Assembly (NCBI GenBank): GCA_017512905.1
Contig: JAFWEL010000048.1
Span: forward strand, 1-39,326
Length of the DNA stretch: 39,326 nucleotides
Direction of reading: 5' to 3'
From: Clostridia bacterium
Lineage (GTDB): Bacteria > Bacillota > Clostridia > Christensenellales > Aristaeellaceae
Each line of letters starts with the position of its first letter. Position 1 is the first letter of the stretch. Under the pieces are notes generated by a model. It was given only the letters and a program-made list of their open reading frames with translations. It did no database searches and was not told where the DNA came from. Made by a program: the position numbers and the translations under genes. Positions 1 through 39,326 of the stretch are shown here, in pieces.

Positions 1-795
1 CACAAAGCCCACCTCATACTGCATCTTTTTATAGTGCTTGTACAGGTCGGTGCCGTTCAGCATGACCTGGGCCTTCGCCGGCTCATAGCCGTTGATGGCG
101 TTGACATAGGTGGTCTTGCCCGCGCCGGAGCCGCCCAGCAGCAGCACCATGTGGCCCTGGGGGATGGCCATGTGGATGTCCCGCAGCAGCACCTTCTTGC
201 GGAAGAACTCGGTGGCGCTGCGCTCGGTCAGGTTCACCGTCAGGCCCTCGTCCATGACCGTGGCGCTGCCCTGGGTGGCCAGCCGCGCCAGCTCGGCCTT
301 GATATCCTCAACCCTCCAGCCAGGCTGGTACTTCTTGCCGAAGCCCCAGACCAGGGCAGGGATGAACCACGTCACTTTGAGCAGGCACACCAGCAGCCAG
401 CGTCTTCTCAGGCCGTACACGTTGATCATGCCGGACCAGACGCGAACGCCGTAGATGAAATGGACCAGCAGCAAGGCAAGGGACAGTATGGCGAGGATCA
501 TATCCCCGGTGCCGATGGTCGCCGCCCGATCGGGGGTTCGATTGTTCAGGAGCATCAGCAGGTCGAGGACGGTGAGGCCGAACTGCGCCATTGAAAACAC
601 CGGGCCCTCGTTTTCGCGACCGGCGCAGCGGGACAGCTGGTACTCCCTGGCAAAGGGCACGAGGGCCCACGCGCCCTTGATCCCGGACTTTTTGAACAGC
701 TGCCACAGCCCGATGTAATAAAGGGCGTTGAGCACCATGACAACATACGAGCTGGTCGAGAAGAATATTATCAACAGGATCTCCACAACGATCAT
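1..795 (-). CDS. ABC transporter ATP-binding protein with N-terminal membrane domain (C-terminus beyond window)
   Basis: The gene reads leftward off the window edge, so only its first 265 residues are present. It starts at the ATG ending at 795, eight bases after GGAGGAG. The N-terminal ~165 residues hold several hydrophobic segments: one at ~1-30, one at ~90-115 and one around 130-155. A linker follows, then the start of an ABC ATPase domain with the Walker A motif GGSGAGKTT near residue 227. The stretch ending YEVGFV precedes where the Q-loop should be. The Walker A context and the DLYKHYKKM stretch resemble the ABCG-like ATPases of Clostridia whose ATPase is joined to extra domains; that is family recall. 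Signature, Walker B and any permease lie outside the window, so substrate and direction of transport are unknown. It is transcribed divergently from the NYN gene. Confidence 0.8.
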   Translation of the reverse strand, partial: MIVVEILLIIFFSTSSYVVMVLNALYYIGLWQLFKKSGIKGAWALVPFAREYQLSRCAGRENEGPVFSMAQFGLTVLDLLMLLNNRTPDRAATIGTGDMILAILSLALLLVHFIYGVRVWSGMINVYGLRRRWLLVCLLKVTWFIPALVWGFGKKYQPGWRVEDIKAELARLATQGSATVMDEGLTVNLTERSATEFFRKKVLLRDIHMAIPQGHMVLLLGGSGAGKTTYVNAINGYEPAKAQVMLNGTDLYKHYKKMQYEVGFV

Positions 796-848
796 TCCAT
801 CCACTCCTCCGCTTGCCTGCCGGCCATCATTATACCTATATTGGTAAT

Positions 849-877
849 ATTATAACGCCTGATGAGCGATCGTGCAA
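849..877 (-). promoter_or_regulatory. Sigma-70-type promoter for the ABC ATPase gene
   Basis: On the minus strand, TTGCAC (877-872) is followed by a 17 bp spacer and TATAAT (854-849). It lies about 54 bp upstream of the start codon at 795 and points at that gene. Confidence 0.75.
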
Positions 878-934
878 CATTTTTATTTACACAAATAATA
901 TGTTTTTCGCCTGTCATTCCCACCGGGGTCCGTA

Positions 935-963
935 TTGCCATACGGGCGCGTTTTTGATATAAT
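935..963 (+). promoter_or_regulatory. Sigma-70-type promoter for the NYN-domain gene
   Basis: TTGCCA (935-940), a 17 bp spacer and TATAAT (958-963) lie 75 bp upstream of the NYN gene start. The two divergent promoters sit about 58 bp apart with no overlap. Confidence 0.75.
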
Positions 964-1037
964 ATATTTGGTGTTGTTTTGTCATCATATTTGTCCGCAA
1001 AACCACAGACTTCAATACAGAAAGCGAAGAAAGCCCT

Positions 1038-2225
1038 ATGAATATCGCCATACTCATCGATGCGGAAAACGTGCTGCCGGCCCACGCCGACCTGATCTTC
1101 GGCCACGCGCAGAAGCTGGGCGCCGTCGTCTGCAAGGAGATCTTCGGCGCCGCGTCGGCGCTGTCCACATGGGTCGCCCCGGTGTTGAAATACGCCATCC
1201 ACCCCAACCTGACCATCAAGGCCGCGAAGGGCAAGAACTCCTCGGACATCGCGCTGGTCATCGGCGCCATGGACCTGCTGGTCACGGGTGGCATCGACTG
1301 CGCCATCATCGCCTCCAGCGACAGCGATTTTTCCGCGCTGTCGGTACGCCTACGCAACGCCGGCATCGAGGTCGTGGGCATGGGCACGGAAAAGTCCAAC
1401 GAGCTCTGGCGCACCGCCTGCAGCAGCTTCGTCGTGCTCCAGAACCAGAAGCCCGCCCAGGCCGCCCGGCAGGAATCGGCCAGGCAGGAAACCGCCGCCC
1501 AGGCCGAGCCCAAGCAGAATGGCAACCAGCGGCAGGCGGCGAAGAAGCCCGCCCGCCAGGTGACCTCCACCCACGAGGAGCGCGTCGCCGTCATCGGCAA
1601 GCTGATCTCCAAGCGGCTGGAATCCCACGGTGGCCGGATGCAGACCTCGGTGCTGTTCCCCTCCCTGAACCAGCTGCCCGAATACCGGGTGGACCGCCAG
1701 GGCTCCGGCAAGAAGCCGCTGAACTACCTGACCAGCACCTATGGCGACACCTTCCATTTCGAGGACGCCGCCGACGGCCAGAACTGGGTCTCCCTCCCCG
1801 GGGTCGATCCGGTGCCGGCGGCCGCCGGGCCCTCCCCCGCCCCGCAGGCGGAGCAGACGTCCGCCGAAGCCGCTGCGGACGCCGTTGACATGGCGCAGAC
1901 CGTGCAGCCGGACGAGGCGGTGGAGGCCGTGGAGGTCCCCGAGCCCGTGGAGGTCCCCGAGCCCGTGGAGGTTCCCGAGCCCAGGATCGAGCCCGACAGC
2001 GAGCCCGGCCAGGAGGAACAGAGCTACGTGACCCCCCAGGAGGTCACCGACAGGCTGGTCGCGGGCGGCTTTGACCCGGATATCGCCCGCCAGGTAACCG
2101 AAATCTTTGCCGACAGCACCAGCTATCGGGGCGCGTACAACAAGCTGCGCTCGGTCTTTGGCAACAACGCCGGGCGGGACTATTACCAGCGGGCGAAGGA
2201 GATCCTCACCGCCCCCGCCGAATAA
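1038..2225 (+). CDS. NYN-domain (LabA/DUF88-like) protein with OST-HTH/LOTUS domain
   Basis: The protein has 395 residues. The first ~135 form a NYN (PIN-like ribonuclease) domain: NIAILIDAENV holds the first acidic residue, KGKNSSDIALVIGAMD the second cluster, and CAIIASSDSDFSALSVRLR the SDSDF motif. Residues ~180-255 look like an OST-HTH/LOTUS domain (VAVIGKLISKRLESHGGRM through NWVSLPG). An acidic, proline-rich linker with three exact VEVPEP repeats follows. The last ~65 residues form a compact helical segment that I do not recognise. Proteins of this architecture are thought to bind or cut RNA; target and role are unknown here. The ribosome binding site is weak. The membrane protein gene follows after 21 bp, so the two are probably cotranscribed. 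Confidence 0.85.
   Translation: MNIAILIDAENVLPAHADLIFGHAQKLGAVVCKEIFGAASALSTWVAPVLKYAIHPNLTIKAAKGKNSSDIALVIGAMDLLVTGGIDCAIIASSDSDFSALSVRLRNAGIEVVGMGTEKSNELWRTACSSFVVLQNQKPAQAARQESARQETAAQAEPKQNGNQRQAAKKPARQVTSTHEERVAVIGKLISKRLESHGGRMQTSVLFPSLNQLPEYRVDRQGSGKKPLNYLTSTYGDTFHFEDAADGQNWVSLPGVDPVPAAAGPSPAPQAEQTSAEAAADAVDMAQTVQPDEAVEAVEVPEPVEVPEPVEVPEPRIEPDSEPGQEEQSYVTPQEVTDRLVAGGFDPDIARQVTEIFADSTSYRGAYNKLRSVFGNNAGRDYYQRAKEILTAPAE
1929..1982 (+). repeat. Three tandem 18 bp repeats inside the NYN gene
   Basis: An 18 bp unit beginning GTGGAGGT is repeated three times (1929-1946, 1947-1964, 1965-1982), with one C-to-T change in the third copy. It encodes VEVPEP three times in the linker. Because the unit is a multiple of three, copy number can change without a frameshift. 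Confidence 0.9.
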
Positions 2226-2246
2226 CACCGAAGGAAAGGCATTGCC

Positions 2247-2774
2247 ATGGATAAGACGCGCAACAGACGCAGGCGCAGGCCCTTGCACGGCCGGCACCTG
2301 CTGACCCTGGGGGCGTTGGCGCTGCTGGGGCTGTCGGGCTACGAGCTGTGGATCCGGCTGGAGGACTTCTGGGCCTGGTCCGCCGGGATTCGCCACCTGA
2401 GCCAGGTGCGGGGCACGCCCTTCATCCAGGATCTCGCCATTGTGTTCGAGGCCCCCGAGATGCGCCAGCTGGGCTTTAAGATGCTGTTCCTGCTGGGGGC
2501 GGTCATATTCGCCATCATCTGCCTGTTTCGCCGCAACAGGGCCAAGGGCGCGTGGTTTCTGCTGGCGCTGGATGTGGCGCTGGCCGTGGGCGGCGCGCTG
2601 CTGGGGCTGTACACCCTGCGTCCCTCCGATTGGGCCCAGGTGCTGAAGCTGGTACCGCTGGCGCTGATTGCCGCGGGCTGTATCGTGAACATGGTGCACC
2701 GCCGGGCCCTGCGCCGCAGGCGCGCCAAACGCCGTCCCCAAAGAGACGATCAGATCGAAAAAAAAGCGGCCTGA
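2247..2774 (+). CDS. Small membrane protein of unknown function
   Basis: The 175-residue protein has very basic ends (RNRRRRRP at the start, RRRRAKRR near the end). Hydrophobic segments lie at about 18-37, 75-95, 100-120 and 130-148. The predicted layout is four membrane helices with both basic ends in the cytoplasm. I recognise no family. It follows the NYN gene after 21 bp with a GAAGGAAAGG ribosome binding site, so a shared transcript is likely. A new promoter begins 13 bp after its stop. Confidence 0.7.
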   Translation: MDKTRNRRRRRPLHGRHLLTLGALALLGLSGYELWIRLEDFWAWSAGIRHLSQVRGTPFIQDLAIVFEAPEMRQLGFKMLFLLGAVIFAIICLFRRNRAKGAWFLLALDVALAVGGALLGLYTLRPSDWAQVLKLVPLALIAAGCIVNMVHRRALRRRRAKRRPQRDDQIEKKAA

Positions 2775-2786
2775 TCGTAAATTCTA

Positions 2787-2815
2787 TTGCATATTGTTAA
2801 CAAACGTGCTATAAT
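2787..2815 (+). promoter_or_regulatory. Sigma-70-type promoter for the phosphoribosyltransferase-like gene
   Basis: TTGCAT (2787-2792), a 17 bp spacer and TATAAT (2810-2815) lie 39 bp upstream of the chosen ATG at 2854. Confidence 0.75.
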
Positions 2816-2853
2816 GCCCCTGACGCCAAGCCATTGTCGAAGGAGGATTGACC

Positions 2854-3492
2854 ATGTCCATGGAACGCCTGCAGCACCCGGTATCCAGGGCCGACATCAT
2901 GCTGAATGTCACCAAGGGGCATTTTGCCACCGGCCACAGCCACATCAATTACTACATCGACGTCACCGCCCAGAAATTCTGCCTCTCCGAGGCGCGGAAG
3001 GTGGCGCTGGCGCTGGCCAGGGAATACCGAGCCAACACCCTGATCGATACCATACTGTGCCTGGACGGCACCGAGGTCATCGCCGCCTGCATGGCCAGTG
3101 AGATGACCAAGAGCGGCTATATGAACATCAACCAGAACCAGGACATGAACGTGCTGACCCCGGAGCGCAGCGTGGGCAGCCAGCTGATCTTCCGGGAGAA
3201 CACCGCCCCGATGATCGCCGGCAAGAACGTGCTGATCCTGATGGCCTCCGTCTCCACCGGCTACACCGCGAAATCCGCCATCGAGACCATCGCCTACTAC
3301 GGCGGCCGGGCCGTGGGCATCGCCAGCATATTCGCCACCGTGAACACCATCGGCGCCCTGCCGGTGACCAGCCTGTTCAACCCAAAGGATCTTCCGGGCT
3401 ACACCACCTCCGATGCCGCGGCATGCCCCCTGTGCCAGGCGGGAAAGCGATTGGACGCCATCGTGAACAGCTTCGGCTATTCCAAGCTGTAA
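2854..3492 (+). CDS. Phosphoribosyltransferase-like protein (orotate PRTase fold)
   Basis: The start is taken as the ATG at 2854, seven bases after AGGAGG, rather than the in-frame TTG at 2848 just beside it. That gives 212 residues. The middle reads like a type I PRTase: strand YRANTLIDTILCLDGTEVIAA, then KNVLILMASVSTGYTAKSA in the place of the PRPP-binding loop. The usual paired acidic residues (VDDV) of that loop are replaced by MASV, so the PRPP site is atypical. The C-terminus has a CPLCQAG pair of cysteines. It stands alone between its own promoter and a 13 bp hairpin. No pyrimidine genes are nearby, so the substrate is not predicted. Confidence 0.6.
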   Translation: MSMERLQHPVSRADIMLNVTKGHFATGHSHINYYIDVTAQKFCLSEARKVALALAREYRANTLIDTILCLDGTEVIAACMASEMTKSGYMNINQNQDMNVLTPERSVGSQLIFRENTAPMIAGKNVLILMASVSTGYTAKSAIETIAYYGGRAVGIASIFATVNTIGALPVTSLFNPKDLPGYTTSDAAACPLCQAGKRLDAIVNSFGYSKL

Positions 3493-3510
3493 GCCCATCC
3501 CGGAATACAT

Positions 3511-3548
3511 ATCGGGCCGTTGCCATAATGGAATCGCAACGGCCCGAT
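3511..3548 (+). terminator. Hairpin after the PRTase-like gene, probable terminator
   Basis: ATCGGGCCGTTGC (3511-3523) pairs perfectly with 3536-3548, giving a 13 bp stem and 12-base loop. It sits 18 bp after the stop codon. Only a poor T-run follows, so termination is inferred from stem strength and position. Confidence 0.5.
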
Positions 3549-3588
3549 GCTTTATCCGGGATTTTATCAGAACTACGGAGGCACCATG

Positions 3589-6237
3589 ATGGAAAGATTC
3601 GATTTTGAGCAGTACTCAGATGAACTGATGACCGCGTTCAGAACCCACGGCGACGCATGGGCATTGCTGTGCCTGCGGGACGACGGCTCTGTCTGGAGGC
3701 TGTCATTCAGGACGTTGGTCCGCTATGTCGAGGACTTCGCCCAATGGAAGGAAACGCTGGGACTGGTCGACGGCAGCCGCGTGCTCATCGTGGCGCAGAC
3801 GACCGTGGAAGCCCTGCTGACGTTCCTAATCGTCTCCCTCAATCACCTCACCGCCGTCATGGCCGACCCGGCCGTGCCCATGGAGGAGCTGGAGCCGCTG
3901 CTGCTGCAATGCCGCGTCAGCGCGGTATTTACCGACCGGAAGAGCGAGGACGCCGTGAAGCCGCTGGCCCTGGGGCCGCTGTGCCGCGTCTACGGCATGG
4001 ATTCCCACATGGGCATCGTGGAGGCGCGTCCGCTGAACCCGGACGCTGGCGCGCCCACGCCCCTCTCCCCCGTCATCATGTTCTCCTCCGGCAGCACCGC
4101 GAGGCGGAAATGCGTGGAGGTCTCCTACGCCAGCATGATGATCACCCACCGCAAGGTGAACCAGCGGGTCGATACCCACCCGCCGAAGCCGACGCAGCCC
4201 ATCTTCGAGGTCTTCCCCATGAGCCACGTCTCCGGCCTGTTCTCCGCCTATACGCTGCTCAACGAGGGCGTCACCGTCGCCTGCCTCGAAACCCTGAACA
4301 CGGATACGCTGAAAAAGGGTCTCAAGCTGTTCAAGCCCCACGCCTTTGGCATGGTGCCGAAGGTGAACGACCTCTTCATCAACACCCTCGAGGACGCGCT
4401 GAAAAAGCGGCATCTGTTCGGCGTCTATTCAAGGCTGTCCCGCCTTTCCCGGGAGGCGATGGTTCGCGACCGCAATCTGAAGGCCAGCCGCCGCCTGATG
4501 ATGCCGTTCAGGAGCCTGCTCTACAACCGGGACTTCACCTGCCTGTTCAGCGGCGGCACCGCCAGCACCCCCCATACCGCCGAGGCGCTGGAAAACCTGG
4601 GCATCGCCTATCTCGACCTCTATTCCTCCACGGAGTGCGGCGTATACGTCGCCTCAACCGACCCCTGTGATCCCTTCGACACCGGCAGCGTGGGCAACGT
4701 GAAGGGCGATCCCTTCACCGAGGTGCGCATCCACGAGCCTGACGAACAGGGCACCGGGGAAATCTACGTCAAGACCCGGCAGATCATGAACGGCTACTTC
4801 GGCGACGAGGCGGCCACCCGCAACGCCTTTGACGACGGCTGGTTCAAAACCGGCGACCTCGGCCACATCGACGAGCGGGGCTATCTGTACGTCACCGGCC
4901 GCTGCAAGGAGAGCATCCAGATGGCCAACGGGGCCAAGGTCGCGCCGTCGGACCTGGAGCGGCTGCTCGCTCCCGTCATGCCGGAGAACGTGGAGTACGC
5001 GGTGGTGGGCGTGCCCTTCTCCGGCGACGGCATGGACCGCATCCACCTCTTCATACAGCACATCGGCTTTTCCGAAAGCCAGCGCGAGCAGCTCCGGGAG
5101 AGGATATCCGCCTATCAGAAGAAAAAGCTGAGCCAGTACCGGATACAGGCCATTCACTTCATCGACAAGCTGCCCAAGACGAACATCGGCAAGATCCGGC
5201 GCTACCTGCTGAAGGAAAGGGCGCTGCGCGAGGAGGCCCCGGCCGCCAGGCGCGAAGAGGAAGCCCAGGATTATGCCGGCAAGCCCGAAGCCGCCGGGAA
5301 AGCCCATACACGGGAGGAGACGCGGGAGATCGTGTTTGAGGCGGCGCGCCGGGTACTGGACCTTGAAGGTCCGCTGACCGGCCGGGAGCGCCTGAAGGAT
5401 GACCTCGGCCTGGACAGCCTCGGCATGATGGAGCTGTCGATGGCCCTGGAGGCCGAATTCGGCGCGTTGCCCAGCGACATCCTCTCCAGCGTTCCCACCC
5501 TCGATGCCCTGGCGGACTACTGCGCCGAAAACCAGGGCAAGGCCAGGCCCCACAGGCAACAGACGGGTTTGGACCTCAACCGCTATCCCGTGCGCCGCCG
5601 TTGGTATCACCGGGCGCTGTTTGACGCCGCGAAGCGCTGGTGCACCCGCAATCTCGACTTCCATGTGGAAGGGCTGGAGAACCTCGTTCCCGGGCGGCAG
5701 TACATCTTCTGTCCGAACCACGCCGCCAACTTCGACGGCCTGTTCGTGCTCACGGCGCTGGACCGCCTGGGCATCGACCTGAACCGATTCGGCAGCCTCT
5801 CCAAGCAGGAGCTGGCGCGCAACCCCTTCACCGCGCTGATCACCAACACCGCCGGCAGCATCCCTGTGGACCGGTTCGGGGACACCCTTCCCTCCGTACA
5901 CCGGGCGATCGACTTCATCCGCGAAGGCGGCAGCCTGATGATCTTCCCGGAGGGCACCCGCACACGGGACGGAAGCCTCGGCCGCTTCCATGAGGGCGCG
6001 GCCTACATCGCCCTCGCGTCCGGCATGACCATCATCCCCACCGCGATCATCGGCAGCTACAGGGTGTTCCCCCGCTCCCAAAAGCTGCCGCAGACCCGGG
6101 ATCGCGCCACCGGCCGGCGGTATCGGGTCACCGTCTGCTTCTGTCCGGAGGTCAAGACCGCCGGCAGGAGCGAGCGGGAGATCACCGAAGCGGTTCGCAG
6201 CGCCATAGAAGAAAAGCTCAACCGCGCAGGCGGTTGA
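3589..6237 (+). CDS. Three-domain adenylate-forming ligase / carrier / PlsC-type acyltransferase
   Basis: The start is the ATG at 3589, seven bases after GGAGG, giving 882 residues. Residues ~1-545 form an AMP-dependent acyl ligase: P-loop FSSGSTARRKC near 164, YSSTECGVYV, GWFKTGDLGHIDERG near 421, and the catalytic lysine in KTNIGKIRR near 534. Residues ~575-650 form a carrier domain with the phosphopantetheine serine in GLDSLGMMEL (Ser610). Residues ~680-882 form a PlsC/LPLAT acyltransferase with HAANFD (His711) and FPEGTR near 786. All three domains keep their key residues. The likely job is to activate an acyl group, load it on its own carrier and transfer it to a lysophospholipid-like acceptor, as Aas does with a separate ACP. 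The exact substrates are not known. Confidence 0.85.
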   Translation: MERFDFEQYSDELMTAFRTHGDAWALLCLRDDGSVWRLSFRTLVRYVEDFAQWKETLGLVDGSRVLIVAQTTVEALLTFLIVSLNHLTAVMADPAVPMEELEPLLLQCRVSAVFTDRKSEDAVKPLALGPLCRVYGMDSHMGIVEARPLNPDAGAPTPLSPVIMFSSGSTARRKCVEVSYASMMITHRKVNQRVDTHPPKPTQPIFEVFPMSHVSGLFSAYTLLNEGVTVACLETLNTDTLKKGLKLFKPHAFGMVPKVNDLFINTLEDALKKRHLFGVYSRLSRLSREAMVRDRNLKASRRLMMPFRSLLYNRDFTCLFSGGTASTPHTAEALENLGIAYLDLYSSTECGVYVASTDPCDPFDTGSVGNVKGDPFTEVRIHEPDEQGTGEIYVKTRQIMNGYFGDEAATRNAFDDGWFKTGDLGHIDERGYLYVTGRCKESIQMANGAKVAPSDLERLLAPVMPENVEYAVVGVPFSGDGMDRIHLFIQHIGFSESQREQLRERISAYQKKKLSQYRIQAIHFIDKLPKTNIGKIRRYLLKERALREEAPAARREEEAQDYAGKPEAAGKAHTREETREIVFEAARRVLDLEGPLTGRERLKDDLGLDSLGMMELSMALEAEFGALPSDILSSVPTLDALADYCAENQGKARPHRQQTGLDLNRYPVRRRWYHRALFDAAKRWCTRNLDFHVEGLENLVPGRQYIFCPNHAANFDGLFVLTALDRLGIDLNRFGSLSKQELARNPFTALITNTAGSIPVDRFGDTLPSVHRAIDFIREGGSLMIFPEGTRTRDGSLGRFHEGAAYIALASGMTIIPTAIIGSYRVFPRSQKLPQTRDRATGRRYRVTVCFCPEVKTAGRSEREITEAVRSAIEEKLNRAGG

Positions 6238-6239
6238 GC
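6216..6239. terminator. Hairpin spanning the convergent gene ends
   Basis: GCTCAACCGC (6216-6225) pairs perfectly with 6230-6239 over a four-base loop. It covers the ligase stop codon (6235-6237) and ends seven bases before the miaA stop (6246). It could end transcription in both directions; neither side has a T-run. Confidence 0.4.
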
Positions 6240-6245
6240 CGTGAT

Positions 6246-7133
6246 CTATCGTCCCAGGAACCCGTCAATGGCCGCAGTGGCCCGGGCGACGGGGTCCCCC
6301 GTCATATCCAGCCAAACGATATCCTTATCCCTCCTGAACCAGGTCATCTGCCGCTTGGCGAACTGCTTGATGGCGGTGGAGAGCAGCTCCACCATCTCCT
6401 CCCGGCTGGCGATATCGCCGGTGAGGTACCGGGTGATGAAGCGGTATTCCAGGCCCAGCTTCATCAGGAATTCGGTGCTGACGCCCCGGTCCATCAGGCC
6501 CCTGACCTCGTCGATCATGCCCGCGTCCAGCCGCCGCTGCAGGCGCTCGTCGATGCGACGGCACAGGATTTCCCTCTCCCAGGTCACACCCAGCTTCAGG
6601 CATTCGTAGCGGGGCCGGTTGTGGGGCACGTGGTCGTCCCCGGCATGCAGCTTTTCCAGCAGCCGCATCACCCGGTTGCGGTTCTTCGGCTCCACGTCGG
6701 TATCCGGGATGGCCTTCACCAGCATCTCATACAATTCAGGCGTCTCAAAGGTCTCCAGGTACGCCCGGTACGCCAGGTCCGGCGGGTTGTCGCTCATCAC
6801 ATAGCCCTCGGTGACGCAGGCCACGTACAGCCCGGTCCCCCCCACCAGGAAGGGCGGCCTGCCCCGGGCGACGATGCCGTCGATGGCCACGTAGGCCATG
6901 CGCTGGAAATCGTGCATCGAGAAGAAATCCCCGGGCGCGCACACGTCGATCAGGTGATGGGGCACGCCCTTCATCTCCGCCGGCGCAATCTTGCCGCTGC
7001 CCAGGTCCAGGCCGCGAAACACCTGCCGGGAGTCGGCGGAGACGATCTCCCCGCCATAGCGCAGGGCCAGCTCGACGCCCAGCCCGCTCTTGCCGGAGGC
7101 GTTGGTGCCGCAGATGACGATGAGTTTGTTCAT
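6246..7133 (-). CDS. miaA: tRNA dimethylallyltransferase
   Basis: The 295-residue protein transfers a dimethylallyl group to A37 of tRNAs that read UNN codons. It shows the P-loop GTNASGKS near the N-terminus, SADSRQVFRGLDLGSGK (DSRQ motif), PHHLIDV, and GGTGLYVACVTEGY. Length is close to the usual 300-310. The C-terminal KQFAKRQMTWFRRD segment is the typical tRNA-contact region. It is convergent with the ligase gene, with eight bases between the two stop ends. Its usual Firmicute neighbours mutL and hfq are absent. Confidence 0.95.
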   Translation of the reverse strand: MNKLIVICGTNASGKSGLGVELALRYGGEIVSADSRQVFRGLDLGSGKIAPAEMKGVPHHLIDVCAPGDFFSMHDFQRMAYVAIDGIVARGRPPFLVGGTGLYVACVTEGYVMSDNPPDLAYRAYLETFETPELYEMLVKAIPDTDVEPKNRNRVMRLLEKLHAGDDHVPHNRPRYECLKLGVTWEREILCRRIDERLQRRLDAGMIDEVRGLMDRGVSTEFLMKLGLEYRFITRYLTGDIASREEMVELLSTAIKQFAKRQMTWFRRDKDIVWLDMTGDPVARATAAIDGFLGR

Positions 7134-7183
7134 GGAGCCAGCCTCCTTGGTTGATTATGATTTGGCGGGGAGATACAAATCAC

Positions 7184-7310
7184 ACGGAACCCCTCCGACC
7201 CCGCCTTGGGCGGGGCCACCTCCCCTTTCAGGGGAGGCTGTTTACTGGCATAGCGGTCCAAAAGCCTCCCCTGAAAGGGGAGGTGGCGCGTAGCGACGGA
7301 GGGGTTCCGT
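7184..7310. repeat. GC-rich inverted repeat element (CGGAACCCCTCCG family)
   Basis: The left arm (7184-7238) begins ACGGAACCCCTCCG and ends CAGGGGAGGC. The right arm (7264-7310) is its reverse complement apart from a variable inner segment (ACCCCGCCTTGGGCGGGG on the left, a shorter TCGCTACGCG-type segment on the right). A 25-base loop separates them. Related sequence occurs at 22293-22347 and 39204-39262. It lies between miaA and glutamine synthetase III and could fold into a large hairpin. Confidence 0.85.
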
Positions 7311-7329
7311 CAGCCCGAATAGTCAGACT

Positions 7330-9420
<2,091 letters not shown>

Positions 9421-9471
9421 GCGCGTCACTCCTCATCCCCGTTTTTGAATATATATTGATGGTTTGCGATT

Positions 9472-9500
9472 ATTTTATGCCATCATCGCCGCCTTTTCAA
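9472..9500 (-). promoter_or_regulatory. Promoter for glutamine synthetase III, with -35 inside a hairpin
   Basis: On the minus strand, TTGAAA (9500-9495), a 17 bp spacer and TAAAAT (9477-9472) lie 52 bp upstream of the start. The -35 sits in the loop of a CGCCGC/GCGGCG inverted repeat (9487-9492 with 9501-9506). Confidence 0.6.
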
Positions 9501-9543
9501 GCGGCGACGGGGTAATGTGTGTAAATTTCTTTTTCACATGAAA

Positions 9544-9565
9544 GGACCGGGCTCGCGCCCGGTCC
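9544..9565 (-). terminator. Hairpin after the small secreted protein gene
   Basis: GGACCGGGC (9544-9552) pairs perfectly with 9557-9565 over a four-base loop. It begins 19 bp past the stop of the minus-strand gene at 9584. On that strand it is followed by TTTCATG, a short T-run. Confidence 0.55.
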
Positions 9566-9583
9566 CATGCAACGTCGATGGCA

Positions 9584-10105
9584 TTATGCCGGCTGAATGG
9601 AGGCGATGACCATGGCCCATTCCAGCTCCGGGTTTTCCATGTCCACCGGGGACATGGTGATTTCCAGCAGCTTGCCGGTGTCGGACAGGAAGCCGACGGT
9701 CTCCGTGCCCTTTTCGCTGTTGCTGTATTCGACGGCGGTCAGGCCGTTGACGACCTCGATGGCGATGTGCTCGACGCCATATTCGGGCAACGCGTCGGCA
9801 TACTGCTCGAGGGTCGCGCCGTTGATGTCGGTATAGACGACGGTGATGCCCTTATCCCCGGCCTCGTTGAGGAACATGGCGACGACGTCCATGGCCTTGA
9901 CCTCATCGGGAAGCTCCTCCACGGGCTTGAGGTCCTCGGGCACCCAGAACTTCACGTTGACGGCATTGAGGGTATAAAACTCACCCTTCAGGCCCTTCTC
10001 CTCCAGAACCTTCTCCACGTCGGTCCAGTTGAGCTGGGTCATCTCGGCCAGCGCGCAGGTGCCCATCAGGCACAGCGCCATCAGCATCGCAATCAATTTC
10101 TTCAC
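9584..10105 (-). CDS. Small secreted protein of unknown function
   Basis: The 173-residue protein starts at GTG (10105) with GAGGT seven bases upstream. The first ~20 residues are a signal peptide (KKLIAMLMALCLMGTCALA, then E). The mature part is acidic, about 150 residues, with alternating beta and helical patterns and no cysteines. I recognise no family. The signal peptide has no clear lipobox, so the product should be released or held non-covalently. It has its own promoter and terminator-like hairpin, so it is probably a single-gene transcript. Confidence 0.7.
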   Translation of the reverse strand: MKKLIAMLMALCLMGTCALAEMTQLNWTDVEKVLEEKGLKGEFYTLNAVNVKFWVPEDLKPVEELPDEVKAMDVVAMFLNEAGDKGITVVYTDINGATLEQYADALPEYGVEHIAIEVVNGLTAVEYSNSEKGTETVGFLSDTGKLLEITMSPVDMENPELEWAMVIASIQPA

Positions 10106-10146
10106 AGGTCATACCTCTATTCTATTTTCCCTTCCGGGTTGCTCGT

Positions 10147-10175
10147 ATTATACCATTCATTCCCGGTCTTGTATA
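10147..10175 (-). promoter_or_regulatory. Promoter for the small secreted protein gene
   Basis: TATAAT (10152-10147, minus strand) is 17 bp downstream of TATACA (10175-10170), a poor -35. It is 42 bp upstream of the GTG start. The -10 is strong and the -35 weak. Confidence 0.5.
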
Positions 10176-10180
10176 CTGTT

Positions 10181-10777
10181 TTATTCCTTCACCGAGCGGG
10201 CCGCGTCGCAGATCATCCTCACGCAGGCGTCGTAGCCCAGCATACCGCTGTCCAGCATCAGGTTGTAATTGTGGTAATCGCCCCAGTGGCGTCCGGCAAA
10301 CTGCTGGTAATAGCTGCGCCGGGCGGCGTCGGTCTTCTTCATGGCCTTCTGGATGTCCGACGGGTTCCTGCTGCCGATGAGCTCGCCGATGCGCGCGGCA
10401 CGGTGCAGGTCGTCGGCATAGATGAACACGTTCAGGCAGTCCACATTGGCCCGGTCCAGTATGGCGTCGGCGCAGCGGCCCAGTATGATGCAGGGGCCCT
10501 TCGCCGCCAGCATCAGTATAACCTTGCGTTCGATTTCGTGAATGGCCTCCCGCCGGTCCACATAGGCCGCGGGGGTGATCTTGCGCAGGAAGGCGTCCAT
10601 CCTGGAGATTTCCTCCTCTTCCTGCTCGATGACGCTGGTATCCAGCCCGCTGTCCTTCACGGTATCCCGGATGATGTCGCGGTCGTACAGCTCGATGCCC
10701 AACTCCGCCGCCACGCGCCGGGCGATGGAATGCCCGCCCGCGCCGTAATCCCGGCTGATGGTGATGATGCCGCTCAT
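10181..10777 (-). CDS. Cytidylate kinase-like family protein
   Basis: The start is the ATG at 10777, six bases after AGGAGG, giving 198 residues. SGIITISRDYGAGGHSIARR is the nucleotide-binding N-terminus of the cytidylate kinase-like family (PF13189). It is followed by LGIELYDRDII and later by PCIILGRCADAIL. These proteins look like nucleoside monophosphate kinases, but their substrate is generally not established. No cmk neighbours such as rpsA or hprK are present. The mRNA leader should carry a near-perfect 18 bp hairpin (10831-10870) between promoter and ribosome binding site. Confidence 0.85.
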   Translation of the reverse strand: MSGIITISRDYGAGGHSIARRVAAELGIELYDRDIIRDTVKDSGLDTSVIEQEEEEISRMDAFLRKITPAAYVDRREAIHEIERKVILMLAAKGPCIILGRCADAILDRANVDCLNVFIYADDLHRAARIGELIGSRNPSDIQKAMKKTDAARRSYYQQFAGRHWGDYHNYNLMLDSGMLGYDACVRMICDAARSVKE

Positions 10778-10830
10778 ATTATTCCTCCTGACGGTCGTTT
10801 TGCCCCGGGGCACGGGTGATGGTAATCCGC

Positions 10831-10870
10831 AAATTCTGATTTATCGAGCACAGCTCGATAAATCAGAATT
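10831..10870. repeat. Compact hairpin copy of the AAATTCTGATTTATCG repeat
   Basis: The 18 bases at 10832-10849 are the exact reverse complement of 10853-10870, with a three-base loop. It belongs to the family whose arm is GCAAATTCTGATTTRTCG. It lies downstream of the likely transcription start of the cytidylate-kinase-like gene, so it should be transcribed as a leader hairpin. Confidence 0.95.
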
Positions 10871-10886
10871 GATGTACCTCCCCTTC

Positions 10887-10915
10887 ATTATACCACACCC
10901 GGGCCGATAATGCTA
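10887..10915 (-). promoter_or_regulatory. Promoter for the cytidylate kinase-like gene
   Basis: On the minus strand TAGCAT (10915-10910), a 17 bp spacer and TATAAT (10892-10887) point at the gene starting at 10777. The transcript would begin near 10880 and include the repeat hairpin. Confidence 0.55.
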
Positions 10916-10928
10916 CATTTTATTCCGC

Positions 10929-13100
10929 TCAGTCCTCCGCCTTCAGCGTGTACACCACCGACGCGGCGTCGCCGTAGGGCAGCGGGCAGCACAGGCCGGC
11001 CTGCATCAGTTCGTCGCCGCCGAACACCTCGCCCGTCTCCATCACGCGGTAGCGCCGCTTCGCGTCCAGCCCCGCCAGGCGCACCAGCGGCGGCATGGCG
11101 TTCGGTCGGGCCATGGCGCGCACCAGCGTGAATATGGCCTCGCTCCGGTCCCCGGCCACGCTCATCCACGCCGCGTCATTGTCCTCGAAGGGGGTCTGCA
11201 GCCAGTACAGCCTGCCGTACAGGCGCACATTCTGGGTCCGGTTGGCAAAGGCCACCTGGCTGATCAGGGTTTCCCGCTCCCCGTCGGTCAACTTCCGGGG
11301 ATCCAGCTCGTAGCCGAAGCTTCCGCCCAGGGCCGTGGCAAAGCGCGTCTCCAGGGGCGTGACCCTGGCCGTCTGGTGGTTCGGCACGGCGCTGACGTGG
11401 CAGCCCATCGTGGACGGCGGGAACAGCATCGTGGTGCCGCACTGGATCTCCACCCGGCAGAGGGCGTCGGTGTTGTCGGAGCACCAGATCTGGGGCACGT
11501 AGTACAGCATGCCCGCGTCAAAGCGCCCGCCGCCGGAGGCGCAGCCCTCGAACAGCACGTCCGGGAAGGCCGTCACCAGCCGCTCCATCACCGCGTAGAG
11601 CCCCAGCATATAGCGGTGGGCCGTCTCCTTCTGCCGGTCGGCGGGCAGCGCCGCCGAGCCGATGTTGGTGAAATTGCGGTTCATGTCCCACTTCAGGTAG
11701 GTCGCGCCGCTGGCCTTCAGGGTGTCGCTCACCGCCTGAACCACAAAACCCTGGATTTCCGGGCGGCCCATGTCCAGCACCAGCTGGTGGCGGGAGTTGA
11801 TGCCCTCCCGGCCCGGGATGTGCAGGCACCAGTCGGGATGGGCCCGGTAGAGGTCGGAATCCGGCGAGATCATCTCCGGCTCCATCCAGATGCCGAATTG
11901 CAGCCCCAGCGCCCGCACCCTTTCCCCCAGGCCCTCCAGGCCCTCGGGCAGCTTGCGGCGGTCCACGGACCAGTCGCCCAGGGAGGTATAGTCGTCATCC
12001 CGGTGGCCAAACCAGCCGTCGTCCATCACGAACAGCTCCACCCCGGCGTCCGCGGCGGCCTTCGCAATGGAAACCAGCTTGTCGGCGTCAAAGTCGAAGT
12101 AGGCGGCCTCCCAACTGTTCAGCAGCACCGGCCTGGGCCGGTTCATCCAGCGCCCGGGCAGCAGGTGGTTCTCCCACAGGCTGTGGAAGCCCCGGCTCAT
12201 GCCGCCGATGCCCTCGGCGGAATACACCACCACGGCCTCCGGAGCCTGGAAGGACGCGCCGGGTAGCAGCTGCCAGGCGAAATCCCGCTCGTCAATGCCC
12301 ATCAGCAAGCGGGTCGCGCCGAACTGGGAGACCTCGGCGTTCGCGATGAAGTTGCCGCTGTAGACCAGCGTCGCGCCAATGGCCTCCCCAAGCGCCTGGG
12401 TGGTTTCCGGCCGGACCAGCGCCATGAACGGCGAGGCCTGGGCGCTGCTGGCGCCCCTGCGGCTGGAGACCCCCTGGTGGCCCGCCGCCAGGGGACGGCG
12501 GCTGAGGCTGCGCTCCCGGGCCCACGCTCCCGGCAGGGTGATCAACTCCCAGCCGTCATCGGGCATGTCCAGGCAGAGGCTGTAGGCCCGGGTGACGTTC
12601 AGCGGCGCTTCGCCCCCGTTCACCAGCCTGGCGCTTCGGGTCACGGCGGGACAATCGTCGTAGATGGCGTAGTCCAGCAGGACGGTCAGGCCGGTGTGGG
12701 CGTCCTTCAGCGTGAGCCTCAGCGCCGCGCTGCCCTCGCCCCGGGTGGCAGGCAGGCCCTCCAGCGCGGGCTTGGCCTCAAGCGTCTCCGCCTTTTCCAC
12801 GCGCAGGTCCACAGCCCAGCTGCCGTCCGGGCCTTCCACGGTCAACGCGCCGTCCCGCATGTCGCCCAGCCCGAAGGAGGGGTATTCCTGGGGCAGCCGG
12901 TCCAGGGTGCACTCCTGGACGCTGAAGCCCTCGTCCGCCGGAACGTTGGCCCTGCGCAGCAGGTTCTCGGCGTTCAGCCGCTCCAGCCGTGCGCCGAAGT
13001 AGAGGTGGGCCAGCACGCCGCCAGGCATTTCCCGCATCACGTAGCTGACCTGTTCATTCCTGAGGTGATAGAGGTTGCCCTCCCGAAGTATCTCCGCCAT
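10929..13100 (-). CDS. Alpha-galactosidase, glycoside hydrolase family 36
   Basis: The start is taken as the ATG at 13100 (MAEILREGNLYHL), giving 723 residues, normal for bacterial GH36. It removes terminal alpha-1,6-galactose from melibiose or raffinose-type sugars. The nucleophile is Asp472 in KWDMNRNF and the acid/base is Asp542 in CSDNTDA. The 70-residue spacing equals that of characterised GH36 enzymes. FVMDDGWFGHRDDD and EGCASGGGRFD are further family blocks. There is no signal peptide, so it is cytoplasmic. No sugar transporter or regulator is adjacent. It lies 82 bp after precorrin-2 dehydrogenase on the same strand, with a GC hairpin between, so read-through from the tetrapyrrole operon is possible. 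Confidence 0.93.
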   Translation of the reverse strand: MAEILREGNLYHLRNEQVSYVMREMPGGVLAHLYFGARLERLNAENLLRRANVPADEGFSVQECTLDRLPQEYPSFGLGDMRDGALTVEGPDGSWAVDLRVEKAETLEAKPALEGLPATRGEGSAALRLTLKDAHTGLTVLLDYAIYDDCPAVTRSARLVNGGEAPLNVTRAYSLCLDMPDDGWELITLPGAWARERSLSRRPLAAGHQGVSSRRGASSAQASPFMALVRPETTQALGEAIGATLVYSGNFIANAEVSQFGATRLLMGIDERDFAWQLLPGASFQAPEAVVVYSAEGIGGMSRGFHSLWENHLLPGRWMNRPRPVLLNSWEAAYFDFDADKLVSIAKAAADAGVELFVMDDGWFGHRDDDYTSLGDWSVDRRKLPEGLEGLGERVRALGLQFGIWMEPEMISPDSDLYRAHPDWCLHIPGREGINSRHQLVLDMGRPEIQGFVVQAVSDTLKASGATYLKWDMNRNFTNIGSAALPADRQKETAHRYMLGLYAVMERLVTAFPDVLFEGCASGGGRFDAGMLYYVPQIWCSDNTDALCRVEIQCGTTMLFPPSTMGCHVSAVPNHQTARVTPLETRFATALGGSFGYELDPRKLTDGERETLISQVAFANRTQNVRLYGRLYWLQTPFEDNDAAWMSVAGDRSEAIFTLVRAMARPNAMPPLVRLAGLDAKRRYRVMETGEVFGGDELMQAGLCCPLPYGDAASVVYTLKAED

Positions 13101-13135
13101 GTCGCTTCTTCCTCTCATTTCTGATTTCATCCGGA

Positions 13136-13155
13136 CGCGGCGCATCCACGCCGCG
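13136..13155 (-). terminator. GC hairpin between precorrin-2 dehydrogenase and alpha-galactosidase genes
   Basis: CGCGGCG (13136-13142) pairs with CGCCGCG (13149-13155) over six bases. There is no T-run, so it may be only a weak terminator or a leader structure. Confidence 0.3.
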
Positions 13156-13182
13156 ATATACAGGGTTGTGCGCGTCAGTCGT

Positions 13183-13650
13183 TCAAGTCAACTTGTGTTC
13201 AAGGCATTCCCGCACGGCCTCCGTGGCCCTCCGGGCCAGCCTGTGATCCCCGCCCCCGGCGCTGACGCCCGCCACGACCGCGCCGCTGCGGGCGATGCCG
13301 GGAAACAGGAAGTCGCACCTGTGCCGGTCGCTGGCGTCGTTCACCGGAATGCCTCTGGCGCGGCAGGCCCGGACAATCCCGGCGTTCAGCACCCCGTTGT
13401 CGGTACAGGCCAACACCAGCTCCGTGCCGTCCAGGTCCTCCTCCCGATAAGCCCTCTGACAGACCTTCACCCGGCCTTCGGCGGCCAGCGCGGCGATGTC
13501 CGGGTGAATCGCCGACGCGACGACGGTGACCCGGGGGCAGAACTGCGCCAGCGTTCCCACGCGCCGCGCGGCGATTCGGCCGCCTCCCACCACCAGCACC
13601 TGCCTGGCGGACAGGTCCACGAACATCGGGAAGTAAGGATAGTCCGTCAT
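13183..13650 (-). CDS. Precorrin-2 dehydrogenase (siroheme synthase N-terminal type)
   Basis: The 155-residue protein oxidises precorrin-2 to sirohydrochlorin with NAD+. It matches the N-terminal Met8/CysG module: YFPMFVDLSARQVLVVGGGRIAARR (Rossmann glycines), VLACTDNGVLNAGIV, and the PVNDASDRHRCDFLFPGIA block typical of the family. It is the short form without a separate methylase domain; the methylase is the CobA-HemD protein of the same cluster. Its start lies one base after the stop of the preceding surface-protein gene and its ribosome binding site is inside that gene, so translation should be coupled. Confidence 0.9.
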   Translation of the reverse strand: MTDYPYFPMFVDLSARQVLVVGGGRIAARRVGTLAQFCPRVTVVASAIHPDIAALAAEGRVKVCQRAYREEDLDGTELVLACTDNGVLNAGIVRACRARGIPVNDASDRHRCDFLFPGIARSGAVVAGVSAGGGDHRLARRATEAVRECLEHKLT

Positions 13651-13651
13651 A

Positions 13652-14740
13652 TCAGCGCCTCCCCCTCTTCACGAAGTGGTTCAGCACCGCGCCCACGACG
13701 ATGATTGCCAGCGAGATATACAGCACCTTTTTGGCCGCCTCCTGGGGGATCCGGCTCTTGTCGCCCAGGGATTCGGAATAGAAGGTCAGCGTGTATTCGA
13801 TCTCCAGGGGATCGCCCATGGCCGTGGTGTCCGCGATAACCTCCATTGGCTCGTCCATCGCTGTGATGGGGATCTCGAAGGTGGAATTGCCGCCGTCTGT
13901 GGTCAGATTTTCATAGACGGTCTCGCCAATGACCATGTAATCGTAGTAGGGGCTGCTCCAAAGCAGGCGGGCATAGGCCCTGCCCTCCCGCACGATCAGC
14001 AGCGTGGGAGAGCTGACGCTGGCCCGGCCGCTGCCGCCTGCAAGGTTGACCTCTATGGAGTACTCTCCATCGGAGCGCGGCAGGGAGACCGGCTCCAAGG
14101 TCATGGGCCCGGCCTCTTGCGCGTCGTCATCCGGCTCAGCCTCGCCGTCCGTCTCAAAGCCGATCACGGCCTTTTCCACCAGTTCATAGTCGGGCAGCTC
14201 GAAGGCCAGAGCCTCCTCCGGCAGCGCCGAAGCGTCGAACAACAGCTGCCGGTCGTACCACATCTGCCGGTTTCGGCTATAGGCCGCGCATTCAAAAGGC
14301 GCATTGAGCGCCGGAACGGGAATGGTGAACACCGTGAAGCGCTGTCCCTCGTCCCCCAAAATCCAATCTCCCTCCGGGGCGTTGCCCGCCTGCTCCGCCG
14401 TGCCCATGTAGACGTACAGGTAGCTGCGGCTGCCGATGGTGATATTGGCCGTCATCTCGCCGCCGCTTACAGTCAACTTCGCCTCGATAATCTTGAAAAA
14501 CACCGAGGTGGATTCCACCTTTACCTCATAGGTGCCATCCTCAATGTCCCGGCCGTAGATGGGGACCATGCCGTAGTGGCCGACCTTGCGCTTGCGTATG
14601 GCCCGCTCGGCCTCCGCCTGCCTGTCGGTATAGTCCGTCTTTTTTGGCGTCAGTACCGTCACCGCCAGCGCGGAGGGTAGCGCAAAGATCAGCATCAGCG
14701 CCAGCATCAGGCACACCCTTCGGCGAAAACGCTTGTTCAT
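13652..14740 (-). CDS. Membrane-anchored surface protein with two NEAT/Shp-like beta domains
   Basis: The 362-residue protein has a signal peptide (residues 1-26, ending SALA) and a C-terminal membrane helix (~338-357) followed by KRGRR, the layout of a cell-wall-exposed anchored protein. Between them are two beta-rich repeats. The first (~68-190) begins DGTYEVKVES. The second (~233-335) begins DGEYSIEVNLAGGSGRA and ends DTTAMGDPLEIEYTLTFY. The second aligns along its length with the N-terminal domain of the binding protein at 31043. The pattern resembles NEAT or Shp-type heme-binding domains; that is inference and the ligand is not shown. It is in the tetrapyrrole gene run and coupled to precorrin-2 dehydrogenase. 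Confidence 0.7.
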   Translation of the reverse strand: MNKRFRRRVCLMLALMLIFALPSALAVTVLTPKKTDYTDRQAEAERAIRKRKVGHYGMVPIYGRDIEDGTYEVKVESTSVFFKIIEAKLTVSGGEMTANITIGSRSYLYVYMGTAEQAGNAPEGDWILGDEGQRFTVFTIPVPALNAPFECAAYSRNRQMWYDRQLLFDASALPEEALAFELPDYELVEKAVIGFETDGEAEPDDDAQEAGPMTLEPVSLPRSDGEYSIEVNLAGGSGRASVSSPTLLIVREGRAYARLLWSSPYYDYMVIGETVYENLTTDGGNSTFEIPITAMDEPMEVIADTTAMGDPLEIEYTLTFYSESLGDKSRIPQEAAKKVLYISLAIIVVGAVLNHFVKRGRR

Positions 14741-14771
14741 TCCCCACTCCCCATTCCCAATTTTCCCTTCA

Positions 14772-14955
14772 GGGTACCTCTAAAAACTAACGCGTCGCCC
14801 GACGAGGTGAATTTTAGACAGATTTGGCTTGCAAAAGACGCAGGCTGCATGGCGGGCAGTCAAGGTTTTTGCAAGGCGAAGATGGCTTCCTAAAGGACTG
14901 GCTTCGCGTCGGAAATTCAGCCGTCCGGCGGCGATGAGAGTTTATAGAGGCGCCC
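14772..14955. mobile_element. Small MITE-like element with imperfect terminal inverted repeats
   Basis: GGGTACCTCTAAAAACT (14772-14788) and the reverse complement of 14939-14955 (GGGCGCCTCTATAAACT) match at 14 of 17 positions. CCCTTCA occurs directly at 14765-14771 and again at 14953-14959, so a short target duplication (TTCA) is possible. The 184 bp interior has no convincing gene. The element lies between the ABC-2 permease (its stop is seven bases beyond the right end) and the surface protein. Confidence 0.6.
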
Positions 14956-14961
14956 TTCATA

Positions 14962-15693
14962 CTACAGGTTCTTCTTCCGGTAGATGAACACCACCGAAAT
15001 CGCCCCGAAAACCGCCAGATAGGCCAGCAGCACGGCAAAGCCGAAGGCCCCGGGCGACTGGCCGCCGGAGATGGCCCGGATCATGGCGCTGGCCTGTGAG
15101 AGGGGCAGCAGCGATATGACCTGGCGGAACCCGGCGGGCATCTGGTCGGTGGAGAAGAAGGTGTTACACAGAAAGGACATCGGCATGATGATGTAGGAGG
15201 TAAACCGCGGCGCGTCGGTGTAGCTCTTGGCCAGGAACGACAGCACCAGCGCGATGGTGGAGAACACCGTGCCGTTGAGGAACATGATGCCGAAGGACAC
15301 CGCGTTGAACACCAAACCGGTGCGGATCGGCGCGGTCAGCAGCAGGATCACTCCGGCCGCGTACATGCCCCGCAGGCTGCCGCCGATGATCTGGCCCAGT
15401 ATGAACTGCCACAGCGGCGTGGGCGACACCATGATCTGGTCCAGCGCCCGTTCATACAGCCGCTGTACGCTCATGTTCTGGGCGATGGCCGAGAAGGAGC
15501 CGGTCATGGTCGCCATGGCCACGATGCCGGGGATCAGGAAGTTCAGGTAGGGCTCCCCGTGGGAAGTGGTCTGTATGCCCAGGCCGAATATGATCAGGTA
15601 CATCAGCGGCGAGATCATCGCGGCCACGGTGATCTTGAAGAAGTCCCGGCGGAATTCCACCCACTTTTCCCATAGTACGGTGATGATCCCCAT
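14962..15693 (-). CDS. ABC-2 type transporter permease
   Basis: The 243-residue membrane protein is the permease partner of the ATPase just upstream; its ATG follows that gene's stop codon with no gap. It has about six hydrophobic segments (for example ISPLMYLIIFGLGI, LIPGIVAMATMTGSFS, FGFAVLLAYLAVFGAISVVF). The SFLAKSYTDAPRFTSYIIMPMSFLCNTFFS region is typical of DrrB/NodJ-like ABC-2 exporters. The substrate is unknown. Its place inside a tetrapyrrole gene run suggests a related compound, which is inference. A small repeat element begins right after its stop. Confidence 0.9.
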   Translation of the reverse strand: MGIITVLWEKWVEFRRDFFKITVAAMISPLMYLIIFGLGIQTTSHGEPYLNFLIPGIVAMATMTGSFSAIAQNMSVQRLYERALDQIMVSPTPLWQFILGQIIGGSLRGMYAAGVILLLTAPIRTGLVFNAVSFGIMFLNGTVFSTIALVLSFLAKSYTDAPRFTSYIIMPMSFLCNTFFSTDQMPAGFRQVISLLPLSQASAMIRAISGGQSPGAFGFAVLLAYLAVFGAISVVFIYRKKNL

Positions 15694-16527
15694 CTACAGC
15701 TTCCTCCCCGCCACATCCACGAACACGTCCTCCAGCGTCGTGGAGCGTAACGCCGCGTCGCTGCCCGCCTTTGAAAGGTAGGCAATCGCGTCGCCCCGGT
15801 TGTGAAAATACCGGCTGACCAGGTTGTCCGCCGAGGTCTCGTCCACCGCGAACGCGCCCAACTCATGAATCAGGTTATCAGGGCTGTCCAGCTTTTGCAG
15901 CTTTCCCCGGTTGATCAGCGCCACGCGGCCACACAGCGCCTGGGCCTCCTCGATGTAGTGGGTGGTCAGCACGATGGTCATTTTATCGCCGTTGACCCTT
16001 CTCAGCAGGTTCCACATCTGTCTGCGGCTCAGCGCGTCCATGCCCGCCGTGGGCTCGTCCAGCAGCAATATCTCCGGCTCGATCATCAGCGCCCGGCAGA
16101 TCATCAGCTTGCGCCTCATGCCGCCGGACAGGTGGCGCACCGTGCGATGGCGATACTCGATCAGGCCGGCAAATTCCAGCAGCGCGTCGGTCTTTTGCTT
16201 GATGACCTTCCGGGGGAGGAAGTACAGCCGCCCCTGGTACTCCATGACCTCGTCCATATTCATGTCCTGCCGCATGGAATACTCTTGGGTGATGACCGAC
16301 AGCTTGCGCTTTTGTTGGCTGGCCTTGCGGTCCAGCCTCTGCCCGTCGATCAATATCTCGCCCTCCGTGGGCAGCAGCACCGTGGACATCATGGAGATGG
16401 TGGTGGTCTTGCCCGCGCCGTTGGGACCCAGGAGACCGAAGAACTCCCCGGTCTCAATGCGCAGGCTCAGGTGGTCCACCGCCGTGAAATCGCCGAATTT
16501 CTTGGTCAGGTTTTTAAGCTCAATCAT
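15694..16527 (-). CDS. ABC transporter ATP-binding protein (DrrA/CcmA-like)
   Basis: The 277-residue ATPase has Walker A (LLGPNGAGKTTT), Q-loop VITQEYSMRQD, signature LSGGMRRK, Walker B ILLLDEPTAGMD and the H-loop TTHYIEEA. A ~60-residue C-terminal tail ends RSTTLEDVFVDVAGRKL, usual for the DrrA class paired with ABC-2 permeases. Its start overlaps the end of cobI by eight bases (16520-16527), so its translation is probably coupled to a cobalamin-pathway enzyme. Confidence 0.93.
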   Translation of the reverse strand: MIELKNLTKKFGDFTAVDHLSLRIETGEFFGLLGPNGAGKTTTISMMSTVLLPTEGEILIDGQRLDRKASQQKRKLSVITQEYSMRQDMNMDEVMEYQGRLYFLPRKVIKQKTDALLEFAGLIEYRHRTVRHLSGGMRRKLMICRALMIEPEILLLDEPTAGMDALSRRQMWNLLRRVNGDKMTIVLTTHYIEEAQALCGRVALINRGKLQKLDSPDNLIHELGAFAVDETSADNLVSRYFHNRGDAIAYLSKAGSDAALRSTTLEDVFVDVAGRKL

Positions 16528-17212
16528 GGTTTTCCTTCGCGATGATCAGGGAGAAGTAGCCCGCGTCATCCGGGATCTCGTCCAGGCTCCGGTACAGCTT
16601 CTCATTCTCCATGCTGCAATTCTCCACCATCTGAACCTTTCGGCCGCTCTTCCTGAGCATTTCCTTCACGGCGGCCATCTGGCTGGCGGACTTCATCAGC
16701 ACATAGGTGCCCGGCTGCTCCAGGGCGTGGTCCAGCTTGTGCACCGCGGGCACCACGTGCAGCTGCTCGTCCCACTCCACCAGCGGCAGGTTCAGCCGCG
16801 CCGCCGCGGCGCAGAAGGAGCTGATGCCCGGCACCAGCTCCACCTGGTAGCCGTCCGCCTCCAGGTAGTGCTGAATATAGCTGAAGGTGCAGTAGATCGT
16901 CGGGTCGCCCAGGGTGATGTAGACCACGTTCTTTCCCTGATCCAGTATGCCCTCCACCAGCTTCGCGGCCTTCCGATGCTCCTTGTCGATCAGTTCACGG
17001 TCCTTGACCATGGGCATGTAGATGGGCACCAGCTCCTTTTCGGCGATCTCGGGCACCACGCCAGCCGCGATCTTGTAGGCCACGGCCTCCTTCGGGTCCT
17101 TGCCGGGCACGGCGATCACGTCGTTCTCCCGGATCAGCTTCGCCGCCCTGTAGGTCATCAGTTCCGGGTCGCCGGGACCGACGCCCACGCCGTAAGCGAT
17201 TCCTTTTTTCAT
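16520..17212 (-). CDS. cobI: Precorrin-2 C20-methyltransferase
   Basis: The start is the ATG at 17212, seven bases after AAGGAG, giving 230 residues. The protein methylates C20 of precorrin-2 or its cobalt form with S-adenosylmethionine, the first committed step to cobalamin. Features are GVGVGPGDPELMTYRAAK (SAM-dependent tetrapyrrole methylase N-terminus), VVYITLGDPTIYCTFSYI and VPGISSFCAAAARLNLPL. It is of the CobI/CbiL group. No other cbi/cob ring genes are in the window. It ends inside the start of the exporter ATPase gene. Confidence 0.9.
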   Translation of the reverse strand: MKKGIAYGVGVGPGDPELMTYRAAKLIRENDVIAVPGKDPKEAVAYKIAAGVVPEIAEKELVPIYMPMVKDRELIDKEHRKAAKLVEGILDQGKNVVYITLGDPTIYCTFSYIQHYLEADGYQVELVPGISSFCAAAARLNLPLVEWDEQLHVVPAVHKLDHALEQPGTYVLMKSASQMAAVKEMLRKSGRKVQMVENCSMENEKLYRSLDEIPDDAGYFSLIIAKENHD

Positions 17213-17327
17213 GATCTTGCTCCTTTTCACCATCGTTGTGTTGTTTGAATGAGAAATGAGGAATGGTTGCTGAAATCCCTCAGATTTCTTGGGTTCAATA
17301 GTACAGGGGTATTGGGCGGTTGACCGC

Positions 17328-17368
17328 AAATTCTGATTTATCGAGCTCTGCTCGATAAATCAGAATTT
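17328..17368. repeat. Compact hairpin copy of the AAATTCTGATTTATCG repeat
   Basis: The 19 bases 17328-17346 are the exact reverse complement of 17350-17368, with a three-base loop TCT. It is nearly identical to the copy at 10831-10870. It lies between cobA-hemD and cobI, so on the minus-strand transcript it would sit between two genes of one operon. Confidence 0.95.
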
Positions 17369-17387
17369 TCCCGCCCGATTCGCGCTG

Positions 17388-18911
17388 TTATTCCTGATTC
17401 CCCATCGTTTCCCTCGCCGCTTCCTCCACGGCCTTCACCAGCGCTTCCAACGTCGCCTTTTCCGCGACCCACGTGCGCATGCCGCGCTTCCGCGCCTCGG
17501 CGGCGGTCTGTTTGCCGATGCAGACGGCGTTCACCCGGCTGTAATCCACGTCCGGCACGGCGGCGGCAAAGCCCCGCACCGTGGAGGCGCTGGTGAACAC
17601 GGCAAAATCGATGTCACCGCGTTCGATCTCCCCGCGCTCGTCGATCACATCGCTGGTCGCGTATTCCGTGTCGTAGGTGGCGACGTCGGTGATTTCAAAG
17701 CCCTCGCCCTTTTCCAGTTCCTCGATCAGTTCATGGTTGCCGATGGCCGCCCGGGGAATGAGGACGCGGGAACCGGGCACGCAGACCGAGCGCAGCTCCC
17801 GGCCCAGCGTCTCGCCATCGTACACCGACGGCAGGAAATCCGCCCGCAGGCCGTATTTGAGCAGCGCCTTCTGCGTGCCCTGGCCGATGGCCGCCAGCTT
17901 CACGCCGTTAAGCGCCCGCAGGTCATGAAGCGCGATCAATCTGTCGAAGAAGATGCTCACGCCGCTGGGACTGGTGAATACCAGCCAGTCGTAGCCACCT
18001 TTGGAAAGGCGCTCGATGGCCGCGTCCACATCCGCCATGTCGTTCACCGGCACGGTGCAGATGGCGGGCAGCTCCAACACCTCCGCGCCCTTCTCCCGAA
18101 GCAGGTTCGCCAGCGTGGAAACCAGCTCTTTGGGTCGTGTGACCAGCGCCCTGACACCTGCAAGGGGCCGCTTTTCCGCCCAGCCGAAGGTGTCCGCCAG
18201 ACCGCACACCTTCCCCACGACGATGATCGCCGGGGTCTGAATGACCCGCTCCGAACACACCCTTTCCAGCGTGCCCACCGTGGCGCTCACCCGGCGCTGC
18301 TTCGACGTGGTGCCCCGCTCCAACACCGCCGCGGGCATTTCCGGGTCCATGCCCGCCGCCAGCAGGCCGTTCATCAGGTCCGGCAGCGCGGCGATGCCCA
18401 TCAGGAAGACGAGGGTCCCCTTCGTGCGCACCAGCGCGTCGAAGTCGATGTCGTAGCTGTGGTCGGCCCTGCGGTGCCCGGTGATGATATGCACCGAGGA
18501 ACAGAAATCCCGATGGGTCACGGGGATGCCGTTGTAGGCCGGCACCGCAAAGGCGCTGGTGACCCCGGGCACGATCTCAAAGGGCACGCCGTGCTCCACC
18601 AGCAGCTCCAGCTCCTCGCCGCCCCGCCCAAACACGAACGGGTCGCCGCCCTTCAGGCGCACCACGCGCTTTCCGGCAAGGGCCTCCTCCAGCAGCACCT
18701 TATTGGTCTCCTCCTGTCGAAGGAAGTGGTTGCCCGAGCGCTTGCCCGCGAAGACCAGCTTCGCGCCCTCCGGGATCAGCCCCAGTACACCGCCTGAGAC
18801 GAGGGCGTCGTAGACCACGACGTCCGCCTGTGAAAGCACCTCCCGGCCCTTCAGCGTCATCAGACCCATGTCGCCGGGACCCGCGCCCACCAGCCATACC
18901 TTGCCCTTCAT
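17388..18911 (-). CDS. cobA-hemD: Uroporphyrinogen-III C-methyltransferase / uroporphyrinogen-III synthase fusion
   Basis: The 507-residue protein joins two steps. Residues ~1-245 are CobA/SUMT (VWLVGAGPGDMGLMTLKGRE, VRLKGGDPFVFGRGGEE, VPGVTSAFAVPAYNGIPVTHR), which methylates uroporphyrinogen III twice to precorrin-2. Residues ~255-500 are HemD (ALVTRPKE, DWLVFTSPSGVSIFF, AVFTSASTVRGFAAAVP), which closes hydroxymethylbilane to uroporphyrinogen III. This fusion is common in Clostridia. Its start overlaps the hemC stop by four bases (ATGA, 18908-18911). The downstream gap to cobI holds a repeat hairpin that could reduce read-through. Confidence 0.95.
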   Translation of the reverse strand: MKGKVWLVGAGPGDMGLMTLKGREVLSQADVVVYDALVSGGVLGLIPEGAKLVFAGKRSGNHFLRQEETNKVLLEEALAGKRVVRLKGGDPFVFGRGGEELELLVEHGVPFEIVPGVTSAFAVPAYNGIPVTHRDFCSSVHIITGHRRADHSYDIDFDALVRTKGTLVFLMGIAALPDLMNGLLAAGMDPEMPAAVLERGTTSKQRRVSATVGTLERVCSERVIQTPAIIVVGKVCGLADTFGWAEKRPLAGVRALVTRPKELVSTLANLLREKGAEVLELPAICTVPVNDMADVDAAIERLSKGGYDWLVFTSPSGVSIFFDRLIALHDLRALNGVKLAAIGQGTQKALLKYGLRADFLPSVYDGETLGRELRSVCVPGSRVLIPRAAIGNHELIEELEKGEGFEITDVATYDTEYATSDVIDERGEIERGDIDFAVFTSASTVRGFAAAVPDVDYSRVNAVCIGKQTAAEARKRGMRTWVAEKATLEALVKAVEEAARETMGNQE

Positions 18912-19801
18912 CGCCGCGCCTCCTTCATCAGCCTCTGAGCCAGCGCGACACCGACAGCCTCGGCGTCAACGGTGTTTCCCGACTCCATCCCGACGGCAAT
19001 CCCGTCGGTTGTCTCGTCCCAATAGAGCCCTTTCAGGGTCACCTGGCCGCCGCTGATGACGGCATGGGCGCATACCGGCGAGGTACAGCCGCCGTCCAGC
19101 CGGCGCACAAAGGCCCGCTCCGCCAGGGCCGCCACCGTCGCGTTGCCGTCGACGTAACCGTTGAGCCAGGGATGATCCTCCCCCGCCCGGCCCTGGACGC
19201 CCAGTATGCCCTGACCGGCGGCGGGGATGATCTCATCCACCGAAAAATAGCGGCTCGCCCGGTGTGAAAGGCCCATGCGGTTCATGCCAGCCGCCGCCAG
19301 CACAATGGCGTCAAACTGGCCCTCGTCCAGCTTTTTCAGCCGGGTTTGCAGGTTGCCCCGCACGGGCCTGATCCCACACTCCGGAAACAGCCTTTTCAGC
19401 TGTATCGCCCGCCGCAGGCTGGAGGTGCCGATCACGCCGCCCCGTTTCAATGCCGAAGTTCCCTCAGGCAGCACCAGCACATCCCGTGGATCCTCCCGGC
19501 GGGAATAGCCCAGCAGGGGCAGGTCCGCCGGCGTCTGCATCGGCACATCCTTCAGGCTGTGTACGGTGAGGTCCGCCCGGCCGTCCCTCAGCGCGGCGTC
19601 CAGTTCCTTCACGAAGAGGCCTTTGCCCCCCACCTTGTCCAGCGTCCTGTCCAGTATCCTGTCCCCGGTGGTCTTCATCGTCAGCAGCTTCACTTCCGCG
19701 CCCGGCAGCACCCGGCGCAGATGCTCCACCAGCGTCATGCTCTGGGCGACAGCCAGCCGGCTCTCCCGGCTGCCCACCACAATTCGGTCGTTCAATGCCA
19801 T
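18908..19801 (-). CDS. hemC: Hydroxymethylbilane synthase (porphobilinogen deaminase)
   Basis: The start is taken as the ATG at 19801 (MALNDRIVVGSRES), giving 297 residues. The open frame extends 30 codons further, but the upstream part lacks family similarity and overlaps the promoter side. The enzyme links four porphobilinogens to hydroxymethylbilane. Key parts are GSRESRLAVAQ, LFVKELDAAL, VHSLKDVPM and the dipyrromethane-binding cysteine in RLDGGCTSPV near residue 237. It is first in the minus-strand tetrapyrrole run, after a clear promoter, and overlaps cobA-hemD by four bases. hemA and hemL are not in the window. Confidence 0.95.
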   Translation of the reverse strand: MALNDRIVVGSRESRLAVAQSMTLVEHLRRVLPGAEVKLLTMKTTGDRILDRTLDKVGGKGLFVKELDAALRDGRADLTVHSLKDVPMQTPADLPLLGYSRREDPRDVLVLPEGTSALKRGGVIGTSSLRRAIQLKRLFPECGIRPVRGNLQTRLKKLDEGQFDAIVLAAAGMNRMGLSHRASRYFSVDEIIPAAGQGILGVQGRAGEDHPWLNGYVDGNATVAALAERAFVRRLDGGCTSPVCAHAVISGGQVTLKGLYWDETTDGIAVGMESGNTVDAEAVGVALAQRLMKEARR

Positions 19802-19928
19802 CCTTCTCCCTGCCCGAGCCCTGTTCCGGACGCTCGCCCCTTCGTTCGCGGCAATCGTCCGGCGTCCTGGGGCGGCAATTTGCCGCCCCATCGGCCCTTC
19901 CCGTGTGTGTCATACAATACCAGTATTG

Positions 19929-19957
19929 ATTATAGCATTTTGGAAGCGGATTGGCAA
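19929..19957 (-). promoter_or_regulatory. Promoter for the hemC operon
   Basis: On the minus strand TTGCCA (19957-19952), a 17 bp spacer and TATAAT (19934-19929) point at hemC. The leader to the ATG at 19801 is about 120 bases. Confidence 0.7.
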
Positions 19958-19961
19958 CCGG

Positions 19962-19990
19962 TTGACACAACAGGAATGTCCAATTATAAT
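19962..19990 (+). promoter_or_regulatory. Consensus promoter for hemB
   Basis: TTGACA (19962-19967), a 17 bp spacer and TATAAT (19985-19990) match the sigma-70 consensus exactly. Its -35 is only four bases (CCGG) from the -35 of the divergent hemC promoter, forming the 10 bp palindrome CAACCGGTTG. Confidence 0.85.
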
Positions 19991-20019
19991 GGAGCGTGGG
20001 AAGTTGACCGGTTATATGC

Positions 20020-20050
20020 AAATTCTGATTTGTCGCTCCGCGACAAATCA
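20020..20050. repeat. AAATTCTGATTTGTCG repeat copy in the hemB leader
   Basis: The left arm AAATTCTGATTTGTCGC (20020-20036) faces a shortened right arm GCGACAAATCA (20040-20050), giving an 11 bp stem and three-base loop. It lies downstream of the hemB promoter and upstream of its start. The bases after it (CCGAACAGA...) resemble those after the half copy at 29734. Confidence 0.9.
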
Positions 20051-20101
20051 GGCCGAACAGAAACAAGCACGGAATTGCTTTATTAACAGGAGCGATGATT
20101 T

Positions 20102-21085
20102 ATGGAAATGACCGTCAGGCCGCGGCGCCTGCGGGGCAACGACGCCCTGCGCCGCATGGTGCGGGAGACCCGTGTTGACGCGGCTTCGCTGATCTTCCCG
20201 ATGTTCGTCACCGAGGGAAGCCACAAAAAGGAGCCCATCGAGGCGATGCCGGGCCAGTTCCGTTACAGCCTGGATCGCATGGGCGAGGCGCTGGACGCGC
20301 TGGCCGAGGCCGGCGTCAGCAGCGTGATGCTCTTCGGCATCCCAGCGCGCAAGGACCCGGTGGGCAGCCAGGCCTACGCCCCCGACGGCATCGTCCAGCG
20401 GGCGGTGAACCGGGCAAAGGTGCTGCACCCGGAGATGTTCGTCATCACCGACGTGTGCATGTGCGAATACACCTCCCACGGCCATTGCGGCGTGCTGTGC
20501 GGCCACGACGTGGACAACGATAAAACCCTGGAGCTGCTGGCAAAGACCGCCCTGTCCCATGTGGAGGCCGGGGCCGACATGGTCGCGCCGTCGGACATGA
20601 TGGACGGCAGAGTGCGGGCCATCCGCCAGGCGCTGGACGCCCACAGCTATACCGGCAGGCCCATCATGTCCTACGCGGTGAAGTTCGCCTCATCCTTCTA
20701 CGGTCCCTTCCGGGAGGCGGCGGGCTCGGCCCCGTCCTTCGGCGACCGCAAGAGCTACCAGATGGACTTCCACAACCGTCGGGAGGCGCTGAAGGAGGCG
20801 CTGCTGGACGTGGAGGAGGGCGCGGACATCATCATGGTCAAGCCCGCCATGGCCTACCTGGACCTGGTGCGCGAGGTTCACGACGCCACCACCCTGCCCG
20901 TGGCCGCCTACAGCGTCAGCGGCGAATACGCCATGGTGAAGGCCGCCGCCGCCAACGGCTGGATCGACGAGGAGAAGATCATGTGCGAAACGGCCGTGGC
21001 CGCCTTCCGCGCCGGCGCGGGCATCTACCTGACCTACTTTGCCCCGGAACTGGCGCGGTGCATCCGGGAAGGGAAGATCGGCTGA
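20102..21085 (+). CDS. hemB: Delta-aminolevulinic acid dehydratase (porphobilinogen synthase)
   Basis: The 327-residue enzyme condenses two aminolevulinates into porphobilinogen, the substrate of HemC encoded on the other strand. The zinc-type cysteine site DVCMCEYTSHGHCGVL is complete with three cysteines. GADMVAPSDMMDGRV and the Schiff-base lysine in IIMVKPAMAYLD (near 246) are present, as is a second lysine in YAVKFASSFYGPFR. An AGGAG lies nine bases before the ATG. It has a consensus promoter and a hairpin leader. Confidence 0.96.
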   Translation: MEMTVRPRRLRGNDALRRMVRETRVDAASLIFPMFVTEGSHKKEPIEAMPGQFRYSLDRMGEALDALAEAGVSSVMLFGIPARKDPVGSQAYAPDGIVQRAVNRAKVLHPEMFVITDVCMCEYTSHGHCGVLCGHDVDNDKTLELLAKTALSHVEAGADMVAPSDMMDGRVRAIRQALDAHSYTGRPIMSYAVKFASSFYGPFREAAGSAPSFGDRKSYQMDFHNRREALKEALLDVEEGADIIMVKPAMAYLDLVREVHDATTLPVAAYSVSGEYAMVKAAAANGWIDEEKIMCETAVAAFRAGAGIYLTYFAPELARCIREGKIG

Positions 21086-21095
21086 CGGCCATCGC

Positions 21096-21124
21096 TTTAC
21101 AAGTGTCCGGCTTTCTGTTAATAT
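21096..21124 (+). promoter_or_regulatory. Possible promoter for the DUF362 gene
   Basis: TTTACA (21096-21101), a 17 bp spacer and TAATAT (21119-21124) lie 36 bp before the start at 21160. The -10 is weaker than others in the window. Confidence 0.4.
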
Positions 21125-21159
21125 AAACCTATAAAGCCCATTAAAAAGGAGGACTCACC

Positions 21160-22227
21160 ATGACCACCATCATCCCCAGCCTGGGCGGAGAGCGCTACAC
21201 CCCCTATGACGAGCGCAGGGGCAACGAATCCATCGTCTATTTCACCCGCGACCTGTCCGCCGAGGGCCTGCGCAGGCTGTACGCCCGGGTCAGCGGCAAC
21301 ATTCGCGGCAGGGTGGCCATCAAGCTGCACACCGGCGAGCAGTACGGCCCCAACATCATCCCCCACCAGTGGGTGGAGGCCCTGGTGAAGCACGACCTGC
21401 CGGAGGCTGCCATCGTGGAGACAAACACCTTCTACGAGGGCGACCGGGACACCACCGAAAAGCACCGGGAAACCCTGAAGGTCAACGGCTGGACCTTCTG
21501 CCCCGTGGACATCACCGACGCCGAGGGCACCGTGGACCTGCCCGTGAAGGGCGGCAAGTGGTTCGACCACATGACCGTGGGCAAGACCCTTGTGGATTAC
21601 GATTCCCTGGTGGTACTGACCCACTTCAAGGGCCACACCATGGGCGGCTTCGGCGGCAGCAACAAGAACATCGGCATCGGCTGCGCCGACGGCAAAATCG
21701 GCAAGGCGATGATCCACCAGCGGGAGGGCAGCGACGATCAGTGGTCCATCGCCGAGGAGGAGCTCATGGAGCGCATCAGCGAATCCACCAAGGCCACCGT
21801 GGACCACTTCGGCAGGCAGATCACCTTTGTCAACGTCATGCGCAACATGTCCGTCTCCTGTGACTGCGAGGGATGCCTGGCCGAGCAGGTGGTCACGCCC
21901 AACGTGGGCATACTGGCCTCCACCGATATCCTGGCCCTGGACCAGGCCTGCGTGGATTTGATCTATGCCCTGTCCGACGAGGACGGCGCGGCCCTGCGCG
22001 AGCGCATCTCCACCCGCCACGGCCACCGACAGCTGGCCTACATGGAGGAGCTGGGCATGGGGAACCGCCGATATGTGCTGCTGGACACCGACAACGCCGA
22101 TGCCCATATCCGTCCTGCCGACGCCGTGAAGGGCGTGGTGCCCTTCGTGGAGGAGCCCATCGTGGCCGAGCGCCGCATGAAGGCCCTCGCCGCCCTGGCC
22201 AAGGCCGAAGCGCAGGGGCAAGAGTAA
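21160..22227 (+). CDS. DUF362 domain-containing protein
   Basis: The 355-residue protein starts nine bases after AGGAGG. RVAIKLHTGEQYGPN, AAIVETNTFYEGDR, VVLTHFKGHTMGGFGGSNKNIGIG and ILASTDILALDQACVDL are typical DUF362 blocks. The family is common in anaerobes and often carries ferredoxin domains. Here no CxxCxxC cluster is seen; the only cysteine group is SVSCDCEGCLAEQV near residue 235. The function is not established. It lies between hemB and an oxidoreductase on the same strand; a repeat element separates it from the latter. Confidence 0.85.
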   Translation: MTTIIPSLGGERYTPYDERRGNESIVYFTRDLSAEGLRRLYARVSGNIRGRVAIKLHTGEQYGPNIIPHQWVEALVKHDLPEAAIVETNTFYEGDRDTTEKHRETLKVNGWTFCPVDITDAEGTVDLPVKGGKWFDHMTVGKTLVDYDSLVVLTHFKGHTMGGFGGSNKNIGIGCADGKIGKAMIHQREGSDDQWSIAEEELMERISESTKATVDHFGRQITFVNVMRNMSVSCDCEGCLAEQVVTPNVGILASTDILALDQACVDLIYALSDEDGAALRERISTRHGHRQLAYMEELGMGNRRYVLLDTDNADAHIRPADAVKGVVPFVEEPIVAERRMKALAALAKAEAQGQE

Positions 22228-22260
22228 TCCGGACGCACAGGTGACGCTTCGGGTGTATGC

Positions 22261-22598
22261 AAATTCTGATTTATCGAGGTGTTGCTGAGCACGCGGAACC
22301 CCTCCGACCCCGCCTTTGGCGGGGCCACCTCCCCTTTCAGAGGAGGCTTTTGGCCAACTTACCGGGGGTATCGGGGGCGGCAGCGCCCCGATCTTCAATC
22401 GTACGCGGCGGCGTGTACGCCGCGGGCGGGGCCTTTTTTGTGGCAGGGAGCCTGTCGACCAGAGCAAAAAAGGCTTCCTTGCAGATTTGCCGCCCGGAAA
22501 TCGCTTGCGATTTCAGGCAAATCTATCAAAGGGGTGGTATTGGCGGGGGAAGCAGTTCCCCCGCCAAGCGGGCGCAAGCCCGCGACAAATCAGAATTT
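22261..22598. mobile_element. 338 bp mosaic MITE-like element with AAATTCTGATTTRTCG ends
   Basis: This fills the 399-base gap between the DUF362 and oxidoreductase genes. The left end AAATTCTGATTTATCG (22261-22276) is the inverse of the right end at 22583-22598 apart from A/G at one position. The interior contains the GC-rich repeat (22293-22347), a CGGGG...CCCCG hairpin and an AGATTTGCC/GGCAAATCT pair. It has no credible gene. Bases 22348-22413 match the sequence after the same repeat at the right edge of the window almost exactly. One reading frame through it is open into the downstream oxidoreductase. Confidence 0.8.
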
Positions 22599-22626
22599 GT
22601 CAAACAAGATTCGGAGGTCTAAATAT

Positions 22627-24006
22627 ATGAACCATTACGACGTCATCATCATCGGGGCCGGTCCCGGGGGGATCTACACGGCCTGGGAGCTGGTCAAGCG
22701 GCGGCCCGAATTGAAGGTGGCCGTGTTTGAAAGCGGCAATCCGCTGAATAAGCGCAAGTGTCCCATCGACGGCAAGGCGGTGAAGGCCTGCATCAAGTGT
22801 CCCACCTGCGCCATCATGAACGGCTTTGGCGGCGCGGGGGCCTTTTCCGACGGCAAGTACAACATCACCAACGACTTCGGCGGCACGCTGTACGAGTACA
22901 TCGGCCGGGACGAGGCCATGTCGCTGATGCGCTACGTGGACGACATCAACGTGGAAAATGGCGGCGAGGGCACCACGCTGTATTCCACCGCGGGCACCCG
23001 CTTCAAGAAGCTGTGCATGCAGAACCGGCTGACGCTGCTGGAGGCGTCGGTGCGCCACCTGGGCACCGACATCAACTATGTGGTGCTGGGCAACCTGTAC
23101 GAGCAGCTAAAGGACAGGGTGACCTTCCATTTCAACACCCAGGTGGACGCCATCGAGGTCATCGGCGACGACGCGGGCTACCGTGTGCGCTACGGCGGCG
23201 AGGCCGCCGAGTGCGACGAGTGCGTGGTTTCCGTGGGCCGCAGCGGCAGCAAATGGATGGAGAAGGTCTGTGACGACCTGGGCATCAAGACCAAGCGCAA
23301 CCGGGTGGACCTGGGTGTGCGGGTGGAGCTGCCCGCGGTGATCTTCGCCCACATCACCGACGAGCTGTACGAGAGCAAGATCGTCTACCGCACCGAGAAG
23401 TACGAGGACCACGTGCGCACCTTCTGCATGAATCCCCGGGGCATCGTGGTTAACGAGAACACCAACGGCATCGTCACCGTCAACGGCCACAGCTTTGAGG
23501 ACGAGGGCCGCAAGACGGAGAACACCAACTTCGCGCTGCTGGTGTCCAAGCACTTTTCCGAGCCCTTCCACGACTCCAACGGCTACGGCGAGAGCATCGT
23601 GCGCCTTTCCAACATGCTGGGCGGCGGGGCCATCGTGCAGCGCTTCGGCGACCTGGAGCGGGGCCGGCGCAGCACCCCGAAGCGCATCGAGGAGGGCACC
23701 GTGAAGCCCACCCTGGCCGCCACCCCCGGCGATTTGAGCCTGGTGCTGCCCAAGCGCATCCTGGACGGCATCATCGAGATGATCCACGCCCTGGACAACA
23801 TCGCCCCCGGCACCGCCAACGACGACACTCTGCTCTATGGCGTGGAGGTCAAGTTCTACAACATGGAGGTGGCGCTGAACCGGAACCTGGAGACCTGCCA
23901 CCGCGGCCTGTACGTGATCGGCGACGGCAGCGGCGTCACCCACTCCCTCAGCCACGCCAGCGCCAGCGGCGTGTATGTGGCAAGGCAGATCGCGGCTAAA
24001 TACTGA
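22627..24006 (+). CDS. FAD-dependent oxidoreductase
   Basis: The 459-residue protein starts at the ATG nine bases after GGAGG. YDVIIIGAGPGGIYTAWEL is the FAD-binding Rossmann start. KCPIDGKAVKACIKCPTCAI carries four cysteines, followed by GFGGAGAFSDGKYN. GLYVIGDGSGVTHSLSHASA is the C-terminal FAD motif. It resembles the COG2509 group of uncharacterised FAD-dependent dehydrogenases, so the substrate is unknown. The open frame continues upstream through the mosaic element, but that part is not protein-like. The last two codons and stop lie inside a repeat hairpin shared with the convergent gene. Confidence 0.88.
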   Translation: MNHYDVIIIGAGPGGIYTAWELVKRRPELKVAVFESGNPLNKRKCPIDGKAVKACIKCPTCAIMNGFGGAGAFSDGKYNITNDFGGTLYEYIGRDEAMSLMRYVDDINVENGGEGTTLYSTAGTRFKKLCMQNRLTLLEASVRHLGTDINYVVLGNLYEQLKDRVTFHFNTQVDAIEVIGDDAGYRVRYGGEAAECDECVVSVGRSGSKWMEKVCDDLGIKTKRNRVDLGVRVELPAVIFAHITDELYESKIVYRTEKYEDHVRTFCMNPRGIVVNENTNGIVTVNGHSFEDEGRKTENTNFALLVSKHFSEPFHDSNGYGESIVRLSNMLGGGAIVQRFGDLERGRRSTPKRIEEGTVKPTLAATPGDLSLVLPKRILDGIIEMIHALDNIAPGTANDDTLLYGVEVKFYNMEVALNRNLETCHRGLYVIGDGSGVTHSLSHASASGVYVARQIAAKY

Positions 24007-24034
24007 TTTGTCGCTCTCCGACAAATCAATATTT
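23998..24034. repeat. AAATTCTGATTTGTCG-family hairpin containing the stop codons of two convergent genes
   Basis: AAATACTGATTTGTCG (23998-24013) pairs with 24019-24034 at 15 of 16 positions over a five-base loop. The left arm differs from the family arm at one position. The TGA at 24004-24006 ends the oxidoreductase and the TGA on the other strand (24028-24026) ends the aldo/keto reductase. It could also terminate transcription both ways. Confidence 0.9.
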
Positions 24035-25207
24035 CAGCACCTTCGGCGCGCCCCAGGCCGCGATCTTGTAGATCGGGTTCTCGAGGCGCTTTTTCACGTC
24101 GTCCAGCTTTTCCCGGATGGGGATGTGCTGGGGACAGTGCTGCTCGCACTTGCCGCACTTCACGCAAAGGCCCGCGTTGCTGCGCACCTTGCGCAGGGTG
24201 GTGCACATCATGTATTCCCGCATGCCGGAGACCAGGCCGTCGGCGTAGCTGGCGTTGTAGGCAGCGAAGCAGGTGGGGATGTCCACCCCCTTCGGACAGG
24301 GCTGGCAGTAGCCGCAGCCGGTGCAGCCCACCTTCATGGTTTTGTGGATGGCGGCCAGCGCCCGGTCGTACACCGACAGCTCGTTGTCGGTCAGCGCGCC
24401 GGGCAGGCTCTCGCTGGCGATGCGGCAGTTTTCCTCCACCTGGGCGACGTCGTTCATGCCGGAGAGCACCACGGTCACCTGGGGGTGGTTCCAGATCCAG
24501 CGCAGGCCCCAGTCCGCGGGGCTGCGGCCCGGGTCGGCGGCCTCGAAGGCCTTTCGGGCGGCCTGGGGCAGTCCGTTCGCCAGCTTGCCGCCCCGGAGGG
24601 GCTCCATGATGATCACCGGCAGGCCCTTTTCGTGGGCGTAATTCAGGCCGTCGATGCCCGCCTGGCTGCGCTCGTCCATATAGTTGAACTGGATCTGGCA
24701 GAAATCCCAGTCAAAGGCGTCCACCAGCGCCTTGAACTGGAGCGTGCCGCCGTGGAAAGAGAAGCCGATGTTGCGGATCTGTCCGGCGGCCTTTTTCCTT
24801 GCGATCCAGTCCTGTATGCCCAGGCCGCACAGGCGCTGCCAGCTGTTGGCGTCGTTGAGCATGTGCATCAGGTAGTAATCCACGTAGTCGGTCTGCAGGC
24901 GTTCCAGCTCCTCGTCGAAATAGCGGTCCAGGTCCTCGGCTCTGTTGATGCGGTACTGGGGCAGCTTGGTGGCCACCCGCACCTGCCCGCGGCAGCCGTG
25001 GGCCTTCAGGAACTGCCCCAGGCAGACCTCGCTGCCGGGATAGATGTAGGCGGTGTCGAAGTAGTTGACGCCCCGCTCCAGGGCCAGGGCCATCTCCCGG
25101 TCGGCCTTGGCCTGGTCGATGGCGCCGCCGCGCTTGGTGAAGCGCATGCAGCCGAAGCCCAGCGCCGACAGCGCGTCGCCATTCCTGGGATTGGTTCTGT
25201 ATTGCAT
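24026..25207 (-). CDS. Aldo/keto reductase with C-terminal ferredoxin-type cluster region
   Basis: The start is the ATG at 25207, seven bases after GGAGG, giving 393 residues. The barrel shows the AKR features GFGCMRF, GVNYFDTAYIYPGSE (catalytic Asp and Tyr), TKLPQ and LQTDYVDYYLMHM. The C-terminus has two cysteine groups, CTGCGYCQPCPKGVDIP and CVKCGKCEQHCPQHIP, able to hold 4Fe-4S clusters. This architecture is frequent in Clostridia; substrates are mostly unknown. A clear promoter lies upstream. Its last codons lie in the shared hairpin. Confidence 0.92.
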   Translation of the reverse strand: MQYRTNPRNGDALSALGFGCMRFTKRGGAIDQAKADREMALALERGVNYFDTAYIYPGSEVCLGQFLKAHGCRGQVRVATKLPQYRINRAEDLDRYFDEELERLQTDYVDYYLMHMLNDANSWQRLCGLGIQDWIARKKAAGQIRNIGFSFHGGTLQFKALVDAFDWDFCQIQFNYMDERSQAGIDGLNYAHEKGLPVIIMEPLRGGKLANGLPQAARKAFEAADPGRSPADWGLRWIWNHPQVTVVLSGMNDVAQVEENCRIASESLPGALTDNELSVYDRALAAIHKTMKVGCTGCGYCQPCPKGVDIPTCFAAYNASYADGLVSGMREYMMCTTLRKVRSNAGLCVKCGKCEQHCPQHIPIREKLDDVKKRLENPIYKIAAWGAPKVLKY

Positions 25208-25234
25208 ACTGACGCCTCCAATGCCGTTTTTACC

Positions 25235-25263
25235 ATTATAGGGGATTGCCGCGGCAAATGCAA
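25235..25263 (-). promoter_or_regulatory. Promoter for the aldo/keto reductase gene
   Basis: On the minus strand TTGCAT (25263-25258), a 17 bp spacer and TATAAT (25240-25235) lie 28 bp upstream of the start codon. Confidence 0.75.
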
Positions 25264-25381
25264 CGGTTACATGAAACGCTGTAAATAACATTTTTCGTGG
25301 TACTTGCGTTGTAATTGTCACTGTGATACCATTGTTATGCAGCTTTGTTAGTTTTTATCCGGTGAAGCGGAGGTTTGGGGC

Positions 25382-28267
25382 ATGAAAATCGACTGGTTGA
25401 ATCTCGGCAGCCGTGAGGCCGGCTATCAGACGGTGCTGGACCGGCTGAATGCCTCGCCCTTTGACGAGCTGGTGGAGATCGACCTGTTCAATGACCGTTG
25501 CCGCAACCTCTGGCACGTTGAAAACAAATACTTTGTGCCCGTGCTCCACGGCGATTGGAGCGAGCTGTACCAATACTGTGCCGATCACATGGTCCACCCC
25601 GAGGACCGGAAGACCTATCTGGCGATGGTGGACCCCGACACGCTGCTCCAGCGCCTGGAGCAGTCGGAAATTCCCGGGGTGCTCAGCGAGGAGCTGCGCT
25701 ACCGGACGGTGAACGGCGATTGGCTGTGGGTGTGCCAGGTGCTGGTTTCCGGGGCCCAGGGCGGACTGCCCGAGGGCGTGATCTACAGCTACATGTACGA
25801 TATCAACGTCCAGAAGCAGCGGGAGCTGGGCGGCGCCGTCGTCACCGGCAGCACGGCGATCCACCGGGACGACCTGACGGGCCTGCTGCTGGATCGCGAT
25901 TTTCACGCCATCGCCCAGATGAAGCTGCCCGAGCTGTCCGGCAAGTGGTGCGTGATGGCGCTGGACATCGAAAACTTCAAGCTGTTCTGCGACTGGCACG
26001 GCCAGCAGACCGGCCGCATCCTGCTGGCCCAGATCGGCGAGATCCTGCTGCGCCAGGAGCAGGAGACCGGTGGCCTGGCAGGCTATCGCGGCCAGGACGA
26101 TTTTGAGCTGCTGATTCCCTACGATATGGAGCGGATCAACCGGCTCTACGAGGCGATGCAGAAGCTGATCGTGGCCCAGGGGGATTCCGTGGGCTTTTTG
26201 CCGATGTTCGGCATCTGCATGATCGAGCGGCCCGACGACGAGATCATGGAGCTCTACAACCGGGCGGCGATGACCGCCGAGCAGATCAAGGGTGATTTCA
26301 AGAACCGCATCCAGGTCTACGACCCCGATATCCACAAGCGCAACACCGAGGAATACCAGATCCTCTCCGATTTCCAGCGCGGCCTGGACAACCACGAGAT
26401 CTTCTTCTGCCTCCAGCCCCAGTGCCGGGTTTCCACCGGCCGGGTGGTGGGGGCGGAGTCGCTGGCCCGCTGGCGCACCGCCGAGGGCCGGATCATTCCG
26501 CCGGCCCGGTTCGTGCCGGTGCTTGAAAAGCACGGCATCGTCACCAACCTGGACAAGTACATCTGGGACAGCGTCTGCGCCTGGCTGCGCCGCTGGATCG
26601 ACGGGGGCCACACCCCGGTGCCCATCTCGGTGAACGTGTCCCAGATCGACATCTTCTCCATCGACGTGCCCGATTTCTTCGCCGCGCTGCTGGAAAAATA
26701 CCGGCTGCCGGCGCGGCTGATCAAGATCGAGATCACCGAATCCGCCTATGTGGAGGACACCGCCGCCGTCCGCGAGACGGTGCGCCGGCTGCGCAACCTG
26801 GGCTTCCTGGTGCTGATGGACGACTTCGGCAGCGGCTATTCCTCGCTGAACATGCTCCGCAGCCTCAACGTGGACATCATCAAGCTGGACGCCCAATTCC
26901 TGCACATCAGCCAGAACGAATCCCGCAAGGGCATCAGCATTCTGGAATCCATCGTCAACATGGCCAAGACCATGGGCATCCCGATCATCGTCGAGGGCGT
27001 GGAGACCATCGAGCAGATCAATTTCCTGTCCGACCTGGGCTGCCGCTATATGCAGGGCTATTTCTTCTACCGGCCCATGCCCGTCGAGGACTTCGAGCGC
27101 CTGATCTGCGATGACAGGAACCTGGACCTGAACGGCTTTGAATTCAAGGCCAACGACCAGTTCCACACCCGGGAATTCCTGGATGAAAACCTGGTCAGCG
27201 ACGTGATGCTGAACAACATCCTCGGCCCGGTGGCCATCTACCGCTGGAAGGACGATAGCGTGGACATCATCCGTTACAACCAGCAGTTTTACCAGATGGT
27301 GGGCCTCGAGATCAACCAGCTGGAATCGCGGCGCATGGCCATAGAGCAATACATGTATTCGGACGACCGGGAAAAGCTGTTCCGGCTGCTGGAGCGCGCC
27401 GCGTCGGACCGGCTGAACGGCGCGAAGGCGGTGCTGCGGGTGTACAAGCCCAACGGCTCCCTGTCCTGGATCTCGCTGCAAATGTACTTCCAGGAGGAAA
27501 ACGAGCAGGGCATACTGTTCTACGGCGCGGCCGAGGACGTGACCGAGCTGCAATACATCAACCAGGCCATCCCCGGCGGCTATCACCGCTGCTCGGTGGA
27601 CGGTGGCTTTGAATTCTACTTTATCAGCGAGGGCTTCCGCGAGCTGGTGGGCTATACCGACGAGGAAATCGCCGAGAAGTTTGACAACCGCTTCCTGAAC
27701 ATGGTGCACCACGACGACGTGGATATCCTGCTGAAGCGCTCGGAGGACATCGTCCAGGGCCGGGAGCCGTCGAACAAGCCCTACCGGATCAAGCGCAAGG
27801 ACGACGGCTACATCTACGTCATGAACCAGAGCTGCGTGACCGAGCTGAACGGCCAGGTCTGCTTCCAGAGCGTGGCCATCGACGTGACCGAGGTGGTGAA
27901 GCTGCGCAACCAGATGCGCCTGATCAGCCAGTCGCTGACGGACGACGTGGTGTTTGTCCGCCGCAAGGGCGACCGTTGGAAATACCGGGTGATCGTGCAT
28001 GGCCTTGAAGAGAAGATCGGCCTTTCCGCCAAGGCATTTGAAAAGTATCTGAACAGCGGCGAGCTGTTCAGGAGCCTGAGCCCGGACGAGGCCGCCCGCC
28101 TGGAGGTGGTGACCATCAACGCGCTGAAGGAACAGAAGCCCGTGGAATTCGACTTCACCCTCGCCACGTCCAGGGGTCCCGTCCGCCTGCACATGAAGAA
28201 CGACACCGTCAAGGACAGGAACAGCAAGGAGGTTTATATCTGCCTCTTCCGTGCCATCGACAATTAA
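25382..28267 (+). CDS. Cyclic-di-GMP signalling protein: degenerate GGDEF, intact EAL, PAS domains
   Basis: The 961-residue cytoplasmic protein has no membrane helices. An N-terminal PAS-like region (~1-150) precedes a GGDEF-like domain (~160-320) whose active site reads YRGQDDFELL near 237, so cyclase activity is unlikely. The EAL domain (~335-590) has ESLARW near 359, VNVSQID, KIEITESAY, MDDFGSGYSSL near 479, IIKLDAQFL, VEGVET and QGYFFYRPMP. All metal and catalytic residues appear kept, so it should hydrolyse c-di-GMP. Two PAS-like domains follow (~605-725 and ~730-845), then a ~115-residue tail. PAS domains after the EAL are less usual than before it. Confidence 0.92.
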   Translation: MKIDWLNLGSREAGYQTVLDRLNASPFDELVEIDLFNDRCRNLWHVENKYFVPVLHGDWSELYQYCADHMVHPEDRKTYLAMVDPDTLLQRLEQSEIPGVLSEELRYRTVNGDWLWVCQVLVSGAQGGLPEGVIYSYMYDINVQKQRELGGAVVTGSTAIHRDDLTGLLLDRDFHAIAQMKLPELSGKWCVMALDIENFKLFCDWHGQQTGRILLAQIGEILLRQEQETGGLAGYRGQDDFELLIPYDMERINRLYEAMQKLIVAQGDSVGFLPMFGICMIERPDDEIMELYNRAAMTAEQIKGDFKNRIQVYDPDIHKRNTEEYQILSDFQRGLDNHEIFFCLQPQCRVSTGRVVGAESLARWRTAEGRIIPPARFVPVLEKHGIVTNLDKYIWDSVCAWLRRWIDGGHTPVPISVNVSQIDIFSIDVPDFFAALLEKYRLPARLIKIEITESAYVEDTAAVRETVRRLRNLGFLVLMDDFGSGYSSLNMLRSLNVDIIKLDAQFLHISQNESRKGISILESIVNMAKTMGIPIIVEGVETIEQINFLSDLGCRYMQGYFFYRPMPVEDFERLICDDRNLDLNGFEFKANDQFHTREFLDENLVSDVMLNNILGPVAIYRWKDDSVDIIRYNQQFYQMVGLEINQLESRRMAIEQYMYSDDREKLFRLLERAASDRLNGAKAVLRVYKPNGSLSWISLQMYFQEENEQGILFYGAAEDVTELQYINQAIPGGYHRCSVDGGFEFYFISEGFRELVGYTDEEIAEKFDNRFLNMVHHDDVDILLKRSEDIVQGREPSNKPYRIKRKDDGYIYVMNQSCVTELNGQVCFQSVAIDVTEVVKLRNQMRLISQSLTDDVVFVRRKGDRWKYRVIVHGLEEKIGLSAKAFEKYLNSGELFRSLSPDEAARLEVVTINALKEQKPVEFDFTLATSRGPVRLHMKNDTVKDRNSKEVYICLFRAIDN

Positions 28268-28272
28268 TGTTC

Positions 28273-28315
28273 GGAAAAACGCGCCTTTTCAAACGTTGGA
28301 GGGGCGCGTTTTTCC
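28273..28315 (+). terminator. Rho-independent terminator after the EAL gene
   Basis: GGAAAAACGCGCC (28273-28285) pairs perfectly with 28303-28315. The A-run and T-run lie in the arms, so it could act in both directions. It starts five bases after the stop. Confidence 0.75.
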
Positions 28316-28361
28316 GCGAATCGCCAAAATCCCCGAACTTTCGCCGCTTTTCCGCGTACAA

Positions 28362-28390
28362 TTAACATTTGTGGCAAAAAGAGATAATCT
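28362..28390 (+). promoter_or_regulatory. Possible promoter for the BMP-family protein gene
   Basis: TTAACA (28362-28367), a 17 bp spacer and TAATCT (28385-28390) lie 64 bp before the start. The match is moderate. Confidence 0.45.
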
Positions 28391-28453
28391 TGCTCGTGTA
28401 GAATAATGACGAAGCTCCCGCGGGGAGTAATATGAAAAAAGGGGAATATAGCT

Positions 28454-29662
28454 ATGAAGAAGGTTGCTTCCATCCTCCTGATTGTCGCCATGCTGCTCTG
28501 CGCTGTCGCCTCCGCTGAAATCGCGAAGGAGGACATGAAGATCGGCCTGATCTGCCTGCACGACGAGAACATGGGCTATGACGCCAACTTCATCGACAGC
28601 ATGAAGGCCGCCCTGGAAAACCTGGGCCTGGACGAGAGCCAGCTGATCATCAAGACCAACGTGCCCGAGAGCCAGGAGGCCTACGACGCCGCCGCCGACC
28701 TGGCGGACATGGGCTGCAGGTACGTCTTCGCCGATTCCTTCGGCCATGAGGACTACATCATCCAAGCCGCCAGTGAATTCCCGGAGGTCCAGTTCTCCCA
28801 CGCCACCGGCACCAAGGCCCAGAGCACGGGCCTGGAGAACTATCACAACGCCTTCGCGTCCATCTTCCAGGGCCGCTTCGCCGCGGGCGTTGCCGCCGGC
28901 CTGAAGCTGAACGAGATGATCGCCGAGGGCAAGATCACCGAGGACCAGGCCGTGGTCGGCTATGTGGGCGCGTTCCCCTATGCCGAGGTCATCAGCGGCT
29001 ATTCCTCCACCTTCCTGGGCATCCGCTATGTCTGCCCCTCCGCCACGATGACCGTGAAGTTCACCAACAGCTGGGGCGACCAGGCGCTGGAGCAGGAGGC
29101 CGCCAATGCCCTGATTTCCAAGGGCGCTGTGCTGATGAGCGAGCACGCCGATACCGTCGGCGCGCCCACCGCCTGCGAGGACAACGGCGTGCCGAACGTG
29201 GCCTACAACATCGACTTCTCCGCCGTGGCCCCCAACACCGCGCTGGTTTCCTCCAAGATCAACTGGACCCCCTACATGCAGATGGCCATCGAGGCGACCA
29301 TGAAGGGCGAGAGCTTCCCCACCGACATCTCTCTGGGCATGGCCGAGGGCGCTGTCGAGCTGACCGAGCTGAACCCCCACGTGGCCGCCGAGGGCACCCT
29401 TGAAAAGGTCCAGGAGGTCCTGGAGAAGCTGGAGTCCGGCGAGCTGCAGGTGTTCGACACCAGCACCTTCACCGTGAACGGCATGAGTGTTGAGGAGTAC
29501 GTCCAGACCGAGGATTACCTCCAGGATACCGCCAACGGCGGCTTCAACGCCGCGGTGCACCAGATCGCGGCCGGCTATGTCAAGGACGGCTGCTTCCACG
29601 AGTCCGAATTCCAGTCCGCCCCCTACTTCGACCTGCCCATCGACGGCATCACCATGGGCTGA
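28454..29662 (+). CDS. BMP-family (PnrA-like) substrate-binding protein
   Basis: The 402-residue protein has a signal peptide (residues 1-21, MLLCAVASA then E). The mature part fits the basic membrane protein family, whose members bind nucleosides or related ligands for ABC uptake: KIGLICLHDENMGYDANF, DMGCRYVFADSFGHEDYI, NAFASIFQGRFAAGVAAGL, VGYVGAFPYAEVISGYSS and VSSKINWTPYM. The cysteine in the signal peptide is not in a lipobox, unlike typical lipoprotein PnrA proteins. No ABC ATPase or permease gene is beside it. It has its own promoter and strong terminator, so it is monocistronic. Confidence 0.9.
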   Translation: MKKVASILLIVAMLLCAVASAEIAKEDMKIGLICLHDENMGYDANFIDSMKAALENLGLDESQLIIKTNVPESQEAYDAAADLADMGCRYVFADSFGHEDYIIQAASEFPEVQFSHATGTKAQSTGLENYHNAFASIFQGRFAAGVAAGLKLNEMIAEGKITEDQAVVGYVGAFPYAEVISGYSSTFLGIRYVCPSATMTVKFTNSWGDQALEQEAANALISKGAVLMSEHADTVGAPTACEDNGVPNVAYNIDFSAVAPNTALVSSKINWTPYMQMAIEATMKGESFPTDISLGMAEGAVELTELNPHVAAEGTLEKVQEVLEKLESGELQVFDTSTFTVNGMSVEEYVQTEDYLQDTANGGFNAAVHQIAAGYVKDGCFHESEFQSAPYFDLPIDGITMG

Positions 29663-29671
29663 CCGACAACA

Positions 29672-29705
29672 CAAAAACCGGCGCGAGCGATCGCGCCGGT
29701 TTTTG
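29672..29705 (+). terminator. Strong terminator after the BMP gene
   Basis: A perfect 15 bp stem (29672-29686 with 29691-29705) has a four-base loop GCGA. The arms start with an A-run and end with a T-run. It begins 9 bases after the stop. Confidence 0.85.
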
Positions 29706-29733
29706 CGTATAAGGCAAGGGTTCAGGCGTAGGC

Positions 29734-29748
29734 AAATTCTGATTTATC
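29734..29748. repeat. Half copy of the AAATTCTGATTTATCG repeat
   Basis: Only the left arm AAATTCTGATTTATC is present, preceded by the usual GC. The following bases (CCGAACAGACACAGC...) resemble those after the hemB-leader copy, suggesting a copy that lost its loop and right arm. It lies downstream of ilvE and the BMP gene. Confidence 0.75.
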
Positions 29749-29784
29749 TCACCGAACAGACACAGCCCGGAACAATGTCGTGGC

Positions 29785-30858
29785 TCACTGGTCCGCGCGG
29801 ACGCGCCAGCCGTACTTGTCCTCGACCTTGCCGGTCTGGATGCCGGTGATGGTGTCGTACAGCTTCTGGGTCACGGGGCCGATGTTGCCGTCGCCGATGG
29901 TCATGACCTCGTCCATGTAGCGCAGCTTGCCCACAGGGCTGATGACGGCGGCGGTGCCGGTGCCGAAGACCTCCTCCAGCTTGCCGGAGCGCTGGGCCTC
30001 GATCAGCTCGTCCACGGACACCTTGCGCTCCTCCACGTCCATGCCCCACTGGCGGCACAGGAAGAGGACGGAATTGCGGGTGATGCCGGGGAGGATGGAG
30101 CCGTTGAGCATCGGGGTGACAATCTTGCCGTCGATCTTGAACATGATGTTCATCGCGCCGACCTCTTCGATGTACTTGCGCTCCACGCCGTCCAGCCAGA
30201 GCACCTGGCTGTAGCCGCCGTCGTGAGCCTTCACCTGGGCGATCAGGGACGCGGCGTAGTTGCCGCCGGTCTTGGCGAAGCCGATGCCGCCGCGCACGGC
30301 GCGCACGTATTCGTCCTCGATCCAGATGCCCACGGGGGCCAGGCCGCTCTCGTAGTAAGCGCCGGAGGGGCTGAGGATGACGATGAACAGGTAGGTCTTG
30401 GAGGGAGCCACGCCCAGGAACTCGTCGGTGGCGATGATGAACGGGCGGATGTACAGGCTGGTGCCCGGCTCGGTGGGGATCCAGTCCTTGTCGATGGCCA
30501 CGACCTCTTTAATCGCCTGGACGAAGTCCTCCTCGGGGATTTGAGGGATGCACAGGCGGTCGTTGGAATTGTTGGCCCGCTTGGCGTTCATGTCCGGGCG
30601 GAACAGGTAGGCTTCGCCGTTCGCGCCGCGATAGGCCTTCAGGCCCTCGAACATGGTCTGGCCGTAGTGGAACACCATGGCGGAGGGGTCCAGCTCGATC
30701 TTCTGATAGGGCACGATGCGGGCGTCATGCCAGCCCTGGCCCTCGGTGTAGTTCATGATAAACATGTGGTCGGTGAAGATGTGGCCAAAGCCCAGCTTCT
30801 GGCCGGGGGCCGGCTTCGCCTTGGGGGCGGTGGTTCTTTCAACGCGGATGTTCAGCAT
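29785..30858 (-). CDS. ilvE: Branched-chain amino acid aminotransferase
   Basis: The start is the ATG at 30858, eight bases after GGAG, giving 357 residues. The protein is a PLP fold-type IV transaminase that interconverts leucine, isoleucine and valine with their 2-oxo acids. Typical blocks are GFGHIFTDHMF, MVFHYGQTMFEGLKAYRG, SLYIRPFI, KTGGNYAASL (leading into the region after the PLP lysine), QVLWLDG and GTGTAAVISPVG. Length and motifs fit the longer eukaryote-like BCAT2 group found in many Firmicutes. It stands alone; no ilv or leu genes are near and I see no T-box leader. Confidence 0.95.
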   Translation of the reverse strand: MLNIRVERTTAPKAKPAPGQKLGFGHIFTDHMFIMNYTEGQGWHDARIVPYQKIELDPSAMVFHYGQTMFEGLKAYRGANGEAYLFRPDMNAKRANNSNDRLCIPQIPEEDFVQAIKEVVAIDKDWIPTEPGTSLYIRPFIIATDEFLGVAPSKTYLFIVILSPSGAYYESGLAPVGIWIEDEYVRAVRGGIGFAKTGGNYAASLIAQVKAHDGGYSQVLWLDGVERKYIEEVGAMNIMFKIDGKIVTPMLNGSILPGITRNSVLFLCRQWGMDVEERKVSVDELIEAQRSGKLEEVFGTGTAAVISPVGKLRYMDEVMTIGDGNIGPVTQKLYDTITGIQTGKVEDKYGWRVRADQ

Positions 30859-30903
30859 GTCGATCGCTCCAATCTGCAAGTGTTGCGGGATTTACTTGCA
30901 TTT

Positions 30904-30932
30904 ATGATACCGCGATAAAGCGATAAAATCAA
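30904..30932 (-). promoter_or_regulatory. Promoter for ilvE
   Basis: On the minus strand TTGATT (30932-30927), a 17 bp spacer and TATCAT (30909-30904) lie 46 bp upstream of the start. Confidence 0.65.
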
Positions 30933-30982
30933 GGGCCGGTGGGAATCTTCATTCGTTGTTTACAAATCCGGTAGCGCGGAAT

Positions 30983-31011
30983 TTGCACATTTTCGGTATT
31001 TACGCTATAAT
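30983..31011 (+). promoter_or_regulatory. Promoter for the NEAT-like/binding-protein fusion gene
   Basis: TTGCAC (30983-30988), a 17 bp spacer and TATAAT (31006-31011) lie 32 bp before the ATG at 31043. It is back to back with the ilvE promoter, 51 bp away. Confidence 0.75.
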
Positions 31012-31042
31012 ATCGGCATACAATGAAAGGGTGTGGATACCT

Positions 31043-32551
31043 ATGAAGCGTTTATTCCTTCGCTGGCTTGCGCTGGCGCTGTGCCTGGCCCTGTGGGGTG
31101 CGGGGGCGCTGGCCGAAACGGCCGGCCTGCCGGAGGGCGAATATGCCCCGGACGGCTTTACCTTCTCCGGCGGCACCGGCAAGGTGACGATCAGCTGCCC
31201 GAAGATCTCGGTGGCGGACGGCGCGGTCACAGCCACGCTGGTGTTCTCCAGCGCGAACTATCCCAGGCTGACCGTGGACGGCGTGGAATACACCGCCACC
31301 CACGAGGGCAAGACCTCCATATTCGTCATTCCCGCCCGGGTGAACGCGGACATGACCGTGGTGGGCACCACCACCGCCATGTCGACGCCCCACGACGTGG
31401 AATACGTGATTCACATCTGGGTGGGGCAGACCCCGCCGGAGGATTCCCCAGCGGACGAGGACGAAGCGCCCGGGATCGAAGCGCCCTCCGTCGCCCTGGC
31501 GGACCGGGACCGGGACTTGCCGGGGCTGACCTGGCAATCGGAGATGCAGTTGAGGTACGCCCACGAATTCGCCGTGGATTATTATGAGGGCGGCTACAAG
31601 CTGCTGACCATCGGCGACGGCAACCGCTACCTGGTGGTGCCCGAGGGCGGCGACATCCCCGACGGACTGGACGGGGGCGTCAGGGTCATCCGCCAGCCGC
31701 TGAACAACGTCTACCTGGCGGCCACGGCGGCCATGGCGCTGTTCGACGCGGTGGATGGGCTGGACGCCATTACCCTGTCCGGCACCCAGGCCGACGGCTG
31801 GTACATCGAAAACGCCGCCGAAGCCATGCGGCGGGGCGACATGCTCTATGCCGGCAAGTACAGCGCGCCGGATTACGAGCTGCTGATGGGCATGGGCTGC
31901 CTGCTGGCCATAGAATCCACGATGATCCTGCATACCCCCAAGGTGCAGGAGATGCTGGAGCAGCTGGGCATCACCGTGTTCATCGAGCATTCCAGCTATG
32001 AAAGCCACCCGCTGGGCCGCACGGAATGGGTGAAGCTGTACGCCGCCATGCTGAACAAGGAGGCGCAGGCCGAGGCCTTCTTCGACGACCAGGCGAAGGT
32101 GATCGACGAGCTGAAGGACTTCCCGAACACGGAAAAGAAAGTCGCCTTCTTCTACGTTTCCACCGACGGCGGCGTGGTGGTGCGCGGCGCCGGCGACTAC
32201 GTGGCGGGCATGATCGAGCTGGCCGGCGGCCGCTACATCTTCTCCGATTCCGCGCCGCTGGACAGCGCCCGCGCCGCCGTGACCATCAGCATGGAGGACT
32301 TCTATGCCGCGGCTGTGGACGCCGATTACCTGATCTACAACGCCTCCATCGACGCCCCGCTGAACAGCGTGGAGGACCTGCTGGACAAGAGCGCCCTGTT
32401 CGCCGATTTCAAGGCCGTGAAGGAAGGGAACGTGTGGAGCACCGACAAATACCTCTATCAGGCCACCGACATCGTCGGCGAATTGATCACCGATATCAAC
32501 CACATGCTCACCGGACAGGTGGACGGCATGACCTTTATACACCGGCTGTAA
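31043..32551 (+). CDS. Secreted NEAT/Shp-like domain fused to a FecB/BtuF-type binding protein
   Basis: The start is taken as the ATG at 31043 because a signal peptide follows directly (ending GAGALA, then E); upstream codons overlap the promoter. The product has 502 residues. Residues ~30-135 are a beta domain beginning LPEGEYAPDGFTFSGGTGKV and ending TTTAMSTPHDVEYVIHIWVG. It aligns with the second repeat of the surface protein at 13652. Residues ~160-500 look like a class III periplasmic binding protein for siderophore, heme or B12 (YAHEFAVDYYEGGYKLLTIG, YLVVPEGG, LAIESTMILHT, VAFFYVSTDGGVVVRG). A role in capturing a metal complex or tetrapyrrole is inferred. No permease or ATPase is adjacent and there is no lipobox. 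Confidence 0.8.
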   Translation: MKRLFLRWLALALCLALWGAGALAETAGLPEGEYAPDGFTFSGGTGKVTISCPKISVADGAVTATLVFSSANYPRLTVDGVEYTATHEGKTSIFVIPARVNADMTVVGTTTAMSTPHDVEYVIHIWVGQTPPEDSPADEDEAPGIEAPSVALADRDRDLPGLTWQSEMQLRYAHEFAVDYYEGGYKLLTIGDGNRYLVVPEGGDIPDGLDGGVRVIRQPLNNVYLAATAAMALFDAVDGLDAITLSGTQADGWYIENAAEAMRRGDMLYAGKYSAPDYELLMGMGCLLAIESTMILHTPKVQEMLEQLGITVFIEHSSYESHPLGRTEWVKLYAAMLNKEAQAEAFFDDQAKVIDELKDFPNTEKKVAFFYVSTDGGVVVRGAGDYVAGMIELAGGRYIFSDSAPLDSARAAVTISMEDFYAAAVDADYLIYNASIDAPLNSVEDLLDKSALFADFKAVKEGNVWSTDKYLYQATDIVGELITDINHMLTGQVDGMTFIHRL

Positions 32552-32554
32552 TCG

Positions 32555-32591
32555 AAACGGAATGGGGGAGCGCGCCCTCATTCCGTTTTTT
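32555..32591 (+). terminator. Rho-independent terminator after the binding-protein gene
   Basis: AAACGGAATG (32555-32564) pairs with 32579-32588, the stem continuing inward through GGGG/CCCT, followed by a T-run to 32591. It begins three bases after the stop codon. Confidence 0.85.
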
Positions 32592-32673
32592 AAATGTGTC
32601 CAATTGGTGAACTGGCGGCGGCAGGGATATATTCTGTCATCTAAATAAAGAACCCAAAAAGGCCCAAATAATA

Positions 32674-32702
32674 TAGCATTTTTGGGATAGCTGTGGTATA
32701 AT
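32674..32702 (+). promoter_or_regulatory. Promoter-like sequence at the left edge of the insertion sequence
   Basis: TAGCAT (32674-32679), a 17 bp spacer and TATAAT (32697-32702) face right and end exactly where the proposed IS end begins. Transcription from it would run antisense to the transposase gene. Confidence 0.5.
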
Positions 32703-32728
32703 CCGGTTTTTGACAACAAAAATAAGGA

Positions 32729-32771
32729 AAAAGCCTCAAAGTGCCTGCAAATAGGGCATTTTGAGGCTTTT
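32729..32771 (-). terminator. Terminator of the transposase gene
   Basis: AAAAGCCTCAAAGTGCC (32729-32745) pairs with 32755-32771 with a single wobble. On the minus strand it ends in TTTTTCC and lies 25 bp after the transposase stop. Confidence 0.75.
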
Positions 32772-32796
32772 GAAGAATTTCCGAATACACGTTACA

Positions 32797-34566
32797 TCAA
32801 GGGTTTTTCGTCACAGAGCAGATATTTCTCATGACTTTAACAGGGACGATCTGTTTGGAGGTACAGAAGCCGAAGGCATCATGCAAAGCGTCGGTCAACG
32901 CGGTTCTGGTATAGACGGGCTGGTACCCTTTGCCTTCGTACTTCATAAAGTCCATCTCCTTCAACGCAGGGATGATTTCGCTAATGGTATATTGGTTGCC
33001 AAGCCGCTTTTCGAGGTAGCGGTAAACAATCAAGGCGATGAAGCAAGTCATGAAGTGCGCCAATATGCGGTCCTTACGTTTGACAAAAGCGGGTCGCGCC
33101 TCAAAATCAGACTTCATGATGCGAAAGCATTCTTCAATCTGCCAACGCTGCTTGTTCACCCTTGTAATCGTTTCCGGGTTGTCTTCGAGATTGGTGCAGA
33201 CCGCATAGAAGCCGTCGTAGCTTTCTTCCTCGACAATAACAGCTTCATTGATATAGCTGTTGGCTTTTTCGGCGATTTCGCCTTCCAGGGTGATATGGTC
33301 TGTGGAAATAAAGCGCTTGGGATCGTTCTGCCGCTTCCTGCCTACAGAGGTTTCACCCTGCGCAACCATTTTCCTGGCGCGTTCGATTTGTCCGTTGCGG
33401 ATACTTCTGAGGTAATCCCGGTACTTAATGGAGTAGGAAACAATCAGCTGTTGCTCCAGTACGACGGTTCGGGTTTTGCCATCCATGCTGACTTTTGTCG
33501 GTTCCTTGACCCACCGGCTCTTGAAAAACAGCTTTTCCCTGTCCTGTTTATCATCCAAGTCCCGTATATCATACTGTACTCTGGAATCGGAACCGGCCAA
33601 TCGCCAACCCGTTGGGTCGAGCGCCCATTCTTTAAGATGCCCCTTCAGTTTCTTGATTGACTGGGTAGTAATGAAAGAACGCTTGCCATCCGCCCGGTCA
33701 TAATCATTGAAGAATCGATTTGTCCCCGAGGACAGCCCGGCGTCTGTACAGACGACGAATTGAGACACGTCAAACTTCTCCAGGATCTTCTTCTCCATGG
33801 GAATCATGGTATTCTGTTCGCCAACATTGCCCGGAGTGATTCCGAATGCGATGGGAATACCGTCCACATCCATGAAAAGCCCCATTTCAACGATGGGCAG
33901 CGGCCGGTTTTCCTTGCTTACGCCATATTGCTTGTCATCCTCTGCCTGTTCTATCTCGAAATAGAAGTTGGTGTAGTCATAGTAGATGATCTCCGTCCTC
34001 CGGCCTGCGATGGCAGCGCTGTTCTTGAACAGGCGGCTTTGGATGTAATCGGATTCCTCAGCAATCACCGAAAGTGACCGGTAAATATCATGCAGGTCGA
34101 AGGATGGCTGTTCAATAAAGCGCTTCGAATCCTGAAAACTGCTCTTTTTTGAGGAAGGATACAGTATCCTTGTGTAGATCAAGCGAGACATGATGTCGTT
34201 CAGATCGTATTCGAAGGAATGCCGGTTTGCTATTGCCCGACAGATTTTATGTAAGCCAAGCTCGTAATAGATGGCTTGGAGAAACAGGTATCCGCCATTG
34301 AACCGTCGCTGCTCATCCATTACAAGGTCTGTCCCAGAGTTTAGCTCTATGGTAAAAGTGGCTGCGTCTTCTTTCTCCGCCTCATTCATGAGCCGTACCT
34401 GTTCCTTTGCCCATGCTTTTGCGTCTGTGACTCCGTAGGTTTCACAGATGTATTTCTCGGAGCCCAGTCGTTTTACTACCTGGGACTTGTTCTTCCCATT
34501 GACATAGATGGTCTTCTGTACAAAATACGATACGGAATACTTTGTTTTTGCCCAACCAAGTCTCAT
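32797..34566 (-). CDS. IS1634-family (IS4 superfamily) DDE transposase
   Basis: The start is taken as the ATG at 34566 (MRLGWAKTKYSV), preceded by GGTGAT; earlier in-frame ATG and GTG codons at 34572 and 34575 are also possible. That gives 589 residues with no frameshift or internal stop, so the gene looks intact. DDE-region blocks are IIYYDYTNFYFEIE, GIPIAFGITPGN, FVVCTDAGLSSGTN and NKQRWQIEECFRIMKSDFE (glutamate region). Length and layout fit IS1634. Codon use is AT-richer than in neighbouring genes. Confidence 0.93.
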   Translation of the reverse strand: MRLGWAKTKYSVSYFVQKTIYVNGKNKSQVVKRLGSEKYICETYGVTDAKAWAKEQVRLMNEAEKEDAATFTIELNSGTDLVMDEQRRFNGGYLFLQAIYYELGLHKICRAIANRHSFEYDLNDIMSRLIYTRILYPSSKKSSFQDSKRFIEQPSFDLHDIYRSLSVIAEESDYIQSRLFKNSAAIAGRRTEIIYYDYTNFYFEIEQAEDDKQYGVSKENRPLPIVEMGLFMDVDGIPIAFGITPGNVGEQNTMIPMEKKILEKFDVSQFVVCTDAGLSSGTNRFFNDYDRADGKRSFITTQSIKKLKGHLKEWALDPTGWRLAGSDSRVQYDIRDLDDKQDREKLFFKSRWVKEPTKVSMDGKTRTVVLEQQLIVSYSIKYRDYLRSIRNGQIERARKMVAQGETSVGRKRQNDPKRFISTDHITLEGEIAEKANSYINEAVIVEEESYDGFYAVCTNLEDNPETITRVNKQRWQIEECFRIMKSDFEARPAFVKRKDRILAHFMTCFIALIVYRYLEKRLGNQYTISEIIPALKEMDFMKYEGKGYQPVYTRTALTDALHDAFGFCTSKQIVPVKVMRNICSVTKNP

Positions 34567-34583
34567 ATGCATCACCCGGTACT

Positions 34584-34612
34584 ATTATAACATACCGTGG
34601 CATAACGTGCAA
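34584..34612 (-). promoter_or_regulatory. Transposase promoter
   Basis: On the minus strand TTGCAC (34612-34607), a 17 bp spacer and TATAAT (34589-34584) lie so close to the start codon (18 bases to 34566) that the mRNA leader would be only about 10 bases. Confidence 0.75.
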
Positions 34613-34741
34613 CTATATATTCAAATGTTGACAAAAAAATAACGCTCCCATCGGTGTTCTCTTCGTCTTGTTTGCTCACTCGCTGTCAAACACCCGAATT
34701 TACCCATCTCAACACTTACCAAAACTTTTCACAATGTTCCC

Positions 34742-34770
34742 TTGCCCTGCGTTGCGTTTTGTTGTATAAT
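34742..34770 (+). promoter_or_regulatory. Promoter of the rpsF-ssb-rpsR operon
   Basis: TTGCCC (34742-34747), a 17 bp spacer and TATAAT (34765-34770) lie 68 bp before rpsF and 45 bp beyond the proposed IS end. Confidence 0.75.
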
Positions 34771-34830
34771 CTTATCTGGCGCATCCTTGCCACGGTTAAC
34801 CGGCCGTGGCCGAAGTCCATAAGGAGGTGA
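34771..34830 (+). promoter_or_regulatory. Candidate S6:S18 autoregulatory leader
   Basis: The rpsF leader contains GCCACGG (34789-34795) pairing perfectly with 34804-34810 across TTAACCGG, followed by CGAAG and the ribosome binding site AAGGAGGTGA. A leader RNA with a conserved CCG that binds the S6:S18 complex is described for many bacteria at exactly this place. The match here is by position and a CCG-containing loop, not by a model search. Confidence 0.55.
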
Positions 34831-34838
34831 AAGTAAGT

Positions 34839-35276
34839 ATGAACCAGTATGAAGTCATGTACGTGATCGATCCTACGCTGGAGGACAGCGCCAGGATTGA
34901 GCTGATCAACCGTTTTTCCGATCTGGTGGTGAAGAATGGCGGTGAAGTGGATCGCGTGGACGAGTGGGGCAAGCGCCGCCTGGCCTACGCCATCCAGTAC
35001 AAGACCGAGGGCTATTATGTGCTGATGTACATCAAGGCTCCCGCCGATCTGCCCCGGGAAATCGAGCGTAACATGCAGATTTCCGACAGCGTCCTGCGCT
35101 ATCTGACCGTGCGTTACGAGGGCGAGCTGCCCGCCAAGCGCGAGCCCCTGAAGCCCTACGCGCCCCGCGAGGCCGCGCCCGCCGCTGAGGCCGCCGCGCC
35201 TGCTGAAGCCGCTGCCGTCGAGGCTCCCGCGGCCGAAGTGGTTGACGACGAAAAGCCTGAGTCTGAGGCCGAATAA
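34839..35276 (+). CDS. rpsF: Small ribosomal subunit protein bS6
   Basis: The start is the ATG at 34839 (MNQYEVMYVIDPTLED), eight bases after AGGAGGTGA, giving 145 residues. The S6 core is residues ~1-95 (VDRVDEWGKRRLAYAIQYKTEGYYVLMYI). Beyond it is a ~45-residue alanine, proline and glutamate-rich tail ending ESEAE, longer than in E. coli or B. subtilis. S6 pairs with S18 in the 30S platform. It is first in the conserved rpsF-ssb-rpsR operon. Confidence 0.97.
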   Translation: MNQYEVMYVIDPTLEDSARIELINRFSDLVVKNGGEVDRVDEWGKRRLAYAIQYKTEGYYVLMYIKAPADLPREIERNMQISDSVLRYLTVRYEGELPAKREPLKPYAPREAAPAAEAAAPAEAAAVEAPAAEVVDDEKPESEAE

Positions 35277-35304
35277 CGACGTCCTGCAAAGGATGGTGTG
35301 AAGT

Positions 35305-35733
35305 ATGAATAAAGTCATCCTGATCGGCAATCTTGCCAATGATCCCGAGCCCTTTACCACGCAATCCGGAATATCCCGTTCGACGTTCCGCATTGCCGTG
35401 CAGCGCCGCTTTGCCAACGCGCAGGGTGTGCGCGAGGCCGACTTCCTGACTGTCGTCGCGTGGCGCCAGAGCGCCGACTTCTGTAACCGCTATCTCACCA
35501 AGGGCAGCAAGGTTGCGGTGGAAGGCAGTATTCAGGTCCGTTCCTATGATGCGCAGGACGGTTCCAAGCGCTATGTGACAGAAATTATTGCCGATAGTGT
35601 CGAGTCTGTTGGCAGTCGTGGTGATGGCCAGGCCCATCCCCGTGACAATGGCCCCACGCCGCCGCCCGCGCCGCCCGCCGGCTCCGCGATGAACGACTTC
35701 ACCGAGGTTGAGGACGACGAGCTGCCGTTCTGA
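35305..35733 (+). CDS. ssb: Single-stranded DNA-binding protein
   Basis: The 142-residue protein has an OB-fold (~1-108: MNKVILIGNLANDPEPF, RIAVQRRFANAQGVREADFL, GSKVAVEGSIQVRSYDAQDG), a short Gly/Pro-rich linker and the acidic tip DDELPF that recruits repair and replication partners. It is a short SSB, with a linker of only ~30 residues. It lies 28 bp after rpsF. A 162 bp gap with two small hairpins separates it from rpsR. Confidence 0.97.
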   Translation: MNKVILIGNLANDPEPFTTQSGISRSTFRIAVQRRFANAQGVREADFLTVVAWRQSADFCNRYLTKGSKVAVEGSIQVRSYDAQDGSKRYVTEIIADSVESVGSRGDGQAHPRDNGPTPPPAPPAGSAMNDFTEVEDDELPF

Positions 35734-35895
35734 TCCGGTTGCGTGCGTCGCTCCGCACGAGGACGCCGCTGAACCGATCGTCGATTGAACGGGTCCGTCT
35801 GTCAACCCACCGCGCCTGTGGCGCAGCCATGGGCCAATTCTTCTTTGGGAGTGCGCCTCGCGCACGCCCTATAATCCAAAAAGGAGGAACGCAAT

Positions 35896-36150
35896 ATGTC
35901 TGAGGATAGAGGCGAACGCATTCGCCGCCCCCGCGGCCGCAAGCCGCGCAGGAAGGTGTGTGCATTCTGCGTGGATAAGATCCAGCACATCGATTACAAG
36001 GATGTGGCCAGGCTCCGCCGTTTCACCAGCGAGCGCGGCAAGATTCTGCCCCGCCGCATGACCGGCACCTGCGCAAAGCACCAGCGTCAGCTCTCCACGG
36101 CCATCAAGCGCGCTCGCACGATCGCCCTGATGCCCTATGTGTCTGACTGA
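35896..36150 (+). CDS. rpsR: Small ribosomal subunit protein bS18
   Basis: The 84-residue protein starts at the ATG nine bases after AAGGAGG. The N-terminus is basic ([13 protein letters not shown]), followed by [21 protein letters not shown] and [24 protein letters not shown], the standard S18 core. Two of its cysteines (CAFC) belong to the zinc-type version. A TATAAT lies at 35870-35875 just upstream but has no -35 at 17 bp, so expression probably comes from the rpsF promoter. A terminator follows. Confidence 0.97.
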
Positions 36151-36167
36151 TTGAAGGTCAAACGAAG

Positions 36168-36196
36168 GACACCGCCCAAACGCGGTGTCTTTTTTT
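36168..36196 (+). terminator. Rho-independent terminator of the rpsF operon
   Basis: GACACCGC (36168-36175) pairs with 36182-36189 over six bases, followed by seven T residues (36190-36196). Confidence 0.92.
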
Positions 36197-36246
36197 CGCG
36201 GCGAACAAGTCATTTAATCCATTACCGTCATTTTGCTATTTTTCCC

Positions 36247-36275
36247 TTTACAAAAACTTGCTTTCATGCCATAAT
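36247..36275 (+). promoter_or_regulatory. Promoter for the HD-GYP gene
   Basis: TTTACA (36247-36252), a 17 bp spacer and CATAAT (36270-36275) lie 99 bp before the start at 36375. Confidence 0.55.
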
Positions 36276-36374
36276 ATAGTCGGTATGGTATGGATTGCAA
36301 TAATCCGCATGATGGGGAAGCACGGCGGAGGGCCGGCCCTTGAGCGTGGATTTGCCTGACGGAGGGAATAGATC

Positions 36375-38519
36375 ATGGAAATCAATCCGAGGGGGACGGA
36401 GATGTCCAGGCGCAGCCGGTGGGTTCACCTGGTCGTGCTGTGCGTGGTCGGCCTGTTGATCAACTATCTGCTGGCCAAGGTGCCGCTGGCGCTGAAGTTT
36501 CCCCTGTTCCTGGACAATGTGGGCAGCGCGCTGGCCGCGGCGCTGGGCGGCTACATCCCCGGCATCGTGGTGGGCTTCTTCACCAATTTCATCAACGGCA
36601 TCGGCGCTCACGAGACCACCTATTATGGCTCGCTGACGGTGCTGATCGCCATATGCTCGGCCTGGTTCGCGGAGCGGGGCTATTACGGCAAGCTGTCGAA
36701 GCTGCCCATCGTGGTGTTCACGTTCGCGCTGATCGGCGGCGGGCTGGGCTCGGTGCTGACGTGGACGCTGTACGGCTTTGAGTTCGGCACCAGCCTTTCC
36801 GCGCCGCTGGCCCAGCGCATACTGGATACCGGGATCATGAGCCCGTTCTGGGCCCAGTTTGCGGCGGACATGCTGGTCGACGTGCTGGACAAGGCGCTCA
36901 CCGTGGCCATCGTGGCCATCGTGCTGAAGGTGCTGCCCCAGTCGCTGAAGGACAAGCTCTATTTCGCCGGTTGGCAGCAGGCGCCGCTGACCCGGAAAAA
37001 GCTGATGGCGGCGGACCACAAGCGGGCGCGCAGGATGTCGCTGCGCTCGAAGATCATCCTGCTGGTGGCCGCGGCCATGGTGATCATCGCCGGGGTCGTC
37101 ACGGTAATCAGCTTCATCCATTTCCAGAACGCCGCCATCGACGAGCAGATCAAGCTCGCTTACGGCGTGGCCAACGTGGCCTCGGACGCCATCGTCGCGG
37201 ACCGGGTGGACGAGTTCATCGAGAAGGGCGAGGCCGCCGAGGGCTATGCCCTGATCGACAAGCGCTTCAACGACCTGGTATCCAGCGCCGAGGAGATCGA
37301 ATACGTCTACGCCTACAAGATCCTGGAGGACGGCTGCCACGTGGTGTTCGACGCCGATACGCCGGAGACGCCCGGCTCCCAGCCCGGGGATGTGGTGGAA
37401 TTTGACGAGGCCTTCATGAAGGACCTGCCGATCCTGCTGGCCGGCGGCGAAATCCCGCCCATCACGTCCAACGAAAAGTACGGCTGGCTGCTGACGATCT
37501 ACAAGCCGGTGTACGACAGCCAGGGCGTCTGCCAGTGCTATGTGGGCGTGGACATCAACATGAACCACATCGCCACCAGCGGCTATCAGTTCATGGCCCG
37601 CGTGGTCTCGCTGTTCTTCGGCTTCTTCCTGCTGATCCTGACCGGGGCGATCTGGCTGGCCGAGTACAACATCATACTGCCCATCAACACCATGGACATC
37701 GCCACCGAGAACGCCGTCTACAACACCGAGGAGGCTCGCGCCAGGACGGTGGAGCGCATCCACGAGCTGGACATCCACACCGGCGACGAGATCGAGAACC
37801 TGTATCATTCCGTGGTCAGAACCACCGAGGACATGGTGGGCACCATTGAAAATGTGGAGCACCAGAACGAGGTGATCAGCCGGCTGCAGAACGGCCTGAT
37901 CCTGGTGCTGGCCGACATGGTGGAGAGCCGCGACAAGTGCACCGGCGACCACGTGCGCAAGACCGCCGCCTATGCCGACATCATACTGCGGGAGCTGAAG
38001 CGGAAGGGGGTCTACCTGGACCAGCTGACCGATGCGTTCATGCAGGACGTGGTCAACTCCGCGCCGCTGCATGACGTGGGCAAGATCCAGGTCTCCGACG
38101 CCATCCTCAACAAGCCCGGCAAGCTGACCGACGAGGAATTTGAGATCATGAAGACCCACACCACCGCCGGCGCGGAGATCATCTCCCGGGCCATCGACAT
38201 GGTGGCCGAGGAAAACTCCGGCTACCTGAAGGAGGCCATGAACCTGGCCCACTACCACCACGAGAAGTGGAACGGCCAGGGCTATCCCTGCGGCCTGGCG
38301 GGCGAGGACATCCCGCTGTCGGCGCGCATCATGGCGGTGGCCGACGTGTTCGACGCGCTGGTGTCCAAGCGCAGCTACAAGGACGGCTTCCCCTTTGAAA
38401 AGGCCATGGACATCATCCGGGAGGGCTCCGGCAGCCACTTTGATCCCAAGGTGGTGGACGCCTTCGTCAGCGCCCAGGATGAGGTGCGGCGCGTGATGAA
38501 CACCTACATGGGGGCTTAA
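36375..38519 (+). CDS. HD-GYP phosphodiesterase with N-terminal ECF-S-like membrane module
   Basis: The 714-residue protein starts eight bases after GGAGGG. Residues ~15-190 form about five membrane helices with FPLFLDNVGSALAAALGGYI and VGFFTNFINGI, resembling the substrate-binding S component of ECF vitamin transporters. A second membrane part (~225-435) has helices on both sides of a ~165-residue extracellular sensor region, followed by a HAMP-like segment. The C-terminus (~505-705) is an HD-GYP domain: HDVGKI near 566, HHEKWNGQGYP near 634, and ADVFDALVSKRSY. Such domains degrade c-di-GMP. What the membrane module senses is unknown. Confidence 0.9.
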   Translation: MEINPRGTEMSRRSRWVHLVVLCVVGLLINYLLAKVPLALKFPLFLDNVGSALAAALGGYIPGIVVGFFTNFINGIGAHETTYYGSLTVLIAICSAWFAERGYYGKLSKLPIVVFTFALIGGGLGSVLTWTLYGFEFGTSLSAPLAQRILDTGIMSPFWAQFAADMLVDVLDKALTVAIVAIVLKVLPQSLKDKLYFAGWQQAPLTRKKLMAADHKRARRMSLRSKIILLVAAAMVIIAGVVTVISFIHFQNAAIDEQIKLAYGVANVASDAIVADRVDEFIEKGEAAEGYALIDKRFNDLVSSAEEIEYVYAYKILEDGCHVVFDADTPETPGSQPGDVVEFDEAFMKDLPILLAGGEIPPITSNEKYGWLLTIYKPVYDSQGVCQCYVGVDINMNHIATSGYQFMARVVSLFFGFFLLILTGAIWLAEYNIILPINTMDIATENAVYNTEEARARTVERIHELDIHTGDEIENLYHSVVRTTEDMVGTIENVEHQNEVISRLQNGLILVLADMVESRDKCTGDHVRKTAAYADIILRELKRKGVYLDQLTDAFMQDVVNSAPLHDVGKIQVSDAILNKPGKLTDEEFEIMKTHTTAGAEIISRAIDMVAEENSGYLKEAMNLAHYHHEKWNGQGYPCGLAGEDIPLSARIMAVADVFDALVSKRSYKDGFPFEKAMDIIREGSGSHFDPKVVDAFVSAQDEVRRVMNTYMGA

Positions 38520-38533
38520 ATCCCGACAAACAA

Positions 38534-38563
38534 CGGCGGCAAGGCACGGGAGCCTTGCCGCCG
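38534..38563. terminator. Hairpin between convergent genes
   Basis: CGGCGGCAAGGC (38534-38545) pairs perfectly with 38552-38563 over a six-base loop. It fills the 45 bp between the HD-GYP stop and the ABC ATPase stop. There is no T-run on either side. Confidence 0.5.
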
Positions 38564-38564
38564 C

Positions 38565-39158
38565 TTACATGTGCGTGTTATCGCCCAGGTCCAGCCGGTT
38601 TCCCCGGAAATCGGCGATGTCCTCGGGGTCGTGGGTGACCAGCAGCGTCGTCCGCCCGGCCAGCAGCGGCCGGCAGAAATCAATGGCCCGCCCGCGGGTG
38701 GCGGCGTCCAGTCCCTTGAAGGGCTCGTCCAGCAGCACCAATGGGGAGGGAAACAGCAGCGCCCGGGCCAAAGCGACCCGCCGGCGCATGCCGCCGCTGT
38801 ATTCGCTGACGGGTTGGCCCGACGCCTCCGCCAGGCCCAGGGAAGCCAGCGCCCCGGCGATGCGCGCCTCCCGTTGGGCGTCCCGCTTCAACACGCAGCG
38901 CAGGCAGTCCGCCGCGTCCAGCCGGGGCGGCAGGCGGTCCTCCTGGAACACCATGGAGATGCCGCCCTCCGGCACGCCGAGGACGCGGCCCCCGTCCGGC
39001 GTCTCAAGTCCGGCGATCAGCCGCAACAGCGTGGTTTTGCCGCAGCCCGACCGCCCCGTGACACAGGTGAGCGTGCCGTGAGGAAAGGTGTGGCTCAGGC
39101 CGTCCAGCACGACGTGGCCGTCGTAGGATTTGCGGAGATTTTCGATGATCAGATCCAT
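38565..39158 (-). CDS. ABC transporter ATP-binding protein (SsuB/TauB-like)
   Basis: The start is the ATG at 39158, preceded by AAAGGAA, giving 197 residues; this is short for the family. Walker A is TGRSGCGKTT, the Q-loop ISMVFQEDRLPP, the signature EYSGGMRRRVALARAL, Walker B LVLLDEPFKGLD, and the H-loop LVTHDPEDI. The FQEDRL stretch is typical of ATPases for nitrate, sulfonate, taurine or thiamine-precursor uptake. The permease and binding protein are not in the window and may lie beyond its right edge. An interspersed repeat begins 24 bp upstream of the start. Confidence 0.9.
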   Translation of the reverse strand: MDLIIENLRKSYDGHVVLDGLSHTFPHGTLTCVTGRSGCGKTTLLRLIAGLETPDGGRVLGVPEGGISMVFQEDRLPPRLDAADCLRCVLKRDAQREARIAGALASLGLAEASGQPVSEYSGGMRRRVALARALLFPSPLVLLDEPFKGLDAATRGRAIDFCRPLLAGRTTLLVTHDPEDIADFRGNRLDLGDNTHM

Positions 39159-39182
39159 GCGGGGGTTCCTTTCTTGGGGTGG

Positions 39183-39326
39183 AAATTCTGATTTGTCGGG
39201 GAGACGGAACCCCTCCGGCGCTACGCGCCACCTCCCCACTAGCTTCGCGTCGCAGGGGAGGCTTTTGGCTAACTTACCGGGGGTATCGGGGGCGGAGCGC
39301 CCCGATCTTCAATCGTACGCGGCGGC
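39183..39326. mobile_element. Left part of a second mosaic MITE-like element (cut by window edge)
   Basis: The left end AAATTCTGATTTGTCG (39183-39198) is followed by the GC-rich repeat (39204-39262). A tail then matches 22348-22413 almost base for base to the window edge. By comparison with the copy at 22261 it should run about 200 bp further and close with the inverse of its left end. Confidence 0.75.

Follow-up and report, generated by a model that had tools for sequence, protein, structure and literature searches.

The intergenic hairpins of a 39,326-nt window (the whole stretch analysed, contig JAFWEL010000048.1 of assembly GCA_017512905.1, from a Clostridia bacterium of the Aristaeellaceae) are, with a probability of about three in four, the insides of MITEs whose ends are of the IS66 type, the repeated arm serving as the subterminal inverted repeat of the family. 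A subset of copies has common ends, several with 8-bp target duplications, the same ends lie beside IS66 genes of the genus, and species-specific copies with ends contrast with end-less copies shared between species.

At up to three mismatches the arm is matched 10 times in the window, against 0.04 expected from shuffles, with starts at 10829, 10856 (-), 17326, 17353 (-), 20018, 22259, 22583 (-), 23996, 29732 and 39181. The initial annotation had described an inverted-repeat family at seven places, with copy starts that refer to AAATTCTG and so lie 2 nt into the arm; the arm is found at 7/7. All seven copies are real, but a degenerate eighth at about 7152-7351 had been overlooked; so had outer ends at 22241 and 29714 and a weak one at 20000, beyond the arm that had been taken for the closing end. 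Outer ends are recognised here at a 1% cut-off (identity 0.61), and the features are as follows, with the strand given where one is assigned:

7152..7351, degenerate eighth copy, left arm TGATTATGATTTGGCG, right end-like ACGCTGAACAGTATA with a score of 0.56, below the threshold
10829..10873, solo A-type hairpin of 41 bp with an 18-bp stem and a 3-nt loop, without recognisable outer end
17243..17301, + strand, left half of an element flanked by heptamers (these first, then a GAAATCC...GATTTC core), which the following hairpin interrupts
17326..17370, solo A-type hairpin of 41 bp with a 19-bp stem, within the remains of the heptamer-flanked element, without recognisable outer end
20000..20064, decayed 37-type hairpin, right arm partly deleted, left end weak (20000-20019, identity 0.60, just below the 0.61 threshold), right end CCGAACAGAAAC at 20053-20064 by eye
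22241..22600, 338-bp element with the arm on both sides; 22241-22260 holds the left IS66-type end GTGACGCTTCGGGTGTATGC (14/20 identical), right end unrecognisable
23996..24036, solo 37-bp hairpin, AAATACTG variant, without recognisable outer end; in G010 this site is occupied by a two-hairpin composite
29714..29763, copy with an internal deletion, left end GCAAGGGTTCAGGCGTAGGC (0.75), then the arm, then right end CACCGAACAGACAC by eye
39183..39326, + strand, long copy of which the contig end leaves only the left part, without recognisable outer end

The two perfect 18-19 bp hairpins with three-base loops reported earlier are borne out (18 bp in the copy at 10831, 19 bp in that at 17328, both with 3-nt loops), as is a 338-bp element (22261-22598) closed by the arm on both sides.

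Copy counts across the genome and its relatives reveal hundreds of arms and four rich genomes in the genus. The 3.5-Mb source genome contains 595 matches at up to one mismatch, and among 28 genomes of the genus exact arms number 386, 350, 143 and 96 in four carriers and 0-4 in the other 24. The long end motif ACTGTTCAGTCGNATGC (up to two mismatches) occurs 13-37 times per carrier and 0-4 times in each of the 24 other members. The mobile unit that had been suggested is borne out by copies in the hundreds, a burst confined to a few of the species in the genus and 8-bp target duplications. In the retrieved stretches, 52 arms point towards a stretch end no more than 450 nt away; amplified copies seem to break assemblies.

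Just outside the arm, a subset of copies carries GTAACTGTTCAGTC, and the arm is a subterminal inverted repeat rather than the end of the element. The full unit reads GTA(A/T)CTGTTCAGTC-(RGGT or GYATRC)-AAATTCTGATTTRTCG-interior-inverse. In its intact solo form it measures 75 bp, a 37-bp hairpin between two ends, and in larger forms some other sequence separates the two arms or a pair of complete hairpins. Of 418 flanks outside the arm, 56 contain TGTTCAGNCG, 49 with a spacing of exactly 13 or 15 nt (background 237/20,000); only 76/418 flanks beat 99% of intergenic control flanks. The unit inventory covers 1.46 Mb from the four carriers, about one tenth of their genomes, and omits locus L067 (overlapping L269 and L270), the last 2.5 kb of which are therefore uncounted. 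It holds 29 arm-to-arm pairs of 149-440 bp and 33 two-hairpin units of 143-337 bp, and within it there are no neighbouring inward-facing arm pairs of 440-4500 bp and no autonomous copy bounded by arms. Hairpin types were set by length (37 versus 41/42 bp), typing by sequence giving false A/G hybrids when the loop has GC. A reading of the outer flanks as an extension of the stem was rejected, their pairing being no higher than with shuffled partners.

Two recognisable ends are present in 29 elements, 17 with the arm and 12 without. Their flanking 8-mers agree at 7/8 or better in 11 cases and exactly in 8 (shuffled mean 0.47, maximum 5), whereas exact repeats of 5, 7, 9 or 10 bp number 0 and those of 6 bp number 1. 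For the 17 arm-bearing elements the figures are 7 and 4 (shuffled 0.51 and 0.24). The remaining 18/29 fall below 7/8, including all four 75-bp units (5, 6, 3 and 6 of 8); any duplication they have is a decayed one. Two two-ended two-hairpin units, L051 and L194, have 8-mer flanks agreeing at 3/8 and 2/8 and no duplication, and the solo hairpin L039:9456 has, by eye, GGTTGCAG on both sides, one base off the end. None of the empty sites is base-perfect, the nearest being L200 of G018 compared with G008.

A transposase acting in trans, with ends carrying the arm, had also been proposed. A transposase-type end, of the IS66 type, does exist, but it is GTAACTGTTCAGTC, just outside the arm. At 3/13 IS66 loci of the genus (two in G006, one in G019, where the stop codon falls inside the end sequence), GTAACTGTTCAGTC or GTAACTATTCAGTC lies on the 3' side of the gene; the other 10/13 are without it. 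The search for the transposase thus led to IS66 genes with these ends in G006 and G019, but to no matching one in the carriers. An IS66 with the MITE-type end was not found in the four draft carrier genomes; in G010 and G018 the loci around the IS66 genes, 3.8-3.9 kb long, show no such end even with four mismatches allowed, G008 lacks any IS66 match and G000 has a single fragment below the family cut-off. Multi-copy insertion sequences are often lost from draft assemblies. Since the elements bear an IS66-type end and 8-bp flank repeats and the same end recurs at those three IS66 loci, we place them in a MITE family with IS66-type ends, which an IS66 transposase would have moved in trans. ISDge4, of the ISBst12 group of the IS66 family, is given with the end GTAACTGCTCAGCA, which like the present one starts GTAACTG.TCAG, and with an 8-bp repeat (PMC12898284), and two Paracoccus IS66 elements are tabulated with 8-bp duplications (PMC3281130).

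Copies with ends are mostly species-specific, being common to carriers in 1/16 comparisons (6 units), whereas those without ends are common in 30/48 (31 units). The contrast has a p of 9e-5 by comparison and 0.02 by unit (1/6 versus 22/31), where comparisons are non-independent and, with gaps of up to 1.5 kb allowed, some 'shared' arms may be neighbours. Such a pattern would also arise if the hairpins were an older, independent REP-like population, one member of which was later taken inside an IS66-type MITE and amplified, the end-less copies never having had ends. Consistent with this, flanks without a recognisable end bear a weak G-rich pattern that disagrees with the end at positions -5 and -6, the hairpins recall REPs in their long stems and variable 3-nt loops, and 0/4 75-bp solo units have a duplication at 7/8 or better. 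However, the end identity of solo hairpins grades from 1.00 down to noise with no gap, 10/12 solos with both ends recognisable pair one type A with one type B as in an oriented element (2/12 are A + A), the four genomes rich in the hairpin are also those rich in the long end motif, and in G023, where the exact arm is absent, one copy has two ends, a degenerate arm and an exact duplication. We therefore regard a separate older population as unlikely.

If the hairpins are instead the insides of MITEs, as we favour, the outer ends would decay freely after insertion and the palindrome would be kept, either through selection acting on the folded strand or through template switching, in which one arm is copied onto its partner. 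Most copies have unrecognisable ends and a near-intact hairpin, which suggests that something keeps the hairpin: given one exact arm, the partner arm is present in 131/140 cases and the adjacent end in 23/140, and in solo hairpins 39/104 non-consensus positions are altered alike on both arms. This maintenance is moderate, since arm identity between species (0.87, from 21 pairs that include sites counted from both sides) is no higher than that of neighbouring genes and 54/67 altered positions in orthologous hairpins concern one arm only. The idea that the unit 'shrinks to its ends' gains indirect support from six orthologous sites with a two-hairpin element in one species and a single hairpin in another, a difference that could have arisen in either direction. 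Only hairpin sites were used here, a first list of orthologous sites (31 rows) having held duplicates and chance in-gene arm matches.

RAYT enzymes are often credited with REP-like hairpins, and a REP or REPIN moved by such a Y1 transposase had been considered for these copies as well. RAYT-size Y1 genes do occur in 4/4 carriers, and the two-hairpin units resemble the REP dimers with unlike loops described in PMC3733652. However, among the nine carrier Y1 genes, all seven RAYT-like ones (7/7) have GGGACrGTT-type repeats within 250 bp, the arm is near 1/7, there in a MITE with its own end, and the two IS200-like genes have no arm in the 11 and 6 kb around them. A wider test of 16 of 20 retrieved Y1 loci gives 15/16 for the GGGACrGTT-type repeat and 1/16 for the arm, and Y1 genes are also present in genomes without the arm. 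Y1 enzymes are not known to make a target duplication, which further counts against them. No conserved GTAG or CGTC tag is found beside the stem, where no outside base exceeds 57%. Failing the test of the flanks of RAYT-like genes, the proposal is largely refuted, and a RAYT as the mover of these hairpins is very improbable.

The copies had been said to avoid gene interiors, and 195/203 units and 95/97 solo hairpins of the inventory indeed lie outside gene cores (genes called by a codon-usage script, with 100 nt taken off their 5' side to define the core). Five of the 8 in-gene units are weak-match single arms and one is the 338-bp element of the window, which falls in a gene whose start was placed too far upstream. 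Immobile, conserved regulatory hairpins such as terminators would likewise be intergenic with well-folding stems, and convergent gaps show a mild excess (31/169 versus 92/912). Gene orientation around the copies nevertheless includes tandem (116/169) and divergent (22) gaps, the copy number ranges from 0 to 386 inside one genus, target duplications and species-specific sites exist, and Rfam gives 0 matches in the window at the gathering score. Hence, we consider this explanation scarcely credible. The gene-context counts rule out a terminator role as the origin of the hairpins; a regulatory role may be a later function.

In full-text literature searches, judged by titles and abstract openings, no description of this arm or of an IS66-type MITE was found. 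The copies of different age suggest another origin for REP-like sequences, as ordinary IS66-type mini-transposons that have lost their ends and left the hairpin. As a tentative generalisation, which we hold with rather less confidence than the family assignment itself and which may well prove wrong, a DDE-type MITE could be a source of REP-like hairpins, its ends eroding and its palindrome being actively maintained, through selection on the hairpin in transcribed or single-stranded form or through correction templated by the palindrome, hundreds having arisen without any RAYT. The genus offers fresh-to-old copies for measuring whether and how palindromes are maintained.

Correia elements have another end sequence and a TA duplication. 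Like the present family, these elements (CREE, NEMIS) of Neisseria form many copies with inverted repeats in one genome, over 120 according to PMC2649163, mostly in conserved places and some in new ones; unlike them, most copies here have lost their outer ends and kept the inner hairpin. From the IS66 elements of the ISBst12 group the hairpin elements differ in having no transposase gene and a palindromic interior, their cognate gene not being found in the carriers. REPs and REPINs, as described in PMC3733652, resemble them in being hairpins that are short and intergenic, occur singly or as inverted pairs and often have unlike loops, and the same source lists a large REP class, CGTC, as having no known transposase. 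In contrast to REPs and REPINs, the present stems are longer (16-19 bp) and adjoin no conserved tetranucleotide, the elements have 8-bp duplications, and the RAYT-like genes lie beside another repeat.

The inverted-repeat arm picked out in the initial annotation, GCAAATTCTGATTTRTCG, is present at every place listed there, with ten matches in the window at up to three mismatches where 0.04 are expected. Across the whole of the window's own genome (G000), the inner 16-mer has 595 matches at up to one mismatch and its reversed control has none. Exact arms, counted in 150 genomes including the window's own, number 386 in G000 and 350, 143 and 96 in three further members of the genus, G008, G010 and G018, respectively; among the 24 other genus members five contain 1–4 and 19 none, and outside the genus just two of 122 genomes contain any (1 and 2). 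A search across 84,980 species, each represented by a single genome (the window's own records may have been excluded), returned 52 stretches with a perfect 37-bp hairpin from six MAGs: RUG14340, RUG11052, RUG11941, RUG12424, RGIG2774 and RGIG2671. Both RGIG records carry goat omasum in the title, and RUG we take to stand for rumen. The copies in the window, together with the heptamer element that one of them interrupts, are as follows.

22241-22600: copy with one outer end kept (14 of 20)
29714-29763: copy with an internal deletion that retains two ends (right end read by eye)
20000-20064: decayed copy with weak ends
17326-17370: hairpin within an older heptamer element, end unrecognisable
17243-17301: left-side portion of the heptamer element
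10829, 17326, 23996 and 39183: copies without a recognisable end
about 7152-7351: degenerate eighth copy

The forms taken by these units were inventoried in 1.46 Mb from the four carriers, roughly 10% of their sequence, which yielded 97 solo hairpins, 33 two-hairpin units (143–337 bp), 29 arm-to-arm elements (149–440 bp) and 7 mixed units. A further 89 arms stand alone, and 52 of them point toward a stretch end. Solo hairpins have two main lengths and variable loop sequences: 37 bp, with stem ...TTTGTCGC and a 3-nt loop, and 41/42 bp, with stem ...TTTATCGAGC and a 3–4-nt loop. In four of the 33 two-hairpin units, read by eye, the two hairpin types frame a core bordered by inverted heptamer repeats, with the 37-type on its GAAATCC side and the 41-type on its CAAATCC side. 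Solos dominate G000 (55 solos, 1 pair), and pairs are commoner in G010 (21 solos, 25 pairs). The longest inward-facing pair of neighbouring arms in the 1.46 Mb spans 440 bp, the search extending to 4.5 kb, and hence no copy containing a transposase gene was seen.

Other repeats accompany these units. Intergenic heptamer elements, consisting of inverted arrays of AGGTTTT, AGTGGCT, AGTATTT, GGAATGA, GAATTGA and others around a core of two small hairpins (GAAATCC/GGATTTC and CAAATCC/GGATTTG), occur at window 17243-17301, at L046:4910-5180 and at L187 and L196 (fetched loci, the last two orthologous to window 17326), and also in the arm-less genus members G016 and G024. A GC-rich module, CGGAACCCCTCCG...CCACCTCCCC...GGGGAGGC, is repeated within copies in both orientations (window 7160-7330, 22280-22350 and 39200-39270) and resembles a nested repeat. 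A 24-bp unit, CCTAAAGGACTAGCTTCGCGTCGC, is inserted, sometimes in tandem, within hairpin repeats (L042:1-200, L036:100-220, L037:9990-10210), and is commonest in G000 and G010 (41 copies in 670 kb and 33 in 409 kb, respectively), with a single copy in 160 kb from G018 and none in 220 kb from G008; it is reminiscent of the small dispersed repeats of cyanobacteria.

In a subset of copies a second conserved sequence, the outer end, lies outside the arm. TGTTCAGNCG is found at up to two mismatches in 56 of 418 outer flanks (background 237/20,000), exactly 13 or 15 nt from the arm in 49 of the 56, and the longer end ACTGTTCAGTCGNATGC, at the same tolerance, occurs 37, 31, 29 and 13 times in G000, G018, G008 and G010, respectively, and 0–4 times in each of the 24 other genus members. 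Most copies with an end on both sides begin with GTAAC or GTATC. Among 29 such two-ended elements in fetched loci, eight are flanked by exact 8-bp duplications and 11 agree at seven or more of the eight positions (shuffled mean 0.47, maximum 5); exact repeats of 5, 7, 9 or 10 bp are absent and one of 6 bp was found. For the 17 arm-bearing elements, seven match at 7/8 or better against 0.51 in shuffled data and four exactly against 0.24 (L060, L200 and L337 in carriers, L349 in genus member G023), while four of the 12 arm-less elements match at 8 bp, every one exactly. The intact solo unit is 75 bp long (n=4), with no flanking match of at least 7/8 in any of the four. Solos with both ends recognisable combine end types A (RGGT) and B (GYATRC) in 10 of 12 cases and two A ends in the other two.

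Ends in GTAA combined with duplications of 8 bp are suggestive of IS66, and this family was therefore looked for. PF03050 matches occur in 10 of 28 genus genomes, nine of them above the cut-off. Three of 13 IS66 loci, two in G006 and one in G019, carry GTAACTGTTCAGTC or GTAACTATTCAGTC 3' of the gene, and in G019 the end sequence contains the gene's stop codon; the other 10 loci lack this end. Two of the end-linked proteins, both from partial genes, score above the cut-off of the Pfam IS66 model and below that of the NCBIfam model, and the third is a fragment under the Pfam cut-off. No IS66 with this end was found in the four carriers, which is weak evidence given their fragmented drafts. For ISDge4, a published member of the ISBst12 group within the IS66 family, an 8-bp repeat and the end GTAACTGCTCAGCA are described (PMC12898284). 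The 14-nt end, at up to one mismatch, also occurs elsewhere in the genus, with 226 copies in G001, more than in any arm carrier. MITEs, here small non-coding elements with IS66-type ends, that combine this end with other interiors are found in G001 (L192:779-978), G003 (L345-L348) and G014 (L351). Since the same end surrounds other interiors, the arm is, as judged from sequence, one lineage-specific interior among several such MITEs.

The initial annotation had offered, as one of two possibilities, a REP-like sequence moved by a transposase in trans, and had named a RAYT, a Y1 transposase tied to REP hairpins, among the genes to look for. PF01797 matches occur in 16 of 28 genus genomes; of two proteins tested with the NCBIfam model for REP-associated tyrosine transposases, one scored above and the other below the cut-off. 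A RAYT was rejected as the mover: each of the carriers' seven RAYT-like genes has GGGACrGTT-type repeats within 250 bp, and the arm adjoins one of the seven, there as part of a MITE with its own end. The GGGACrGTT-type repeats form a separate REP-like family flanking 15 of 16 tested RAYT-like genes of the genus (for example at L135, L136, L138, L139, L140 and L142).

Site sharing between species was judged by mapping flanking genes. When a copy keeps one or both recognisable ends (n=6), an arm is seen at the corresponding site of another carrier in 1 of 16 comparisons; when it has neither (n=31), this is so in 30 of 48 (Fisher p 9e-5, the comparisons not being independent); by unit, the contrast is 1/6 versus 22/31 (p 0.02). 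Against G009, a member of the genus in which the exact arm occurs twice, none of 18 comparisons shows an arm at the corresponding site. Six sites have a two-hairpin unit in one species and a single hairpin in another (window 23996 with L188; L058/L265/L266; L052/L274; L186/L200; two at L047/L288), which fits reduction of the long form to a single hairpin as well as the opposite change.

Given one exact arm, the partner arm is present in 131 of 140 cases (up to 3 of 16 mismatches, within 560 bp) and the end directly outside in 23 of 140 (up to 3 of 14 mismatches); given an end at up to one mismatch, the arm is present in 19 of 25. Solos have 104 non-consensus positions, of which 39 carry the same alteration in both arms; shared variant ancestry could explain part of this. 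There is no excess of pairing between the outer flanks of solos that lack ends. Across 21 orthologous pairs, among them sites viewed from either side, identity is 0.87 for the arms, close to the 88% of flanking genes, and only 0.46 for the central loop bases. Changes on one arm (54) outnumber joint changes (13) in these pairs, so maintenance of the palindrome is far from perfect. The pattern reads as moderate maintenance after insertion: the outer ends would erode while the palindrome persists, either through selection on it or because one arm is copied over its partner.

Two points, the absence of good duplications at the 75-bp units and the weaker contrast between young and old copies when counted by unit, slightly lower our confidence in both of the following readings. 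The assignment to MITEs is held at a probability of roughly three in four. The hairpin repeats would then be a new family of a known kind, MITEs with IS66-type ends. More tentatively, an ordinary IS66-ended MITE could be the source of REP-like hairpins, its palindrome maintained while its ends erode. The surprise is moderate: the arm outlasts the true ends of the transposon, with a REP-like population as the apparent legacy of an ordinary MITE.
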